From Streptomyces lunaelactis (GTDB lineage Bacteria; Actinomycetota; Actinomycetes; Streptomycetales; Streptomycetaceae), in NCBI RefSeq assembly GCF_003054555.1, contig NZ_CP026304.1:6944001-7008000 (forward strand): 64,000 bases of DNA. Direction: 5' to 3'. Made by a program: the position numbers and the translations under genes. Positions 1-64,000 of this stretch are shown piece after piece (positions within the stretch are counted from its first letter, which is position 1; every line of letters starts with the position of its first letter). The notes beneath the pieces are model-generated. The model did not search any database, was not told where the DNA came from, and worked only from the letters and a program-made list of their open reading frames with translations.

Positions 1-2
1 AC

Positions 3-428
3 AACATACATGTACTGGTCCTGGTGGATTCGGCAGACGTTGTTGAGCAATCCTGGGTCGATCATGCCAACGGTTTCCTGGACTGGGCGGATCTCCGTCC
101 CGAGACCCTGCGCGAAGCGATCGTCGACGTGGAGACTGGACGATTTCATGTGTCGGCGACTCTGGCGCGACGATCCGTCACGGCACCCGACCAGGCCGGT
201 GATGACGCCACCTCGAAGCGCGCGTCGATGATTGCTCTGACGGCACGTGAACACCAGGTGCTGCGCCTGATTGCCGAGGGGCAAAGTAACCGACAAGTCG
301 CTGGATCGCTGAGTATCTCTGAGCATGGAGTTAAACGCATGGTCGGCATCATTTTGGCCAAGCTCAACTGCCCAAATCGGACTCTTGCGGTTGTTCGGGC
401 CATAGAGTCGGGGCTCCTCGTTGTGTGA
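3..428 (+). CDS. LuxR-type response regulator, C-terminal part (5' end outside window)
   Basis: The frame is already open at the left edge, so the annotated GTG at 24 is probably internal. The first ~60 residues look like the end of a NarL/FixJ receiver domain (hydrophobic strand, then D-L-R-P-E-T-L-x-x-A-I-x-D-V-x-x-G-R). A LuxR HTH follows (ALTAREHQVLRLIAEGQSNR, then I-S-E-H-G-V-K-R-M and AKLNCPNRTLAV). The protein would bind DNA as the output half of a two-component system. The HTH is complete and the stop is clean at 426-428. The partner kinase, if linked, lies to the left of the window. The HTH call is firm; the receiver assignment rests on a short stretch. Confidence 0.75.
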   Translation, partial: NIHVLVLVDSADVVEQSWVDHANGFLDWADLRPETLREAIVDVETGRFHVSATLARRSVTAPDQAGDDATSKRASMIALTAREHQVLRLIAEGQSNRQVAGSLSISEHGVKRMVGIILAKLNCPNRTLAVVRAIESGLLVV

Positions 429-694
429 GGTGTCGACCCATTGGCGAAGTTCTGTCCGTCCCAGCCCGTCCATGAACAGGTCGATCCCGGCCTGCGGTGG
501 GCGCGACACCTGTGTGTCGATAGCACCGGAAGAGTCGACGCCGCCGGGCTCTCCCTGACGAAATGGCTCCAGCACCTGCACCCGCAATTGACTGCCGAGG
601 TCCAGCCGCACTTCTAGCCGGTGGTGGACGGTCTCGCTCTCGCGCAGCATCCAAATGCCGTCGCGCTGCAACGCCTGGACGAGAGAGCTTCCCT
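429..694. other. intergenic; weak coding-like remnant
   Basis: No intact gene is seen. One forward frame from about 430 to 615 stays open with a protein-like composition (including D-S-T-G-R-V-D-A-A-G-L-S-L-T-K-W-L near 510-570) and ends at TAG. It has no convincing start or ribosome site and no recognised family. It may be a gene fragment belonging to the decayed region to its right. Confidence 0.25.
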
Positions 695-1506
695 CTATGT
701 TCCCTGGGTGTGCTCAGGGGCGAAGGCTGCCCCCCGAAAGTCGTTGCGAATCTCGGTCAGGGGTTCGCGGTCGCGGTTGAAGCGGAGCTTGTTGGTGAGG
801 AGAGCGGCCCAGCGGCCTTGGGCGGGGCTGATCCACATCCCCGTGCCGGTGAAGCCGCAGTGGACCCAGATGTCCTGGTCGGGGTCGGGGTCGGTGCCGG
901 GCGCGGGGTGCCAGAAGATGCCGCGGGCGGGGGTGATGCCGCCCGTGTGGATGCGGAGGGACTCCCTGATCCAGGTCGGGCCGAAGGCGGACTGGGTGGG
1001 GGCGAGCATGTGGCGGAGGAAGAGGGCGAGGTCGTCGAGGACGAGGGCGGCTCGGTCCGTGTACTCGACGGCTTCGCCGGGCGGGCGGTGGAGGGCCTCG
1101 TGGAGGACGCCGGCGCGGATGTCCTGGGGGTCGGTGCCGTAGAGGTTCCTCAGGTTGGCGCGCAGCGGCAGGCCGGCGGTGTGGGTGAGTAGGTGGTGGG
1201 CCGTGGCCTGGGCGAGGGGGTGGCCTGCGACTTCGTCCCAGAAGGTGCCGAGCGGTGTGTGGAGCTGGAGTTTTCCCTCTTCGATCAGGGTGCCGATCGT
1301 GGACCAGACGGCGAGGATCTTGGTGAGGCTGGCCACGTCGAAGACGGTGTCCAGCCGCATCGGCTCGTCCGGGTGGCTAGGAGGCCGACGGCTCCGCTGG
1401 CCTGGATGCCGTCGGCGTTCCCGACCGCCCACACCGCGCCGGGGTAGACCTCGTCGCGGACGCCGGTTTGGAGGAGGTCTTCGATCCGGTCGGTGGTGTG
1501 GGTCAT
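695..1506 (-). pseudogene. serine hydrolase (beta-lactamase/class C-like), frameshifted and internally deleted
   Basis: The N-terminus (from ATG 1506, about 43 residues ending A-S-G-A-V-G-L-L) is in one frame. The rest (D-E-P-M-R-L-D-T-V-F-D-V-A-S-L-T-K onward) is in another, with the break near 1375. The family's S-x-x-K nucleophile motif is present as S-L-T-K, and a late H-C-G-F-T-G box resembles the H/K-T-G motif. Between E-Y-T-D-R-A-A-L-V-L and D-D-L-A-L-F-L the protein skips roughly 80 residues that family members normally have. Total length (~270 residues) is short for a family of 350-400. It is the last gene of a leftward decayed operon. Either true decay or local sequence error could explain one frameshift, but not the missing segment. 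Confidence 0.7.
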
Positions 1507-1593
1507 GGTCTCCCGATCGCCGTGGGCCGCGGGTCGTCCGCTGGCCAGGTTAGTGACGCGGCCCGGGCGGTGCCGACTGCGCCACGGGTGGTG

Positions 1594-2686
1594 TCAGGCG
1601 AGCTGCCGGCCGAGGGCGGTGATGGCCGTGGCGGTGGAGCTGAGGGGGAAGCGGGCGGCGTTGGTGCGGCCGGATGCCCGGAGCATCTCCAGGAGGCCGG
1701 GGGTGGTGCGCAGGCGGTGGAGGTTGTGGGCGGCGGTGGTGGGGTTGGTGAAGTCGGTGGCCAGGCCGGTGCCGGAGAGGGCTTCGCTGAGTCCGGGAAC
1801 GGGTTGGTAGAGGACGGGGAGTCCGCAGGCCTGGGCTTCGAGGGCGACGAGGCCCATGGCCTCCAGGGTGGTGGAGGGCACGGCGAGTACGTCGTGGTCG
1901 GCGAAGGCCTTCCACAGTTGGGGGCGGCGGAACCAGCCGAGGTAGCGGACGTGGACGCCGAGCTGGCGGACGACCGGGGCGAGGTCGAGGAACTGGGCGC
2001 GCGGGGCGGCGATGCTCAGTTCGACCGAGCGGGTGGCCGAGACGGCTTGGAGGAGGGGTTCGAGGCCTTTCTCGGAACTGAGGCGGCCTGCGAAGAGGAT
2101 CCGCAGGTGGCTGGTGGGACGTCGGGCGGGCCGGGGCGGTGGGCTGGTGAGGAGGCGATCGGGGATGCCCCAGGGGATCTTCTCGATCTTGCGCCTGTCC
2201 GTCTTGGGGGCGAGCTTGAGCAGGCGGTCGGCCATGGCTCCGGTGGGGACGACGATCGCGTCGGCAGCGGAGGCGGTCTCGCGGAGAACGCGTAGCTGCG
2301 TGGTGTGCTTCTCGGCGTGCAGGAGGTCGGTGCCGTGGACGAAGGCGATCCGGGGGTGGGCGGGTAGGGCCCGCAGGAGGGCGGGGTGGCCCGAAGGCCA
2401 GGTGGTGCAGGTGCAGCACGCTGATCCGGCGCGGGTCGATGGCGGCCGCCATGGCGTGGCGCAGGTTCGTGACGTACCGGCTGAACGCGGGGCCCCGAGG
2501 CATTGCCGGATGCGTGCAGCAGGTCGATGCCGGCCGGGGCATGGGGTTGCAGGCCGTCGGGGCGAGCATGAAGGCGCGGGCAGGGATGGCGGGCTGGGTG
2601 CCGGCGTAGAGGTCGAGGAAGAGTTCGGCGCTTCCGCCGGGGCTGGGGAACGGCAGGTCGAGAGCGGTGGCGACGACGCGGTTCAC
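1594..2686 (-). pseudogene. family-4-type glycosyltransferase, multiply frameshifted
   Basis: Reading from GTG 2686 (overlapping the upstream TGA as GTGA), the protein starts V-A-T-A-L-D-L-P-F-P-S-P-G-G-S and must change frame near 2510 and again near 2388 to stay homologous. The middle part reads P-R-I-A-F-V-H-G-T-D-L-L-H-A-E-K-H. The intact C-terminal half is a GT-B nucleotide-sugar domain: LRILFAGRLSSEKGLEPLL, Y-L-G-W, then A-V-P-S-T-T-L-E-A-M-G-L-V-A-L-E-A-Q-A-C-G-L-P-V. The span is 1093 bp, not a multiple of three. A functional gene would transfer a sugar to an unknown acceptor in the cytoplasm. It is translationally linked to the dCTP-deaminase-like gene upstream. Confidence 0.75.
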
Positions 2687-2997
2687 CGGCGGCCTCCGGG
2701 GTTCTCCTCGTAGAGGCGGGACGTCTCGATGCCCTCGCTGGTGCGGTACTTGAGGCCGTGCCAAGGTGTGGCCGAGGTACAGCTCGCCGGGCTGCAGGAC
2801 GTGGCCGTCGTTGCCGATCTCTGTGGGGCGGTGGGGTTCGGGCGGTAGGTGTCGAGTACCTGGTCGGTGTAGGTGAGCAGGGTCCCGCCGAGGCGGACGT
2901 TGTAGCTGTTCGGGTTGACCTGGGTCGGCATGAAGGGGGAGATGCGCAGCCGTCCGTCCTTCGAGGCGGAGGTGATCTCGGGTCCGGTGAGGATCAC
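2683..2997 (-). pseudogene. dCTP deaminase-like protein, frameshifted with core deleted
   Basis: The start (M-I-L-T-G-P-E-I, I-S-P-F, V-N-P-N-S-Y-N-V-R-L-G) is that of the dCTP deaminase/dUTPase family. After P-T-A-P-Q the correct continuation (E-I-G-N-D-G-H-V-L-Q-P-G-E-L-Y-L-G-H-T) is in a second frame. The frame then returns for a typical C-terminal tail ending Y-R-T-S-E-G-I-E-T-S-R-L. About 90 residues carrying the catalytic core are absent, so the ~104-aa product cannot be a working enzyme (family ~190 aa). GTG 2997 overlaps the preceding stop, and its own stop overlaps the glycosyltransferase start, so the set was once a tightly coupled operon. Confidence 0.7.
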
Positions 2998-4080
2998 CGG
3001 TCGTCTCCGTTGGTCAGGATGCTCGTGATCGCCGAGCCGAGGCTGAGGCCGGCGGGGTGGGCTCGGCTGCCGAGACAGGTGTCAGCGAGGTAGTCGGTGG
3101 TCAGCACGCTCGTCAGTCCGCCGGGGAGCGGATCGGGGGAGGTGATCAGGAGTCCTGCCCGCTCGGTGAGGTGAGTGAGCAGGGCAGCGGGGTCATTCCG
3201 GAAGGCCGGCGCGACCTGGGCCTCGACCAGCTTGTTGTCGAACGGCTCGATGACGAGTAGATCCCCGTTGGTGAGGACTTCGCCGAGCAGCGTCGTGCGC
3301 ACGGCGGTCTCGTTGAGGACGACCGCCTCGCTGCCCAGCCCGCTGCGCAACCGGTCGGCCAGTTCGTGGAGCAGGGCGTGGCGGTCGAGAGGCTTGTTCC
3401 GATAGGGCGCGACGAGACGACCCAGCGGCTCGGCCAGTTGTGCGTCGATGGAGGCGATCTGTTCACGGACGGAGTCGAGCTCGGTCGGCAGGACGGACTC
3501 CGAGGTGTCAGGGAAGCGGGCGGTCCGTCCGACCCAGCCTTCGGGGGAGCGGTTGGCGACTGCGTATCCGACGGCGAGTTCCTGGCCTTTGATCACGATG
3601 GTGCCGCCGACCCGTTCGGGTCCGGTGTGTTCGCTGTGGCAGTGGCCGGCGAAGACCACGTCGAGGCAGGGGCATGCCTCGGCGAGCTGGAGGTCCTGCT
3701 CGAAGCCGGAGTGGCTGAGGAGGACCCAGGAGTCGACCTCGTGGTGGTGCGCGAGAATCAGCTCGCGCAGAGCCTGGACGGGGTCGGTGACGCGGTGGGC
3801 GGCCCGCTGTCCGGCCGGGATCGAGTTGAACGCCTGCAGGCCGATCACGGCCGTAACGGCGGTCCGTCGGCCGCGATGTCCACGGTGCGCAGACGCCGGA
3901 AGAGTGCGTTGCCGGTGGAGTCTTCGACGACGTTCGTCAATACGGTCCGCTGGTGGAGGGCGGGCTCGAAGTAGTGCGGCCAACCGTGGTTCCCGGGAGC
4001 GACGACGTCGTACAGGGCGAGCAGGATGTCCCGTTCGAGCGCGCCCCGGCCGAGGCGGTAGAACCGCACTGTGTCGGAGG
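2994..4080 (-). pseudogene. metallophosphatase / 5'-nucleotidase, N-terminally truncated and frameshifted
   Basis: Recognisable sequence begins near 4075 (F-Y-R-L-G-R-G-A-L-E-R-D) and includes the metallophosphoesterase box V-V-A-P-G-N-H-G-W. It changes frame near 3850 (after T-V-D-I-A-A-D-G) and continues through V-F-A-G-H-C-H-S-E-H, a second metal box, and a 5'-nucleotidase C-terminal domain (A-V-V-L-N-E-T-A-V-R-T-T-L). The first metal-binding D-x-H region expected at the N-terminus is missing. It was the first gene of the decayed leftward operon. Nothing upstream to 4348 supplies a promoter or start. Confidence 0.7.
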
Positions 4081-4348
4081 GCGAGGCCGGAGCAGGTGAA
4101 GGCCGCGAGCCGGAGTGCCACAAGCCAGCGCTCGGTGGTGCGGGCAAAGCCAGCGCAATGCTTCCGTTACGCAGCGCAGCCGCGAGCTCGTGAAGGTGGC
4201 CGTGTTCGCCGACATGGGCGGTGCCGGGTGTGGGCGCCGCCCTGTCACGCCGAGCTGCGCTTTCTCCCCAGATTCTCCCCAGGGGCCGGTAGAGGGCACT
4301 ACAGGGCCTTTGCTAGAGCCAAGTTGATCAAGTGGAACGGGTTGCTGG
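4081..4348. other. intergenic, no gene seen
   Basis: Low-information stretch between the decayed operon and corA. Neither strand shows a frame with homology, and no hairpin or repeat stands out. It marks the boundary between degraded and intact sequence. Confidence 0.5.
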
Positions 4349-5500
4349 CTACAGCCAGTCGCGGCGCTTGAAGATGAAGTACAAACTGATGCAAACTACC
4401 GCCATCAGTAGGATCGCGAACGGATACCCCGCCGCCCACTTCAATTCCGGCATCGTCTCGAAGTTCATTCCGTAAATCGTTCCCACTAGCGTGGGTGCAA
4501 ACAGAATGGCCGCCCAGGACGAGATTTTCTTGATCTCCTCGTTCTGCTCGAAGCCCGCCTCCGCCAGCGCCCGCATCTCCGCGTTCTGCTGCTGCGTCAC
4601 CAGCGTCGCATTGACCGTCAGGATGTCCGCCAGCGCCTGTCGGAAGCCGTCCACCCGCTCGCTGGTGTGCGTGACATGGTCGGCCACGTCGCGCAGATAG
4701 CGCTGGAGTTCCTCGTCCGTGCCGTACTTCGCGAAGCCCGAGATCAGACCGTGCAGCATGCCGACCAAGGGGCGGGTGGCGCGCTGGAACTCGACCATTT
4801 CGCGGGAGAGTTCGTAGATACGGCGGGACACCGAGGGGTCGCCGCCGAACACCTCCGTCTCGATCTCGTCGATGTCGTTCTGCACGCCCGCCACCACCGG
4901 GGCGTAGCCGTCGACGACGGCGTCCAGGATCGCGTACAGCGCGGCCTCGGGGCCGAGCGCGAGGAGTTCGGGGGTCTCCTCCATCCGCCGGCGTACCGCG
5001 GACAGGTCCGGGGCCGCGCCGTGGCGGACGGTGATCAGGAAGTCCTTGCCGACGAAGACATGCAGCTCGCCGAAGTCGACCTCCTCCTGGGCGTCGAGAT
5101 AGCGGGCGGCGCGCAGGACCACGAACAGGGTGTCGCCGTACCGCTCCAGCTTCGGGCGCTGGTGGGCCTCCAGGGCGTCCTCGACGGCGAGTTCATGGAG
5201 GTCGAACTCCGCGGCCAGCGAGAGGAGTTCGGCCTCCGTCGGGCGGTGCAGGCCGATCCACGCCATGCCGTCCGGGTACTCGCGCAGCTGGCGGAAGGTC
5301 TCGGCGAGCGAGTCGGGGGTCGAGACGCGGCGGCCGTCGCGGTAGAGCGCGGCCTGGACGACGCTGCCCTGGGCCTTGAGTACGGGGGTGGGAGCGGGCG
5401 GCTCGGGGCCGGCGGGCCGGTGGCGGCGGGGCTCGCGGGAGGCGGGGGGCGGCGGCGCCACTGGGGCCTCCTCGGGGACATCGACATCCTTGAGTCTCAC
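4349..5500 (-). CDS. corA: CorA-family magnesium/divalent cation transporter
   Basis: Pentameric channel family for Mg2+ (Co2+, Ni2+) uptake across the cytoplasmic membrane. Residues ~1-40 are a Pro-rich extension. A large cytoplasmic domain follows (W-I-G-L-H-R-P-T-E, D-A-L-E-A-H-Q-R-P-K-L-E, then helical segments), with two C-terminal membrane helices. The signature Y-G-M-N at the end of TM1 is intact (TLVGTIYGMNFETMPEL), and the C-terminus is basic (F-K-R-R-D-W-L). I chose GTG 5500 because GAGG/GGAG precedes it. An in-frame ATG at 5521 lacks a ribosome site. It is divergent from the winged-helix gene at 5675. No Mg-sensing leader was recognised. Confidence 0.9.
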   Translation of the reverse strand: MRLKDVDVPEEAPVAPPPPASREPRRHRPAGPEPPAPTPVLKAQGSVVQAALYRDGRRVSTPDSLAETFRQLREYPDGMAWIGLHRPTEAELLSLAAEFDLHELAVEDALEAHQRPKLERYGDTLFVVLRAARYLDAQEEVDFGELHVFVGKDFLITVRHGAAPDLSAVRRRMEETPELLALGPEAALYAILDAVVDGYAPVVAGVQNDIDEIETEVFGGDPSVSRRIYELSREMVEFQRATRPLVGMLHGLISGFAKYGTDEELQRYLRDVADHVTHTSERVDGFRQALADILTVNATLVTQQQNAEMRALAEAGFEQNEEIKKISSWAAILFAPTLVGTIYGMNFETMPELKWAAGYPFAILLMAVVCISLYFIFKRRDWL

Positions 5501-5674
5501 CTCCCACCTCGACGGCGCCATCTGCGCCGAGCGCTGTCTGCCTGTACGGAGCCGTGCCCACACAGCCCCGGAGCAGGATATCCGGGTCGAAATGCCCCGG
5601 CATGACGGGGCGGCGACCAGTCGTACCGCCATTGCGGACGGAAGCTGTCCGCAAGCCTGAGTAGCGTGTGGCAC

Positions 5675-6850
5675 ATGGCCTCGAAGACGACGAACCCCGT
5701 GCTCGGCAACCGCGCCCTGAACCGCGCCACCCTGGACCGTCAGCTCCTGCTGCGCCGCGCACCCAAGTCCGCGATGTCCGCCAAGGGCGCCGTCGAGCAC
5801 CTCGTCGGACTCCAGGCGCAGAACGTGAAGCCCCCGTACTTCGCGCTCGCCGCCCGTCTGGATGGCTTCGACCCGGAGGATCTCTCGGCCCTGATGGCAT
5901 CCCGCGAGGTCGCCCGCCTGGTCACCATGCGCTCCACCATCCACACGCACTCCGCCGACGACTGCCTGACCCTGCGCCCTCTGGTCCAGGCGGCGCGCGA
6001 CCGGGAGCTCAAGCAGTTCCGCAACGGTCTGGCCGGGGTCGATCTCGGCCGGCTCGGCGCCATCAGCCGGGAGCTGGTCGAGGAGCAGCCCCGGACCATG
6101 AAGGAGCTGCGCGAGGCTCTGCTGAAGGAGTGGCCGGACGGCGACCCGTTCGCGCTGTCCGTCGCCGCCCGCTGCGTACTGCCGCTGGTGCAGGTCACCC
6201 CGCGCGGGCTGTGGGGCAGGAGTGGCCAGGTCACGCTGACCACCGCCGAGCACTGGTTCGGCAGGGAGTCCGAGCCGGTCCCCGCGCCCGACGGCACGGT
6301 GCTCCGCTATCTCGCGGCCTTCGGACCCGCCTCGGTCAAGGACATGCAGACCTGGTCCGGGCTGACCCGGATGCGGGAGGTCTTCGAGCGGCTGCGGCCA
6401 CGGCTGGCCGTCTTCCAGGACGAGCAGGGTGTCGAGCTCTTCGATCTCCCGGACGCTCCTCGCCCCGACGCCGACACCCCCGCGCCGCCCCGTTTCCTCC
6501 CCGAGTACGACAACCTGCTGCTCTCGCACGCCGACCGCAGCCGGTTCGTGACCGAGGAGTACACGTCGCGCTCCTGGAAGGGCAATCAGTCGTTCAGTGT
6601 CCTCATGGTCGACGGCCGGCTGTCCGGCATCTGGTGGCTCGAGGAGAGCAAGGGGAGCAAGGGGAGCAAGGGGAGCCAGGGGAGCCAGGGGAGCCAGGGG
6701 AGCCAGGGGAGCGCGCTCTTGACCGTGCAGGCCTTCGGCAAGCTGACCCGTACACAGCGCGAAGCGGTGGCCGAGGAGGGCGAGCGGATACTCACCACCA
6801 TGTCCTCGGCCACCACGCACGACATCCGCTTCGGGACATTCAGCGAATAG
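5675..6850 (+). CDS. winged-helix DNA-binding domain protein (HTH_42/AlkX-YcaQ-like)
   Basis: 391-aa protein of the family known from alkylation-tolerance and crosslink-unhooking proteins. Visible family landmarks are V-E-H-L-V-G-L-Q-A-Q-N (residues ~35-45), V-T-M-R-S-T-I-H (~85), W-F-G-R near 195 and L-P-E-Y-D-N-L-L-L-S-H-A-D-R near 280. Near residue ~325, between W-W-L-E-E and the C-terminal strand, sits a seven-copy S-K-G/S-Q-G insertion. A TAGCGT box at 5662-5667 lies 7 bases before ATG 5675 and there is no Shine-Dalgarno, suggesting a leaderless transcript and arguing for ATG 5675 over GTG 5666. It converges on lysA with a 12-bp gap. Biochemical role in this organism is inferred from the family only. 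Confidence 0.8.
   Translation: MASKTTNPVLGNRALNRATLDRQLLLRRAPKSAMSAKGAVEHLVGLQAQNVKPPYFALAARLDGFDPEDLSALMASREVARLVTMRSTIHTHSADDCLTLRPLVQAARDRELKQFRNGLAGVDLGRLGAISRELVEEQPRTMKELREALLKEWPDGDPFALSVAARCVLPLVQVTPRGLWGRSGQVTLTTAEHWFGRESEPVPAPDGTVLRYLAAFGPASVKDMQTWSGLTRMREVFERLRPRLAVFQDEQGVELFDLPDAPRPDADTPAPPRFLPEYDNLLLSHADRSRFVTEEYTSRSWKGNQSFSVLMVDGRLSGIWWLEESKGSKGSKGSQGSQGSQGSQGSALLTVQAFGKLTRTQREAVAEEGERILTTMSSATTHDIRFGTFSE
6647..6709 (+). repeat. in-frame 9-bp tandem repeat (7 units)
   Basis: Units AGCAAGGGG x3 then AGCCAGGGG x4, encoding (S-K-G)3(S-Q-G)4 inside the winged-helix gene. Single-base drift between the two unit types points to slippage expansion followed by one substitution. Confidence 0.95.
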
Positions 6851-6862
6851 CAGCCAATGGCA

Positions 6863-8287
6863 CTACAGGCCGATGTCGCGCCTGCGGTGGTCGTCGAACG
6901 TCTCGCGCCGGATCAGCGTCCGCGACCGCCCCTGCGACACCGCCACCACCGGCGGCCGGCCCGTCAGGTTGTACCCCGACGCCATCGACACGTGGTACGC
7001 ACCGGACGCCGGCACGGCCAGGATGTCCCCGGGCCGTACGTCCTCCGGCAGCTCCACCGACTCCGCGAGCACATCGCCCGCCTCGCAGTGCCGGCCGACC
7101 ACCGTCGTCGTACGCATCGGGGCGGTCGACGAGCGCCCGACCATACGGACGGTGTAGCGCGCCCCGTACAGCGCGGGCCGCGGGTTGTCGCTCATCCCGC
7201 CGTCCACGGCCACGAAGACCTGGCCGCCGCCGCGCTTCACCGACAGCACTCGGTAGAGGGCGATCCCTGCCGGAGCCATGATCGAGCGGCCGGGCTCGAC
7301 GGTGAGCCGGGGCAGTGGGAAGTCGGACTCCGCGCAGGCGCGCACCAGTTCGTCGTTGATCCGCCGTCCGTACGCGGCCGGTGCCGGTGCCGGGTCCCCG
7401 GGCAGATACGCCACGGCGAAGCCGCCGCCCAGGTCGAGCTCGGGCAGGGTGACGCCATAGCGGTCGCGGATGCGCGCCATGAAGGCGATGACGCGCCGCA
7501 CGTTCTGCGCGTACGGCTCCGGGGAGGCGATCTGCGAGCCCAAGTGGCTGTGCAGGCCGGTCAGTTCGAGCCGCGGCTGGCCGAGGATGCGGGCCACCGC
7601 GTCCTCCGCGTCGCCGCCCGCGATGGAGAGGCCGAACTTCTGGCCCTCCGCGCCTGTCCGGATCTTCTTGTGGCCGCCCGCCTCGATACCGGGCAGCACG
7701 CGCACCATCACCTGCTGGGCCTGGGGCCCCGTCACCTGGGCCGCCAGCCGGGCAATCTCACAGTCCGAGTCGATGACGATCCGGCCCACGCCGAGCCGTA
7801 GCGCGGTGCGCAGGTCCTGCGGCGACTTGGCGTTGCCGTGCATCACGATCCGCTCGGCGGGGAAGCCGCGGGTCGCGGCGAGTTCCAGCTCGCCCGCGGA
7901 GCAGACGTCGAGGCCGAGGCCTTCCTCGTCCATCCAGTCGACGACGGCCCGGGACAGGAAGGCTTTGCCGGCGTACACCACTTCGGCGTCGGGCAGGGCG
8001 CGCCGCCAGGCCCGCGCCCGGGACCGGACCTCGTCCTCGTCGAGTACGTAGACGGGCGTGCCGTACCGATCGGCGAGCTCGGTGAGCGAGACACCGGCCA
8101 CCGCGACATCACCGCCGGGCGCGGAGACGGCGGACGCGGGCCACACCGAGGGAGCAGCGAGTTCCGGTATCGCCGGAACCGGGTCCGGAAGTGGGTCCGG
8201 AAGTGGGTCCGGAAGTGGGTCCGGAAGTGGGTCCGGAACCGGGTCCGAACCCGGGGCCTGAACCGGAACTCCGGGTACTGCGGTCAT
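6863..8287 (-). CDS. lysA: diaminopimelate decarboxylase
   Basis: PLP enzyme making L-lysine from meso-diaminopimelate in the cytosol (474 aa). Alanine-racemase-like barrel with the PLP lysine in V-V-Y-A-G-K-A-F (K108), H-S-H-L-G-S-Q, the phosphate-binding D-L-G-G-G-F, E-P-G-R-S-I, and the catalytic-cysteine box H-C-E-A-G-D near residue 400. Start ATG 8287 has a strong GGAGG site. The first ~45 residues are unusual: a P-L-P-D repeat from a 12-bp minisatellite sits before the catalytic domain. It is preceded by a SAV_915-like gene. Streptomyces usually carries another lysA beside the threonine genes, so this may be a paralogue serving secondary metabolism; that is inference. Confidence 0.9.
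   Translation of the reverse strand: MTAVPGVPVQAPGSDPVPDPLPDPLPDPLPDPLPDPVPAIPELAAPSVWPASAVSAPGGDVAVAGVSLTELADRYGTPVYVLDEDEVRSRARAWRRALPDAEVVYAGKAFLSRAVVDWMDEEGLGLDVCSAGELELAATRGFPAERIVMHGNAKSPQDLRTALRLGVGRIVIDSDCEIARLAAQVTGPQAQQVMVRVLPGIEAGGHKKIRTGAEGQKFGLSIAGGDAEDAVARILGQPRLELTGLHSHLGSQIASPEPYAQNVRRVIAFMARIRDRYGVTLPELDLGGGFAVAYLPGDPAPAPAAYGRRINDELVRACAESDFPLPRLTVEPGRSIMAPAGIALYRVLSVKRGGGQVFVAVDGGMSDNPRPALYGARYTVRMVGRSSTAPMRTTTVVGRHCEAGDVLAESVELPEDVRPGDILAVPASGAYHVSMASGYNLTGRPPVVAVSQGRSRTLIRRETFDDHRRRDIGL
8181..8240 (-). repeat. in-frame 12-bp tandem repeat in lysA N-terminus
   Basis: Four perfect units of GGGTCCGGAAGT (plus strand) and a fifth variant, translated as the acidic, proline-rich P-D-P-L repeat at residues ~16-37 of the decarboxylase. 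Its length should vary between strains. Confidence 0.95.
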
Positions 8288-8304
8288 CCGTACACCTCCA
8301 GGCA

Positions 8305-8763
8305 TCAGTCGAGAAAAGCGTGAATCGCGGTGACCGCGGACCAGACGAAGGCCGCGGCCCCGGTCACCCGGAGCACCCCGACGGCGTCCGGATCCCCTTC
8401 GGGCCGGCGCGCGCACGGCTGCGCGGACGCGGGTACCGGTCCGGAGGCAGGCAGGGAGGCGACCGCCGGCGCGGGAGCGGTGAGCTGGGGGTCCACCGTC
8501 ACGGTGGTGACCCCGATCGGTTCGGCGAGCGTACGCAGCGCGGGCTCGGCGAGCCTGATCCACGGCTGTCGTTCACCGAGCACGGCCACGAGCTGCTCCC
8601 GGCTGGTGAATCCGACGGCGGTGCGTACGCCGAGCGGTGTGCGCATGAAGCGCAGTTGGTGTCCTCCGGCAGAGCCGAGCCGAACCGGCACGTACAGCGG
8701 CCCTGCCGGGCGGCGTTCGTCGGGGTCCGCGGGATCCGCGTCCTCACGGGTGAGGGTCTCCAT
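8305..8763 (-). CDS. SAV_915-like hypothetical protein
   Basis: 152 aa. The N-terminal half (LYVPVRLGSAGGHQLRFMRT, then G-V-R-T-A-V-G-F-T-S-R-E-Q-L) resembles the SseB-like fold of the actinobacterial SAV_915 group. The middle is Pro/Ala-rich, and the C-terminus ends in a hydrophobic segment (A-A-F-V-W-S-A-V-T-A-I) that could anchor it. It sits 17 bases upstream of lysA in the same direction and could be cotranscribed with it. Function unknown; the family name is from recall of the N-terminal pattern. Confidence 0.65.
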   Translation of the reverse strand: METLTREDADPADPDERRPAGPLYVPVRLGSAGGHQLRFMRTPLGVRTAVGFTSREQLVAVLGERQPWIRLAEPALRTLAEPIGVTTVTVDPQLTAPAPAVASLPASGPVPASAQPCARRPEGDPDAVGVLRVTGAAAFVWSAVTAIHAFLD

Positions 8764-8949
8764 GGTGTCCTCCGCAGGGGAGTCGAGCGTTTTTCCTGAC
8801 CACTCGAAGCTATGCCCGTGCGGAGGCGGGGCAGCGGATCCATGACGTGCCGCTGATCGTGCGGGGCCGCTATTTGACGCGTCCCTAGCGCTGGTGCCGG
8901 ACGCGGAGGTTCAGCGGGGGGAGTTCAGGCGCACGTCACAAGGACGGCT

Positions 8950-9594
8950 CTACTCCGCGCGGCCCGTCGCCGCCACGGTCACACCCAGCCCGATCATCGC
9001 GAATCCGCCGGCGCCGCCCACCAGCGACAGCCGCCGCTCCGAGCGGGCGAACCAGCTGCGGGCCGCCGACGCGCCCAGCCCCCAGAGCGTGTCCGTGACC
9101 AGGCCGATCGCGATCGGTACCAGGCCGAGCAGCAGCATCTGGGCGGGCAGACGGCCCGCGGTGTGGTCGACGAACTGCGGCAGTACGGCCGCGAAGAAGA
9201 CGATCCCCTTCGGATTCGTGACCCCTACCAGAGCGCCGTCCACGACCGTACGCACGTCACCGCGAGCCGCGTCCGCCGGGGCCGCGAGCGACGAGGCCTT
9301 CATCTCCTTGCGATGGCGGAAGGCCTGCACGCCCAGGTAGACCAGATACGCCGCGCCCGCCAGCTTCACCGCCATGAAGACCACCAGCGAGCGCTCGACC
9401 ACCGCCCCGATGCCCAGCGCGACGATCACGACCAGCAGGTACGAGCCGATGACATTGCCCAGGACGGTCGCCAGCGCCGTCCGGCGGCCGTGGGCGAGTG
9501 CCCGGCCGATGATGAACAGCACGCTCGGGCCCGGGATCGAAATGATCAGAAGGGACATCGCGGCGAATGCGAGCAAGCGGTCTGTCGACACCAT
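8950..9594 (-). CDS. LysE/RhtB-family amino-acid exporter
   Basis: 214-aa membrane protein with about six helices. It carries the family opening (P-G-P-S-V-L-F-I-I-G-R-A-L-A-H-G), a central L-V-Y-L-G-V-Q-A-F-R, and G-V-T-N-P-K-G-I-V-F-F-A-A-V-L-P-Q-F in the second half. It would export amino acids or derivatives; the substrate cannot be read from sequence. I take ATG 9594 as start; upstream codons in the same frame add a basic non-membrane extension without homology. It is divergent from the acyl-CoA synthetase gene across a 196-bp gap. Confidence 0.85.
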   Translation of the reverse strand: MVSTDRLLAFAAMSLLIISIPGPSVLFIIGRALAHGRRTALATVLGNVIGSYLLVVIVALGIGAVVERSLVVFMAVKLAGAAYLVYLGVQAFRHRKEMKASSLAAPADAARGDVRTVVDGALVGVTNPKGIVFFAAVLPQFVDHTAGRLPAQMLLLGLVPIAIGLVTDTLWGLGASAARSWFARSERRLSLVGGAGGFAMIGLGVTVAATGRAE

Positions 9595-9790
9595 CCCGTC
9601 ATTGAACCCGACCCTCCGGCCGCGCGGCCAGGGCCGTGGAAGCGTCTCCTGGTCCAGGACGGTGGTCCGCGCGGCCACGCGCCCACGAAAGCAGGCCCGC
9701 CCGGCGCGCCGGGACCCCCGTGCGGGGGTAGTGAGACCTGGGTCTCTGACTACACGATGTCAGTAGCCGGTCCCGCGATGAGGAGGACAT

Positions 9791-11467
9791 ATGACGTCAG
9801 GCAGCTCGACGGAGAGGTTCCGGGCGGCACGGGACTTCCTGCTGCAGCACCGGGAGGACTACGCGACGGCGTACGAGGGGTTCGCCTGGCCGCGGTTCGA
9901 GCGCTTCAACTGGGCGTTGGACTGGTTCGACGTCATCGCCGAGGGCAACGACCGGACGGCGCTGCAGATCGTCGAGGACGACGGTCCGCGCCCCGGCATC
10001 TCCTTCGCCCAGATGTCCGCACGCTCCAACCGGGCGGCCAACTGGCTGCGCGCCCAGGGCGTCGGCGCCGGCGACCGCATCCTCGTCATGCTCGGCAACC
10101 AGGCCGAGCTCTGGGAGACCGCACTCGCCGCGATGAAGCTGCGGGCCGTGCTGATCCCCGCGACCCCGCTGCTCGGCCCCGGGGACCTGCGCGACCGAAT
10201 CGAGCGTGGCCGGGTGCGCCATGTGATCGTGCGCGCCGAGGACATGTCGAAGTTCGACGAGGTGCCCGGCGGCTACACCAGGATCGTCGTCGGGGGCGGC
10301 GGCACCGGCTGGCTGTCGTACGACGGGGTGTACGAGAGCCCGGAGAGCTTCGAGCCCGACGGGGTCACCCTCGCCGGCGACCCGCTGATGCTCTACTTCA
10401 CCTCCGGCACGACCGCCCGCCCCAAGCTGGTCGAGCACACCCATGTCTCGTACCCCGTCGGCCACTTGGCGACGATGTACTGGATCGGGCTCAAGCCCGG
10501 CGATGTGCATCTGAACATCTCCTCGCCCGGCTGGGCCAAGCACGCCTGGTCCAATCTCTTCGCGCCCTGGAACGCCGAGGCGACCGTCTTCATCCACAAC
10601 TACACCCGCTTCGACGCGGGCCAGCTGATGGCGGAGATGGACCGCGCGGGAGTGACCAGCTTCTGCGCCCCGCCCACCGTGTGGCGGATGCTCATCCAGT
10701 CGGACCTCGGCCGGCTGCGTACGCCCCCGCGCGAGGTCGTCGCGGCCGGGGAGCCGCTCAACCCGGAGGTCATCGAGACCGTGCGGCGGGAGTGGGGGGT
10801 GACCATCCGGGACGGGTTCGGGCAGACCGAGACCGCCGTGCAGGTCGCCAACAGCCCCGGCCAGCTGCTCAAGGCCGGATCGATGGGCCGGCCGAGCCCC
10901 GGCTACCAGGTGGAGCTCCTCGACCCGGTGACCGGCGAGCCGGGCGCGCCGGAGGGGGAGATCTCGCTCGACCTGTCCCGTCACCCGGTGGGCCTGATGA
11001 CCGGGTACCACGGCGACCCGGAGCGTACGGCCGAGGCGATGGCGGGCGGCTTCTACCGCACCGGTGACATCGGCGCGCGCGACGCCGACGGGTACATCAC
11101 CTACGTCGGGCGCTCCGACGACGTCTTCAAGGCCTCCGACTACAAGATCTCGCCGTTCGAGCTGGAGAGCGCGCTGCTCGAGCACGAGGCGGTGGCGGAG
11201 GCGGCGGTCGTCCCGGCGCCCGACCCGCTGCGGCTCGCGGTGCCGAAGGCGTACATCGTGCTGGCGGAGGGCTGGGAGGCGGGCCCCGACACGGCGAAGC
11301 TGCTCTTCGAGCACTCGCGCGCCGTCCTCGCCCCGTACAAGCGCATCCGCCGCCTCGAATTCGCGGAGCTGCCGAAGACCGTCTCGGGGAAGATCCGCCG
11401 GGTCGAGCTGCGCGAGCGTACGGCCGAGGGTTCGGCCGCCGAGTACGACGAGGGTGATCTGCGATGA
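9791..11467 (+). CDS. AMP-forming acyl-CoA synthetase (medium-chain type)
   Basis: 558-aa adenylating enzyme activating a carboxylic acid to its CoA thioester. The P-loop motif YFTSGTTARPKLVEH begins near residue 201. The A5 motif is D-G-F-G-Q-T-E-T, the A7 motif Y-R-T-G-D near residue 420, and the catalytic lysine lies in K-T-V-S-G-K-I-R-R (~534). Start ATG 9791 follows GAGGAGG. The stop overlaps ATG 11464 of a truncated second synthetase (ATGA). N-terminal wording (Y-E-G-F-x-W-P, F-N-W-A-L-D-W-F-D) fits the medium-chain/ACSM-like group. Substrate not proven. Confidence 0.88.
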   Translation: MTSGSSTERFRAARDFLLQHREDYATAYEGFAWPRFERFNWALDWFDVIAEGNDRTALQIVEDDGPRPGISFAQMSARSNRAANWLRAQGVGAGDRILVMLGNQAELWETALAAMKLRAVLIPATPLLGPGDLRDRIERGRVRHVIVRAEDMSKFDEVPGGYTRIVVGGGGTGWLSYDGVYESPESFEPDGVTLAGDPLMLYFTSGTTARPKLVEHTHVSYPVGHLATMYWIGLKPGDVHLNISSPGWAKHAWSNLFAPWNAEATVFIHNYTRFDAGQLMAEMDRAGVTSFCAPPTVWRMLIQSDLGRLRTPPREVVAAGEPLNPEVIETVRREWGVTIRDGFGQTETAVQVANSPGQLLKAGSMGRPSPGYQVELLDPVTGEPGAPEGEISLDLSRHPVGLMTGYHGDPERTAEAMAGGFYRTGDIGARDADGYITYVGRSDDVFKASDYKISPFELESALLEHEAVAEAAVVPAPDPLRLAVPKAYIVLAEGWEAGPDTAKLLFEHSRAVLAPYKRIRRLEFAELPKTVSGKIRRVELRERTAEGSAAEYDEGDLR

Positions 11468-11600
11468 CGGCGCTCTCATGCGCGCACGGCACGGGCACGG
11501 CCGCGCTGCTCGGCGACACCATCGGCGGCGACCTGGAGCGGGCCGTCGCCGCGTACCCGACGGCACCACCGCGCACCCGCCCCCCGACGGGCACCGCACC
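11464..11600 (+). pseudogene. stub of a second acyl-CoA synthetase
   Basis: Starts on the ATGA overlap with the preceding gene. For ~32 residues it reads like the N-terminus of an AMP-binding enzyme (ALLGDTIGGDLERAVAAYP). After that both forward frames lose meaning, and the sequence runs into the convergent GNAT gene whose stop is at 11603. About 500 residues of a normal enzyme are missing. A downstream coupled synthetase gene was probably deleted, leaving only its translation start. Confidence 0.55.
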
Positions 11601-11602
11601 GC

Positions 11603-12112
11603 CTACCCGAGCTCGCGCCGCATGCATACCCGGGGCCAGTGGTCCAGGCCGTGCCGCGCCTCCGCCCGTCTGATCTCCCGCAGCCCTTCGGTCAGTTCGT
11701 CCTCGCCCAGCGCGCGGAACCCCAGTCGGGCGTAGTACGGCGCGTTCCACGGCACGTCCGTGAACGTCGTCAGCGTCAGAGCCGTCAGACCGTCCGCGAC
11801 GCCGCACGCCGCGAGGTGGTCGATCAGCGCGCTGCCCAGGCCCCGGCGGGCGGCGTCCGGGTGGACCGAGACCTGTTCGATGTGGGCCGCGCCGTCGATC
11901 TCGTCGGAGATCAGATACGCGAGCGGGCGGCCCGCTCCGTCGGCCGACACCCACGCGCGGCCCCGCCGCCGGTAGCGGTCCAGGACATCGAGCGGCGGGG
12001 GATCGTCGTCGGCGACCGCCGCCATGCCGAGCGCGCGGAAGGGCTCTCCGGCCGCCCTCTCGATGTCCTGGAGCAGGGGGAGTTCGGCGAGTGCGGCCGG
12101 TCGGATACGCAT
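11603..12112 (-). CDS. GNAT-family N-acetyltransferase
   Basis: 169 aa with a full GNAT core. The acetyl-CoA binding motif A is IEQVSVHPDAARRGLGSALI (R-R-G-L-G-S at 89-94), followed by motif B (N-A-P-Y-Y-A-R-L-G-F). Start ATG 12112 is supported by a CATACT box exactly 6 bases upstream on the coding strand and no Shine-Dalgarno, i.e. a leaderless start. Substrate (small molecule or protein amine) is not deducible. It converges on the truncated synthetase. Confidence 0.85.
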   Translation of the reverse strand: MRIRPAALAELPLLQDIERAAGEPFRALGMAAVADDDPPPLDVLDRYRRRGRAWVSADGAGRPLAYLISDEIDGAAHIEQVSVHPDAARRGLGSALIDHLAACGVADGLTALTLTTFTDVPWNAPYYARLGFRALGEDELTEGLREIRRAEARHGLDHWPRVCMRRELG

Positions 12113-12135
12113 ACGGGGAGTATGGCCCAGCCGTT

Positions 12136-12348
12136 TCAGGCACCACAGCTCGCTCCACCGCCCGTCGCGTCGTGGTGCACGTGGAAGCCGGTGTCCCTGC
12201 TGCCGCGTCCGAGCAGCCCGCCGTCCCTCGCGAAGTGGGCGACGTGCCGCCGCAGCGCCGTATCCCCGTACAGCGCGACGGACATCAGGACCACGGCCAC
12301 CGGGACGGCCGAAACCGCAAACTGGAGCGGGGTGTTGGGCGCGGTCAT
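12136..12348 (-). CDS. small putative membrane protein, possibly a remnant
   Basis: 70 aa with one hydrophobic helix (F-A-V-S-A-V-P-V-A-V-V-L-M-S-V-A-L-Y, residues ~10-27) and a polar tail containing H-V-H-H-D. Third-position GC bias is coding-like, but ATG 12348 has no ribosome site. It might be the tail of a gene whose 5' part is lost. No family recognised. Confidence 0.4.
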   Translation of the reverse strand: MTAPNTPLQFAVSAVPVAVVLMSVALYGDTALRRHVAHFARDGGLLGRGSRDTGFHVHHDATGGGASCGA

Positions 12349-12415
12349 CGGGGTGACCAGCAGCGCGCGGGGGCAGGTTCAGAGCATTGTCTGAGCTTTG
12401 AAGCGCTCCATGCCC

Positions 12416-13150
12416 CTATACGCCGGTGGAGATCAATTCGTCCGCCGGGGCGTTGACCGGCTGAGGGCTGCCCGTGAGGTCCATGACGAAGAGCGGGATG
12501 CCGAGGCGGTCGGCGCGGGCGCGGGCGTCCTCCGCGTAGCCCGCGAGGGAGAAGAAGACGCTCGCCGCCGAGGTGTTCAGACCGTTCAGCCAGAGGCATT
12601 CGACGTCGCGCAGGGTCGCGGGGTGCGTGGACGGGTCGACCTGGGCGACCAGGCCGGGCCCGCGCAGGTCTATCCCCGACGAGGGACTGACCTCCGGCTG
12701 GACGACATCGCTGAATCCCAGCCAGGTGAGATAGCGGGCCGCCGCGGTCACCGCGTCCCGCGCGGTGCGGATGGTGACCGGCCGGAACGAGGGCCGCGGC
12801 ACCGTGGCCGTACGCGGGAACGGTATGTGTGCGGGGCGTAGGAGCGAGCCCGGCCCGGACGAGGCCGGCGGAGTGGGGACGGCCGCGCTCACCGGGCGGA
12901 CCGGGATGCGCAGCACCGTGCCGCAGGGGCAGCCCAGCTCCGGCTGTGGCCACTGGTCCTGGCGCGCGCACTCCTGGCAGCGGACCGTCACCCAGTCGTC
13001 CGTCCAGGTGCGGTGCGTTATCGGTTGCGGGGAGGCACCGCGCAGCATCGGCGGGGCGAGCGGGGCGCCGCACGCGCAGGGATAGATCTGCGGCGCGTAC
13101 AGGTGGTCGCGGCGGCAGGCCGGACAGCGCACCGGCACGGTCTCGGCCAT
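12416..13150 (-). CDS. double zinc-ribbon protein with restriction-endonuclease-like C-terminus
   Basis: 244 aa. Two Cys4 zinc ribbons open the protein: C9-x2-C12 with C25-x-C27, and C58-x2-C61 with C74-x-C76. After a Pro-rich linker, residues ~130-235 look like a degenerate PD-(D/E)xK fold (R-Y-L-T-W-L-G-F-S-D, then G-I-D-L-R-G-P-G-L-V-A-Q-V and E-C-L-W-L-N-G). Start ATG 13150 follows AGGGGGA; the longer frame to 13183 lacks a ribosome site. It is divergent from gcl. Role unknown; DNA or nucleic-acid binding is inference from the folds. Confidence 0.7.
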   Translation of the reverse strand: MAETVPVRCPACRRDHLYAPQIYPCACGAPLAPPMLRGASPQPITHRTWTDDWVTVRCQECARQDQWPQPELGCPCGTVLRIPVRPVSAAVPTPPASSGPGSLLRPAHIPFPRTATVPRPSFRPVTIRTARDAVTAAARYLTWLGFSDVVQPEVSPSSGIDLRGPGLVAQVDPSTHPATLRDVECLWLNGLNTSAASVFFSLAGYAEDARARADRLGIPLFVMDLTGSPQPVNAPADELISTGV

Positions 13151-13227
13151 CGCGGTCCCCCTTCCCCTTGTGCTCCGGTCCATCGTCCACCAAGCGCAAG
13201 GCCTTGGGGAGGGACTTCGGCCATCCC

Positions 13228-13256
13228 TTGACGTCGCTCCGCAGGCGTCCTAGATT
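13228..13256 (+). promoter_or_regulatory. sigma70-like promoter of gcl
   Basis: TTGACG at 13228-13233, a 17-bp spacer and TAGATT at 13251-13256. Transcription would start near 13262, inside the first operator. Confidence 0.7.
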
Positions 13257-13258
13257 AC

Positions 13259-13294
13259 TTCCGTATAGCAGAACTAAACTTCCGCATTACGGAA
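13259..13294 (+). promoter_or_regulatory. tandem 15-bp operators upstream of gcl
   Basis: TTCCGTATAGCAGAA (13259-13273) and the near-perfect palindrome TTCCGCATTACGGAA (13280-13294), starts 21 bp apart. The first covers the predicted transcription start, implying repression. The same pair in the same order precedes hyi. AllR, an IclR-type glyoxylate/allantoin regulator known in Streptomyces, is the likely ligand. Confidence 0.75.
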
Positions 13295-13355
13295 ATCGAT
13301 GCTCTCGAGTGACGCGAAAGAGCCCGAGTCCGCCTGGCCGAAGCAGGAGCACCCC

Positions 13356-15131
<1,776 letters not shown>

Positions 15132-15148
15132 CGTCCTGTAGCAGCGCT

Positions 15149-15185
15149 CGGCCTCCGCCCCGGACTTGCTCCGGGGCGGAGGCCG
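15149..15185 (+). terminator. terminator after gcl
   Basis: Perfect 16-bp G+C-rich stem around a 5-base loop (CTTGC) beginning 18 bases after the gcl stop. No U-tract, as is usual in Streptomyces. Confidence 0.85.
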
Positions 15186-15827
15186 TTCCGCTGGCCGCAG
15201 ACTGTCGCGGAGGCGTCGTCGCCCCACGGGGGCCGGGCGGCGCTCGCCCCGGAGTGCTCGTCGTCCTGACCGCTGCGCGGGGGGTGTTCCCCTATCCGCC
15301 CCTTCCCGGAACCACGGGGCTTCGCCCCCTGGACCCCCGTACGGCCTTCGGCCGTGTCCTCAATCGCCGGACGGGCTGGATCCTCCAGCCTCGCAGGCGT
15401 TTGAGGCGCAGGGGTCCCCGTGCAGCGCCCCAGGCTTGGGCCCGGCGCGTGCGGCCGCGCACACAAGCGAGCGCCGAGTACGGGACCGTCCGTACTCGGC
15501 GCTCTGGCTGTGCAGTTGTTACCGCCCGACGGCACGAGGCTGGCGCGACAGGACATTCGCGCCGCCGGGCGGGGTGCATGGGGTGTGGGGCACAAGCTTC
15601 GGGCTGGGACCGCAGCGGCGGTAATTGCTCCCCGGAGTTCCCTTCCTTCAGGTCAGAAAGAGAGTCCGGAGACCTTGACCACCGCACTGGCATCACCTGC
15701 CGCTGCGGTCCTCGCCTCCGCCCGCTCCGCGTGACCACCCCTCATCCGGGTCCGCGGTGCGGGCTCGCGCCCAGAGATCTGACCTCCCGTCAAACCCTGG
15801 GCGCAGCTCGGGTGTTTACCCGCCCGC
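15186..15827. other. intergenic with dispersed-repeat sequence and a hairpin
   Basis: No convincing gene on either strand. About 15300-15390 matches the kind of boilerplate seen between many Streptomyces genes (GGGGCTTCGCCCCCTGG, CTCAATCGCCGGACGGGCTG). A perfect 14-bp inverted repeat with a 6-base loop lies at 15470-15503 and may be a terminator or RNA element. The convergent gcl and catalase genes both point into this region. Confidence 0.5.
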
Positions 15828-17285
15828 TCAGTCCTCGCGCAGCGCGCGGACCGCTTCCTCGACGCGCTTGCCGTAGTCGGCGTCCGCGGCGTGGAAGTGG
15901 GCCAGGTTCTTCTCGATCACATCGTCGCGGTTGACCTGCGAGAGGCCGCCGGCGATGTTGGCGATGAGGCGGGACTTCTCCTCGTCCGACATCAGCCGGT
16001 AGAGCTCGCCCGCCTGGAAGAAGTCGTCGTCCTTGACGTGCGCCGGCGCCTCGTGGGTGCCGGTCCAGCCCTGGACGGCCAGCGGAGCCGACAGCGCCGC
16101 GTCCGTCTGTGCGGGACCCGCGTACGAGTTGGGCTCGTAGTTCTTGTCGGCGCGGCGGCCGTTGCGCGTCGCCATCAGGCCGTCGCGGCCGTAGTTGTCC
16201 GCGACCGTCGCCTTCGGCGCGTTCACCGCGAGCTGTGTGTGGTTGACACCCAGGCGGTAGCGGTGCGCGTCCGCGTAGGCGAACAGCCGGCCCTGGAGCA
16301 TCTTGTCCGGCGAAGGACCGATACCCGGAACGAAGTTGTTCGGCGAGAACGCGGCCTGCTCGACCTCGGCGAAGACGTTGTCGGGGTTCCGGTCCAGGAC
16401 CAGACGGCCGACGCGCTGCAGCGGGTAGTCGCTGTGCGGCCACACCTTGGTGAGGTCGAACGGGTTGAAGCGGTACTCCGCGGCCTCGGCGGCCGGCATG
16501 ACCTGGACGTACAGGGTCCAGGACGGGTTCACGCCGCGCTCGATGGCCTGCAGCAGGTCCGTCTGGTGGCTGTTGCCGTCCTTGCCCGCGAGCTCGGCGG
16601 CCTGCTCGCTCGACAGCGAGCGGACACCCTGGTTCGTCTTGAAGTGGTACTTGACGAAGAAGGCCTCGCCGGCGGCGTTCGTCCACTGGTAGGTGTGCGA
16701 GCCGTAGCCGTTCATGTGGCGGTACGAGGCGGGGATGCCGCGGTCGCCCATCAGCCAGGTCACCTGGTGCGTCGCCTCGGGGGCGTGCGCCCAGAAGTCC
16801 CAGACGTTGTCCGGCTCCTGCTTGCCCGTGAACGGGTCGCGCTTCTGGGAGTGGATGAAGTCGGGGAACTTGACCGGGTCCTTGATGAAGAACACCGGGG
16901 TGTTGTTGCCGACGAGGTCGTAGTTGCCCTCTTCGGTGTAGAACTTCAGCGCGAAGCCGCGCGGGTCGCGGACCGCGTCCGCGCCGCCGAGCGAGTCGGC
17001 GACGGTCGAGAAGCGGATGAACGTCTCCGTGCGCTTGCCGACCTCGCCGAGGAAGTCCGCCTTGGTGAAGCCGGTGACGTCGTCGGTCACCTCGAAGTAG
17101 CCGTACGCGCCGCTGCCGCGGGCGTGCACGACGCGCTCCGGGATGCGCTCGCGGTTGAAGCGCGCGAGCTTCTCCAGCAGGTGCTGGTCCTGGAGAAGGA
17201 TCGGGCCACCGACGCCGGCGGTGGCGGAGTTCTGGTTGTCGGCGACCGGGGCGCCTGACTCGGTCGTAAGCACACGCTGCGTCAT
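15828..17285 (-). CDS. monofunctional haem catalase
   Basis: Small-subunit catalase (485 aa) dismutating H2O2. Distal histidine H54 in [10 protein letters not shown], asparagine 127 in [11 protein letters not shown], and proximal tyrosine near 337 in [14 protein letters not shown] are all present. Start ATG 17285 has GGAAGG upstream. The longer frame to 17360 would run through the promoter. It sits between gcl and glxR, so it is probably part of purine/glyoxylate catabolism, removing peroxide made by urate oxidase. Its promoter shares a 19-bp element with the uraD promoter. Confidence 0.93.
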
Positions 17286-17330
17286 GGTGGCGGGTTGACC
17301 TTCCGTACTGGAGCTGCTGACGGCTCCTGG

Positions 17331-17373
17331 AGCGTAATTTCGCAGGGAACGTATCGTCAACAGTTTGTTGAAA
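17331..17373 (-). promoter_or_regulatory. catalase promoter with TCAACA-N3-TGTTGA operator
   Basis: On the minus strand TTTCAACAAACTGTTGACG (17355-17373) contains a perfect 6-bp inverted repeat around 3 bases. Its right half overlaps a TTGACG -35 box. An 18-bp spacer leads to TACGCT (17331-17336). The uraD promoter has the same element in the same register. Confidence 0.75.
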
Positions 17374-17395
17374 TCGAAGTGTATGGTTCCGGGCA

Positions 17396-17439
17396 GCGGC
17401 AGCGCCTGGGCGCGACAGGACAGGTGTCAGCGCTGCCGC
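17396..17439 (-). terminator. terminator after hyi-glxR
   Basis: Inverted repeat GCGGCAGCGC / GCGCTGCCGC (arms 17396-17405 and 17430-17439) with a 24-base loop, placed between the glxR stop and the catalase promoter. Confidence 0.6.
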
Positions 17440-17479
17440 GGCCCGGAGTTCAGGGGGTGAGGCGGTGAGCCTCGGGTAC

Positions 17480-18370
17480 TCAGACCTGCTGGCCGGAGAG
17501 GCGCTCGACGGAGCGCAGCAGGGCGGAGTGGTCCAGGCCGCCGTCGCCCTGCGCGCGCAGGGAGGCGATCAGCTGGGCGACGACCGCGCCGACGGGCAGC
17601 GCGGCGCCGACATTGCGGGCGGCGTCGGTGACGATGCCCATGTCCTTGTGGTGCAGGTCGATCCGGAAGCCCGGAGCGAAGTCGCGGTTGAGGAAGTTGT
17701 CCTTCTTGCGGGTCAGCACGGTCGAGCCGGCCAGACCGCCGCCCAGGACGTCGAGCGCGGCGGCCAGGTCCACGCCGGACTTCTCCAGGAAGACCACGGC
17801 CTCGGCACAGGCCTGGATGTTGACCGCGACGATCAGCTGGTTGGCGGCCTTCACCGTCTGGCCCGAGCCGTGCGGGCCGCACAGCACGATGGTCCTGCCC
17901 AGGGCATCGAGGATCGGCTTGGCGCTGTCGAAGTCGGCCTGCTCGCCGCCGACCATGATGGACAGCACGGCCTCGATGGCGCCGGCCTCGCCGCCGGACA
18001 CCGGGGCGTCCAGCACGCGGATGCCCTTGTCCTTGGCCCTCTTGGCGAGGTCGACCGAGGTCTGCGGGGTGATCGAGGACATGTCGATCAGCAGGGCGCC
18101 GGACTTGGCGTTCTCCAGGATGCCGTCGGCGCCGTACGCGATCGCCTCGACCTGCGGGGAGGCGGGCACCATCGTGATGACGACATCGGCGTCCGCGACG
18201 GCCGCGGCGATCGAGGAGGCGGCCTTGCCGCCGGCCGCGGCCAGGCGGTCCAGCTTGTCCTGCTCCAGCGTGAAGCCCGTGACGTCGTAGCCCGCCTTCA
18301 GCAGGTTCTCGGACATGGGGGAACCCATGATGCCGAGGCCGATCCACGCGATCTTGGGGAGGGTGCTCAT
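17480..18370 (-). CDS. glxR: 2-hydroxy-3-oxopropionate (tartronate semialdehyde) reductase
   Basis: NAD(P)H-dependent reduction of tartronate semialdehyde to D-glycerate, the step after Gcl and Hyi. 296 aa of the beta-hydroxyacid dehydrogenase family. Landmarks are the N-terminal Rossmann box W-I-G-L-G-I-M-G-S-P-M, the substrate box D-A-P-V-S-G-G-E-A-G-A near 125, and the catalytic lysine in G-S-G-Q-T-V-K-A-A-N-Q. ATG 18370 was preferred over upstream in-frame codons because homology begins there. It follows hyi by 34 bases and is almost certainly cotranscribed from the hyi promoter. Confidence 0.92.
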   Translation of the reverse strand: MSTLPKIAWIGLGIMGSPMSENLLKAGYDVTGFTLEQDKLDRLAAAGGKAASSIAAAVADADVVITMVPASPQVEAIAYGADGILENAKSGALLIDMSSITPQTSVDLAKRAKDKGIRVLDAPVSGGEAGAIEAVLSIMVGGEQADFDSAKPILDALGRTIVLCGPHGSGQTVKAANQLIVAVNIQACAEAVVFLEKSGVDLAAALDVLGGGLAGSTVLTRKKDNFLNRDFAPGFRIDLHHKDMGIVTDAARNVGAALPVGAVVAQLIASLRAQGDGGLDHSALLRSVERLSGQQV

Positions 18371-18404
18371 GAGGGTGCCTCTCTCAAAACTCTTGTACGT
18401 AAAG

Positions 18405-19265
18405 TCAGTTGGCCGCACGCAGCGGCTGGGGGAGCCACTCGAAGCTGCCCGCGCTCGGGCGGTCGCCGGCCTTGTACTCGAGGCCGGTCCAGCCGTCGTA
18501 ACCGGCCTTCCTCAGGCGGCCGAGCAGGTCGACGAAGTCGAGGTCGCCGGTGCCCGGCGCGCCACGGCCCGGGTTGTCCGCGATCTGGACGTGGCCGGTC
18601 CTGTCGGCGTAGGCGGCGATGACCTCGTTGAGGTCCTCGCCGTTCATCGACAGGTGGTAGAGGTCGAGGAGGAACTTGGCGTTGCCAACGCCCGTCGCCG
18701 CGTTGACCTTGTCGACGACCTCGATCGCCGACGGGGCGCTCACCAGCGGGTAGAGCGGGGACTCCGGCTTGTTGAGGGTCTCGATCAGCAGGATCGCGCC
18801 GACCCGGTCGGCCGCGCGGGCGGCCAGCACCAGGTTCTCCAGGGCGAGGGTGTCCTGGACCTGCGGGTCGACGCCCTCGACGCGGTTGCCGTACAGCGCG
18901 TTGAGCGCCTTGCAGCCCACCGATGCGGCGAAGTCCGCGGCCACGTCGATGTTGGCGCGGAAGCGGTCGGACTCCTCGCCGGGCACGGAGAGTGCGCCGC
19001 GGTCGGGGCCCGGCAGCTGCCCGGCGTAGAAGTTCAGTCCCACCAGCTGGGTGCCGGCCTCGTCGAGCGCCTGCTTGAGGGCGTCGAGCTCGGCCTGCGG
19101 CGGGGTGGGGGTCTCGACCCAGGGCCACCACAGCTCGACCGCCGTGAAGCCCGCCGCGGCCGCGGCCGCGGGGCGCTCAAGGAGCGGGAGTTCCGTGAAG
19201 AGGATCGAAAGGTTTACATCGAAGCGCTGGTCCGTGCCGCGCTTGTCCCGAAAAAGGGAGGCCAT
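18405..19265 (-). CDS. hyi: hydroxypyruvate isomerase
   Basis: TIM-barrel isomerase interconverting hydroxypyruvate and tartronate semialdehyde (286 aa). Family opening D-V-N-L-S-I-L-F-T-E-L-P-L-L-E-R-P, then A-V-E-L-W-W-P-W, L-N-F-Y-A-G, and metal ligands in L-I-E-T-L-N, L-D-L-Y-H, H-V-Q-I-A-D-N-P-G-R and L-E-Y-K. Start ATG 19265 leaves ~20 residues before the family start; an internal codon could be the true one. First gene of hyi-glxR, downstream of tandem operators shared with gcl. Confidence 0.92.
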   Translation of the reverse strand: MASLFRDKRGTDQRFDVNLSILFTELPLLERPAAAAAAGFTAVELWWPWVETPTPPQAELDALKQALDEAGTQLVGLNFYAGQLPGPDRGALSVPGEESDRFRANIDVAADFAASVGCKALNALYGNRVEGVDPQVQDTLALENLVLAARAADRVGAILLIETLNKPESPLYPLVSAPSAIEVVDKVNAATGVGNAKFLLDLYHLSMNGEDLNEVIAAYADRTGHVQIADNPGRGAPGTGDLDFVDLLGRLRKAGYDGWTGLEYKAGDRPSAGSFEWLPQPLRAAN

Positions 19266-19281
19266 GAGGAGTATGCGCTCC

Positions 19282-19346
19282 TTCCGTATTGCGGAAGTCA
19301 GTTTCTGCTTGATGGAAGACTGCCTGGGGTGGGGAAGGACTGTCAA
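19282..19346 (-). promoter_or_regulatory. hyi promoter with tandem 15-bp operators
   Basis: Minus strand: TTGACA (19341-19346), 18-bp spacer, CAGTCT (19317-19322). The degenerate operator TTCCATCAAGCAGAA (19303-19317) and the palindrome TTCCGCAATACGGAA (19282-19296) start 21 bp apart. Order and spacing match the gcl pair. Confidence 0.75.
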
Positions 19347-19464
19347 GTGCCGAAACAAAAAAGCGGCCTCCCGGGCGGGGAGACGGAAGACCTGTCCAGG
19401 CTTCTGTCGTCCCAGCTCGGGAGGCACTCAGAGGTGTCCGGCGGGCGGTGCGGGCTCCTGCGGG

Positions 19465-20253
19465 CTACAGCGCGTCGACGGCGCTCACCTTCCAGCCCTG
19501 GGACGTGAGCGCGAGGGTCATCCGCACCCGGTTCAGGTCGACGCGGTCTCCCGTGATCTGGGTGCTCCTGGTGACCTGGTTGACGAAGAGCAGCACGACT
19601 GCCCTGTCCGGCGAGGCCGACACCACCGAGGCCGCCGGCAGACCGCCGCCCGGCGGCTTCACCACCGTCGCCCTGACCACCCCCTGGTACTTCTTCGCGG
19701 TCGGCGCCACCACCGCCGTGGTCGTCCTGCGGTACTCGTCCCGGAAGGACCCGGTGAGATGGCCGCGCGCCGCGGCGAAGTCCTTCTCGAGACGGCGGTA
19801 GTCGTAACTCAGGACGACCGGGGCCGCCTTCCGCGCGGCGGCGAGCGCCCGCACCCGCGCCGTGTCCGCCTGCCGGCCGTCCAGGTACGCCGACCCGAAC
19901 ACCGCGACCGCGACCAGCCCGGCCGCGACCAGTACGGCAAGCACGGCACTGACCGCCCCTCGCCTCCGTCCGCCCACTGCGCCGCCCACTGCGCCGCCCA
20001 CTGCGCCGCCCACTGCGCCGCCCACTGCGCCGCCCGCCGCGCCGCCCGCCGCGCCGTCGGCGTACAGGACAGGGCCGGCCTGCTGATCGTCCGGCTGCCG
20101 CCCCTGGCTCGCGTCGTCCGGTGCCTCCAGTCGCGGCTTCTCAGGCTCCACCACGCCCGTCGCCGTGCGCTTGGCGGCCGCGCGGGCCGCCGCGGCCATC
20201 GAGCGGCGGCCGGGAGATGTGACGCCGGGGCCTCGTCCAGTCAGATTCGCCAC
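19465..20253 (-). CDS. Mce-associated membrane protein
   Basis: 262 aa and last gene of the mce operon. After a long polar, repeat-bearing N-terminus comes one membrane helix (A-V-S-A-V-L-A-V-L-V-A-A-G-L-V-A-V-A-V-F-G). An extracytoplasmic NTF2-like domain follows (V-L-S-Y-D-Y-R-R-L-E-K-D-F, F-R-D-E-Y, V-L-L-F-V-N-Q). Such proteins accompany MCE proteins and are thought to stabilise the lipid-transfer complex. GTG 20253 with GAGGAG upstream is preferred over ATG 20322, which overlaps the preceding gene. Confidence 0.82.
   Translation of the reverse strand: MANLTGRGPGVTSPGRRSMAAAARAAAKRTATGVVEPEKPRLEAPDDASQGRQPDDQQAGPVLYADGAAGGAAGGAVGGAVGGAVGGAVGGAVGGRRRGAVSAVLAVLVAAGLVAVAVFGSAYLDGRQADTARVRALAAARKAAPVVLSYDYRRLEKDFAAARGHLTGSFRDEYRRTTTAVVAPTAKKYQGVVRATVVKPPGGGLPAASVVSASPDRAVVLLFVNQVTRSTQITGDRVDLNRVRMTLALTSQGWKVSAVDAL
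19973..20056 (-). repeat. 12-bp tandem repeat in the Mce-associated gene
   Basis: Five units CCCACTGCGCCG followed by two CCCGCCGCGCCG (plus strand), encoding G-G-A-V/G-G-A-A repeats just before the membrane helix: a flexible linker prone to length change. Confidence 0.95.
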
Positions 20254-20302
20254 GGTCTTGCTCCTCAGTGCTGGTGATACTGGTGTGTGCTCGGGCGCGC
20301 GG

Positions 20303-20854
20303 TCAGCCGACGAACTCGACATCGGACGTCATCCAGCGGCCGCGCTCGTACACGAGATCGAGCTGCAACCGGTAGGTGCGGGCCTGCCCCTGGGGGGCCG
20401 CGGTGTTGGTCACCTTGCTGTCGGCCACCACCAGGACGCGGGCGGTGCGTGCGTCGGCACGGGTGATGCCCGCTTCGAGCACCTGCCCCTCGGACACCGA
20501 CTTGTTCGCGGCGACCAGCTTCGTCAGTTCCGCGGTCTGCGCCGCGAACTGTTGCTTGAAGTCGCCGGTGGCACCCTTCAGGACGTTCTTGCTGTCCCGC
20601 TCGTAGTGCCGGTGGTCGAGCGAGGTGAAGTTCAGCGCCGACCGGCGGGCCGCGGCCAGGATGTCCTGGTGCCGCTGTTCCTCCGCGCGCTGTTCGTACA
20701 CCTGGAGGCTGAGCCACACGGACAGGGCCGTTGTCACGGCGGTTGCCACGGCGAGTGACGCGGGCAGCGCCCTGCCGCGGCGGGCAGCGTCCATGAGCCT
20801 GACGCCGAGGCGGCGCAGCGGGCGTATCGCGCCCGCGACGAGGCCCCCGCTCAT
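20303..20854 (-). CDS. Mce-associated membrane protein
   Basis: 183 aa. One N-terminal membrane helix (P-A-S-L-A-V-A-T-A-V-T-T-A-L-S-V-W-L-S-L) precedes an NTF2-like extracytoplasmic domain (A-L-N-F-T-S-L-D-H-R-H-Y-E-R-D, G-D-F-K-Q-Q-F, L-D-L-V-Y-E-R-G-R-W). ATG 20854 overlaps the stop of the sixth MCE gene as ATGA, and this coupling decided the start. Paralogous to the next gene downstream. Confidence 0.82.
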   Translation of the reverse strand: MSGGLVAGAIRPLRRLGVRLMDAARRGRALPASLAVATAVTTALSVWLSLQVYEQRAEEQRHQDILAAARRSALNFTSLDHRHYERDSKNVLKGATGDFKQQFAAQTAELTKLVAANKSVSEGQVLEAGITRADARTARVLVVADSKVTNTAAPQGQARTYRLQLDLVYERGRWMTSDVEFVG

Positions 20855-22131
20855 GCCAGAGGTCCGACGAGCATCCATTGCCACGAGTCCTTTCCGAACA
20901 CGCTCTGTTCGCCGCCCGTCGAGCCGATCTCGACAGGCGTTCCGTCCGGGCCGGTGGCGGTGCCGGTCTCCGGGTCGTACGGGGTGACGTACGCGACCGG
21001 GTCCGCCCCGCCGGAACCGGCGGATCCCGGGGCGCCAGGGACGTTCTGGGCGCCGCGGACCGAGGTGCCGCCGCCGCGCGGGGCCGCGCAGTGCGCCCCG
21101 GTGTTCGCCGGCCGTGTGCTGGTGTCCGAGGGGTCGCGCCGCTGCGTCGCGTAGCCCTGTCGGCACGGCGGTGGATCGTCGGCGCCCGCGACCATGCCGA
21201 AGTGGGTGGTGCCGTCGCCCGGGAGTACGGTGAAGCTGCCCGCGACCACCACCGGAAAGGTGACCAGGGCCTGCTCGACGCCGGGCAGCCGCGCCACCGT
21301 GATCTGGCCGCCGCTGATCAAATTGCCCAGGAGGACCGGCAGATGGGGCCTGTTGGCCTTCAGCAGCGAGTTCACCTCCTGTGCCGCGGGGGCGCCGGAG
21401 CCGATGACTCGGCGGATGTCACCGTCGCTCGATTTCAGTTCGGCGGTGAGGTCGGCCAGGTCGCGGGAGAACGACGTGATGGCCGAGCCCTGATCGGCCT
21501 GTGTCCTGAGGACTCTCCGTGAGTCCTCGATCAGCGCGATCGTCTGCGGCAGCGAGCCCGACGCCGACTCGACGAGCTCGTTGCCCGAATCCACCAGCCG
21601 GCTCAGGTGCGGACCGGTGCCGGCGAAGGCCTTGCCCAGCTCGTCGACCGTGATCCGCAGGTCCTCCTTGCCGACGGAGTTGACCAGCCGGTCCAGGCTG
21701 AGGATGAGATCCGTGGTGGGCAACGGCACCCGGGTGTCGCCGCGGGCGATCGTGCTGCCGTCCCGCAGATAGGGGCCGCCGGCGGCTCGCGGCTGCAGAT
21801 CGACGTACTGCTCGCCGACCGCCGAGCGGTTCGCCACCACCGCCAGGCTGTCCTGCGGGATCCGTGACGCGTTCTCGATGTCCAGCGCGACGGACACTCC
21901 GCCGGAACCGGTCAGCCGCAGTTCGCCGACGCGGCCCACCGGCACCCCGCGATAGGTGACTTCGGCGCCCGGGAACACGCCCCCGGAAGCGGCGAAGTCG
22001 GCCCGTACGGTGTAGGAGCGGTCGAAGAGGCTGTCGCCCAGCCCGGTGTACCGCGCGCCGACGTACGAGACGCCGACGGCGGTGAGAGTGGCGAAGGCGA
22101 GCAACTGGGCCTTGACCGTACGTGTGATCAC
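20851..22131 (-). CDS. MCE-family protein, sixth of operon (MceF-like)
   Basis: 426 aa. N-terminal helix (Q-L-L-A-F-A-T-L-T-A-V-G-V-S-Y-V-G) and MCE/MlaD domain (Y-T-V-R-A-D-F-A-A-S-G-G-V-F-P-G-A-E-V-T-Y-R-G-V, Q-Y-V-D-L). A long helical needle region follows, then a low-complexity C-terminus. MCE subunits form a hexameric tunnel carrying lipids or sterols to the YrbE permease. GTG 22131 overlaps the upstream TGA. Confidence 0.88.
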   Translation of the reverse strand: MITRTVKAQLLAFATLTAVGVSYVGARYTGLGDSLFDRSYTVRADFAASGGVFPGAEVTYRGVPVGRVGELRLTGSGGVSVALDIENASRIPQDSLAVVANRSAVGEQYVDLQPRAAGGPYLRDGSTIARGDTRVPLPTTDLILSLDRLVNSVGKEDLRITVDELGKAFAGTGPHLSRLVDSGNELVESASGSLPQTIALIEDSRRVLRTQADQGSAITSFSRDLADLTAELKSSDGDIRRVIGSGAPAAQEVNSLLKANRPHLPVLLGNLISGGQITVARLPGVEQALVTFPVVVAGSFTVLPGDGTTHFGMVAGADDPPPCRQGYATQRRDPSDTSTRPANTGAHCAAPRGGGTSVRGAQNVPGAPGSAGSGGADPVAYVTPYDPETGTATGPDGTPVEIGSTGGEQSVFGKDSWQWMLVGPLA

Positions 22132-23417
22132 GGTTGCATCCCCTTCAGCATCAGTTCGGCGAGGGCGAGATCGACCCCGGGCGGGTAGCGGTCGCCGTCC
22201 TCGCCCCCGTACACGGCGTAACTGCTGGTGCACACCGGCGGGCACAGCACCTCGTCGTCGTCCGAAGGCTTCGACGGGTCCGAAGGCACCGCGGGGGCGC
22301 CGGGCTTTTTCGGCAGCCCCGGCGTGCTGGGCAGCGACGTGGGCAGCGGGAGGCCGGGAACCCCGGGGACCTCCGGGAGCCCGGGCTTTCCGGGGGCGCC
22401 GGGCTTTGGGGGCTTGTCGGCGAGATTGCCGTAGACGCTCGCCAGATCGAGATCGGCGGTGATCTTGAGATTGACGTAGTCGCCCTTGATGGCGTCCGAG
22501 ACATTGCGCGGGAACGGATACGTCGTCAGGAGTTCCAGGGCGTTGGGCAGATCGCTGCCCGCCTTGTTCAGCTGTTCCAGGATCGGCCGCAGACTCCGCA
22601 GGTTGGCGACGAGGTCGTCCCGTGAGGCATTGACCACCTTGCTGCCCGTCACTCCCAGCTTCGAGAGCGAGGTGAGCATCCGGGTCAGATTGCGGCGCTG
22701 GTCGGCCAGCACTTTCAGAGCCGGCGGCATGGTGTCGACGGCCAGGGCGATCGTCTTCTTCTCGGCGCCGAGCCGGGCGGCCAGCCGGTTGATGCCCTGG
22801 AGCGCGCGGATGATCTCCTTGCGCTGGCCGTCCAGGCCGCCGAGGAAGGTGTCCAGCTCGCCGAGCAGGGATTTGACGCGGTTCTCCCGGCCCTCCAGGG
22901 CCTTGTTCAACTCCGTGGTGATCGTCTTGAGCTGGGCCACTCCGCCGCCGTTGAGCAGCGCCGAGAGTGCGGACAGCACCTCCTCGATCTCCGGATTGCG
23001 TCCGCTGCGGGACAGCGGGATCCGGGCGCCGTCGGAGAGCCTGCCGACGGGCGCGGTGTCCGCGGGGGCCGCCAGCGCCACGTACTTCTCGCCGAGCATG
23101 CTGGTCTGCCGCAGATCGGCTATCGCGTTGCCGGGCAGCTTCACGGAGTCGGCGACCCGCAGCCGTACCCGGGCGTGCCAGCCGACCAGCTCCACCTTCT
23201 CGACCGCGCCCACGGTGACGTTGTTGACCTTCACTGCCGACTGCGGCACCAGATCGAGGACGTCCCTGAACTCGACGGTGACCCGGTAGGCGTTGCCGTC
23301 GGCGGCCGCGCCGCCGGGCAGCCGGACGTCGTACAGGCCGTTGAACTCGCAGCCGGTGAGCAGCACTGAACCGACAGCCGTCCACACCGCCACCCCGGCC
23401 GTGCGCCGTACGCTCAT
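22128..23417 (-). CDS. MCE-family lipoprotein, fifth of operon (MceE-like)
   Basis: 429 aa. Signal peptide with lipobox L-L-T-G-C near residue 23, as in the lipoprotein position of mycobacterial mce operons. The MCE domain follows (V-T-V-E-F-R-D-V-L-D-L-V-P-Q-S-A-V-K-V), then long helices (N-L-T-R-M-L-T-S-L-S-K-L). A Pro/Gly-rich collagen-like stretch (G-L-P-x-V-P-G-V-P-G) precedes the C-terminus. ATGA/GTGA overlaps with both neighbours. Confidence 0.9.
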   Translation of the reverse strand: MSVRRTAGVAVWTAVGSVLLTGCEFNGLYDVRLPGGAAADGNAYRVTVEFRDVLDLVPQSAVKVNNVTVGAVEKVELVGWHARVRLRVADSVKLPGNAIADLRQTSMLGEKYVALAAPADTAPVGRLSDGARIPLSRSGRNPEIEEVLSALSALLNGGGVAQLKTITTELNKALEGRENRVKSLLGELDTFLGGLDGQRKEIIRALQGINRLAARLGAEKKTIALAVDTMPPALKVLADQRRNLTRMLTSLSKLGVTGSKVVNASRDDLVANLRSLRPILEQLNKAGSDLPNALELLTTYPFPRNVSDAIKGDYVNLKITADLDLASVYGNLADKPPKPGAPGKPGLPEVPGVPGLPLPTSLPSTPGLPKKPGAPAVPSDPSKPSDDDEVLCPPVCTSSYAVYGGEDGDRYPPGVDLALAELMLKGMQP

Positions 23418-24637
23418 GCTCGGGCCTCCAGGATTCCGCCGAGTGTCCTGTCGAGAGAGCCCGTGCCCGACACGGGCTTGGCCGACGGCAGTTCAGGCAG
23501 GGAGTCGAACAGCTTGGTGAGTTCGCCGCAGTCGGGGTTCTCTCCTCCGGCGTCCCCGGTCGTCCTGAGCAGGGAGCACAGCAGCGCGGCCGGATCCTGT
23601 GAAAGGTCCGGGTTGTTGCGGGTGTCCAGGGTGCCGGAGGACGGGTTGTAGGCGTTCTGCAGATTCGACAGCCCGGCGGGGGCGACCTCGAGCAGCTCCG
23701 CGAGTGCGGCGCGCTGGGTGACCAGCACCTTGGTGACCTTGCTGAGGCCCTTGACGTCCGCTGTCAGCGCCTTCTTGTTCTTCTTCACGAAGTCGGCCAC
23801 GTCACGGAGCGCCAGGCCCAGATGCCGCAGCGCCGCCGCGAGGTCCCCCCGCTCCCCGGCAAGCTGGCCGGCCACCTTGGCGAGGCTGTTGTTGAACGAC
23901 CGGACCGTGCTGTCGTCGGACGCCAGCACAGCGGTGAACACCTGCAGATTACGGACGGTGCCGAACAGGTCCTTCCGGCCGTCGGACAGTGTGGTGACCG
24001 CCAGCGACAGGTCCTCGACCGCCTGGTTCAACTGCCCGCCCTGGCCCTGGAGGTTGTCCGCGCTCACGCCGAGCAGCCGGGACAGCGAACCGTCCGCGTT
24101 GGCGCCGCGCGGCCCGAGCGCTTCGGCCGTCGTATGGAGACTGTCGAAGACGCGGTCCAGTTCGACCGGTACGGCCGTGCGGCTCTCGGGGATGACAGCG
24201 CCGTCCCGCATGGCCGGGCCGCTCCGGTACACCGGCAGCAGCTGGACGTAACGGTCGCTGACGACCGAGGAGTTGATGATGGCGGCCCGGGCATCCGCCG
24301 GGATCCTGCGGCCGGACTCGTACTCCAGCTCCACCCGCACCCGCTTCCCCTCCGGGGTGATCTTCCTGACCTCGCCGACACGGACACCGAGGACCCGTAC
24401 GTCCGAGCCGGGGTAGATGCCGACGGTGCGCGGGAAGTACGCCGTGACGCGGACCGGGGACGATGGCGGCCAGAACACGACCGTCGCTCCGGCGACGAGC
24501 GCCAGCACGACGACCAGCGCCAGGCGACGCGTGAGTCGTCGCTTCGGCAGGAAGCGCCCCATCGGCACCAGGCGCCCCGTCGGCAGGAAGCGCACCTTCG
24601 GCACCAGGCGCTCCTTCAGCGCGAAGCGGCCGTTCAT
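23414..24637 (-). CDS. MCE-family protein, fourth of operon (MceD-like)
   Basis: 407 aa. The N-terminus carries an unusual repetitive basic segment (R-L-V-P, R-F-L-P repeats, residues ~9-35) before the membrane helix (L-V-V-V-L-A-L-V-A-G-A-T-V-V-F). MCE domain: V-T-A-Y-F-P-R-T-V-G-I-Y-P-G-S-D-V-R-V-L-G-V-R-V-G. A needle of helices follows. ATG 24637 overlaps the upstream stop (ATGA). Confidence 0.88.
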   Translation of the reverse strand: MNGRFALKERLVPKVRFLPTGRLVPMGRFLPKRRLTRRLALVVVLALVAGATVVFWPPSSPVRVTAYFPRTVGIYPGSDVRVLGVRVGEVRKITPEGKRVRVELEYESGRRIPADARAAIINSSVVSDRYVQLLPVYRSGPAMRDGAVIPESRTAVPVELDRVFDSLHTTAEALGPRGANADGSLSRLLGVSADNLQGQGGQLNQAVEDLSLAVTTLSDGRKDLFGTVRNLQVFTAVLASDDSTVRSFNNSLAKVAGQLAGERGDLAAALRHLGLALRDVADFVKKNKKALTADVKGLSKVTKVLVTQRAALAELLEVAPAGLSNLQNAYNPSSGTLDTRNNPDLSQDPAALLCSLLRTTGDAGGENPDCGELTKLFDSLPELPSAKPVSGTGSLDRTLGGILEARA

Positions 24638-25617
24638 CGTGAGCCTCCAGTCCGCGGAGCCACCGGAGTGGGCGCGACCATGTTCTGGATGTAGCTGTCG
24701 AACCAACGGCCGTTGCCGAGGGTGTTGGTGAAGACGCGCACATAGGGCGCGAGCAGCTTGACGCTCCGGTCCAGGCTCGCCTGATTGCGTTCGAGCATGG
24801 TGACCACCGCGTTCAGGCCCTTGAGCGCCGGGCCGATCTCCTTGCGGTTGTCCGCGACCAGGCCGGAGAGCTGGATGCCGAGCGCGGCGGAGCTCTTGAG
24901 CAGCGCGTGGATCGCCGCCCGCCGCCCGTAGATCTCCTTGAACAGCTTGTCGCCGTCCTTGACCAGTACGCCGAAGTCGGCGGAGCGCTCGGAGAGCACC
25001 CCGGTGACTCCGTTGGCGTGGTCGAGGAGTTCCCGCAGAGCCTGGTCGCGGGAGGCCACCGTCCGGGAGATCTTCGAGAGACCCTTGATCGACGCCCGGA
25101 CCTCGGAGGGTGAGTCCTCGAAGGTGGTGGAGATCGTGTCCAGGGCGGTCGCCAGCCGCGCCGTGTCGACCTTCTCGGTGGTCGTGGTCAGATCGCTGAA
25201 CGCCGCCACGACGTCGTACGCGGCCACCGTCCGGTTCAGCGGGATCTCGCTGCCCGGCCGTAGCTGTCCCCGTCCCTTCGGCTGCAGCGCGAGGTACTTC
25301 GCGCCCAGGATCGTTTTGATCCTGATGGCCGCGCCGGTCCTGGTGCCGAACTCCGGGTCGCCCTTGACCCGGAAGGTCACCTTGACGTGGTCCCCGTCCA
25401 GATCGACCTCGTCGACCTTGCCGACCTTGACCCCGGCGATTCTCACCTCGTCGCCGGGCTTCAGTCCGCCCGCTTCGGAGAAGGCCGCGCTGTAGGTGTC
25501 ACCGCTGCCGATCACCGGGAGGCTGTCGGCATTGAACGCGGCTGCGGCCAGCAGCGCGAGCGTGGCGATGCCGACGGCCCCGATCACCGCGGGATTACGG
25601 TCACGGAAGGCAGTCAT
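24634..25617 (-). CDS. MCE-family protein, third of operon (MceC-like)
   Basis: 327 aa. Helix (A-V-I-G-A-V-G-I-A-T-L-A-L-L-A-A-A-A-F), then MCE domain (Y-S-A-A-F-S-E-A-G-G-L-K-P-G-D-E-V-R-I-A-G-V-K-V-G-K-V), then helical region. ATG 25617 makes an ATGA overlap with the preceding gene and is preferred over ATG 25623. Confidence 0.9.
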   Translation of the reverse strand: MTAFRDRNPAVIGAVGIATLALLAAAAFNADSLPVIGSGDTYSAAFSEAGGLKPGDEVRIAGVKVGKVDEVDLDGDHVKVTFRVKGDPEFGTRTGAAIRIKTILGAKYLALQPKGRGQLRPGSEIPLNRTVAAYDVVAAFSDLTTTTEKVDTARLATALDTISTTFEDSPSEVRASIKGLSKISRTVASRDQALRELLDHANGVTGVLSERSADFGVLVKDGDKLFKEIYGRRAAIHALLKSSAALGIQLSGLVADNRKEIGPALKGLNAVVTMLERNQASLDRSVKLLAPYVRVFTNTLGNGRWFDSYIQNMVAPTPVAPRTGGSR

Positions 25618-26648
25618 GCGCACCTCGCCCGGGCGACATGGAGCTCGGGAGTGATGACCTGTTCGGTCTTCGGCAGCACGATCCGGCCGTCGAAGTCACA
25701 GAGATAGAAGTTGAACCAGGAGCCGTACGAGGCGGTCCCCGTCAGCTTGTTGAGCTTGCTCGGCAGCCGCTTCAGCACGCCCTCCACCGTCTTCTCGTTG
25801 TCGTTCAGCGTTCCGGTGAGGTCGGTCAGCTCGGCGATGTCGTCCCGCAGCGGCGGACGGGCGTCCTCGAGCAGACCCGAGGTGGCCTCGGTCAGGGCGC
25901 CGATGTTCACCAGCGACGCGCCGATGGGCTTGCGGTCCGCGGACAGCCCGGATATCACCCGCTGCAACTGCTTGAGCAGGGCGGAGAAGCGGGCGCCGCG
26001 CTTGTCCACGGTCGTCAGCACCTCGTTGAGGTTGTCGATCACGGACCCGATCAGCTTGTCGCGGCCGGCGAGTGTGGTGGTCAGCGACGCCGTGTGGGCG
26101 AGCAGGCTGTTGACCGTCCCGCCCTCGCCCTGCAGGGTCTTGATGATCTCGGTGGCGAGCTGGTTGACGTCCTTCGGGCTCAGCGCCGCGAACAGCGGCT
26201 TGAACCCGCCGAGCAGCGCGTTGAGATCGAGTGCGGGCTGGGTCCTGGACAGGGGGATCCTGCCGCCGGGCTTCAGCCGCGCACCGCTGCCGGCGCCTTC
26301 CGTCAGCGCGACGTACCGCTGCCCCACCAGGCTCCGGTAGCGGATGACGGCGCCGGTCGTGGTGAACAGCGGGCGATCGTCGCTGACGCTGAACGTGACC
26401 TCGGCCAGCGTCCGGTCCTTGATGCCGACCTCCTGGACCTCCCCGACCCGTACGCCGGCCACCCTGATGTCGTCGCCCTCCTCCAGGCTGGTGACATCGC
26501 TGAACACCGCGCGGTAGGTGTGCTCCGAGGTGAAGGAGATGTTGACGATCGTCGCCGCGAGCAACGTCGTCGCCAGCACCGTCACCACCGCGAAGAGAAG
26601 GAACTTGACCAGCGGCGCCGCGGTCTCTGTGGCTCGGCCCACCCTCAT
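25614..26648 (-). CDS. MCE-family protein, second of operon (MceB-like)
   Basis: 344 aa. Helix at residues ~14-34, MCE domain (Y-R-A-V-F-S-D-V-T-S-L-E-E-G-D-D-I-R-V-A-G-V-R-V-G-E-V), coiled helical needle, and a C-terminal F-N-F-Y-L-C-D typical of MceB proteins. Overlaps both neighbours by 4 bases. Confidence 0.9.
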   Translation of the reverse strand: MRVGRATETAAPLVKFLLFAVVTVLATTLLAATIVNISFTSEHTYRAVFSDVTSLEEGDDIRVAGVRVGEVQEVGIKDRTLAEVTFSVSDDRPLFTTTGAVIRYRSLVGQRYVALTEGAGSGARLKPGGRIPLSRTQPALDLNALLGGFKPLFAALSPKDVNQLATEIIKTLQGEGGTVNSLLAHTASLTTTLAGRDKLIGSVIDNLNEVLTTVDKRGARFSALLKQLQRVISGLSADRKPIGASLVNIGALTEATSGLLEDARPPLRDDIAELTDLTGTLNDNEKTVEGVLKRLPSKLNKLTGTASYGSWFNFYLCDFDGRIVLPKTEQVITPELHVARARCA

Positions 26649-27916
26649 GCGACACTCACCGCCGTTCCGCGTGCCATCGGGCCGAACAGCAGTGTGGCGA
26701 CGGCCGGCACCTGGTCGGCGGGGACTCCCATGACCGGGGCCACCAGCGAGCCGATGGCGCGCTGCTCGTCCCGCGTGGAGGACACATGGGTCCCGCCGGG
26801 CAGGGCACCGCCCGGGCCCGTCCGCGACGTACCGTCATCGAGCTTGACGTCCGGCGCGGGCACATGGGGGTGGGGCAGACCTCTGCAGTCGGGTCCTGAG
26901 CGCTCTGCATAGCGCGGTTCCTCGCCGGGTCGGTATGCGGATCGTGGGCGGACGAATTCGAGCGTGATGTGCATCTCCCCGCCTCTGAAGGCCTTTTCGG
27001 ACGCCGCCTCCTGCTTCACCAGGCCGTCGAGGAGACAGGGGTACTCCGGTGCGTAGCGGGCGAACAGCGCCAGCGTGGGGCGGGAGACCCGCCCGAGCGT
27101 GATGAGCCGGTCGCCGTTCTCGTCGAGGAACGCGTCGGCGGTTCCGGCGGCGGTGGCGGTCGTCGTGAGCGCGGCGGCCAGCTGGTCCTGCTGCTCGACG
27201 AGGGTGCGGCTCGTGGTGACGGAGTTCCGCAGGATGCGCATCAGATCGGGGGCCGCGTCGCCGTACACCTCGGCGACGTCGGCGAACCGTGAAATGTCCT
27301 CCTTGAGGGACGGCAGATGCGGATTGAGCTCCCTCAGATAGCGCTCCAGGCGCGTGAGGTTGGCGCCGATCCGGTCACCCCGGCCTTCGAGAGCGGTGGA
27401 GAACGCGGACAGCGTGGCGTTGAGATCCGCCGGCCGCACGGTCCGCAGCAGCGGCAGCAGATCGTTCATCAGCTGCTGCACCTCGATGCCGACGCTGGTG
27501 CGGTCCTGGGTGATGACGTCCCCGGCGCGGATGTGCCGGGCGGACGGCTCGCGGGGTGCCACCAGGTCGACGTACTTCTCGCCGAACAGCGTCTTGGGCA
27601 GCAGCCGGGCATGCACATCCGCCGGGATCCGGGAGACGTGCTCCGGCTTGAGCGCGATGCCGAGCGTCGCCTTCTCGCCGTCGGCCCGCACCTCGCGCAC
27701 CTCGCCGACCAGCAGACCGCGCAGTTTGACGTCGGCCCGCGGATCCAGCTGATTGCCCAGGGTGTCGGCCTCCAGCGTGATCCGTACGACGGTGGTGAAC
27801 GCCTGCCGGTACACGGCGACGGACAGCGACAGCAGGAGCGCGATGAAGGCGATGAAGACGATTCCGTAGAGCCGCAGTTGTGCGCCGCGCGTCGGGAGGA
27901 GTCCTGGTATTCGCAT
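26645..27916 (-). CDS. MCE-family protein, first of operon (MceA-like)
   Basis: 423 aa. N-terminal helix (L-Y-G-I-V-F-I-A-F-I-A-L-L-L-S-L-S-V-A-V-Y), MCE domain (D-P-R-A-D-V-K-L-R-G-L-L-V-G-E-V), K-T-L-F-G-E-K-Y-V-D-L, then a helical needle and an extended C-terminus (M-G-V-P-A-D-Q-V-P-A) characteristic of MceA. ATG 27916 lies 5 bases after the YrbEB-like stop. Confidence 0.9.
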   Translation of the reverse strand: MRIPGLLPTRGAQLRLYGIVFIAFIALLLSLSVAVYRQAFTTVVRITLEADTLGNQLDPRADVKLRGLLVGEVREVRADGEKATLGIALKPEHVSRIPADVHARLLPKTLFGEKYVDLVAPREPSARHIRAGDVITQDRTSVGIEVQQLMNDLLPLLRTVRPADLNATLSAFSTALEGRGDRIGANLTRLERYLRELNPHLPSLKEDISRFADVAEVYGDAAPDLMRILRNSVTTSRTLVEQQDQLAAALTTTATAAGTADAFLDENGDRLITLGRVSRPTLALFARYAPEYPCLLDGLVKQEAASEKAFRGGEMHITLEFVRPRSAYRPGEEPRYAERSGPDCRGLPHPHVPAPDVKLDDGTSRTGPGGALPGGTHVSSTRDEQRAIGSLVAPVMGVPADQVPAVATLLFGPMARGTAVSVA

Positions 27917-27921
27917 CGGCG

Positions 27922-28749
27922 CTACCCCGCAATCCGTACGGTCGTGCTGGCGCCCCAGATCGCCAGGCTGAGGAAGAAGTCGAGAAGGTTGATGGCGACG
28001 ATGGACGTTCGCACGGCACGGCCGACCGCGACCCCGACGCCGGCCGGGCCGCCGCTCGCGTAGTAGCCGTAGTAGCAGTGCACCAGGATGATCACGACGG
28101 CGAAGACGATCACCTTGCCGAAGGACCACAGCACGTCGACCGGCGGCAGATACTGCTGGAAGTAGTGGTCGTAGGTGCCCGCGGACTGGCCGTAGTAGCC
28201 GGTGGTGATGGTGCGCGCCGCGAAGTACGAGGACAGCAGCCCGACCACGTACAGCGGGATCACTGCGACGAAACCGGCGATCATCCGGGTGGTCACCAGG
28301 AACGGCAGCGAGGGAACGCCCATCACTTCAAGGGCGTCGGTCTCCTCGCTGATCCGCATCGCGCCGAGCTGGGCGGTGAACCCGGCCCCGACCGTCGCGG
28401 ACAGGGCGAGGCCGGCCACCAGCGGGGCGATCTCACGGGTGTTGAAGTACGCCGAGAGGAACGCCACGAAGTTGGACGTGCCGAGCTGGTTGAGGGCCGC
28501 GTACCCCTGCAGGCCGACCTCGGTGCCGGTGAAGAAGGACAGGAAGGCGATGACGCCGACGGTGCCGCCGACGACCGCCAGCGCGCCGCGGCCGAAGCTC
28601 ACTTCGGCCAGCAGGCGCAGGATCTCCTTCTTGTAGCGGCGCAGAGTCCGGCCGGTCCAGGCCAGCGAGCGCCCGTAGAAGGACAGCTGGGCGCCGAGCT
28701 CCTCCAGGGAGCGGAGTGGAAGCCCCATGAAACGACTGATGAGCGCCAC
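27922..28749 (-). CDS. YrbE/MlaE-type permease B of mce transporter
   Basis: 275-aa integral membrane subunit with five or six helices. MlaE landmarks: V-G-A-G-F-T-A-Q-L-G-A-M-R-I-S-E-E-T-D-A-L-E-V-M-G shows the E-E-x-D-A-L-x-V-M-G coupling motif for the ATPase, and G-G-P-A-G-V-G-V-A-V-G lies near the C-terminus. GTG 28749 sits immediately after the YrbEA stop; ATG 28725 is an alternative. Confidence 0.9.
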   Translation of the reverse strand: MALISRFMGLPLRSLEELGAQLSFYGRSLAWTGRTLRRYKKEILRLLAEVSFGRGALAVVGGTVGVIAFLSFFTGTEVGLQGYAALNQLGTSNFVAFLSAYFNTREIAPLVAGLALSATVGAGFTAQLGAMRISEETDALEVMGVPSLPFLVTTRMIAGFVAVIPLYVVGLLSSYFAARTITTGYYGQSAGTYDHYFQQYLPPVDVLWSFGKVIVFAVVIILVHCYYGYYASGGPAGVGVAVGRAVRTSIVAINLLDFFLSLAIWGASTTVRIAG

Positions 28750-28751
28750 GG

Positions 28752-29522
28752 TCAGCCCCTCTGCGGAACGATTTGGAAGTACACCGCGGTCATCACGAAG
28801 TTCGTCACGAAGAGCAACATGAAGGTGATCACCACCGACTGGTTCACCGCGTCGCCGACGCCCTTCGGGCCGCCCTTGGCGGTCAGGCCCTTGTACGAGG
28901 CGACGATGGCGGCGATGGCGCCGAACACCAGGGCCTTCAGCTCGGCCGCCCACAGATCCGACAGCTGCGCGAGGGTGGTGAAGGAGGCGAGATACGCGCC
29001 CGGCGTGCCGTTCTGCAGGATCACGTTGAAGAAGTAGCCACCGGCCACACCGACGACCGACACCAGTCCGTTGAGCAGCACCGCCACCACCATCGTGGCC
29101 AGCACTCTCGGCACGACCAGCCGGTGGATCGGGTCGATGCCCAGCACCTGCATCGCGTCGATCTCCTCGCGGATCTTGCGCGCCCCGAGGTCCGCGCAGA
29201 TCGCCGTGCCTCCCGCTCCGGCGATCAGCAGTGCGGTGACGATTGGGGAGGCCTCCCGCAGTACCGCGAGCACCGAGGCCGCGCCCGAGAACGACTGGGC
29301 GCCGAGCTGCCGGGTCAGGCTGCCGATCTGCAGCGCGATGACCGCGCCGAAGGGGATGGAGACCAGCGCGGTGGGGAGGATCGTGACGCTGGCGATGAAC
29401 CAGGCCTGCTGGATGAACTCCCGCATCTGGAAGGGTCGTCGCGGCAGCGTTCGCAGCACGTCCAGCGCCATCGCGAAGAGGCTCCCGGTGTGCCGCAGAC
29501 CCGCAGTCGGAGAAAGGCTCAT
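28752..29522 (-). CDS. YrbE/MlaE-type permease A of mce transporter
   Basis: 256 aa, paralogous to the next gene. It has G-A-G-G-T-A-I-C-A-D-L-G-A-R-K-I-R-E-E-I-D-A-M-Q-V-L-G (coupling motif) and K-G-G-P-K-G-V-G-D-A-V-N. ATG 29522 overlaps the ATPase stop. Together with YrbEB it forms the inner-membrane channel of the lipid importer. Confidence 0.9.
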   Translation of the reverse strand: MSLSPTAGLRHTGSLFAMALDVLRTLPRRPFQMREFIQQAWFIASVTILPTALVSIPFGAVIALQIGSLTRQLGAQSFSGAASVLAVLREASPIVTALLIAGAGGTAICADLGARKIREEIDAMQVLGIDPIHRLVVPRVLATMVVAVLLNGLVSVVGVAGGYFFNVILQNGTPGAYLASFTTLAQLSDLWAAELKALVFGAIAAIVASYKGLTAKGGPKGVGDAVNQSVVITFMLLFVTNFVMTAVYFQIVPQRG

Positions 29523-30424
29523 GCGTGCGCCCCCTCCCGCTCGGCGATGGACTCCCAGCGGGGCGGGCGGACGATCCCCGGGCTCGGCAGCAGGCGCGGG
29601 GTGACGACGGCACCGGCTGTGTCGTCGAGACCCGCCAGCTCCTGCTCGACCTGGGCGGCGTCCTTCTCCTCCGCCATGCCGATCGGCCCCTGCATGCGGC
29701 CGTTCAGGAACTGCCGTACGACCGGCTGGTCGCTGGTCAGCAGCTGTTCGCGGGGGCCGAACAGCACCAGCTCGCGCCGGAACAGCAGCCCGATGTTGTC
29801 CGGGACCTGCCGGGCGGAGGCGATGTCGTGCGTGACGATGAGAAAGGTCGCGTCGATCTGCGCGTTGAGATCGACGATCAGCTGGTTGAGGTACGCCACC
29901 CGCACGGGGTCGAGACCCGAGTCGGGTTCGTCGAACAGAATGATCTCCGGATCCAGCACCAGGGCCCGCGCCAGCCCGGCCCGTTTACGCATACCACCGG
30001 ATATCTCGCCGGGCAGCTTCTCCTCGGCGCCGATCAGCCCGACCATGTCCATCTTCTCGAGCACGATCCGTCTGATCCCGCTCTCGGGCTTACGGGTGTG
30101 CTCACGCAGCGGGAAGGCGATGTTGTCGTACAGATTCATCGACCCGAACAGCGCGCCGTCCTGGAACAGCACGCCGAACAGCTTCCGTATCTCGTACAGG
30201 TCGTGTTCGCGGAGCCGGGTGATGTCGGTGCCCGCGATCCGGATCGAGCCGCGTTCCGGCTTGAGCAGCCCGACGAGCGTCTTGAGGAACACCGACTTGC
30301 CCGTGCCCGAAGGGCCGAGCATCACCGAGACCTCCCCGGCCGGCAGCGTCAGCGAGACGTCCTGCCAGATGACCTGGTGGCCGAAGGACTTGGTCAGCCC
30401 CTCCACGCAGATCTCGACACCCAT
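29519..30424 (-). CDS. MceG/MlaF-like ABC ATPase
   Basis: 301 aa. Walker A G-P-S-G-T-G-K-S at 37-44, Q-loop F-G-V-L-F-Q-D-G-A-L-F, ABC signature I-S-G-G-M-R-K-R, Walker B I-I-L-F-D-E-P-D-S-G-L-D, H-loop V-T-H-D. A ~60-residue C-terminal tail follows. It powers the mce importer and is the first gene of the eleven-gene operon; in mycobacteria this subunit is often unlinked, here it is in cis. ATG 30424 (GGAAGG upstream) is preferred over GTG 30433. Confidence 0.92.
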   Translation of the reverse strand: MGVEICVEGLTKSFGHQVIWQDVSLTLPAGEVSVMLGPSGTGKSVFLKTLVGLLKPERGSIRIAGTDITRLREHDLYEIRKLFGVLFQDGALFGSMNLYDNIAFPLREHTRKPESGIRRIVLEKMDMVGLIGAEEKLPGEISGGMRKRAGLARALVLDPEIILFDEPDSGLDPVRVAYLNQLIVDLNAQIDATFLIVTHDIASARQVPDNIGLLFRRELVLFGPREQLLTSDQPVVRQFLNGRMQGPIGMAEEKDAAQVEQELAGLDDTAGAVVTPRLLPSPGIVRPPRWESIAEREGAHA

Positions 30425-30555
30425 CCGGTTCACCCTTCCGCCGTGAAAGCAGCTCTGACATCTGCTCTACGGGGAAGGGCGGCCCGTCCGTCGCGACGAG
30501 GCGAAGATTTTTTTACGAGCCCGGAATCAGGGCGGAATCAGGGTGGAACAGGGCC

Positions 30556-30750
30556 TAAGCGGCCCCGGGGAAGTCCGGGCGGCGTCGCGGGCCGATGGCT
30601 GTCGCCTGGCTGCGTTGTCGTCAGTCGCCGACGCTCCGCGTGGACTCCTTCCTCCGCCTTGCCAGACTCGGCCCTCGACCCTCCCCCGTAGCCCTGCGGG
30701 CACGGGGGTGCCCCCACCTTCACCCACCCGGACTTCCCCGACACCGCTTA
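30556..30750. mobile_element. 195-bp MITE, copy 1 (IS630-like ends, TA duplication in CTAG)
   Basis: The 27-bp ends are imperfect inverted repeats (TAAGCGG, 3 variable bases, CGGGGAAGTCCGGG, 1 variable, GG): 23 of 27 positions agree. TA occurs at both borders, and C and G flank it outside, so the pre-insertion site was CTAG. No transposase is encoded. A second copy lies inverted at 63152-63346 with three base differences that I can count. The right end supplies the stop codon of the sigma factor gene. Confidence 0.85.
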
Positions 30751-31869
30751 GCGGTTCGGGAGCACCTGCGGCACGGATGCGTTCGCCTCCGGCTCCGTGG
30801 GGAGCGGCTGCCGCAGCAGGGGCACGGACGGCAGCTCCGACGCCGCAGGCAGGTCGGGTACGGCGGGCAGATCCGGTACGGCGGGCAGGTCCGGTGCGGA
30901 CGTGAGGTCGGGTACGGCGGGCAGATCCGGTACGGCGGGCAGGTCCGGTGCGGACGTGAGGTCGGGCACGGCGGTCAGGTCCGGGACAGGGACCGCCGGC
31001 ACAGCCGTTACATTGGGAATGTCCGGCATGTCGGGCGCGGGTAGCGGCAGGTCCGGCAGCGCAGGCAGCGGGGGCACGATGAGCCCCGGGCCGCCGTACC
31101 GCTGCGTCCCGGCCGTGCCGGCACCCTGACCGGCATCCGTGCTGCTGCCGGGGGCCGGCGCCACGCCACCCGCCGTCGGCGATTGCACGTCCGTGAACTC
31201 CGAGACGGCAGGGACCGCCGGGCGCGATCGGTGCGGCCCGTCCCCGTCATGGGCGTACGGCAGGATCAGGCCCGCGACCGCCAGCGTCGCCGCGGTCGAA
31301 GCCACCGCCACCGCCTGCGCGTTCCCGCCCCGCGGGCGGCCACGTCCGATCAGCCACAGCGCCAGCCCCAGCGTTCCGGCCAGCGAATTGCGCAGCGTCC
31401 GGCGAGCCCGCGCCAGCAGTGACTCGACCGTCCGGTAGCTCAGCCCCATCTTCGTGGCGACCTGGTCCACGTCCAGATCCTCGGCCTTGAGCCACAGCGC
31501 CTCGGCCTGGCGGGCCGGCAGCTCCCCGCTCCGGCGCGCCAGCCATTTCGCCTCGGCCCGGTCGCAGACCGCCTCCTCCACCGGCACCGGGACCGGTGCG
31601 AGCAGCCTGGGGCTGCTGCGCACCTCGGTCTCACGGTTGACCTGCCGGTAGCGGTCCACGCACAGCCGCATCGTCACCGTCGTCAGCCAGGCGCCCAGCC
31701 GTTCCTCGTCCAGATGAGGGTTCTCGGCAGCACGCAGCATCGCCTCGTGCACGGCGTCCTCGGCGTCCTCCAGGCTCATGGACCTGCGGCGGGCCACCTT
31801 GAGAAGCTGCTCGCGGTGGGCCCACGCGCGCTGCCACCGCTCGTGCGCCCCTTGCGTGTCCGTCGTCAT
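30748..31869 (-). CDS. ECF sigma factor with membrane helix and repetitive extracytoplasmic tail
   Basis: 373 aa. Sigma region 2 spans ~20-80 (S-L-E-D-A-E-D-A-V-H-E-A-M-L-R-A, W-L-T-T-V-T-M-R-L-C-V-D-R-Y-R). Region 4 spans ~118-160 (L-P-A-R-Q-A-E-A-L-W-L, Y-R-T-V-E-S-L-L-A-R-A-R-R). A hydrophobic segment at ~186-206 follows, then a Pro-rich tail with P-D-L-P-A-V-P-D-L-T-S-A repeats. The tail would lie outside the membrane, making this a membrane-tethered sigma factor rather than one held by a separate anti-sigma. ATG 31869 follows AAGGGG. Its TAA comes from the MITE; before insertion it was TAG at the same codon. Confidence 0.85.
   Translation of the reverse strand: MTTDTQGAHERWQRAWAHREQLLKVARRRSMSLEDAEDAVHEAMLRAAENPHLDEERLGAWLTTVTMRLCVDRYRQVNRETEVRSSPRLLAPVPVPVEEAVCDRAEAKWLARRSGELPARQAEALWLKAEDLDVDQVATKMGLSYRTVESLLARARRTLRNSLAGTLGLALWLIGRGRPRGGNAQAVAVASTAATLAVAGLILPYAHDGDGPHRSRPAVPAVSEFTDVQSPTAGGVAPAPGSSTDAGQGAGTAGTQRYGGPGLIVPPLPALPDLPLPAPDMPDIPNVTAVPAVPVPDLTAVPDLTSAPDLPAVPDLPAVPDLTSAPDLPAVPDLPAVPDLPAASELPSVPLLRQPLPTEPEANASVPQVLPNR
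30851..30958 (-). repeat. perfect 54-bp tandem duplication in sigma factor tail
   Basis: Positions 30851-30904 and 30905-30958 are identical, adding 18 codons of the P-D-L repeat. Each unit itself contains smaller repeats (GGTACGGCGGGCAG), so the tail grew by nested duplication. Confidence 0.95.
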
Positions 31870-31926
31870 GAGGGCCCCTTCGCTCTCACCCCGGCCGGAC
31901 ACGGTGCTTGCCCGGCGCGGGGGAGA

Positions 31927-32991
31927 TTACCGCCCGGTAGCGGGGGTTGTGGAGGGGGAGGCGCGCATCGAGTCCTTTCCGTTGCTGGTCAACGCACCGA
32001 CGCCGGGCAGCCCGGCAATGGGGCTCGGGACCGGAAGCAGCGGCGCTTCCGGTTCCGCGCCGCCGCCCGCACTCTTGGAAGGCGAGGGTGAAGAGGTGGG
32101 CGTCGGGGAGGACTTGGGTCCGCCGTCCCGGTCGCCCGGGCGGGCAGGAGCTGCGGAGGAGACCGGATGCCGAGACGTGTCCGACGGCTTCGGCTTCGGG
32201 CGGACGGCCGGTCCGGAACCGTTGTCCGGCACGACCCGGTGACCTTCCAGGTAGTACGCGAACCATGCCCTGACCGTGCGCACATACGCAGTGGAGTGGT
32301 TGTAGCCGAGGATCGCGCGGTCCAGGTCCGCCGCGTCGGACAGATCCCGCCCGCCCGCGCACAGATAGCGCCCCGCTGCGAGGGACGCGTCGTAGATGTT
32401 GCCCGGATCGCGGTGTCCGTCGCCGTTGCCGTCGGAGCCCCAGGCGGCCCAGGTTGACGGGATGAACTGCATCGGGCCGACGGCACGGTCGTACGCGACG
32501 TCCCCGTCGTACACCCCGCTGTCGGTGTCCCTGATGGCGGCGAACCCGTTGCCGTCGAGCCGCGGGCCGAGGATCGGTGTGAGCGTCGTGCCGTCCGCGG
32601 TCACCCGGCCGCCGTGCGCCTGCCCGGACTCGACCTGGCCGATCGCGGCAAGCAGCTGCCAGCGCAGCCAGCAGTCTGGCCTGCTGTCCGCGAGTCCCTC
32701 CTCGGCGTGCAGGTACGCGGCCAGGACGGTGGCCGGCAACGCGCCGCCGACCGGTCCGCCGGAGCCCTCCGCGCTTTCGGTGCCGCCTGCCGCTCCGCGC
32801 GTCCTCAGCGGCGGAAACTCGGTGCGGTAAGGGGTGTCGCCGGAGACGCTCGGACCCGGCGGGGCCGGGTGAGTCTTCGCCGGAGCCGAGGCGCGTGCCG
32901 TCGGTCCCGGGGCCTGCGAGGCGGTCAGTGCCGCCATGGCCGCCGTAACGACCGCTGTCGCCTTGACACCTCCGCGCTTGCGTCCTGTCAT
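31927..32991 (-). CDS. secreted lytic transglycosylase (SLT/MltB-like)
   Basis: 354 aa. N-terminal signal-like helix (residues ~9-27). The catalytic domain spans ~85-235, with the likely catalytic glutamate E121 in A-A-I-G-Q-V-E-S-G, then G-P-M-Q-F-I-P-S-T-W-A-A-W-G and L-G-Y-N-H-S-T-A-Y-V. A disordered Pro/Ser tail follows. It cleaves peptidoglycan glycan strands outside the cell. ATG 32991 has GGAGGGG upstream. It lies 57 bases upstream of the sigma factor gene in the same direction, so the two may form a cell-envelope unit. Confidence 0.85.
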   Translation of the reverse strand: MTGRKRGGVKATAVVTAAMAALTASQAPGPTARASAPAKTHPAPPGPSVSGDTPYRTEFPPLRTRGAAGGTESAEGSGGPVGGALPATVLAAYLHAEEGLADSRPDCWLRWQLLAAIGQVESGQAHGGRVTADGTTLTPILGPRLDGNGFAAIRDTDSGVYDGDVAYDRAVGPMQFIPSTWAAWGSDGNGDGHRDPGNIYDASLAAGRYLCAGGRDLSDAADLDRAILGYNHSTAYVRTVRAWFAYYLEGHRVVPDNGSGPAVRPKPKPSDTSRHPVSSAAPARPGDRDGGPKSSPTPTSSPSPSKSAGGGAEPEAPLLPVPSPIAGLPGVGALTSNGKDSMRASPSTTPATGR

Positions 32992-33138
32992 GATGCAGAC
33001 CCCTCCCAGTGCGGCTGTTGCGCGGCGTTTCTTCACCTGCTCTACGCGGCACCGGCGCAGGTCCGTCGCAGGGAGTCGTACCTTTTCCGTGCCGGGAGGG
33101 CCGACGACGGCGCGCGAGCGCGCGGCTAACGTGGGGGC

Positions 33139-33393
33139 ATGGAGCGATTGCGGGTGGAGTTCACCACCGAACCCTTCGACCTTGACGAGGCGCCCGCCCA
33201 CGCGGTGGTCGCCCGCGAGGTCATCCAGGCGGCCGAGCTGGACGCCGTGGACGTAGGCCCGTTCGGCAACACCGCGGAAGGCAGCGCGGACGCGGTGCTC
33301 ACAGCCGTGGACGCGCTGCTGCGCCGGTCCCTGGAGGCCGGTGCCACGCGGGTCTCGTTGCAGGTGAATGTGATCGGGGAGGGGGAGAAGTGA
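33139..33393 (+). CDS. thiamine-binding-like small protein (YkoF/MTH1187 type)
   Basis: 84 aa. Pattern of the small thiamine-binding/DUF77 fold: R-V-E-F-T-T-E-P-F, A-x-D-V-G-P-F-G-N-T-A-E-G, and a C-terminal strand R-V-S-L-Q-V-N-V-I. TAACGT (33127-33132) lies 6 bases before ATG with no Shine-Dalgarno, so it is probably leaderless. Its stop overlaps the next start (GTGA). Ligand not established. Confidence 0.65.
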   Translation: MERLRVEFTTEPFDLDEAPAHAVVAREVIQAAELDAVDVGPFGNTAEGSADAVLTAVDALLRRSLEAGATRVSLQVNVIGEGEK

Positions 33394-33767
33394 CCGAGCC
33401 CGGAGACCACCCCCTGGTCAGCGCCGTGAAGCCGCTGGTCGACGCGATGGGCGCGGAGATACTCAGGCCGGACCAGGCCGACCCCGACGATGTGGTGCTC
33501 GCCTGGGAGGGCGAGGACGTACTCGCCGTACGGCTCCCGCAGCTCTCGGACTCGCTGGACCACATTCTGGCCGCGATGGAGCGGCGGCACGGCATGCCCC
33601 TGGCGGAGCTGGACCGCAAGACGAAGCAGTTGGTCGTACGGACCCTGGAGGCGCGGGGCGCCTTCTCCGTACGGCACGGCGTGGAGACGGTGGCCGGCGC
33701 CCTGGGGGTCAGCCGCTTCACCGTCTACAACTATCTGAACAGGGAAAACGCCGCCAAGGACAGCTGA
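33390..33767 (+). CDS. HTH protein upstream of the uricase operon
   Basis: 125 aa. The N-terminal ~70 residues have no recognised family. The C-terminus is a Fis-like/PucR-C-like helix-turn-helix (RTLEARGAFSVRHGVETVAG, then A-L-G-V-S-R-F-T-V-Y-N-Y-L-N-R). GTG 33390 overlaps the preceding stop. Being coupled to a small ligand-binding-type protein and followed by uraD-hiuH-uox, it is a candidate regulator of the TCAACA-N3-TGTTGA sites. That is inference only. Confidence 0.7.
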   Translation: MTEPGDHPLVSAVKPLVDAMGAEILRPDQADPDDVVLAWEGEDVLAVRLPQLSDSLDHILAAMERRHGMPLAELDRKTKQLVVRTLEARGAFSVRHGVETVAGALGVSRFTVYNYLNRENAAKDS

Positions 33768-33782
33768 GCACGCGCAGTCGCG

Positions 33783-33811
33783 AGCCGTCGTCCGGTGTCC
33801 GGGCGACGGCT
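33783..33811 (+). terminator. terminator between HTH gene and uraD
   Basis: Stem AGCCGTCG/CGACGGCT extended by CCGG/CCGG around TGT, followed by TTT. It separates the HTH operon from the uraD promoter. Confidence 0.8.
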
Positions 33812-33826
33812 TTCGTGTTGCCGAGT

Positions 33827-33869
33827 TTTCAACAAAGTGTTGACGCAATGTTGCCGGAGGGCGTTAGCT
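33827..33869 (+). promoter_or_regulatory. uraD promoter with TCAACA-N3-TGTTGA operator
   Basis: TTTCAACAAAGTGTTGACG (33827-33845) differs by one base from the catalase element. The -35 TTGACG (33840-33845) overlaps the right half-site; TTAGCT (33864-33869) follows after 18 bp. Confidence 0.7.
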
Positions 33870-33917
33870 GTCCGCAGCCCGTCCAACGCACAGCGAAAAA
33901 CAGCCACGGAGGCTCCC

Positions 33918-34433
33918 GTGACTTCGAGTCCGACGACACCGGGCCTCGCCCGGTTCAACACCTCACAGGACAGTGCGGCGCTGGCCGCCCTGCACGAGGT
34001 GTGTGCCAGTTCGGCGTGGGGGAGCAAGCTTCTCGCCCAGCGCCCGTACGCCACCGTGGAAGCCCTCTTCGACGCAAGCGACGCCGCCATGGCCGAGCTG
34101 AGCGACGAGGATCTGGCCGAGGCGATGGCGGGGCACCCGCCGATCGGCCGGCCGAAGCCGGGTGACCCGACCTCGTCCCGCGAACAGCGGGGCATGGCCG
34201 GTGCCTCGGAGGAGCTCAAGGCCGAGATGCTCGAACTGAACCTGGCATACCAGGACCGGTTCGGACATGTCTTTCTGATCTGCGCCACCGGCTCCACAGG
34301 TGAGCAGATGCGCGACGCGATGAGGACCCGGATCGGGAACTCGCCCGAGCAGGAGCGCGAGATCGTGCGCACCGAACTCGGGAAGATCAACCGCATCCGG
34401 CTGACCCGTCTCGCAGAAGAGGACCAGGACTGA
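33918..34433 (+). CDS. uraD: OHCU decarboxylase
   Basis: 171 aa. Converts 2-oxo-4-hydroxy-4-carboxy-5-ureidoimidazoline to S-allantoin, the last step after urate oxidase. Family motifs: F-N-T-S, L-x-x-V-C-A-S-S-x-W, the catalytic-histidine box A-G-H-P-P-I-G (H73), S-R-E-Q-R-G-M and Y-Q-D-R-F-G-H-V-F-L-I-C-A-T-G. GTG 33918 follows GGAGGC. Stop overlaps the hiuH start (TGATG). Confidence 0.92.
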   Translation: MTSSPTTPGLARFNTSQDSAALAALHEVCASSAWGSKLLAQRPYATVEALFDASDAAMAELSDEDLAEAMAGHPPIGRPKPGDPTSSREQRGMAGASEELKAEMLELNLAYQDRFGHVFLICATGSTGEQMRDAMRTRIGNSPEQEREIVRTELGKINRIRLTRLAEEDQD

Positions 34434-34837
34434 TGAGTACCGAGACCACCGCGTCGGTGTCCACGCACATTCTGGACACCAGCGTCGGACGCCCCGCCGG
34501 GGGTGTCGCCATCTCGCTGTCGGCCCGTAGCGGCTTCGACGGCGACTGGGTGGCGCTCGGCGGCTCCGCGACCGACGCGGACGGGCGCTGCAAGGACCTG
34601 CCGGCGCTGCCGGAGGGCACCACCCACGTACGCCTCGACTTCGAGACCGAGACGTACTTCTTGAATGAGCACAGTTCGAAGAAGCAAGCCGAGGCGCAGC
34701 AGGACGCCCCCCGCGTAAGGGACAGCGGTGCGTTCTTCCCGGAGGTGGCGATCACTTTCGCCGTCCGGCCGGGCGAGCACTTTCACGTACCGCTGCTGCT
34801 CAACCCGTTCGGCTACTCCGTTTACCGAGGGAGCTAG
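34433..34837 (+). CDS. hiuH: 5-hydroxyisourate hydrolase
   Basis: 134-aa transthyretin-like enzyme hydrolysing 5-hydroxyisourate to OHCU. N-terminal S-T-H-I-L-D-T-S-V-G-R-P-A with the conserved histidine, central D-F-E-T-E-T-Y-F, and the diagnostic C-terminal tetrapeptide Y-R-G-S. Family members average ~110-120 residues; the extra length is a loop around Q-A-E-A-Q-Q-D. Middle gene of uraD-hiuH-uox. Confidence 0.93.
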   Translation: MSTETTASVSTHILDTSVGRPAGGVAISLSARSGFDGDWVALGGSATDADGRCKDLPALPEGTTHVRLDFETETYFLNEHSSKKQAEAQQDAPRVRDSGAFFPEVAITFAVRPGEHFHVPLLLNPFGYSVYRGS

Positions 34838-34842
34838 CAGAC

Positions 34843-35766
34843 ATGCCCACGATTCTCGGCCAGAACCAGTACGGCAAAGCAGAGAACCGCGTCGTCAAGA
34901 TCACGCGGGACGGCGACACCCACCACATCAAGGACCTCAACGTCTCCGTCGCCCTCTCCGGCGACATGGACGACGTCCACTACTCCGGCTCCAACGCCAA
35001 CGTCCTGCCGACCGACACCACCAAGAACACGGTGTACGCGTTCGCCAAGGAGTACGGCATCGAGTCGGCCGAGCAGTTCGGCATCCACCTCGCCCGTCAC
35101 TTCGTGACCACGCAGGAGCCGATCCACCGGGCGCGCATCCGCATCCAGGAGTACTCCTGGGAGCGGATCGCCACCTCCGACGCCAATTCCAAGTTCATCG
35201 GCTCGGACGAGGTCAACCACTCCTTCGCCCGCAAGGGCCAGGAGCTGCGCACCACCCAGATCACCTTCGACGGTGAGACGTGGGAGGTCATCTCCGGTCT
35301 CAAGGACCTCACCGTCATGAACTCCACCAACTCGGAGTTCTGGGGTTACGTCAAGGACAAGTACACGACGCTGAAGGAGGCGTACGACCGCATCCTGTGC
35401 ACCGACGTCGCCGCCGCCTGGCGTTACAACTGGACCAGCGACGGAAACCGGATGCCCAACTGGGAGAAGTCGTACGATCAGGCCAGGAAGCACATCCTGC
35501 AGGCCTTCGCCGAGACGTACTCCCTCTCGCTGCAGCAGACCCTGTACCAAATGGGTTCGCGGGTGATCAACAGCCGGAGCGAGATCGACGAGATCCGCTT
35601 CTCGCTGCCGAACAACCACCACTTCCTGGTCGACCTCGAGCCGTTCGGGCTCAAGAACGACAACGAGGTCTACTTCGCGGCCGACCGGCCGTACGGCCTG
35701 ATCGAGGCGACCGTCCTGCGGGACGGCATCGAGCCGAAGATCCCGGTCGACATGACCAACCTCTGA
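34843..35766 (+). CDS. urate oxidase (cofactor-free uricase)
   Basis: 307 aa. Oxidises urate to 5-hydroxyisourate and H2O2. It shows the uricase features L-P-T-D-T-T-K-N-T-V-Y-A-F-A (catalytic Thr and Lys), E-Q-F-G-I-H-L-A-R-H-F, the central H-S-F-A-R-K-G, and L-P-N-N-H-H-F-L-V-D-L in the second tunnel-fold domain. ATG follows the hiuH stop by 5 bases. The peroxide produced gives a reason for linking a catalase to this regulon. Confidence 0.95.
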   Translation: MPTILGQNQYGKAENRVVKITRDGDTHHIKDLNVSVALSGDMDDVHYSGSNANVLPTDTTKNTVYAFAKEYGIESAEQFGIHLARHFVTTQEPIHRARIRIQEYSWERIATSDANSKFIGSDEVNHSFARKGQELRTTQITFDGETWEVISGLKDLTVMNSTNSEFWGYVKDKYTTLKEAYDRILCTDVAAAWRYNWTSDGNRMPNWEKSYDQARKHILQAFAETYSLSLQQTLYQMGSRVINSRSEIDEIRFSLPNNHHFLVDLEPFGLKNDNEVYFAADRPYGLIEATVLRDGIEPKIPVDMTNL

Positions 35767-35824
35767 CCGTCGCCCCCCGAGGGCGACAGCCTCGACAACC
35801 TCTGACGCGCGCGCCGGCGTCACC

Positions 35825-35851
35825 CTCCGGGACGGCAGTCCCGTTCCGGAG
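35825..35851 (+). terminator. terminator after urate oxidase
   Basis: Hairpin CTCCGG/CCGGAG with an inner ACGG/CCGT pairing, about 60 bases after the stop. Just downstream are a 14-bp palindrome ACCTGCGCGCAGGT (35884-35897) and a 14-bp direct repeat AGGTCCGCGATGAT (35894 and 35913), of unknown role, in the leader of the next gene. Confidence 0.6.
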
Positions 35852-36011
35852 AGCCCGGAGGTGAGCGGGGGCATCTGCGCAACACCTGCGCGCAGGTCCG
35901 CGATGATCGCGAAGGTCCGCGATGATGCGGTCGTACGTGCAGCACGGACTCGGTCGTCACCCCGCTCGGCCCCCGGGTCCGTACATCCGAGTGGAAGAAC
36001 GAGGAACCGCC

Positions 36012-37388
36012 ATGGCGGCTTCGCGCATCGTCATCGAGAACTGTGCCATCGCGACCGTGGACGCTAACGACACCGAGTACGCATCGGGTTATGTCGTCGT
36101 CGCGGACAACCGGATCGAGTCCGTGGGAGCGGGCACCGCACCCGCAGGCCTGGAGAACGTCGTCCGCCGCATCGACGGCACCGGCCACCTCGTCACCCCC
36201 GGCCTGGTCAACACGCACCACCACTTCTACCAGTGGATCACCCGCGGTCTGGCCACCGACCACAACCTCTTCAACTGGCTGGTGGCGCTCTACCCGACGT
36301 GGGCGCGTCTCGACGAGCCGATGGCCCGCGCCGCCGCGCAGGGCTCCCTCGCCATGATGGCCCGCGGCGGTGTCACCACCGCGATGGACCACCACTACGT
36401 CTACCCGCAGGGCTCAGGCGACCTGTCCGGCGCGATCATCGGCGCGGCGAGCGAGATGGGTGTCCGCTTCACCCTCGCCCGCGGCTCCATGGACCGTGGC
36501 ACCTCGGACGGCGGCCTGCCGCCGGACTTCGCCGTCGAGTCCCTCGAAGGCGCGCTCGCCGCCACCGAGGCGACCATCGACAAGCACCACGACGCCTCCT
36601 TCGACGCGATGACCCAGATCGCCGTCGCGCCGTGCTCCCCCTTCTCCGTCTCCACCGACCTGCTCAGTCAGGGCGCCGAGCTGGCCCGCCGCAAGGGCGT
36701 GCGGCTGCACACCCACGGTTCGGAGACCGTCGAGGAGGAGGAGTTCTGCAAGGAGCTCTTCGGGATGGGCCCGACCGACTACTTCGAGTCGACCGGCTGG
36801 CTCGGTTCGGACGTATGGATGGCCCACTGCGTCCATATGAACGACTCGGACATCGCCGCCTTCGCCCGTACGGGCACGGGCGTCGCGCACTGCCCGTCGT
36901 CCAACGCCCGCCTGGCCGCCGGTATCGCCCGCGTCCCGGACATGCTGAAGGCCGGCGTGCCGGTCGGCCTCGGCGTCGACGGCACCGCCTCCAACGAGTC
37001 GGGCGAGCTGCACACCGAGCTGCGCAACGCGCTCCTCATCAACCGGCTCGGCCCCCACCGCGAAGCCGCTCTCAATGCGCGCCAGGCGCTGCGCCTCGGT
37101 ACGTACGGCGGCGCCCAGGTCCTCGGCCGTGCCGACCAGATCGGCTCCATCGAGGCCGGCAAGCTCGCCGACCTGGTGCTGTGGAAGCTGGACACGCTCG
37201 CACACTCCTCGATCGCCGACCCGGTGATCGCGCTCGTCTTCGGCGCGGCAGCTCCCGTCACGCTCTCCCTCGTCAACGGCAAGACCGTCGTCGAGGACAA
37301 CCACCTGACCACGGTGGACGAGGACGCCATCGCCCGCTCCGCGCGGGACGAGGCACAGCGCCTGGCGCGGATCGCCGCCCAGGGCTGA
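36012..37388 (+). CDS. 8-oxoguanine deaminase-like amidohydrolase
   Basis: 458-aa metal-dependent deaminase of the guanine/atrazine-chlorohydrolase group. Metal site H-x-H in N-T-H-H-H-F-Y-Q-W (H69/H71), then R-L-H-T-H-G-S-E-T, H-C-V-H-M-N-D and G-V-D-G-T-A-S-N-E-S. The pattern is closest to 8-oxoguanine deaminases, which yield urate, fitting the next-door uricase. Guanine deaminase or a hydroxyatrazine-type enzyme are alternatives. ATG 36012 has GAGGAA upstream. Confidence 0.85.
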   Translation: MAASRIVIENCAIATVDANDTEYASGYVVVADNRIESVGAGTAPAGLENVVRRIDGTGHLVTPGLVNTHHHFYQWITRGLATDHNLFNWLVALYPTWARLDEPMARAAAQGSLAMMARGGVTTAMDHHYVYPQGSGDLSGAIIGAASEMGVRFTLARGSMDRGTSDGGLPPDFAVESLEGALAATEATIDKHHDASFDAMTQIAVAPCSPFSVSTDLLSQGAELARRKGVRLHTHGSETVEEEEFCKELFGMGPTDYFESTGWLGSDVWMAHCVHMNDSDIAAFARTGTGVAHCPSSNARLAAGIARVPDMLKAGVPVGLGVDGTASNESGELHTELRNALLINRLGPHREAALNARQALRLGTYGGAQVLGRADQIGSIEAGKLADLVLWKLDTLAHSSIADPVIALVFGAAAPVTLSLVNGKTVVEDNHLTTVDEDAIARSARDEAQRLARIAAQG

Positions 37389-37400
37389 CCAGAAGAAGTC

Positions 37401-37498
37401 CGGTCGAGGGGGACGGCCCTCGACCGGCGGCCATGGACCCGAGCGGGGTCCATGGCAGCCGTCACCGGGAGGTGCGGCACCGCAATCGGTGCCGCACC
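37401..37498 (+). terminator. three consecutive hairpins between deaminase and permease
   Basis: Stem 1 CGGTCGAGGG/CCCTCGACCG (37401-37426), stem 2 CCATGGACCC/GGGTCCATGG (37431-37455), stem 3 GGTGCGGCACCG/CGGTGCCGCACC (37471-37498). The first two look like a terminator for the deaminase. The third lies in the permease leader and could act in attenuation. Confidence 0.7.
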
Positions 37499-37617
37499 CC
37501 CCGGGACGGTGACTCGTGTCTTCACACCCCAGAAGCCGGGCTCACCGCTGCACGATTCGCACCACCTCCCTGATACCCACGTCACCGCCGACGTGTACCC
37601 GACCGGAGGAACTACCC

Positions 37618-39042
37618 GTGGCCGCACAGCCCAGGTTTCCGAAAGATGCAGTCGCAGTACCGGAAGTCGAAGTACCGGAGGGGACGCACCCGGTCGATGA
37701 GACCCTGCCTCCTCTGAAGATGTTCACCAGCGGCCTTCAGCATGTGGCCGCGATGTACGCCGGCGTGGTGGCCCCGCCCATGATCGTGGGGCCCGCCGTG
37801 GGCCTCAGCGCCAAGGAAACCGCCTTCCTGATGGGCGCGAGCCTCTTCACGGCCGGCATAGCCACCCTCCTTCAGACCCTCGGCTTCTGGAAGGTCGGCG
37901 CCAGGCTCCCGTTCGTCAACGGAGTCTCGTTCGCCGGTGTCACTCCGATGATCGCCATCGGCAAGGACCGGGGAGCGGACGGCATCACCGTCATCTTCGG
38001 CGCGATCATCGTCGCCAGCGTGCTGGGCTTCGTCCTCACGCCGTACTTCTCGAAGCTGGTCCGCTTCTTCCCGCCCGTCGTCACCGGCACCGTCATCACC
38101 TTGATCGGTGTCTCGCTGCTCCCGGTGGCCTTCAACTGGTCGCAGGGCGGCAACTCCACGGCCTCCGACTACGGTTCGATGAAGAACATCGGCATGGCGG
38201 CCCTCACCCTGGTGATCGTGCTCGCCCTGCGCAAGATTCTGCGCGGCTTCCTGCAGCAGATCGCCATCCTGCTCGGACTTGTCGCGGGCACGGTCATCGC
38301 CGTACCGCTGGGGATGACCAGTTTCGACGCCATGAAGAACGCCGATCTGGTCGGCTTCCCCACGCCGTTCCACTTCGGCGCCCCGCAGTTCGAGATCGCC
38401 GCGATCGTCTCGATGTGCATCGTGATGCTGGTCTGCATGACCGAGTCCACCGCCGACATGCTCGCACTCGGCAAGATCGTCGACCGGCCGGCGGACGAGC
38501 GGACCATCGAGGGCGGACTGCGCGCCGACACCCTCGGCAGCGCCATCAGCCCGCTCTTCAACGGCTTCATGTGCAGCGCCTTCGCGCAGAACATCGGCCT
38601 GGTGGCGATGACGAAGGTACGGAGCCGGTTCGTCGTCGCAGCGGGCGGCGGCATCCTGATCCTGCTGGGCCTGTGCCCGGTCGCCGCCTCCGTGATCGCG
38701 CTCGTCCCGCTGCCGGTACTCGGCGGCGCGGGCATCGTGCTCTTCGGCTCGGTCGCAGCCAGCGGCATCCAGACGCTGGCCTCGGCGGCCCTGGAGAAGG
38801 GCGAGAACGCCCTGATCGTCGCGGCCTCCGTCGGCATCGGACTGATCCCGATCGCCGCGCCGGAGTTCTACCACGCCTTCCCGAAGGACGCGCTGGTCGT
38901 GCTCGACTCGGGCATCTCCACGGGCTGCATCGTGGCGATCGTCCTCAACCTGGCCTTCAACCACCTTGGGAAGAAGGCGGGTTCGGAGGAGGAGCAACTG
39001 CTGGACGGGACTGGGATTCCGGCCCAGGCCGCAGTGCACTGA
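37618..39042 (+). CDS. NCS2-family xanthine/urate permease
   Basis: 474-aa transporter with about 14 membrane segments, importing oxidised purines with cations. Family motif Q-N-I-G-L-V-A-M-T-K-V-R-S-R in the second half; helix-8 region A-D-M-L-A-L-G-K-I; opening M-F-T-S-G-L-Q-H-V-A-A-M-Y-A-G. GTG 37618 with GGAGGA upstream is preferred over the longer frame from 37516, which reads through the leader. Substrate (xanthine, urate) inferred from family and neighbours. Confidence 0.9.
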   Translation: MAAQPRFPKDAVAVPEVEVPEGTHPVDETLPPLKMFTSGLQHVAAMYAGVVAPPMIVGPAVGLSAKETAFLMGASLFTAGIATLLQTLGFWKVGARLPFVNGVSFAGVTPMIAIGKDRGADGITVIFGAIIVASVLGFVLTPYFSKLVRFFPPVVTGTVITLIGVSLLPVAFNWSQGGNSTASDYGSMKNIGMAALTLVIVLALRKILRGFLQQIAILLGLVAGTVIAVPLGMTSFDAMKNADLVGFPTPFHFGAPQFEIAAIVSMCIVMLVCMTESTADMLALGKIVDRPADERTIEGGLRADTLGSAISPLFNGFMCSAFAQNIGLVAMTKVRSRFVVAAGGGILILLGLCPVAASVIALVPLPVLGGAGIVLFGSVAASGIQTLASAALEKGENALIVAASVGIGLIPIAAPEFYHAFPKDALVVLDSGISTGCIVAIVLNLAFNHLGKKAGSEEEQLLDGTGIPAQAAVH

Positions 39043-39069
39043 TGCCGTCTGTGTGACATGGCCGCCTGG

Positions 39070-39177
39070 CAGCAACCGAGGCGCGTGAGCAGCAACCGGG
39101 GCGCGAAGGCAGCAACCGAGGAGCGAAGGCAGCAACCGAGGCGCGTACGGCACCCGCCAGTGCCGTGCGCGCCTCGG
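39070..39177. repeat. four 20-bp direct repeats merging into a convergent terminator
   Basis: CAGCAACCGAGGCGCGTGAG-type units start at 39070, 39090, 39110 and 39130. The last unit provides the left arm (CCGAGGCGCG, then ACGGCAC) of a hairpin whose right arm (GTGCCGT, CGCGCCTCGG) ends at 39177. It lies between the convergent permease and chitosanase genes. Confidence 0.85.
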
Positions 39178-39199
39178 TCGTACTACGGGGTGTGCGGCG

Positions 39200-40066
39200 T
39201 CAGTCGATGTGGAAGCTGTCGCCGTACACCTTCCAGTCCAGCGGCGTGTTCAGGTTGAAGTTGTTCTTCTTGACGAAGACCCGCTGGGCCGTGTCGACCC
39301 GGCTGGTGTCCTCGTGCGCCTCCTCCTGCTTCATCGCCCAGACCCGGGCGTCGAGGAAGGCGTTCAGATAGGTCTTCTCGTTGCCGCCCTGGGCCGGCGG
39401 CTTGGCCTTGGCGAGGGCCCTCTTGCGGATGTTGCTGAAGCTGGTGCTGTCGCCGCCGTCGCCGTGCATCACGATGGCGTCGTAGTAGATGAACTGGCCG
39501 AGCACGCCGATGCCGTCGCTCTTGCCCCGCTTGACGGCCGGGTTGAAGTAGACGCGGTCGCGCTCGTCGTTCTGAGCCTTCTTGAACTCGGAGTCCTGGG
39601 CCGCCTTCACCCAGTCCTTGGTGTAGTTCGGGTCGAGACCGGCGTGCGAGTCGCTGCCGTCGACCTCGCGCAGCGCGGGCAGGTACTTGGCGAGTACGTT
39701 GCCGGGCTTGCGGTCGGTGTAGAGCTCGACCAGCTCCAGCATGTCGTGCGTGCCGGAACAGAAGCCGATGATCCCGGCGGTGTAGCCGCGACCGTCGCCG
39801 ATGTCCTCGATGTACTTGTACTGGGCCTTCCAGTCCAGCGAGGAGTTCTCCGCGCTGGACACGATCTTCATGGCGATTTCCTTCTTCGCCGGATCGTCGA
39901 GCCCGACGGCCGCCGGAGCGGGGGCGGCGGCGGCCGTCTCCGGTCCGGCGGGCTCGGAGGCCGAGGCTGCCACGGCGGTGGCCGGTACGGCGACCAGCGT
40001 CAGGCCGAGCAGCACACGGGGGAGGAATCTGAGCGGTCGAGCCGAACGTATGTGGGGGGCTGGCAC
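39200..40066 (-). CDS. secreted GH46 chitosanase
   Basis: 288 aa. Signal peptide (residues ~1-33: basic R-S-A-R-P-L-R, hydrophobic core, A-V-A-A-S-A). Mature GH46 domain with the catalytic glutamate in S-S-A-E-N-S-S-L-D-W and aspartate in Y-I-E-D-I-G-D-G-R-G-Y-T-A-G-I-I-G-F. It hydrolyses chitosan outside the cell. A 15-bp palindrome sits 39 bases upstream of ATG 40066, in the place expected for the ROK repressor CsnR described for S. lividans chitosanase. Confidence 0.93.
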   Translation of the reverse strand: MPAPHIRSARPLRFLPRVLLGLTLVAVPATAVAASASEPAGPETAAAAPAPAAVGLDDPAKKEIAMKIVSSAENSSLDWKAQYKYIEDIGDGRGYTAGIIGFCSGTHDMLELVELYTDRKPGNVLAKYLPALREVDGSDSHAGLDPNYTKDWVKAAQDSEFKKAQNDERDRVYFNPAVKRGKSDGIGVLGQFIYYDAIVMHGDGGDSTSFSNIRKRALAKAKPPAQGGNEKTYLNAFLDARVWAMKQEEAHEDTSRVDTAQRVFVKKNNFNLNTPLDWKVYGDSFHID

Positions 40067-40104
40067 CTGGCCTCCATAGGGTGTTCGTCGTTCCGGTGTT
40101 CTGT

Positions 40105-40119
40105 TAGGAAGCTTTCCTA
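40105..40119 (-). promoter_or_regulatory. palindromic operator upstream of chitosanase
   Basis: TAGGAAGCTTTCCTA, perfect 6-bp arms around GCT. Consistent with repression relieved by chitosan oligomers. A separate 16-bp palindrome CTTCCGCGTGCGGAAG at 40146-40161 probably terminates the upstream catalase-like gene. Confidence 0.65.
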
Positions 40120-40234
40120 TCAGAGTGCCGGAGTGACGTACACCCCTTCCGCGTGCGGAAGTTGAGCCCTGGGACAGTCCTGCGGCAGCCCCGCGACGGC
40201 CCTGGGACGGCCCCGCGACGGCTGAGCGAGGACG

Positions 40235-41335
40235 TCAGTCCAGCAGCTCGGAGCTGCTCGCCGGCTCCACGCGCGGCTGTCCGTTGAGGCGGTGCCGTTC
40301 GATGGACGAGCGGCGGTAGACCTCCTCGCGCACCCGCTGGATCTCGCCGATCGGCCGGTGGTCCTCGCGCGTACGCCAAGGGGTGATCGACGTACCGTCC
40401 GCGGCGGCGAGGTTTTCCTCGCCCCCGATGTCCTGCCGCGGAATGGCGATATGTGCGACGGTCACCCACGGCGAGAGCTGCTCGGGCCACTCCACCGATG
40501 TGTTGTCCACCGGCATCCGCGTCAGATCGGTGTTGAGCTGCACCTGCAACTCGAACCCGTGGTCCCGCTCACCGGCCTCCGCCACCAGCGTGTTGCGGAA
40601 GGCCTCGCCGTCCGCGCGCACATCGACCGCGAGATGAGCGACGGGCGAGACGGGCACCGTCCGCACCTTGGCGATGTGGTCGCCGTACCGGAAGGCGCCC
40701 ATGCTGTTGTACGCGTACGAGAGCAGGTTCTGCCGAGGAACCTGGGTGAACGACAGCATGGCGAACAGCTCGTCCCACAGCCACTCGTCCGACGTCCTGA
40801 GCGTCCCGCGCCTGGTGAGGAACTCTCCCATCCAGGACTTGCGCCGCGCGGGGTTCACCAGCGCGTCCGGCAGCTCGCCGAACAGCTCCTCGATGACCAT
40901 GTAGTCGTACGCGGTATTGGCGAAGAAGACCTTGTTGTTGATCAGGTTGAGGTCGAAGGTCGTCGCCTCGGCCTCGTCGGAGAGCAGCGATTCTCCGGGC
41001 ACCCCGAACATCTTTATGCCCATGCCGCAGGCCGCGCCCAGCAGAGAGTCGGCCCGCAGATGCCCGAGCCCGTTGGAGTAGCGGACGACCGCGTCGTACG
41101 CGCCGGTCCGGGCGAAGATCCCCTGGGCGTAGGACTCCGGCAGCTCACCCACTGTGACCGTGGCCTTCATCAGCCCGTACGTCTTGCCGTGCGCCGTCCT
41201 GACCGCGCGGCCGACCCCCTGCCGCTCGACGGAATCGCGGGTGCGACGGCCGACATTGCGCACCACCTCGTCCAGCTCCTGCTGATAGGTGGGTCGTTCG
41301 ACGGGGGTGTACGTCTCGTACCTGACGAATTCCAT
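40235..41335 (-). CDS. catalase-related (SrpA-like) haem protein
   Basis: 366 aa. A divergent catalase-fold protein: G-V-G-R-A-V-R-T-A-H-G-K-T-Y-G, Y-D-A-V-V-R-Y-S-N-G-L-G-H (strand around the haem), G-M-G-I-K-M-F-G-V-P-G-E-S, F-D-L-N-L-I-N-N-K-V-F-F (the N-N-x-x-F-F equivalent of the catalase asparagine). It is shorter than true catalases and probably a peroxidase or lipid-peroxide enzyme. ATG 41335 has AAAGGAG. An OhrR/MarR-type palindrome lies upstream. Confidence 0.75.
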   Translation of the reverse strand: MEFVRYETYTPVERPTYQQELDEVVRNVGRRTRDSVERQGVGRAVRTAHGKTYGLMKATVTVGELPESYAQGIFARTGAYDAVVRYSNGLGHLRADSLLGAACGMGIKMFGVPGESLLSDEAEATTFDLNLINNKVFFANTAYDYMVIEELFGELPDALVNPARRKSWMGEFLTRRGTLRTSDEWLWDELFAMLSFTQVPRQNLLSYAYNSMGAFRYGDHIAKVRTVPVSPVAHLAVDVRADGEAFRNTLVAEAGERDHGFELQVQLNTDLTRMPVDNTSVEWPEQLSPWVTVAHIAIPRQDIGGEENLAAADGTSITPWRTREDHRPIGEIQRVREEVYRRSSIERHRLNGQPRVEPASSSELLD

Positions 41336-41401
41336 GGCGGGATCTCCTTTGCCGCGTCGTGCGCGCCTGTCCGGTGCGTACGTCCCACGAGAAAGGTAGC
41401 C

Positions 41402-41422
41402 TGCAATTAAATTGTGCACAAT
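41402..41422 (-). promoter_or_regulatory. OhrR/MarR-like operator upstream of catalase-like gene
   Basis: TGCAATTAAATTGTG (41402-41416) matches 13 of 15 bases of the B. subtilis OhrR box as I recall it (TACAATTAAATTGTA) and overlaps the perfect palindrome ATTGTGCACAAT (41411-41422). It stands out as the most AT-rich spot in the area. Confidence 0.6.
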
Positions 41423-41500
41423 GTAACTGAGTGTGTTGGACCCCACGTCGTATCGCGGAGTCGCCGCCGTCCGCCGTCCGCCGGCCAGGCCTAGGGCAGG

Positions 41501-42100
41501 TCAGTCCCCCGGCCGCCAGTCGGGCCTACGCCCGCTGAACCCGACGACCTGGTCGAGCAGAGCCGCACTGTCCGGCACCTCCACGACAGGGCCGAACATC
41601 CCGTCCCCGCTCGGGTCGTCCCCGGCCGGCTTCATCAGCTCGTACGAGACCTGAAGGCTCGCCTCGCCGGGCGCGTACTCCTGCCCGGTGGCGCGGGCCA
41701 GATCCCAGCCGTGGACGACGAGTTCGTTGATGGCGACCCGTCCGGCGATCGCCGCCGGGAAGGTGACACCCCCCGCCTGCGTGTCGCCGTCCCACGCGCC
41801 CGGTGTCTGCCAGGCCTCCGCCAGCTCGTCCAGCCGCTGCGGAAGCACGGTGCGCCAGTCGTCATCGAGGACCGGCAGCACGGACCCCGGGTCCGTCCCG
41901 GTCGTCGGCCCGAGATCCTTCCGCGCGGCGTCCCGGAAGGCGGTGGACAGCCCGACGAGATGGCCCAGCAGCTCCCGTAGGGCGTACTTGGGACACGGCG
42001 TCGGATCCCCGAGCCGCTCGTCGCCGACGCCGTCGATCAGCTGCGCCACCGCGCGGGCGGCGGGGTGGAGGTCTGGGGAGGGGTTTTGTGTGTTGTCCAT
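41501..42100 (-). CDS. TIGR03086-type metal-binding (DinB/maleylpyruvate isomerase-like) protein
   Basis: 199 aa. Helical-bundle protein with the family pattern: L-G-D-P-T-P-C-P-K-Y-A-L-R-E-L-L-G-H-L-V-G (metal histidine), then A-I-N-E-L-V-V-H-G-W-D-L-A-R-A-T-G-Q (second metal site). Common in actinobacteria, possibly thiol-dependent (mycothiol) chemistry; substrate unknown. Confidence 0.8.
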   Translation of the reverse strand: MDNTQNPSPDLHPAARAVAQLIDGVGDERLGDPTPCPKYALRELLGHLVGLSTAFRDAARKDLGPTTGTDPGSVLPVLDDDWRTVLPQRLDELAEAWQTPGAWDGDTQAGGVTFPAAIAGRVAINELVVHGWDLARATGQEYAPGEASLQVSYELMKPAGDDPSGDGMFGPVVEVPDSAALLDQVVGFSGRRPDWRPGD

Positions 42101-42143
42101 ACAGAGGCAGACCGGACCCGCCGCCGAAACTCATCGCCCGCTG

Positions 42144-42470
42144 TCAGCTGCCCCGCTTCGGGCCGATCACCAGCTGGTGCTCCTGGTCCCCGTGGCCGAG
42201 CTTGCGGAAGCCCTTGTCCTCCACGGTGAAGTGCTCCCGGAGGCCGAGGACGAGGCGCTCGACGTCCTTCGGGCGACCGTAGGCGAGCGCGGGGACGGCT
42301 TCGGAGAGCAGCACCGGCTCGCTGAGAAGGCGCTGCTTCCGTACGTCGAAGGACAGGGTGGACACCGCGGGGCCGTCGTCCGAGACGATCCGGCCGGCCC
42401 CGAGCAGGGCCGGGGTGAAGATCGCGCACAGCGTCTCGTAGACGAGACCCCCTGCCTGAGTGGGGTCCAT
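42144..42470 (-). CDS. hypothetical protein
   Basis: 108 aa (130 if ATG 42536 is used, which has GGAG six bases upstream). No family recognised. Soluble, with M-D-P-T-Q-A-G-G-L-V-Y-E-T-L-C-A-I-F at the start and basic residues near the end (D-K-G-F-R-K-L-G-H-G). Coding bias is good. Isolated between unrelated leftward genes. Confidence 0.6.
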   Translation of the reverse strand: MDPTQAGGLVYETLCAIFTPALLGAGRIVSDDGPAVSTLSFDVRKQRLLSEPVLLSEAVPALAYGRPKDVERLVLGLREHFTVEDKGFRKLGHGDQEHQLVIGPKRGS

Positions 42471-42627
42471 GTGCACCCCGACCGTTCCAGGTGCGCGGTG
42501 GTGTGCGGACTTCCTGTCCTTCAGTGGATGCCGCATGTCTCCAGCATCTGGCCGATGGCACCCACCCGCCCGGCGGGCAGCTCCCCGGATGCCCGAGGAA
42601 GCGCTCCGGCGTGAGATCGGGACGCCC

Positions 42628-43200
42628 TCAGAAAGACGTCTCCCGCACGCTGGCCCGGTCCGAGGGAACGGTCGATGCCGTGATTTCCGAGCGATGCCGG
42701 TCGCCCGCGAACGTCACCGTCAGAGTGTCCGGCGCACTCTGTGTGGTGCTCGCCGTGAAGCCCTGGTTCGGCACCGCCGAGATGAGGCACACCCCGCCGC
42801 TTCCGTAGCGCACGGTGGCCTTCCCTCCCTGGGACGTGATGGTGTGCACGCCCGAGCCGCCCTCCTCGCAGCCCTCGCCGCCCGAGTTCGCCCCGGACTG
42901 CTCCTGTGAAGGCGGGGGAGTCGTGCGGGCCACGGGCGACGCTGTGGGGGGTCTCTCGGTCTTCCTGGGCGGCTTCGGCCTGGGCGTCGACCGGCTCGGG
43001 GTGGGCTCGGGGCTCGGGGAGGCGCTGGGAGTCGCCGGGGCCCGCGGCGAGGCGGCGGCGAAATCCTTCGGCGCCGACTGCGCGACCGGCGCCGTCGGCC
43101 TGGTCGAGCCCACCACGAAATGGACCGTGATCATGACGGCCGTCACGCTGGCCGCCGTGCAGGACAGCCAGATGAGCACGTAGCGCAGGTACCGGGACAC
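42628..43200 (-). CDS. membrane-anchored proline-rich hypothetical protein
   Basis: 190 aa. N-terminal helix (Y-L-R-Y-V-L-I-W-L-S-C-T-A-A-S-V-T-A-V-M) with a short cytoplasmic head. A Pro/Ser/Thr-rich spacer spans ~50-100. A small beta-rich C-terminal domain has two cysteine regions (G-E-G-C-E-E-G and G-G-V-C-L-I-S-A-V), likely a disulphide. It lies divergent from the two-component system 36 bp away, so it may be its target or sensor accessory; inference from position. Confidence 0.65.
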   Translation of the reverse strand: MSRYLRYVLIWLSCTAASVTAVMITVHFVVGSTRPTAPVAQSAPKDFAAASPRAPATPSASPSPEPTPSRSTPRPKPPRKTERPPTASPVARTTPPPSQEQSGANSGGEGCEEGGSGVHTITSQGGKATVRYGSGGVCLISAVPNQGFTASTTQSAPDTLTVTFAGDRHRSEITASTVPSDRASVRETSF

Positions 43201-43236
43201 GACACCATCTTGGCGGACCCGCTAACGTGCCTGCTC

Positions 43237-43929
43237 ATGGCCTCCGTACTTGTCGTCGAGGACGACCCAGTCATCCGGGCCGCGCTGATCGAGGTCCTCA
43301 CCGGACACGGGTACGCGGTAAGGACCGCTCACCAGGGTTTCGAGGCGCTGCGGCAGATCACCCAGGGCCCGCCCGACATCGTCGTACTCGACCTCGGACT
43401 CCCCGACCTGGATGGTCTCGACGTGCTGCGGATGATCCGCGGCATCTCACGCGTACCCGTACTCGTCGCTACGGCCCGTGACGACGACACGGAGATCATC
43501 AGGCTCCTCAATGCCGGAGCCGACGACTACATGGTCAAGCCCTTCTCGGGCGGCCAGCTCGCCGCCCGGATCGCGGCCGTACTGCGGCGGTCCGGGCCTG
43601 GCGCGGACGACGGCGACCGGCAGCCGGTCCTCCAGGTCGCCGGTCTCAGGATCGACCCGCTGGCCCGAACCGTGCACCTGGACGGCGGCGAACTCTCCCT
43701 GACCCGGCGGGAGTTCGACCTGCTCGCCTACCTCGCGCGCAACGCCGACCAGGTCATATCCCGGCAGCGCATACTCGCCGAGGTCTGGCAGCAGCCGTAT
43801 CTCGAGGACCAGACGGTCGACGTCCACCTCTCGGCACTGCGCAGGAAGCTGGGGGAAAAGGCCGCTCATCCGCGCTATCTGCACACGGTGCGCGGTATCG
43901 GGATCAAGCTGGTCGCGTCGCCGTCATGA
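43237..43929 (+). CDS. OmpR-family response regulator
   Basis: 230 aa. Receiver with acidic pair E-D-D at 8-10, phospho-acceptor D52 in V-V-L-D-L-G-L-P, conserved lysine in V-K-P-F. Winged-helix effector (L-T-R-R-E-F-D-L-L-A-Y-L-A-R-N, Q-T-V-D-V-H-L-S-A-L-R-R-K-L). TAACGT (43223-43228) lies 8 bases upstream of ATG 43237 without Shine-Dalgarno: probably leaderless. Overlaps the kinase gene by ATGA. Confidence 0.92.
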   Translation: MASVLVVEDDPVIRAALIEVLTGHGYAVRTAHQGFEALRQITQGPPDIVVLDLGLPDLDGLDVLRMIRGISRVPVLVATARDDDTEIIRLLNAGADDYMVKPFSGGQLAARIAAVLRRSGPGADDGDRQPVLQVAGLRIDPLARTVHLDGGELSLTRREFDLLAYLARNADQVISRQRILAEVWQQPYLEDQTVDVHLSALRRKLGEKAAHPRYLHTVRGIGIKLVASPS

Positions 43930-45230
43930 GACGTGCCCTCGCCGGGATCTCCCTCGCCGCGACGCTGATGATCGCGCTGTCCTTCCTCATCCCGCTCGCC
44001 CTGCTCGTACGCGAACAGGCCCGGGACCGGGTGACCACCGCCGCCGAACAGCGTGCGGCCGCCCTCGCCCCGGTACTCGCCCTGACCACCAGGCCGGCCG
44101 ATGTACAGCAGGCCGTCGCGGGCGTGGGCTCGGACGACCGGCTCGCCGTACGGCTCCCGGACGGCCGGCTCGTCGGCACTCCGCATGCGCCGCCGGAGGC
44201 GCTGGACCGCGCGGTGGGCAAACGGGAGACGCTGGCGCTCGACACCGACGAGGGATGGATCTATCTCCAGCCCGTCGTCCTGGACCGGAACCGGGTGGCG
44301 GTCGTCGAGGCCTACGTACCCGCCGGGGATCTGACCCGGGGCGTCGGGGCCTCCTGGGGCGTCATGTCGCTGCTCGCGCTCGGCCTGGTGGGTGGCTCGG
44401 TGCTGGTCGCCGACCGAATGGGCGCCCGGGTCGTCCGCTCCACCAGGAGCCTGAAGCGTGCCTCGCTGGCCCTGGGATCGGGGAACCTCGACATACGGGT
44501 GGAACCGGACGGTCCGCCGGAATTGCAGGAAGCAGGGGCTGCATTCAACACCATGGCCGACCGGGTCGTGGAACTGCTCGCCATCGAACGGGAGATGGTC
44601 GCCGACCTCTCGCACCGGCTCAGGACCCCGCTGACCGCGCTGTACCTGGAGGCGGACCTGCTGGGCGGTTCACCGGGCGCCCGGCGGATCACGGAGGCCG
44701 TCACGCAGCTGGAGGGCGAACTGGACTCGATCATCACCGCCGCCCGCACCCCGCTGGCCGCCGGCCCGGCTAACGGGGCAAAGCCCGCCCGTCCGAGCGA
44801 GGTGACCGAAGTGGTGGCGATGCGGCTCGACTTCTGGTCGGTGCTCGCCACCCAGCAGGACCGGCTGTACGAACGCTCTTTCACGCCGCGCCCGACGCCC
44901 GTACGGTTCCCGGAGGACGACCTCGCCGCGGTCGTGGACGCGCTGATCGGGAACGTCTTCCGGCACACTCCGCAGGGCACCGCCTTCGCCGTACGCGTGG
45001 AGCGCACCGACCGCCATGTGCTGCTGATGGTGGAGGACGCGGGTCCCGGCGTTGCCGACCCGGACGCCGCGCTCACCCGGGGCGTCAGCGTCGGCGGCTC
45101 CACGGGCCTCGGCCTGGACATCGTGGCGCGGGCGGCCCGCGTGGCGGGCGGGGAGCTGGAGATCACCCGCGCGCCGATGGGCGGGGCTCGGGTGCGGGTG
45201 TCGTTCGGGCTGGCGGGCGAGGAGCGGTAG
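43926..45230 (+). CDS. sensor histidine kinase
   Basis: 434 aa. TM1 at ~8-26, an extracytoplasmic sensor of ~110 residues, TM2 at ~139-158, HAMP, H-box V-A-D-L-S-H-R-L-R-T-P-L-T-A-L (His near 231). N-box (V-V-D-A-L-I-G-N-V-F-R-H-T), G1 (V-E-D-A-G-P-G-V) and G2 (G-G-S-T-G-L-G-L-D-I-V) complete the ATPase. Partner of the preceding regulator. Stimulus unknown. Confidence 0.92.
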   Translation: MRRALAGISLAATLMIALSFLIPLALLVREQARDRVTTAAEQRAAALAPVLALTTRPADVQQAVAGVGSDDRLAVRLPDGRLVGTPHAPPEALDRAVGKRETLALDTDEGWIYLQPVVLDRNRVAVVEAYVPAGDLTRGVGASWGVMSLLALGLVGGSVLVADRMGARVVRSTRSLKRASLALGSGNLDIRVEPDGPPELQEAGAAFNTMADRVVELLAIEREMVADLSHRLRTPLTALYLEADLLGGSPGARRITEAVTQLEGELDSIITAARTPLAAGPANGAKPARPSEVTEVVAMRLDFWSVLATQQDRLYERSFTPRPTPVRFPEDDLAAVVDALIGNVFRHTPQGTAFAVRVERTDRHVLLMVEDAGPGVADPDAALTRGVSVGGSTGLGLDIVARAARVAGGELEITRAPMGGARVRVSFGLAGEER

Positions 45231-45246
45231 CGGGTCCTCCCAGCTC

Positions 45247-46089
45247 CTACCGGCTTGCGCCGAAGTTCTGCGTCCACCAGGGGCCGCCGTCCCCGAAGTG
45301 CACGCCGATGCCTATCTCCTTGAACGAGCAGTTGAGTATGTTGGCGCGGTGGCCGGGACTGTTCATCCAGGCGTCCATGACGGCGGCCGCATCGGACTGC
45401 CCGCGGGCTATGTTCTCGCCCAGCGTGGACCAGAGATACCCGGCGGCGTCGACGCGGCCGGACATCGTGGACCCGTCGGGTCCGGTGTGGGACATCACGC
45501 CACTGCGGGCCATGACGTCGCTGTAGTCGTCCGCGGCCTCGGTCAGCTTCGCGTTCGACGTGAGCGGCGAACAACCGGCGGACGCGCGCTCTTTGTTGAC
45601 GAGCGTGAGGACTTGAGCCTCGGCGCCGTTCGAGGACCCCGACCCCGCGCCGGAACCGGAACCGCCGGAGGACGAGGCTGAACCGCCAGCACCTCCGGAC
45701 CCACCCGTTCCGCTCCCGCTCCTGGCCTGGACCGTGGGCTTCGGCGCGGTCTTGGGACTCGCCGTCCGCTTCGGCTTGGCGGAGGCCGGGAGGGAGGCGG
45801 ACGGGCTCGTCGAGGCGACCGTCTTCGGGCTCCCCGAAGGCGATGCGATCGGCGACGCGCTGCCCGCCGCTGCATTGTCCTCGCCCTGCCCGGCGACGTC
45901 ACCGGCGGCGTTCGTCTCCACCTGGCCGGCCGCCTTGCCGTCGTTCCCGCCGCCTGTGGCGAGGGTGACGCCGACACCCGCGGTGACGGTGATCACGCCC
46001 AGGGCCAGCACAACGCTGCGTGCCCGCTTCCCGCCCTTGGGGCGGGCGTGAGAACGGGAGTTCGGGCCATCGGCTCGTCGGGAACCCAT
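45247..46089 (-). CDS. CAP-superfamily secreted/anchored protein
   Basis: 280 aa. One membrane helix near residues 22-42, a long Ser/Pro/Gly-rich spacer, then a CAP (SCP/PR1-like) domain from ~155. Domain signs are L-T-L-V-N-K-E-R-A-S-A-G-C-S-P-L, V-M-S-H-T-G-P-D-G, L-G-E-N-I-A-R-G, A-W-M-N-S-P-G-H-R-A-N-I-L-N, ending W-W-T-Q-N-F-G. Function of bacterial CAP proteins is generally unclear. ATG 46089 decided by AGGTG and by where the basic N-terminus begins. Converges on the kinase gene. Confidence 0.88.
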   Translation of the reverse strand: MGSRRADGPNSRSHARPKGGKRARSVVLALGVITVTAGVGVTLATGGGNDGKAAGQVETNAAGDVAGQGEDNAAAGSASPIASPSGSPKTVASTSPSASLPASAKPKRTASPKTAPKPTVQARSGSGTGGSGGAGGSASSSGGSGSGAGSGSSNGAEAQVLTLVNKERASAGCSPLTSNAKLTEAADDYSDVMARSGVMSHTGPDGSTMSGRVDAAGYLWSTLGENIARGQSDAAAVMDAWMNSPGHRANILNCSFKEIGIGVHFGDGGPWWTQNFGASR

Positions 46090-46220
46090 ACGTGCAACAC
46101 CTCGGAAGGAAGACGGCTGAGCAGGCGAGATCCCGGCGGACGCAGCCGCGCCCACCGGGATCACGGTGGGGGGTTGACGAGAGCGTAAGCCGGTCCGAAC
46201 GTCGAAAGACCCCGAGAAAG

Positions 46221-46237
46221 GGCTTCTTCAAGAAGCC
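46221..46237. promoter_or_regulatory. perfect palindrome upstream of the CAP gene
   Basis: GGCTTCTTCAAGAAGCC, 8-bp arms around one base, 132 bases upstream of ATG 46089. Operator or short terminator; cannot tell. Confidence 0.4.
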
Positions 46238-46394
46238 ATAAGAAAGCCATCAGACTCCCACCAGGTACGCCGGGCAGGCCGCGGGGCGACGTGTCCGGTC
46301 CACCCCGCTTGTGGGCAGGCGCAGCCTGTGGCGTATAGGTCTGGACCATTGCTGTCCGTCGCGGAGGTCTGATCGTGCAACGTCCCCCCACACT

Positions 46395-46760
46395 CCCCGC
46401 GTTGGCCTGCGTGTCATGTGGGAGCAGGCAACCGACAACAAGGCGGTTACTGGGTATGAGGTGTTCCACCAGGGCGCCAAGGTCACGTCGCTGCCGGGCG
46501 GCAAGCACATGGTCGACATCGACCGGCTGTCCCCGTCGACGGCCTACATCTTCACCGTCCGCGCAAGCGACTCCGCCGGGGACCTCTCCGCGCCCAGTGC
46601 CGCCGTGCCCGTCACCACCCCGGCCCCCACGCCGGAGGACCACAAGGCGCTCTGGCGTCCCGTGAAGCTGAGCGGCCGGGCCGAGGGGAGTCGCGCGGCG
46701 GCCCCTGTCCTGGGGGCGCGCCGCCGACGACATGGGCGTCACCTCGTACGAGGGGAAGGG
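46395..46760 (+). pseudogene. remnant of a fibronectin type III repeat protein
   Basis: From ~46407 one frame encodes a nearly complete FnIII module (WEQATDNKAVTGYEVF, L-P-G-G-K-H-M-V-D-I-D-R-L-S-P-S-T-A-Y, then A-P-S-A-A-V-P-V-T-T). After G-R-A-E-G-S-R-A the next module continues in another frame (S-W-G-R-A-A-D-D-M-G-V-T-S-Y-E) and then stops making sense. No start codon, signal peptide or catalytic domain remains. Probably the tail of a secreted enzyme or lipoprotein gene. Confidence 0.65.
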
Positions 46761-46890
46761 GCCCAGCACCGCGCCCACCGATTTCAGGCCGTCGTTCGAC
46801 GCTCGCAGTGAATTGCCGGGCGAGACGTGGCCGGGCATACGTATGGTGCCCTCTGCTCACCCGAAAGCGACTGTCTGGAAGGAGGTTCCT

Positions 46891-48459
46891 GTGCGCAGTG
46901 GGCAGCGGGTCTGGACGCTCGTCGAGGTGCGGGGCGGTCCTGGTGAATGGCGAGGCGCAGAGGAGGCTTGGAACCGGGAAGAATGGGACTTCACCGACGA
47001 AGGGCTGCGCGGTGCGGGATGGACGGCCGGAGTCCTGACCGAGGACCCGTTGTCCCGAATCTATGCCGTCGAGGTTCGAGTGGGGGGAGCGGCGCCGCGA
47101 GCCGAGAGAGAAGCCGAGTGGGCGGTGGCCCGCCTTGCGGACGTGTCGGCGATCGAGATGTATCCCCGGATGCCGGTGCGATGGGACAGAGACAGGGAGC
47201 TGTTGCCCCGGTGGCGCGTACTCACCACCGATCACCGTCCGCCCGAAGCCGACGAAGAGCCGTCTACCTGGCTGGCTCGACGGCAGCGGCAATGGCGGCG
47301 CCGAGCCGTGCGTCTCACCGAGTGGACAGGCCGGTACGACACCGGTGAGACGGTCCTCGGGTCGGCTGAAGAGGCCCTGGCCCTGGCACGTACGGGCTGG
47401 CCGCACCGTGACGCACCGCGTACCGATGTCGCTGTACGCCCACTGGACGGCCGGGACGGACGGCCGACTGTCGCACGGAGAACTGCAGATCTTGACAGGC
47501 GACTGACGCAGATTCTGGGTCTTGTGGTCCTCACCGGCTGCGGGGCGGCGGTCGCGAAGGGCACGCAGGGCCCTGTGTTCTGGCTCTGGGTCGTCAGTGC
47601 GGCGACGTCCTTCTGCATCGCCTGGTGGCTCGGCGGAAGGCTGGAGCAGGTAGGCGGCGAGACGATCGGACGGCTGCTCGTCGCCCTGCTCGGCGTGTAT
47701 GTCGTCGGCGTCTTCCTTGGCTGGTCGCTGGACGAGGCTTCGGGCCTGTCCCGCGCGCAGGCTCTGTTGCTGCCCGTGTTCGTGGCCGTGGCTGTCGGTA
47801 TGAGTCTGCTTGTCCGGAGCTGGACGAGCAGCACGCACATCGCCTGGGTGGGGCCGGCCGTGGTCGCCGTGCTGGTGCCGGTTCTCGCTGTTACCGGCAG
47901 GCTGTTGCACTGGATGTACGGCGACGAGCTCGGACTGAGCACGAGCGAAATGGATGTGTCGGGGATCTGGCAGGCGGCGTCCGCGCTGAAGCTGCTGACG
48001 CCGATGAGTGCGCTGCTCCTCGTTCCTTCGGCGTGGGCCATCGCACGGCATTGGCATCTGGTACGCCACGGCGGACGATTCAGCGCCGTGGTTTTCGCCG
48101 TGGTGGCCCTCCTGTTGGCACTCAACGCGGGAAGTCTGGGCCTGGAATCTCCTCAGCGCGCCGCAGACGCGGTCAAGGCTGTCGCCCGTCAGGGCGGAGG
48201 CACGCCACCATCATATTTTGGCGTCGAGCCCGAGTGGATCTGCTTGACACCGACGGTTCCTGAGACAGAGCTGAACACACAGGGCGGGATTCTGAAGCCG
48301 CGACGCCCCTACGTCACGTTCGGCACGACACAGGACGCGGTCGTGGTCTGGGACGCGGACCACGACCGGAAGTTGCTCGTGCCGGTGGAGCAGGTCCGGA
48401 CCACGCCCGCCGACACGCATGCGGCGCGGGCGTCCTGCCGCGCGGAACTCCGGGACTGA
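46891..48459 (+). CDS. polytopic membrane protein of unknown function
   Basis: 522 aa. The N-terminal ~200 residues are soluble, charged and Trp-rich (W-N-R-E-E-W-D-F, W-L-A-R-R-Q-R-Q-W-R-R-R). Six to eight hydrophobic segments follow (for example I-L-G-L-V-V-L-T-G-C-G-A-A-V, L-L-V-A-L-L-G-V-Y-V-V-G-V-F-L). A C-terminal soluble ~80-residue segment contains F-G-V-E-P-E-W-I-C-L. GTG 46891 follows GGAAGGAGG; the longer open frame upstream is FnIII remnant. No family recognised. Opens the accessory region. Confidence 0.75.
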   Translation: MRSGQRVWTLVEVRGGPGEWRGAEEAWNREEWDFTDEGLRGAGWTAGVLTEDPLSRIYAVEVRVGGAAPRAEREAEWAVARLADVSAIEMYPRMPVRWDRDRELLPRWRVLTTDHRPPEADEEPSTWLARRQRQWRRRAVRLTEWTGRYDTGETVLGSAEEALALARTGWPHRDAPRTDVAVRPLDGRDGRPTVARRTADLDRRLTQILGLVVLTGCGAAVAKGTQGPVFWLWVVSAATSFCIAWWLGGRLEQVGGETIGRLLVALLGVYVVGVFLGWSLDEASGLSRAQALLLPVFVAVAVGMSLLVRSWTSSTHIAWVGPAVVAVLVPVLAVTGRLLHWMYGDELGLSTSEMDVSGIWQAASALKLLTPMSALLLVPSAWAIARHWHLVRHGGRFSAVVFAVVALLLALNAGSLGLESPQRAADAVKAVARQGGGTPPSYFGVEPEWICLTPTVPETELNTQGGILKPRRPYVTFGTTQDAVVVWDADHDRKLLVPVEQVRTTPADTHAARASCRAELRD

Positions 48460-48474
48460 CGCATCAGGCGTAGC

Positions 48475-48955
48475 TCAGTTCCTGATGGCGACCACGGCCC
48501 AGCCCGTCTTGCCGGGAGCGCCGGGAGCGCCGGGAGCGCCGGTACGCGGGGTGACGCCCCAGTCGGCGGCGAGCGCGTCGACCAGGAGCAGTCCGCGACC
48601 CGACTCCTGCTCCAGCGACCTGAGTGGGAGAGCCTGATCGCGACAGGGCCGCTGCTCGGCGCGAGTCTCGGTGATGTCGATGCGCAGAGCGGCCGGGCTC
48701 GCGGCGAGGCAGAGGTGGAAGTCCCGCCCGGGTACGTGCCCGTGACGCACGGCGTTCGCGACGAGCTCGGCTGCGATCAGCGTGACCGTCTCGTTGGCGG
48801 TGGAGTCGTACGGGTGACCCCACTCGTGGAGACGGAGAGACGAGCCGGCGGGCGAGCCGTGCGCCGCGGGCCGTCGAGGTGAACCGCATCGTGAACTCGT
48901 GAGTGGTGGCGGGATCGTTAACAAGCCTCGCGGGCGGGGTGGTTGCCGGGTTCAT
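48475..48955 (-). pseudogene. RsbW-like anti-sigma ATPase, frameshifted
   Basis: The N-terminus from ATG 48955 (FTMRFTSTARGARLARRLVS) is in one frame. The body (W-G-H-P-Y-D-S-T-A-N-E-T-V-T-L-I-A-A-E-L-V-A-N-A-V-R-H-G-H) and G-box (E-S-G-R-G-L-L-L-V-D-A-L-A) are in another, with the break near 48835. The gene at 52229 shows the uninterrupted N-terminus, which confirms the break. A 9-bp repeat encodes G-A-P-G-A-P-G-A-P-G near the C-terminus. HATPase fold; would bind sigma or anti-anti-sigma factors. Confidence 0.75.
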
Positions 48956-49073
48956 GCGTCCAACATTTCCGCGTAGTTCACTGCGTTGACCAGCAGTGAC
49001 GCGCTGACTGTCAGGCGGTGTAGCGGGCCGCCGCGCGATCGGGCTGTCTCACGAGCTGGATCGGCAGAAGGGG

Positions 49074-50576
49074 ATGGCCGGAGACGACGACGCGGGCCGC
49101 GACTTCGCAAAGGTCTACAAGTCCGCCGCCTCAACCACACTCGACCAGATGGGCTTCAGTTCCTATCTGTTGGGCGAGTCCGGCAGAGGGTTGATGCGCA
49201 CGGCACGCGAGTTCATGGCCACAGAGAGCAGCATCGCGTCAGCGATCCTGGGCAAACAGATCGACTTGACGGCAGGTATGGGGGATCCGGGGGCGGACTG
49301 TCCTGAGAACTACCTGGGGCTCGGCCGGGAATTGCCCGAGGTGGTCGGTGAGACATCCGGTCTCGAACAGTACGGAACGAATGATCGCTTCCGTGGGTCG
49401 CCGGAGAAAATTCGGGACGTGGCCGGCTCGTGGCGCCACGCCGGAAAACTGATGCTGCGCTTCCTCGAGGATGCCCAGGCCTTCGCATCGACGGCCGACA
49501 AGGCGCACTCCGGTGAGGCAGCGGATGCCTTCCGTACCTACTTCACCATGTGCGTGGGTAGGACATGCCCGCTCGAGCGTGCCCAGCCGGACGAGCCTCT
49601 CGTGACAAATCTGGTAGCGGCATGCAACCAGCTCGCCAAGGCGTGCGACCGGTATGCCGACCACGTCGAAGCCGCCAAGAAGCAGATCCAGCAGAACAAG
49701 CTGGACCTGTTCCACGTCGAAATGCCGTGGGATGCCCCGAGGTTCGGTGGGAACGGAGACGACGGCGGTCTCCATGCCGCCGTGCTGGAAGATCCATGGA
49801 TTCACCAACTCGGCGATATCGCTCACGCCCTCGACGTGTCGGAGAATCGCGTCAAGTTGCCCGACGGCTCGGACGACCCTCGCGGGCCCGGCATACCCTT
49901 CCTGCCCCCGCTGATTCGTGTACCGATCCCCGTGCCACTGAGACTTGCCGCCTACACTGGCCAGCCACCTGGCATTGTGCCTATGGGCAGTGGGTACGAC
50001 CCGACGCTCAACCGCGACCCCTTGCCACCGGCCCCTGGCACCACCCGCATCCTTACCCCTGGCGAACAGAGCACATTCCGTACCTGGGTCAACTCCCTGC
50101 CGCCCGGAGGCTTTGCCGGCGGCGGCGGCCCGAGCCACCCGGACAACGCCTATCAGATGCGTGTGGCCGGCTACCCGGAACGTGAGGTGCCACTGCCCGC
50201 CGCGGCAACCGGAGCGAGTGGCAGGGGCCTCATGGTCGACGGCATGCGTCCCATGGACGGATACGCGATCGAGGCCAAACACGTGCGTGAACCCGATTGC
50301 AAGAAGACCTTCCGGGACCTGGACCAGGTCGACAAGACCCTCGGGACCCCGCCCAAGATCGACGAGAACGGAAAAGTAAAGTTCGACCCGCACCGTGACG
50401 GCATGTACGTAAAGGACGGGAACGAAATGGCGCGCTACCGTGCAGCGCTCTCCGATCCACGCAACGACGAGATACGCGGCTTCGAGATCATCACGAACGA
50501 CCAGCGATCCGCTCCCTACTGGCAGAGCATGATGGCCATGAGCGGAGTAACAGGCACCGCACGCTACGTGCCGTAG
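49074..50576 (+). CDS. candidate polymorphic toxin with restriction-endonuclease-fold C-terminus
   Basis: 500 aa. Residues ~1-210 are alpha-helical and resemble the N-terminal trafficking region of WXG100/LXG-type actinobacterial toxins (G-S-P-E-K-I-R-D-V-A-G-S-W-R-H-A-G-K, H-S-G-E-A-A-D-A-F). A Pro-rich linker with P-F-L-P-P-L-I-R-V-P-I-P-V-P follows. The C-terminal ~140 residues fit the Tox-REase-5 type (Y-Q-M-R-V-A-G-Y-P, G-Y-A-I-E-A-K-H-V with the E-x-K motif, ending with W-Q-S-M-M-A). ATG 49074 follows AGAAGGGG. A small gene 15 bases downstream is the expected immunity partner. Toxic activity is inference. Confidence 0.7.
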   Translation: MAGDDDAGRDFAKVYKSAASTTLDQMGFSSYLLGESGRGLMRTAREFMATESSIASAILGKQIDLTAGMGDPGADCPENYLGLGRELPEVVGETSGLEQYGTNDRFRGSPEKIRDVAGSWRHAGKLMLRFLEDAQAFASTADKAHSGEAADAFRTYFTMCVGRTCPLERAQPDEPLVTNLVAACNQLAKACDRYADHVEAAKKQIQQNKLDLFHVEMPWDAPRFGGNGDDGGLHAAVLEDPWIHQLGDIAHALDVSENRVKLPDGSDDPRGPGIPFLPPLIRVPIPVPLRLAAYTGQPPGIVPMGSGYDPTLNRDPLPPAPGTTRILTPGEQSTFRTWVNSLPPGGFAGGGGPSHPDNAYQMRVAGYPEREVPLPAAATGASGRGLMVDGMRPMDGYAIEAKHVREPDCKKTFRDLDQVDKTLGTPPKIDENGKVKFDPHRDGMYVKDGNEMARYRAALSDPRNDEIRGFEIITNDQRSAPYWQSMMAMSGVTGTARYVP

Positions 50577-50591
50577 AAGTACGGAGACACG

Positions 50592-51050
50592 ATGACGGAC
50601 CAAGACGCGCTGAGGACAACGTTCAGCTTCGCACCGCCGGTCAACGACGCTGCGGCCTGGCATCTGCAGCTCGACGACCTCGCAGCCAAGATCACCGAAG
50701 CCTTCCCCGGAGCGTCTACCTCCTTGGGTGGAGACCTGGGACCACGGTCGGCCGACGCCCTGTCCTTCGAAGTACCACTGGGCGACGGAGTGTGGCTGGA
50801 AGGGCTGGCGACAACCCCCTATCCGGAAATCGGCTCGGTCATGGTGATGCAAGCATCGGCAGCCGAGGCCGCACAATTTGCTGCCTGGTTGCGGGACTCG
50901 ATTGTCCCCTCTCCCTACCTGGTCCATTTCACGAGCGAATTGGCGCTGAACAACGGCGACGACGCCTATTGGGTTCTCCCGCCACACGGAAGCGTCGCTG
51001 AGATCGCTCAGACGCTCCAGCAGCACATCGACTCGACCGATCGTTTGTGA
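50592..51050 (+). CDS. putative immunity protein for the upstream toxin
   Basis: 152 aa, small, soluble and acidic, with no recognised enzyme motif. Sequence such as L-Q-L-D-D-L-A-A-K-I-T-E-A-F-P-G-A and Y-W-V-L-P-P-H-G-S-V-A-E-I-A has the look of cytosolic immunity proteins. The assignment rests on tight linkage (15-bp gap, same strand), size and composition. Start ATG 50592 with a modest ribosome site (GTACGGAGAC). Confidence 0.55.
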   Translation: MTDQDALRTTFSFAPPVNDAAAWHLQLDDLAAKITEAFPGASTSLGGDLGPRSADALSFEVPLGDGVWLEGLATTPYPEIGSVMVMQASAAEAAQFAAWLRDSIVPSPYLVHFTSELALNNGDDAYWVLPPHGSVAEIAQTLQQHIDSTDRL

Positions 51051-51449
51051 CGGAGCAAGGCCGAGGCGTCGTCTCCTGTGGAGTCGGCCGTCGTGAAAGG
51101 CTGCGGAACCCCTCGGCCCAGTCCCGACACCCTCCCTCCGAGCGGGCGCCAGGAGCGAGCACGAAGTCCGCCTGGGCGCCTGTTTCGTGTGCGGACCGGG
51201 GTGGAGAGCGGGCCGTGAACGAACGGCCCTTTTGGTCCTGTCCGTAGCCGATGGCTCACGGGCTTTCGGGCCCGTTCTCGGGGTGTAGTGCGGGCAGTCC
51301 CCTCGGGCCACACCCCGAGGCACACCGCCGCCCTCGCGTCACGCCGGCCATGCGAGCTGCGTCACGGAGCAGGGCTCGGGCATCGACCTCTGGGGCGCGG
51401 CTACCATCTCCTCGGATGACCAGATGGCCACTCATGGTGAGGAGTTGGC
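51051..51449. other. intergenic, no gene seen
   Basis: Open frames here lack homology and start signals. No strong hairpin or repeat noticed. It follows the toxin/immunity pair and may contain insertion debris. Confidence 0.4.
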
Positions 51450-51914
51450 GTGGCGGAACTGATCCGACGGCTGCGATTCGGGGCCGACGTCGGCTATCAC
51501 AGTTTCTGTCTCCAGGAGTCGGATGATGCCGATCTTCCTGTGCCGTATCCCGACGACAGCGTGTTCGGACAGTTTCTCACCTCGTTTCCCGGACGTGTCG
51601 ACATCTTCAGCGCCGCGCACACGCACACCGCCGCCGTGACCGCCGAGGTGTGGGACGGCCGCCCGCCCGAAGAGGACTGGGCGCGGTGGGACGAGCACGG
51701 TGAGGCCGAGTTCGTGTCGACCAGCGGCGAAGTGGCGGTCTGCTCCATGAGCCTCGGGCGTACGGACCAGACCGTCACGCTGTCCGACAAGGGCGGCACC
51801 TGGCAGGTCCAGGTGTGCTGCGCGGGACGGGACGAAGCCGAGCGGCTGTCCGCGGAGACCGGCACCGCCGACGGCATCGAGCGCTACCTCGTCCGGTTCT
51901 GGCCCCAGGCGTAA
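51450..51914 (+). CDS. hypothetical protein
   Basis: 154 aa. GTG 51450 follows GAGGAG. Acidic and soluble with good coding bias; segments V-G-Y-H-S-F-C-L-Q-E-S-D and W-Q-V-Q-V-C-C-A-G-R-D-E-A-E-R suggest a beta-rich fold. No family recognised. Could be another immunity-type or accessory gene. Confidence 0.65.
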   Translation: MAELIRRLRFGADVGYHSFCLQESDDADLPVPYPDDSVFGQFLTSFPGRVDIFSAAHTHTAAVTAEVWDGRPPEEDWARWDEHGEAEFVSTSGEVAVCSMSLGRTDQTVTLSDKGGTWQVQVCCAGRDEAERLSAETGTADGIERYLVRFWPQA

Positions 51915-52228
51915 GGACGACGACGCTCCGGAGGCAGGGCCCGGCCGTCGCCCCCGCCTGACGGGCACTGAACGGCGGCGATTGTGTTGCGGTTGACGGC
52001 AGCTGATGGCACGAGAGGGTGAGTTCGGTGCTTGGGACCCGAACGCTGATCCTCCATGCCCGCACCTCCAATACCGTCCCGCCATCGCACCCCCTCGCGG
52101 CCAACGCATCAGCCGCGAGCGGGTCACGCTCCCAGCCGCGTACATCCCGCCCCGGGACGCGTACAGCCCCTGCCCGTCAGCGCGTCCCTCCTGGTCAACG
52201 GTACGCACGCACCGCGAGCGTTTGCCGC

Positions 52229-52753
52229 ATGAACCGAGCAGTTACCCCTCACGAGGCACCCCAGCAACAGCCCACCCCCAGCGACGAGTTCTCGATGCAG
52301 TTCACCTCCACCCCGCGCGGTGCCCGCCTCGCCCGTCGGCTCGTCTCGCACCGGCTCGACGACTGGGGCTATCCGTACGACTCCACCTCGAACGAAACGC
52401 TCACCCTCATCGCCGCGGAGCTCATCGCGAACGCCGTGCGCCACGGACACGTCCCCGGCCGGGACTTCCACCTCCGCCTCACCGCAACCGCAACCGCCAC
52501 CGCTCTGCGCGTCGAGGTCGCCGACACCCGAACTGAGCGACTCCCCGCTACCGAAGACCTCACCACCCCACCCGCCGACGCAGAATCGGGTCGGGGCCTC
52601 TACCTCGTCTCCCAACTCGCCCACCACTGGCGTCGCACCCCGCGCGGGTGCCCCCGGAAAGCAGATGTGGGCGGAGCTGCGCCTGCCGCCCGCTCACTGA
52701 AGGGATGCTCGAACGCACCCTCGGCCGGCACCTACCATCAGCTCGACCCGTAG
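52229..52753 (+). CDS. RsbW-like anti-sigma regulatory ATPase, C-terminus frameshifted
   Basis: The N-terminus (F-S-M-Q-F-T-S-T-P-R-G-A-R-L-A-R-R-L-V-S), N-box (T-L-I-A-A-E-L-I-A-N-A-V-R-H-G-H) and G-box (E-S-G-R-G-L-Y-L-V-S-Q-L-A) are intact. After A-H-H-W the family's usual ending (G-V-A-P-R-A-G-A-P-G-K-Q-M-W-A-E-L-R-L) is in a second frame stopping near 52700, while this frame runs on to 52753 with ~40 unrelated residues. Probably a single-base indel near 52627. The domain may still fold. Paralogue of the broken gene at 48475. Confidence 0.7.
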   Translation: MNRAVTPHEAPQQQPTPSDEFSMQFTSTPRGARLARRLVSHRLDDWGYPYDSTSNETLTLIAAELIANAVRHGHVPGRDFHLRLTATATATALRVEVADTRTERLPATEDLTTPPADAESGRGLYLVSQLAHHWRRTPRGCPRKADVGGAAPAARSLKGCSNAPSAGTYHQLDP

Positions 52754-52813
52754 TGGGTCCGGTGAATCGGGGCGGGCCCGGATGCCGGGCGGTGAACAGG
52801 TGGCTTCCGGCGG

Positions 52814-53842
52814 TCAACCGATGAAAGCCGGTGCCAAGGCCCCGCTCGCCAGCTGTTTTGGTGCCCCGCTGCCATCGGCGGGCACGGTCCACAGGTCCGT
52901 CCCGAATTTCCCGGGCCTGGCATAGACGAGGGTTGTGTCGGCGGCCCACACCGCCTGGTCGTCGATGTTGCTGTGTTCGGCCGTTGCCGTCTCGGCCATG
53001 GTCCGCAGGTCCAGCACATACAGTCGCCAGGGCGAGTCGGCCGGCAGGCCGGGCACCCGCTTCTTGTAGGCGATCCGGGTGCCGTCCGGAGAGAGCGAGG
53101 GGCATTCCACATTGCTGTGCACAGTGGTCAGCGTTTTCGCCGCGATGTCGCCTGCCGCCAGATAGGTCTGCCCGCGGGTGGACACCGTGGCGTAGAAGTG
53201 GTCATCGTCGGCGAAGGTCACGCCCCAGACGTTCACATCGAGGGATCGGTACCCATGGCCGTCCACCTTCAGGTCGTACTCCTCCAGGTTGTCCTGCAGC
53301 TTCCATGTGCGGGTGTCCAGGATGGATGTGCGCGTGGAGAAGGCTGTGTCGCCGTACGAGTGCCCCTTGACGAAGACCGTCCATGCGACCAGGTGCCCTG
53401 ACGGCGAGACCCGGGCCCGGCTGGGGACCCCTGCCAGTGGGTAGCTGCGACGTTCGTTCAGCCCCTCGTCGAGGACCACCGCTCGGTAGCTGTTCTGCAG
53501 CGGCCCTTGGGCGCCCCGCAGACAGATCCCGGTGCCGCCCGCGGCGAAGAAGCGCAGGCACTTCACCCCCGACGTAGCGCGCTGTGCGGCGGGCCGTTCG
53601 GCAGGCACCGAGGCGAGTTCGTCGCGGTGTGGGCCGTAGGCCGTACTGCGGAAGATCATGCGCCGCCCCGCGCCTGCAGGCGCGGCCAGCGACACCCGGC
53701 CGTCCGCGACTGCCGGTCCGCCCGGCTGCGGACGACTGCGGCGGTCGGCCCGTTCGGCGGCGTGGTGCACGGCGAAGGCGGCGACCGAACCCAGTACGAG
53801 AACGGCGGTGAGCAAAGTGAGAAGGCGGCTCTTGCGGGTCAT
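52814..53842 (-). CDS. membrane-anchored TolB-like beta-propeller protein
   Basis: 342 aa. N-terminal helix (L-L-T-L-L-T-A-V-L-V-L-G-S-V-A-A-F-A-V) then a propeller with repeated strands: R-A-R-V-S-P-S-G-H-L-V-A-W-T, S-L-S-P-D-G-T-R-I-A-Y-K, D-L-W-T-V-P-A-D-G-S-G-A-P-K-Q-L. Lies 100 bp downstream of the MFS gene in the same direction, so likely one unit. ATG 53842 follows AAAGG. Binding partner unknown. Confidence 0.78.
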   Translation of the reverse strand: MTRKSRLLTLLTAVLVLGSVAAFAVHHAAERADRRSRPQPGGPAVADGRVSLAAPAGAGRRMIFRSTAYGPHRDELASVPAERPAAQRATSGVKCLRFFAAGGTGICLRGAQGPLQNSYRAVVLDEGLNERRSYPLAGVPSRARVSPSGHLVAWTVFVKGHSYGDTAFSTRTSILDTRTWKLQDNLEEYDLKVDGHGYRSLDVNVWGVTFADDDHFYATVSTRGQTYLAAGDIAAKTLTTVHSNVECPSLSPDGTRIAYKKRVPGLPADSPWRLYVLDLRTMAETATAEHSNIDDQAVWAADTTLVYARPGKFGTDLWTVPADGSGAPKQLASGALAPAFIG

Positions 53843-53942
53843 CAGGCACTGCCTTTCCGATGGGGCCGAGCCGGCCATTCGCAGGGTTGGCCCACCCAGG
53901 GGTGTCGGGTGCGGGAGAAGCCAGGGCGGCTCGGCAATGGCG

Positions 53943-55232
53943 TCACGAAGCGCTCTCCGTCGTCACCCGGCTGCCGCTGAGGCGCAGTACGACCATCGCG
54001 GCCGCTGTGCACACAGCGAGCGCACCCGTGGCGGTGGCAAGTGCGATGCCGGTGCCCCAGGCGGACCAGAGAGCACCGAAGACGAGTGAGCCGGTGAAGC
54101 GGGCCAGCGCCTGGCCCGTACCGACCAGGGCGAGTCCCGTGCCGCGCTGGGCCGGAGGGAGGATGTCGGCCGCGGCCGCAGCCAGCACGCCGTCGGTGGC
54201 GGCATAAAACGCCCCGTGCAACACGAGCACCGGCAGGACCCCCGTCCAACCGGCTGAGAGAGGCACCAGCAGCAATCCGTACCCAACGAGCAGCAGGAGA
54301 TGGCCCATGAGAAAGAGCCGGCGTCGGCCGATCCGGTCGGCGGCCGCGCCCAGCGGCACGGCGAGCACCAGAAATGCTGCGGCAGTGCCCAGCGGAAGCA
54401 GGGGCAGGAGATGCCCGGGAAGACCGAGTTGGCGCTGGATCAGCAAGTACAGGAAGGAGTCGCTGACTGTGGTCAGCCCCAGCAGTGCCGCGCAGCCGGT
54501 CAGACGCCGCAGTCCACGCAACCGCAGCAGCCCCAACGCGGCCCGCCATCCGCGCTCTTGCCCGGACGGCCGGGCAGCACCGGGCACTGTCCCCCGGTGC
54601 CCGGGGACGAAGAGCAGCAGGATCAGCACACCCAGTGCGGCAATGCACCCGCTCACCGCGAACACCGCGTCGTAGCCGTCAACCGTCAGGTACAGCAGGG
54701 CGAAAGCGACCAGGGGTCCGAGCAGCGCCCCGGTGGTGTCCATGGCCCTGTGCGCACCGAATGCCCGGCCCCGCTGTGCGGGCTCGGTTGCCAGCGAGAT
54801 CATGGCGTCCCTGGGGGCGGTGCGCAGCCCCTTACCGGTGCGGTCCACCGCCAACACGGCACCGATGAGCGGCCCGGTATGGACGAGCAGGAGCAGTGGC
54901 TTGCACAGGGCGGACAGCCCGTATCCCGCGGCGGCCACGGTCTTGTGGCGGTTTCCGCCCTGGTCGCCGAGGCGTCCGCCGAGCAGCCGTACCAGCGCGC
55001 TGGCCCCGTTGTAGATCCCGTCCAGGAAGCCGAAGCCGAGCGGGGACAGGCCGAGCCCGGTCACCAGGTACAGCGGCATGATGGCGGTGACCATCTCCGA
55101 CGACACATCGGTGACCAGGCTGACGGTCCCGAGCGCCAGCACGGTGCCGGGCACGGCGGACCGCCGTCCAAAGCCGGTGCGGTTGGGCGGTGGAGGAGTA
55201 CTCCGACTGTCAGCGAGGTACAACGGCGTCAC
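53943..55232 (-). CDS. MFS transporter
   Basis: 429 aa, about 12 membrane helices. Resembles the MFS group with S-L-V-T-D-V-S-S-E-M-V-T-A-I-M-P-L-Y-L at the start, the cytoplasmic-loop motif G-G-R-L-G-D-Q-G-G-N-R-H-K, and D-R-T-G-K-G-L-R-T-A-P-R-D-A-M-I-S (a conserved loop in this subgroup). Second-half loop P-L-G-A-A-A-D-R-I-G-R-R. Substrate unknown; efflux is the usual role. First gene of the MFS/propeller pair. Confidence 0.88.
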   Translation of the reverse strand: MTPLYLADSRSTPPPPNRTGFGRRSAVPGTVLALGTVSLVTDVSSEMVTAIMPLYLVTGLGLSPLGFGFLDGIYNGASALVRLLGGRLGDQGGNRHKTVAAAGYGLSALCKPLLLLVHTGPLIGAVLAVDRTGKGLRTAPRDAMISLATEPAQRGRAFGAHRAMDTTGALLGPLVAFALLYLTVDGYDAVFAVSGCIAALGVLILLLFVPGHRGTVPGAARPSGQERGWRAALGLLRLRGLRRLTGCAALLGLTTVSDSFLYLLIQRQLGLPGHLLPLLPLGTAAAFLVLAVPLGAAADRIGRRRLFLMGHLLLLVGYGLLLVPLSAGWTGVLPVLVLHGAFYAATDGVLAAAAADILPPAQRGTGLALVGTGQALARFTGSLVFGALWSAWGTGIALATATGALAVCTAAAMVVLRLSGSRVTTESAS

Positions 55233-56151
55233 TTCCTGGCGCGGGCCGTCCGTGGGTCAATCAGCGTGATGTGCGGGAACCGCTGTGTCGAGCCCCTGGA
55301 GTCAGGAGACTGCCGCGGGTTCCGACCAGCCGGGCCGGGGCGAACACGATGGCATCACCTCTCATGCAGCACGCCGGGAAAGCCTCACGGGTGGCGTAGG
55401 CGTATGCAATGGAGGGCCCCGGACGCAGGGTGCCTGCCTGCGACGCCATTGAATGGAACGGAAATTGAACGGAAAGACAATGGATGGAACGGAACGCGTG
55501 GAACGAGCCGGCGGATCCTGAAGAACGATCCGATCCTGAGCCTCGAACTGTCCGACGAACGGGCGCTGTCCGACCAAGCGGGGACAGGTAACTCATGCCG
55601 CGAGGTCCCTGGGGGGCGGGATCACAGCCCCCGCTCCGGCTGCCAGTCGACTGCGACGAACGCTTCTGAGGCGACGTCAGGCGTCGGCGGGAGCAGGCGC
55701 GTTCGGCGGGCCTGCGCCACAAGAGCGATCCTGGCGGCACCCACCGCCCGAGGAGACCAGCGCCCGAGGAGGCCACCGCCCGCACGGCCGCCCTTTCGGG
55801 CAGAACGATCAAAGCCGTGCGCCGTGTTGGGGTGCGCGGCTGCCGTCGAACCAGATCACCTGGGTAAAGACACGCCTAACACTTCGTTGCGCTATGCGAA
55901 TTCGAGGGCACCTATTGAAACAGTCTGGGCAGGGGAATAAAGTACGGCCGACCGATACCCAGGCCGGCAGTGGCGTGGCGGCGGAAACCGCCACATTCGC
56001 GTACTGGCTCCACCCCTTGCACCGGTGACAGACGCGCGACGTGCCCGCAATCGAGGGCCGGCCGCGCCCCCCAAGGCCCTGGTGAGCCAACCACCCTGGG
56101 GCCAACATCCCCCTATCGTCATGCACGCGGCCCCCCACGAGGAGTGGAGAC
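55233..56151. other. long intergenic region with repeated decamers
   Basis: No credible gene on either strand in ~900 bp. Three decamers TGGAACGGAA / TTGAACGGAA / TGGAACGGAA start at 55454, 55465 and 55485, with GTGGAACG at 55499. Composition drops toward lower GC around 55850-55950. The phosphatase gene's ribosome site (GGAGTGGAG) ends the region. Possibly a former insertion or gene remnant; no transposase recognised. Confidence 0.4.
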
Positions 56152-57786
56152 ATGGCTGGCTCCCGTAGACGCAGACCGTTCAGGCTTCTGTGCTGGTTGA
56201 TCACGCCGATGGCGTTGCTCGTAGCGTTCGTCGCTGTACCTTCGGCTTCGGCCGCTACGGACACGATCACCCTTGACAAGACGACGTACATGCAAGGGAA
56301 CACGATCAACGTCACGTACACCACCACAGCCAACAACAACAACTGGGTGGGCATCTACAAGGCGGGTGACGCTCCCGGATCGGCCACCGCGGTCAAGTGG
56401 GCGTATGCCAATAGTTCCTCGGGGACGCTGACCTTCGCAGGCAGCGGTGCCCCGGGCACGACCGAGGGGGACAGCAATCAGGCAGCAGGCACCACCCTGG
56501 TTCCGGGGGAGTATGTGGCCTACCTCCTGTGGAACAACGGCTACTCCCAACTGGCCAACCGCCACTTCTGGGTGGGGCCTACGCTGAGCCTGGACAAGTC
56601 CAGCTACGCGGCCGGGGAAACCGTCACAGCCAAGTACAGCGTGCCGGACCAGTGGGGACCCAAGAACAACTGGATCGGCATCTACAAAGAGAATGACACG
56701 CCCGGATCAGGTAGCTCCGTCGTGTGGAAGTACGCGACCGGCGCCTCGGGGGCGGTGACCCTCTCGACGAGCGGCCTGGCGTCCGGGGGCTATGTGGCCT
56801 ACTACCTGTACAACGACGGATACAGCACGGACCTGGCCACTGACCCCAAGCTCGGCGATCTGTACAGCGTGCCGGTGCACTTCTACGTCGGTTCGCCCCC
56901 CGCGACGGCAGGCAAGGTTCCGGCGCTGGACCACGTCTTCATGGTCATGATGGAGAACAAGGCGCCCAGCGACATCTTCGGCACAAGCAACAACAAGCCC
57001 AACTGCGCCTCTCCCAGCACGGCGCCCGCGCCCTACCTGTCCCAGCTCGCCTGCGCCAACGTCTCGCTCACGAACTCGCACGGCCTCATGCACCCGAGCG
57101 ACCCCAACTACGTCGCACTGGCCTCCGCCCAACTGGGCATTCAAGGCAACAACCTCTCCTACGTGCACAGCGTCGGAGGCACCAACACGAAGCACCTCGG
57201 CTCGATCACCGAGGATGCGGGCAAGACGTGGAAGGGCTACATCGAGGGCACGAGCAGCAGCTGCGACCTCACGCCCAACGGCCCGTACGACCCCGACAAC
57301 CTGCCGTTCCTCTACTTCAAGGGCGTGGGGAACGACACCACGTACTGCCAGAACCATCTGAAGCCGATCTCGCAGTTCTGGACGGACCTCAGGTCCACGT
57401 CGACCACACCCAATTACGTGTGGTTCGTGCCCAACAGCAACAACACCATGCACAACAACTGCAGCCCCAACATCCAGACGTGCGTGAGCGCCGGTGACAA
57501 CTGGATGAAGAACAACCTGCCGACGCTCCTGAACTCCCCGGCGTTCAAAACGCAGAAGTCGCTGCTCATCATCACCTGGGACGAGGACAGGTACTGGACG
57601 TCCGCCAACCCCATTCCCACGATCCTCGTCGGCTCCCCGAACCTGCTGAAGGCGGCGGGATCGACGTCGAACACCTACTACAACCACTACAACGTGACCC
57701 GGACGGTCGAGGATGCGCTCGGCCTGACCCGCATGACCGCCAACGACACGAACGCCATCCCGATCTACGACATCTGGGCCTCGTAA
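56152..57786 (+). CDS. secreted phosphoesterase (acid phosphatase family) with two N-terminal beta-sandwich repeats
   Basis: 544 aa. Signal peptide ~1-35 (R-R-R-R-P-F-R, hydrophobic core, A-S-A-A). Two homologous ~110-residue modules follow, each with N-N-W-V/I-G-I-Y-K then D-x-P-G-S and a G-x-Y-V-A-Y strand. From ~265 an AcpA/phosphoesterase catalytic domain reads D-H-V-F-M-V-M-M-E-N-K, S-H-G-L-M-H-P-S-D-P-N-Y, I-I-T-W-D-E-D. It hydrolyses phosphate esters outside the cell. Asn-rich and slightly lower in GC than its neighbours. No PHO-box-like direct repeat was found upstream. Confidence 0.85.
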   Translation: MAGSRRRRPFRLLCWLITPMALLVAFVAVPSASAATDTITLDKTTYMQGNTINVTYTTTANNNNWVGIYKAGDAPGSATAVKWAYANSSSGTLTFAGSGAPGTTEGDSNQAAGTTLVPGEYVAYLLWNNGYSQLANRHFWVGPTLSLDKSSYAAGETVTAKYSVPDQWGPKNNWIGIYKENDTPGSGSSVVWKYATGASGAVTLSTSGLASGGYVAYYLYNDGYSTDLATDPKLGDLYSVPVHFYVGSPPATAGKVPALDHVFMVMMENKAPSDIFGTSNNKPNCASPSTAPAPYLSQLACANVSLTNSHGLMHPSDPNYVALASAQLGIQGNNLSYVHSVGGTNTKHLGSITEDAGKTWKGYIEGTSSSCDLTPNGPYDPDNLPFLYFKGVGNDTTYCQNHLKPISQFWTDLRSTSTTPNYVWFVPNSNNTMHNNCSPNIQTCVSAGDNWMKNNLPTLLNSPAFKTQKSLLIITWDEDRYWTSANPIPTILVGSPNLLKAAGSTSNTYYNHYNVTRTVEDALGLTRMTANDTNAIPIYDIWAS

Positions 57787-57925
57787 CCGGGCGTCTCACC
57801 ACGTCCTGGTGAAACTCCCCACCCGCGCCACCGGCATCGACGCCAAGCTCGATGCCGGTGCCGCGGGCATGTCCGCCCAACGGTCCTCGGGATTGGGGCT
57901 ATGCGCCACATCGATACTTATGGGG

Positions 57926-58879
57926 TCACGGGTGCGGTGACTCCGCGGACCATGATGGCGGGGCGCTCTCCGGGTCGGCCGGGTCGCCGCCCGTGAGGTG
58001 GGCTCGGGCGTAGGTGCGGAACGCCGTCACGAGGCCGTTGCGCTCGTGGGTGCGGGTGGCCAGGACGACGTGGCTGGGCTCGACGCCCTCAAGGGGGACC
58101 GTGGTGAGGTCTGGGCGCAGGGTGTGGGTGTGGACGTGGGTGGAGATGGTGACGGCCTGCCCGGCGGCGATGAGTTCGAACTTGTCCTCGACGGTCTCGG
58201 CGACGGGGCCGTCGGGTGCCGGGCGTCCGTCGGGCCGGGGGTCGATGCGCCAGAACGCGCTCACGAGCGGGTCGGCCCCCCGCACTTGGGGCAGGGGCTC
58301 GTCGGCGATGTCGTCCAGGGTGACCGATTCCTTGCCGGCCAGCCGGTGGTCCAGAGACACCACCAGTACCCGTGGCTCGTCGTAGAGCTTTGTCACGTCC
58401 AGGCCGTCGTCCGGGAACGGCAGCCGGGCGACCACAGCGTCCACGCGGTGGTCCAGCAGCGCCGGGCGGGGTTCGTCCCCGGCCAGGTGCAGGGTTCGCA
58501 CGTCGGCGTCGGGGTGCCGGTGGCGTAGCTCGCGCACGGCCGGAGTGACGATGATGCCCGGCGTGTAGCCGATGTTGATACGGCTGGGCCGGGCGGCTGC
58601 CCGGGTGCGTGCCGCGGCCTGGTCGGCGGATCGCAGCAACGCGGTGGCCAGCGGCAGGAAGACCTCGCCGGCCGGCGTGAGGTGGTTGCCCTGGGGCGTG
58701 CGCTCGAACAGGCGGGCGCCCAGTTGCTCTTCGAGGCGGTGGATCTGCCGGCTCAGGGACGGCTGGGTGGTGTGGAGGGCTTCGGCGGCGCGGCCGAAGT
58801 GCAGATACTCGGCCACGACGGTGAAGCACCACACAAGCCGCAGATCGAAGATCGTCGGAGGCGGTGGCGAGTCGGGCAC
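57926..58879 (-). CDS. LysR-family transcriptional regulator
   Basis: 317 aa. N-terminal winged HTH (F-T-V-V-A-E-Y-L-H-F-G-R-A-A-E-A-L-H-T-T-Q-P-S-L-S-R-Q-I) and a type-2 periplasmic-binding-like effector domain from ~90 (I-N-I-G-Y-T-P-G-I-I). GTG 58879 is supported by TACGCT ending 6 bases upstream (leaderless) and by HTH alignment. Divergent from the SDR gene, which it probably controls through the T-N11-A palindrome between them. Confidence 0.9.
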   Translation of the reverse strand: MPDSPPPPTIFDLRLVWCFTVVAEYLHFGRAAEALHTTQPSLSRQIHRLEEQLGARLFERTPQGNHLTPAGEVFLPLATALLRSADQAAARTRAAARPSRINIGYTPGIIVTPAVRELRHRHPDADVRTLHLAGDEPRPALLDHRVDAVVARLPFPDDGLDVTKLYDEPRVLVVSLDHRLAGKESVTLDDIADEPLPQVRGADPLVSAFWRIDPRPDGRPAPDGPVAETVEDKFELIAAGQAVTISTHVHTHTLRPDLTTVPLEGVEPSHVVLATRTHERNGLVTAFRTYARAHLTGGDPADPESAPPSWSAESPHP

Positions 58880-58939
58880 CGTTCCAGCGTAGCCCTCACG
58901 CGGCCCGTCAACGCCGCCGTGACCGCCGTGAGCATGGCG

Positions 58940-58954
58940 ATACACGCGGCGTAT
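58940..58954. promoter_or_regulatory. LysR-type T-N11-A box between lysR and SDR
   Basis: ATACACGCGGCGTAT: outer ATAC/GTAT arms give the T-N11-A pattern of LysR operators, 61 bases upstream of the regulator and ~128 upstream of the SDR. Confidence 0.55.
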
Positions 58955-59081
58955 GGCCCCTTACGAAACATTCAATGGACCTGCCGTGCCCTGTCGCCGC
59001 AGAGTGGGATCACCGGCCGGGCGCCGTCCGAGCGCCCCATCGGGCTGGTTCTTGATCCCTCTGTCCAAGGAGTGCACCGCC

Positions 59082-59954
59082 ATGCGTGTCTTCGTCACCG
59101 GCGCGTCCGGGTTCATCGGTTCCGCCCTCGTGCCCGATCTCATCGCCGCGGGTCATCAGGTCGTCGGTCTCGCCCGCTCGGATGCCTCGGCGGCTGCCCT
59201 GACCGCCGTCGGCGCCGAGGTGCGCCGCGGCACGGTGGAGGACCTCGACAGCCTGCGCGCCGGGGCCGCCGAGTCCGAGGGAGTCATCCACCTGGCGTTC
59301 AACCACGACTTCACGCAGCACGAGGCCGCGGCGCGCGCCGAACTGCGCGCCATCGAAACGTTCGGCGATGCGCTTGAGGGATCGGACCGGCCGCTGGTCA
59401 TCGCCACCGGGGGGCCCGTGGGGACCGAGCAGGACGCGCCGCCCGCGTCGGCGAGCCCCCGGAACGCCGGCGCCCTGGCAGCGCTCGCCCTCGCGGAGCG
59501 CGGCGTGCGCTCGTCCATCGTGCGGCTCGCGCCGACGGTCCACGACCAGAGCAAGCGCGGCCTCGTCGGACGGCTGGTCGACATCGCCCGCGAGAAGGGC
59601 GTCTCGGGCTACCTCGGCGACGGGTTCAACCGCTGGCCCTCGGTACACCGACTTGATGCCGCGCGCCTGTTCCGCCTGGCGGTGGAGAAGGCACCGGCGG
59701 GATCGGTGCTGCACGGCGTCGGTGAGGAGGGCGTGGCCATCCGCGCCGTCGCCGAGGTCATCGGCCGCCACTTGAACGTGCCGGTGACCGCCGTCGCTGC
59801 CGAGGACGCGGGTGCCCACTTCGGCTTCCTGTCCCGCCTCATCGGGCTCGACATGCAGGCCTCGAACGCGCTGACCCGCGAACTGCTGGGCTGGCAGCCG
59901 ACCCACCCCGGGCTCATCGACGACCTCGACAACGGCCATCACTTCGACAGCTGA
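59082..59954 (+). CDS. NAD-dependent epimerase/dehydratase-type SDR
   Basis: 290 aa. N-terminal V-F-V-T-G-A-S-G-F-I-G-S-A-L (G-x-x-G-x-x-G), A-R-S-D-A-S-A-A after strand 2, and an atypical-SDR C-terminal lid. It lacks a clear Y-x-x-x-K catalytic pair at the usual place, so the reaction is uncertain. ATG 59082 has AAGGAG ten bases upstream. Likely target of the divergent LysR regulator. Confidence 0.82.
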   Translation: MRVFVTGASGFIGSALVPDLIAAGHQVVGLARSDASAAALTAVGAEVRRGTVEDLDSLRAGAAESEGVIHLAFNHDFTQHEAAARAELRAIETFGDALEGSDRPLVIATGGPVGTEQDAPPASASPRNAGALAALALAERGVRSSIVRLAPTVHDQSKRGLVGRLVDIAREKGVSGYLGDGFNRWPSVHRLDAARLFRLAVEKAPAGSVLHGVGEEGVAIRAVAEVIGRHLNVPVTAVAAEDAGAHFGFLSRLIGLDMQASNALTRELLGWQPTHPGLIDDLDNGHHFDS

Positions 59955-60376
59955 CCTCGCGCTCTCACGGAGCCGGCCGTCCGGGATGTGATCAGCAAGG
60001 CGAAAAGTGCGCCTGAGCATGGTCGGGGACTGGCTCGGGCTCGGTGGTCTGTGAGGGCTCCGTCTCCAGCCCCGCCCGTCACACCGTGCGTGTCCTCTTC
60101 TCCGCACACGGCTTACCGGCATCGTTCACCGGCCGGCACGGGCAGCCACCCTCGCGATTTCGCCTGATCCAGGCGTTCTATCGCTGCAGGTCTCCCCGGA
60201 AAGCCTGTTGTCCCCGCCGGACTCCGGCGGGGACAATCCGGCCCCCCCCAACTGGCCAACCTCACGGGATGGATCCGCTGCGGGGTGGGGAGCAACAAGG
60301 CGGCACAGTGCCGGTACCTGCGTACCCATCGGTCCCCACCGGGAACAATCCGGCCCGGCCTGTAGTTCCGCCGGTC
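59955..60376. other. intergenic with strong hairpin
   Basis: No gene recognised. A perfect 14-bp inverted repeat TTGTCCCCGCCGGA / TCCGGCGGGGACAA around one base lies at 60208-60236 and could end the SDR transcript. The 12-mer ACAATCCGGCCC directly after it (60233) recurs at 60345, close to the PhzF start. Confidence 0.55.
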
Positions 60377-61243
60377 ATGACGACGAAGCCTGAGGTCCTG
60401 CGCTACACCGCCTTCTCCAGCGACCCCGAGGGAGGCAATCCCGCCGGAGTCGTCCTCGACGCATCGGGGCTCGGCGACGCCGACATGCTCTCCATCGCCG
60501 CCGACCTCGGGTACAGCGAGTCCGCGTTCCTGTCCGCGCCGCCCGCGGGGCTCGGCGGGGAGCCCGGACGGGCGTTCACCATCCGGTACTTCAGCCCCAA
60601 AGCCGAGGTGCCGTTCTGCGGTCACGCCACGGTCGCCACCGCCATTGCCCTCGGCGAGCGCATCGGAACCGGCGACCTCCTGTTCGCGACCCGCGCGGGG
60701 ACGGTGCCGGTGACCGTGAGCGAAGAGGGCGGGACGCTGCGGGCCGCACTCACCACGGTCGAGCCGCACAGCGAGGACATCGCGGATGTGGACCTGGCCG
60801 AGGCGCTGGCCGCTCTGGACTGGCCGGCCGCCGATCTGGATCCCGCGCTGCCGCCCCGAATCGCCTTTGCCGGCGCCCGGCATCTGGTGCTCGCCGCCGC
60901 GACCCGTGAGCGGCTGGCGGATCTGGCGTACGACTTCGAACGCCTTGAAGCCCTGATGCGCCGTCTCGATCTGACCACGGTGCAGTTGGTGTGGCGGGAG
61001 TCGGAGAACGTCTTCCACGTGCGCGACCCGTTCCCGGTGGGCGGCGTGGTAGAGGACCCGGCGACGGGTGCGGCGGCAGGCGCGTTCGGCGCGTACGCCC
61101 GCGAACTCGGCCTGGTCCCCGAGGCAGCGGTCCTCACCCTCCACCAGGGCGAGGACATGGGGCGTCCGGGGGTGCTGACCGTGGAACTGCGCGAGGGCGA
61201 CACGCGGGTGCGGGTGACCGGGACGGGGACACGGATCGCCTGA
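60377..61243 (+). CDS. PhzF-family isomerase
   Basis: 288 aa. Diaminopimelate-epimerase-like fold of the phenazine-biosynthesis PhzF group: G-N-P-A-G-V-V, the acidic catalytic residue in D-L-G-Y-S-E-S-A-F, I-R-Y-F-S-P-K-A-E-V-P-F-C-G-H-A-T-V-A, and V-E-D-P-A-T-G-A-A-A-G near 225. No phenazine genes are nearby, so the substrate is unknown. ATG 60377 is where homology begins. Confidence 0.87.
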   Translation: MTTKPEVLRYTAFSSDPEGGNPAGVVLDASGLGDADMLSIAADLGYSESAFLSAPPAGLGGEPGRAFTIRYFSPKAEVPFCGHATVATAIALGERIGTGDLLFATRAGTVPVTVSEEGGTLRAALTTVEPHSEDIADVDLAEALAALDWPAADLDPALPPRIAFAGARHLVLAAATRERLADLAYDFERLEALMRRLDLTTVQLVWRESENVFHVRDPFPVGGVVEDPATGAAAGAFGAYARELGLVPEAAVLTLHQGEDMGRPGVLTVELREGDTRVRVTGTGTRIA

Positions 61244-61379
61244 CGCCTGCTGAGTCTGCCTGCGGGTACCCGGAGGTAGCCCGCCACCATGGTGTTCGAC
61301 GGCATACGTGAATTGCCCGGGCCGCCGGCAGCCGTCACCAGCTGAGGGCAGGGGCGACCCGCTCGATAGGGTCGACCCC

Positions 61380-61966
61380 ATGCCCGCGCCTTCCATCCTC
61401 CGTGACGTCTTCCATGCCTTGCGTGCCGAGCTGGGCGAGGAGGACACCGGCATCACCTTCGACAACGGTCCGCTCCCGCTCGACCGGATCGACGTCATGG
61501 TCTACGGAGCGCGGCGGCCCCTTTGACTGCCACCGTGTTCGCGACGGTCGGGATGTCGGTCGAGCCCATGGCGCCGCGTGACGGCCGGGCCGGCGGCAGG
61601 GCCGAGCTCCGACTGGTCCGGCAGGGCGCCGTGGAACCGCGTGATCAGGGACTCATCGCCAGGCAACTGGCGAATCTGGCGACGTATCCCTGGACGGTCG
61701 GGCGGCCGCTCGGCTGGGGCGAGACCGTGAGCTTCGACGACGACGTTCCGACCTTCCCCGGCTGCCGCAGTGTCTTCCTGGCCGGACCGTGGGAGTACGG
61801 ACAAGCAGGCTCGATCGACACCACGACGGAGCCCGTGCGGGTGATCAACGTCGTGCCGATCAGCGACGCGGAACGGACTCGGGCGCTGTCGGCCCGGCCG
61901 GAGGCGTTCTTCAGTGAACTGCTCGATGCGCGAGACGTCTTCGCGCCGCCTGCTGCGAAGGGATGA
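61380..61966 (+). pseudogene. suppressor-of-fused (SUFU)-domain protein, frameshifted
   Basis: The first 48 residues from ATG 61380 (D-V-F-H-A-L-R-A-E-L-G, L-D-R-I-D-V-M-V-Y-G-A-R-R-P-L) end at TGA 61524-61526. The remainder (T-V-F-A-T-V-G-M-S-V-E-P-M, N-L-A-T-Y-P-W-T, F-L-A-G-P-W-E-Y-G, I-N-V-V-P-I-S-D-A-E-R) continues in the -1 frame to 61966. TAGGGT 7 bases upstream of the ATG suggests a leaderless start. SUFU-like proteins often serve as immunity factors. Sequence error or true mutation cannot be separated here. Confidence 0.7.
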
Positions 61967-61987
61967 CGGCGGTCCCGGGCCCCTCCG

Positions 61988-63097
61988 TTACCCGATCCCG
62001 GCTTGCCGCGCGTGAAGTTCGGAGCGGATGAGTTCAAGGAGGCGGCCGTTCCAGTTACGGCCGCGGCCGGCGTTGTCGCCCCAGAAACCGGAGTCGGCGT
62101 CGTCGTAGATCAGGGTCGCGTCGCCGGTCGTCACAAGGACCTCGGCCAGGTGCGGGTGCTGGGTGTACTTGGCCCGCAGCAGGCTGGTCATGACCGAGGC
62201 GCGGGCCTGCTCCCAGCCGTCGCGGCGGGTGGCATCGGCGGCGAGCCCGCGGGGGATGGGGGTATCGGCGCCTGTGACGGCGGCCCGCGCGTCGGGGTCG
62301 GTGGTGGACAGGGCCCAGTACGCGTGGGTGACGGTGGGGTAGATGACGCCGTCGACGTCGATCGGCGCAGGATAGTCGTTGCGCAGCCCCTGCTTTCCCG
62401 GGTCGTCCGACGGCTTCAGCGGATACGAGTGGGGCAGATGGACGGCCGGTGCGACCGGGGTCGTCGGTCCGTCCGCCGGGGCCCGGGAGGGCCGTTCGGC
62501 GATCCACTTCGCCCGGTCCTCGAAGTAGGCGACCGCCTCGTCGTAGTCCTCTTGCGTGACGGGCTCGTCCGGCCAGTCCTCGACCTGCCCGCCCGGCCCG
62601 GCCACCAGGACCTGGAGCGGCCAGTCCTTCCGGTCCATGTCGCCGAGCGCGTAGTGGCGCTGGGTCTCCGGGATGGCGAGATACGCCGCGCGGGCGGCCG
62701 CCCGCTTCTCCTCGGTCCGGTCGGCGAGGAACGCGTCAACGGCGTCCAGGCATCGGTCGGTTGAATCGGGGCGGCCGTTCAGCTGGTCGATGGTGTCCCG
62801 CACCTCGGCGAGCAGCAGTTCGGGGGTGAGCCAGGTGCGCGGCTTGCTGAACGTCCAGCCGGCCAGCTCGTGGCCGGACGCCCTGCCGCCCTCCGGGAGC
62901 TCGGTGGCGACCCAGCCGGAGCGCAGCTTCCTCTCGAACTCGTCGAGGGTGACCAGGCCCCAGCAGTTGATGAGCCCGTCCGCGTAGATGAACAGGTCGG
63001 TGAGGTGGTAGTCGCCGTTGCGGATGAAGGCGTGCCGCCAGGTCCCGGGTACGCGTATGCCGTCCGCCATGCGATGGGTGATCCGGTTGCCGATCAT
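61988..63097 (-). CDS. NADAR-domain protein with extra N-terminal domain
   Basis: 369 aa. The C-terminal ~150 residues fit the NADAR/RibX (YbiA-like) N-glycosidase family linked to NAD and ADP-ribose or riboflavin-intermediate chemistry: F/Y-P-T-V-T-H-A-Y-W-A-L-S, H-P-H-L-A-E-V-L-V-T-T-G-D-A-T-L-I-Y, F-W-G-D-N. The N-terminal ~200 residues form a separate domain (R-N-G-D-Y-H-L-T-D-L-F-I-Y-A-D-G-L-I-N-C-W). ATG 63097 precedes the family start; the frame to 63307 comes from the MITE. CACAAT lies 6 bases upstream. Confidence 0.78.
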   Translation of the reverse strand: MIGNRITHRMADGIRVPGTWRHAFIRNGDYHLTDLFIYADGLINCWGLVTLDEFERKLRSGWVATELPEGGRASGHELAGWTFSKPRTWLTPELLLAEVRDTIDQLNGRPDSTDRCLDAVDAFLADRTEEKRAAARAAYLAIPETQRHYALGDMDRKDWPLQVLVAGPGGQVEDWPDEPVTQEDYDEAVAYFEDRAKWIAERPSRAPADGPTTPVAPAVHLPHSYPLKPSDDPGKQGLRNDYPAPIDVDGVIYPTVTHAYWALSTTDPDARAAVTGADTPIPRGLAADATRRDGWEQARASVMTSLLRAKYTQHPHLAEVLVTTGDATLIYDDADSGFWGDNAGRGRNWNGRLLELIRSELHARQAGIG

Positions 63098-63151
63098 CGC
63101 GCCATTGTGCCGGACCCGTTCGGCGCGTCGCCGGTGCATAAGCTGGGGGTC

Positions 63152-63346
63152 TAAGCGGTGTCGGGGAAGTCCGGGTGGGTGAAGGTGGGGGTACCCCCGT
63201 GCCCGAAGGGCTACGGGGGAGGGTCGAGGGCCGAGTCTGGCAAGGCGGAGGAAGGAGTCCACGCGGAGCGTCGGCGACTGACGACAACGCAGCCGGGCGA
63301 CAGCCATCGGCCCGCGACGCCGCCCGGACTTCCCCGGGGCCGCTTA
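63152..63346. mobile_element. 195-bp MITE, copy 2 (inverted relative to copy 1)
   Basis: Same length and ends as 30556-30750, opposite orientation, three substitutions. Borders TA...TA flanked by C and G (pre-insertion CTAG). Its right end provides the TAA of the 53-aa gene; its left end lies 54 bp upstream of the NADAR start. Confidence 0.85.
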
Positions 63347-63505
63347 GCTGTACGCCCGGGCCGGGCGCACATCGCTGAAGTCCATGGCCCGGCCCACTTC
63401 CCGCCAGGCCTGCTCAGCCGTCCGGCGAACATCGGCGGGGACGTCCCCGCGCTCCTCTATGAGGCCGGCGTAGATCGGTGCGTCGGCTTGATCTGTGGAG
63501 CTCAC
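63344..63505 (-). CDS. 53-aa protein ending in the MITE
   Basis: GTG 63505 overlaps the TGA of the upstream ATPase fragment (GTGA). The product (S-S-T-D-Q-A-D-A-P-I-Y-A-G-L-I-E-E-R-G, then V-R-R-T-A-E-Q-A-W-R-E-V-G-R) is a short helical protein with strong coding bias, ending A-Y-S then TAA supplied by the transposon border. Small proteins of this style commonly follow regulator genes in Streptomyces; function unknown. Confidence 0.6.
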   Translation of the reverse strand: MSSTDQADAPIYAGLIEERGDVPADVRRTAEQAWREVGRAMDFSDVRPARAYS

Positions 63506-63690
63506 GTCGAAAGTGCCTTTCCCGGACGGTTACGTACCGCTTCCCGCCGGCGGCCGGAATCGGTGACCGAGTCTACGGGGTCGGGTGTGTCGATTCTGTG
63601 TTCGGCCCAGACGGTCTCGCCGGGTGCGGTCGGACGTGGGCTGACCCCCCAGCGGGTGGCAGTCGAGCGCGGTACCGCTTGAGGACTGGG
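63502..63690 (-). pseudogene. C-terminal fragment of an RsbW-like ATPase
   Basis: The minus-strand frame ending at 63502 reads T-R-W-G-V-S-P-R-P-T-A-P-G-E-T-V-W-A-E-H, the usual end of Streptomyces anti-sigma-type ATPases, followed by a ~30-residue tail. Upstream of ~63690 the N-box and the rest of the domain are absent. Third partial ATPase of this type in the window. Confidence 0.45.
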
Positions 63691-63801
63691 TAGCCCCCGC
63701 CGACCGCCGCCGTCGCGGAAAAACCCGGCTCCGATCACCGGAACGGGTACCACCGGCCCGACGACCACCCCAGTACCGCCGCCGTTTCCTACGCTGTATA
63801 C

Positions 63802-64000
63802 GTGACCACAAGCCTCAAGCCCAACGTCGGCCTCGACCTCTTCCTCCACGAGACCAAGGGTTTCGACAGCCCTGCCTCCGCCCGGATTGCCGACGCCGTA
63901 CTGACTCTTCTCTCACTCCGAGGCGCGGATCGCCGGACCGGCCTGCCCGAACCGACCCCCGAGCTGGTCCGGCAGGTCCTCCACCTGGATGTTCCGGTTC
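63802..64000 (+). CDS. unidentified protein, 3' end outside window
   Basis: GTG 63802 is preceded by TACGCT (63790-63795) with exactly 6 bases between, a leaderless arrangement. 66 codons are visible (L-K-P-N-V-G-L-D-L-F-L-H-E-T-K-G-F-D, then A-D-A-V-L-T-L-L-S-L-R-G-A-D-R-R). The frame is open at the edge. No family recognised from this part. Confidence 0.6.
   Translation, partial: MTTSLKPNVGLDLFLHETKGFDSPASARIADAVLTLLSLRGADRRTGLPEPTPELVRQVLHLDVPV

Follow-up and report, generated by a model that had tools for sequence, protein, structure and literature searches.

Why would a catalase gene and the genes for urate breakdown carry the same palindrome in their promoters? Within the 64-kb window (the whole stretch of DNA analysed here), a common 19-bp sequence, TTTCAACAAA[C/G]TGTTGACG, covers the −35 box in both the catalase and the uraD-uraH-uricase promoters. 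We call this sequence element A; it is of the TTCAACA-N3-TGTTGAA type, and TCAACA-N3-TGTTGA is referred to as its core. At the catalase, element A (TTTCAACAAACTGTTGACG) is located on the minus strand at 17355–17373 (read from 17373 to 17355). The −35 box TTGACG (17355–17360) in its 3′ arm and the −10 box TACGCT (17331–17336), both predicted from the sequence, are separated by an 18-bp spacer and followed by the ATG start codon at 17285. On the plus strand, element A of uraD (TTTCAACAAAGTGTTGACG) spans 33827–33845, again with TTGACG in the 3′ arm (33840–33845), an 18-bp spacer, the −10 box TTAGCT (33864–33869) and a GTG start codon at 33918. The positions and letters given for both 19-mers in the first-pass annotation are exact, and re-reading the sequences bore out the one-base difference between them as well as the shared promoter register that it had described.

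This likeness might be a chance match of two −35 regions, as the 3′ arm coincides in part with a hexamer that is common among −35 boxes. The rarity of the motif argues against it. Dinucleotide shuffling of both 200-bp upstream regions yielded no perfect site in 6000 shuffles and, rather than at dozens of unrelated sites, the perfect core occurs in the 8.57-Mb genome in three copies, at the catalase, uraD and urease genes, in keeping with the first-pass proposal of one regulator serving uricase and catalase. A reversed control pattern gave no perfect site across the whole genome. With up to two mismatches allowed, the window contains four sites versus 0.58 expected, a number reached in none of 100 shuffles. 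The catalase/uraD pair is part of a larger set that includes urease, with a perfect core, and allantoinase, where a core with one mismatch lies between an AllR-like gene and the allantoinase gene.

Conservation in orthologous promoters refutes the chance match, to which we assign practically no probability. Perfect element A was found upstream of all 30 fetched uraD genes (a 31st, outside these 30, has one mismatch) and of all 20 catalase orthologues (87–100% identity), so the element is kept at both the uricase-operon and the catalase promoters; among ten fetched paralogous catalases (68–72% identity), none has a perfect copy. Together with its rarity, this lends good comparative support to a single regulator of uricase and catalase. 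A census of 78 distinct perfect sites in 69 stretches, drawn from 29 of 98 site-bearing Streptomyces genomes and not covering every site per genome, assigned 29 sites to uraD and 14 to catalase, plus one over a catalase-like piece. Twelve sites lie at the start of a cyclophilin-like gene and 12 inside a MarR-family gene, urease, allantoinase and DUF6986 account for two each, and four were given no target. We know of no link between the cyclophilin-like gene and urate, and its 12 sites are a point against the purine-regulon reading.

The uricase locus encodes, all on the plus strand, uraD (OHCU decarboxylase, 33918–34433; TIGR03180 and PRK13798, above cut-off), uraH (hydroxyisourate hydrolase, 34433–34837; TIGR02962, above cut-off), uricase or urate oxidase, a source of H2O2 (34843–35766; TIGR03383, E = 7.2e-108), an 8-oxoguanine deaminase-like protein (35922–37388; PRK08203, above cut-off) and a xanthine/urate permease (37516–39042; TIGR03173 pbuX, above cut-off). 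In favor of a common regulon, PMC6629963 lists SCO6209, SCO6247, SCO6248 and SCO4972 among genes whose expression rose together; against it, the catalase does not figure in the co-expression passages used here.

Next to uraD, at 33390–33767 on the plus strand, lies the gene of the proposed regulator, a 125-aa protein with an HTH_22 domain (PF13309, E = 7.5e-20, residues 56–117). PF13309 is its sole Pfam match at E ≤ 0.001, hence no PAS domain was detected, and the N-terminus forms a short helix-strand part in the structure model. The residues RFTVYNYLNR of its recognition helix are invariant save for one position among 37 aligned sequences. Judged by position, SCO6208 is its probable orthologue in S. 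coelicolor. The gene start is overlapped by a thiamine-binding-like gene (33139–33393, plus strand; PF01910, E = 1.5e-5, just above cut-off), which adjoins HTH_22 in 35 of 35 loci. Perfect element A was not found in two of these 35 HTH_22 stretches (L263 and L270), the latter having an element-bearing uraD elsewhere on the same contig (L323).

The HTH protein at 33390, already named as a possible regulator in the first-pass annotation, is the best candidate, as the same gene and perfect element A recur in two lineages outside Streptomyces. In Tsukamurella (order Mycobacteriales) and in a genome of another actinomycete family (G146), the HTH_22 and thiamine-binding-like pair again neighbors uricase, and a perfect element A lies in the interval separating HTH_22 from the uricase genes. 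G146 has a second perfect copy upstream of a gene with xanthine dehydrogenase-type domains. An AllR-like gene is present in this genome too, about 25 kb from the locus carrying element A and uricase. The uricase loci of Nonomuraea, Arthrobacter, Rhodococcus and Nocardia, which have no nearby HTH_22, show no element A at uraD (≤1 mismatch); three of these four records are partial replicons, so a distant HTH_22 gene is possible, and the Arthrobacter record has a one-mismatch copy away from uraD. A search of 296 genomes of the class gave one HTH_22 match outside Streptomyces, which probably underestimates its spread, with homologues named in several other actinobacterial genera in the protein database.

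We consider element A to be probably a purine-catabolism operator that is bound by a dimer of the HTH_22 protein (33390–33767) and relieved from repression by a purine-pathway signal. That the protein would repress is deduced purely from where the element lies: at uraD and catalase it overlies the −35 box, and at allantoinase it is downstream of the −35 box and ahead of the start codon. Blocking RNA polymerase would be the simplest mechanism. For the effector, urate and allantoin come to mind first, as guesses. Once the repressor dissociates, the genes converting urate to allantoin would be expressed together with allantoinase and urease, and the same release would turn on a dedicated catalase removing the H2O2 made by uricase, which would be induced ahead by the pathway and not by peroxide. 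The thiamine-binding-like partner may have a sensory role. A two-protein purine sensor, in which the HTH_22 repressor, itself without a PAS domain, detects urate or a urate derivative via this partner and controls uricase, catalase and urease, is an extension that we put forward tentatively and with more doubt than confidence; if true, the substrate pathway turns on detoxification before peroxide appears.

The neighborhood of the catalase (15828–17285, minus strand; PF00199, E = 1.7e-188, and PF06628, with an NCBIfam match below cut-off) carries a different motif, palindrome B. On one side is glyoxylate carboligase gcl (13299–15131, plus strand; TIGR01504, above cut-off), with palindrome B (TTCCGCATTACGGAA) at 13280–13294 on the same strand and in 13 of 15 assessable gcl upstream regions. 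On the other side, both on the minus strand, are tartronate semialdehyde reductase glxR (17480–18418, start uncertain; TIGR01505, above cut-off) and a hydroxypyruvate isomerase-like gene, hyi (18405–19265, the start being inferred from a frame open from 19265; best match TIGR03234, E = 3.5e-90, below cut-off). Palindrome B of hyi (TTCCGCAATACGGAA; 19282–19296, minus strand) is present in all 21 hyi upstream regions. Element A was not found, with up to three mismatches, in the 15 assessable gcl or the 21 hyi upstream regions. The flanking gcl and hyi thus bear palindrome B, suggesting that the catalase is wired to uricase and not to its own neighbors.

Element A could instead be the operator of the IclR-family AllR, with the uricase, catalase and urease promoters as further AllR targets. 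In Streptomyces coelicolor, AllR is reported to control allantoin pathway genes (Navone and others, 2015). AllR-like genes are present in 99 of 101 Streptomyces genomes, and near-perfect element A lies beside them in each of the 79 allR-allB gaps for which sequence was available; in 472,530 flanking positions a single site (≤1 mismatch) occurs. However, the three of 101 genomes without perfect element A (G010, G043 and G050) are those in which HTH_22 is split or was not found, and the AllR-like gene is nevertheless kept in G010 and G043. The G010 allR-allB gap has no element A within two mismatches; uraD of this genome keeps a one-mismatch copy although HTH_22 is frameshifted. G073 carries element A at uraD, and no AllR-like gene was found in its assembly of 1140 contigs. 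Three further genomes without HTH_22 (G247, G293 and G371) have no perfect element A except inside the MarR-family gene; G043, G050, G293 and G371 may lack the target genes altogether, and the uraD loss in G247 is not independent evidence, as one deletion also took HTH_22. In G247 the allantoinase site has drifted to another perfect palindrome, TTCGACG-N3-CGTCGAA, as though it were still recognized by a dimer of some kind, which favors AllR, but the AllR recognition helix is identical there despite the changed site. The regulator adjoining element A and uricase in Tsukamurella and G146 is HTH_22. All in all, we regard AllR as an unlikely reader of element A.

Alignment of 27 of the 79 allR-allB gaps shows another conserved palindrome, TTTCCAC-N3-GTGGAA-like, close to allR; it resembles palindrome B of gcl and hyi and, in our reading, suits AllR better. 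Both proteins may therefore act, HTH_22 at all element A sites and AllR as a further layer via the TTCC-type palindrome at allantoinase, a view compatible with the HTH_22 operator and, to our mind, evenly poised. The conservation of both palindromes in the allR-allB gap and the occurrence of the B type, without element A, at gcl and hyi speak for it, although the assignment of palindrome B to AllR would itself be conjectural. If both act, the urate half of the pathway and its glyoxylate half would be controlled in steps. Quite improbable, finally, is another regulator that reads element A, HTH_22 being no more than a companion of the uricase genes. The palindrome kept at allantoinase in G247 would fit, and linkage of HTH_22 to uricase can make their co-loss trivial, but the pairing of HTH_22 with element A recurs in two distant lineages and the element persists at uraD where HTH_22 is about 5 kb away (L400).

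The proposed HTH_22 regulon resembles that of AllR in placing purine and allantoin genes under one repressor, an AllR-like gene adjoining one of its sites, but it differs in the regulator family (HTH_22 instead of IclR), in adding uricase, catalase and urease, and in the separate palindrome of the glyoxylate genes. YheO-type regulators presumably share the HTH_22-type DNA-binding domain; compared with the YheO/DauR family, the protein described here has about 55 N-terminal residues instead of a PAS domain. For the YheO-type Cj1387c of Campylobacter (PAS_6 and HTH), PMC4519771 describes repressor-like behavior, its loss raising adjacent-gene expression, and a small adjacent partner gene as found here, but that partner is an L-PSP protein and not thiamine-binding-like. 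The neighbor of the uricase genes matches PF13309 only, the Tsukamurella neighbor is also HTH_22, and no MarR-family regulator lies directly beside these genes. HucR, MftR and PecS are urate-responsive MarR-family repressors; they likewise place urate catabolism under a pathway-sensing repressor, as proposed here, but their operators differ from element A. CatR and OxyR mediate peroxide-sensing control of catalases and similarly match catalase expression to the H2O2 load, whereas the wiring suggested here is to the peroxide-making enzyme and not to peroxide. A literature search, with most subscription papers outside its reach, returned no Streptomyces report of one regulator for uricase and catalase.

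If the proposed HTH_22 control is true, the Streptomyces uricase genes gain a regulator, and one of several catalases would belong to purine breakdown and not to general stress. It would also assign a target to an uncharacterized pair of HTH_22 and thiamine-binding-like genes that Streptomyces shares with at least two further lineages of actinobacteria, and testable predictions follow for urease, allantoinase and the unstudied cyclophilin-like gene.

Element A, a 19-bp palindrome with the core TCAACA-N3-TGTTGA, lies upstream of catalase (17355-17373, minus strand) and uraD (33827-33845, plus strand). The positions and the single-base difference between both 19-mers reported in the first-pass annotation were confirmed on the sequence, as was the claimed overlap with the promoters: at both genes, the -35 box TTGACG lies within the 3′ arm, and a -10 hexamer, read from the sequence as TACGCT at catalase and TTAGCT at uraD, comes next with an 18-bp spacer. 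The distances from the element to the start codon are 69 bp and 72 bp, respectively. TTAGCT is found at 17-19 bp in 28 of 30 uraD promoters from the fetched Streptomyces loci and TANNCT at 17-18 bp in all 20 fetched catalase promoters; the spacing of the element relative to the promoter is thus nearly rigid across these loci. The interval separating the elements holds an MCE-family operon (22128-30433), which includes an MlaE-like permease and an ABC ATPase and has no obvious relation to purine breakdown.

In the window, four sites match element A with at most two mismatches, compared to 0.58 expected. The first-pass annotation had suggested scanning the complete genome, and its 8.57 Mb contain only three perfect cores, two of them being the catalase and uraD sites, and no match to a reversed control pattern. 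The third lies ~60 bp upstream of ureA in a urease operon (Pfam identified ureC and ureF; ureA was read in frame), adjoining a TetR-family gene. One single-mismatch core is located 30 kb outside the window, in the gap that separates an IclR-family gene from an allantoinase-allantoicase pair. Because dispersed sites become numerous at up to three mismatches, only perfect and one-mismatch cores were used, stated exceptions aside.

Conservation upstream of uricase and catalase orthologs, likewise proposed for checking, held throughout the fetched loci. uraD was detected in all 31 Streptomyces genomes, with the perfect core at a similar distance in 30/30 fetched loci; the 31st (genome G010), read separately, has a core with one mismatch. 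A catalase ortholog (87-100% identity) occurs in 20 of the 31 genomes, with the perfect core at 20/20, and the core was absent from the ten catalase paralogs fetched out of 19 paralogous matches (68-72% identity). We also sampled the best 80 of a larger number of named loci of AllR, the IclR-family repressor of allantoin genes. Among the 79 with enough sequence, the core is perfect in one and has one mismatch in 78, and their flanks yielded a single site of this quality in 472,530 positions. Overall, 98 of 101 Streptomyces genomes contain perfect cores, one to five each (reversed control, 0 or 1).

Genes were assigned for 78 distinct perfect sites on 69 stretches from 29 of the 98 site-bearing genomes, covering part of each genome's sites. 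These comprise 29 sites at uraD, 14 at catalase plus one over a catalase-like piece, 12 within the coding sequence of a conserved MarR-family gene, 12 where a cyclophilin-like gene next to cydA begins, two each at urease (85.9 and 90% identity to ureA), allantoinase and DUF6986 genes, and four without gene assignment. The specificity for urate breakdown and catalase is strong. The core inside the MarR-family coding sequence, with the center GCC/GGC (L185 1501 and 11 other loci), is probably a coding coincidence. The cyclophilin-like gene (PF04126; L040 near 9508, L186, L187, L201, L202 and others) is an unexplained member of the set; the genome studied here retains only a short remnant of it (L040 9532-9660), with a site one mismatch from the core. 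At the two DUF6986 genes (HpcH/HpaI-like; L191 1501, L350 1143) an open frame spans the site, and we read the sites as upstream because the domain begins later. Such genes are also found close to allantoicase in Nocardia and close to uricase in G146, a genome from another family (L404 15031-16209; L387 17268-18464), hence they may belong to purine breakdown. Perfect sites over a partial catalase match (L335 2067, G009) or after glxR in a short stretch without an assigned gene (L195 1501, G099) are possible orphans.

Catalase is flanked by glyoxylate genes, gcl on one side and glxR-hyi on the other. Upstream of gcl (13280-13294, plus strand) and hyi (19282-19296, minus strand) a different palindrome is shared, palindrome B (TTCCGnAnTnCGGAA); exact matches to the form CTTCCGCAWTACGGAA number only two in the genome studied here. 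Across 21 loci, from the window plus 20 relatives, counting up to one mismatch as presence, B was found at 13 of 15 assessable gcl upstream regions and at 21/21 of those of hyi; element A gave no good match there, the best having at least four mismatches. Catalase therefore carries the putative operator of uricase, not that of its neighbors, and B is probably a separate glyoxylate operator.

Three lines of sequence evidence favor the 125-aa HTH_22 protein (33390-33767, plus strand) as candidate reader of element A. Both the conservation of the element and its co-occurrence with HTH_22 are computed results. A thiamine-binding-like gene (33139-33393, plus strand in the window) adjoins HTH_22 in 35/35 loci tested, and a perfect element is present in 33 of these stretches. 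The three genomes missing perfect elements are G010, where HTH_22 is split by a frameshift, and G043 and G050 (the latter assembly only 82% complete), where it was not found. In G247, G293 and G371, all without HTH_22, perfect elements occur only inside the MarR-family gene among the matches listed and loci fetched; G050, G293 and G371 may have no uricase genes at all. In Tsukamurella tyrosinosolvens, the overlapping thiamine-binding and HTH_22 genes face uraD-uraH-pucL with a perfect element in between. G146 likewise has one between HTH_22 and uricase, and a second upstream of a gene with xanthine dehydrogenase-type domains. Four uricase loci without nearby HTH_22 (Nonomuraea, Arthrobacter, Rhodococcus, Nocardia) lack the element at uraD at up to one mismatch; the Arthrobacter locus has a one-mismatch copy >2 kb from uraD. 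On a Streptomyces plasmid record (L400) the element is kept at uraD although HTH_22 is ~5 kb distant.

Alternatively, AllR could read element A. Against AllR, an AllR-like gene is retained in G010 and G043, both without perfect elements, and none was found in G073 (a 1140-contig assembly), which yet has the element at uraD. Against HTH_22 stands G247, which kept the uricase operon. Through one deletion upstream of uraD (L305), the 5′ end of its thiamine-binding-like gene now abuts the -10 region of uraD, and HTH_22 was lost together with the element, so that this loss is not independent evidence. The allantoinase site of G247 has turned into another perfect palindrome; when three A/T changes are drawn at random, such symmetry is expected in ~2% of cases (hand arithmetic, after the fact). 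Some reader of this site may therefore persist, which keeps AllR as a rival. TTCC-type palindromes lie at AllR's own promoter, and AllR would more likely read these, there and at gcl and hyi.

The favored HTH_22 protein has HTH_22 as its sole Pfam match. Its predicted structure (mean pLDDT 84.9, pTM 0.57) combines a helix-turn-helix at the C-terminus with a short N-terminal segment of helix and strand, and RFTVYNYLNR is invariant except for one V/I position in 37 aligned sequences of 240 listed proteins. Unlike full YheO-type regulators, which carry a PAS sensor, the HTH_22 protein has none, making its thiamine-binding-like partner a reasonable candidate sensor. Gene order suggests SCO6208, given as a putative transposase in PMC3897704, as the ortholog of the HTH_22 protein.

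We infer that the HTH_22 protein binds element A as a repressor that responds to an effector. At uraD and catalase the -35 box is covered by the element; at allantoinase the element falls downstream of this box and ahead of the start codon (boxes read from sequence); and at the cyclophilin-like gene it stops a few bases upstream of the start codon. All of these are positions suited to a repressor. For a YheO-type regulator mutant, PMC4519771 describes increased expression of the adjacent gene. In the wild type under oxidative stress, the uricase operon falls, dependent on another system, according to PMC4991794; peroxide is therefore unlikely as its inducer. In a dispersed strain of S. coelicolor, the uraD, allantoinase, allantoicase and xanthine dehydrogenase genes were raised together, as stated in PMC6629963. 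The inducing signal would be a purine.
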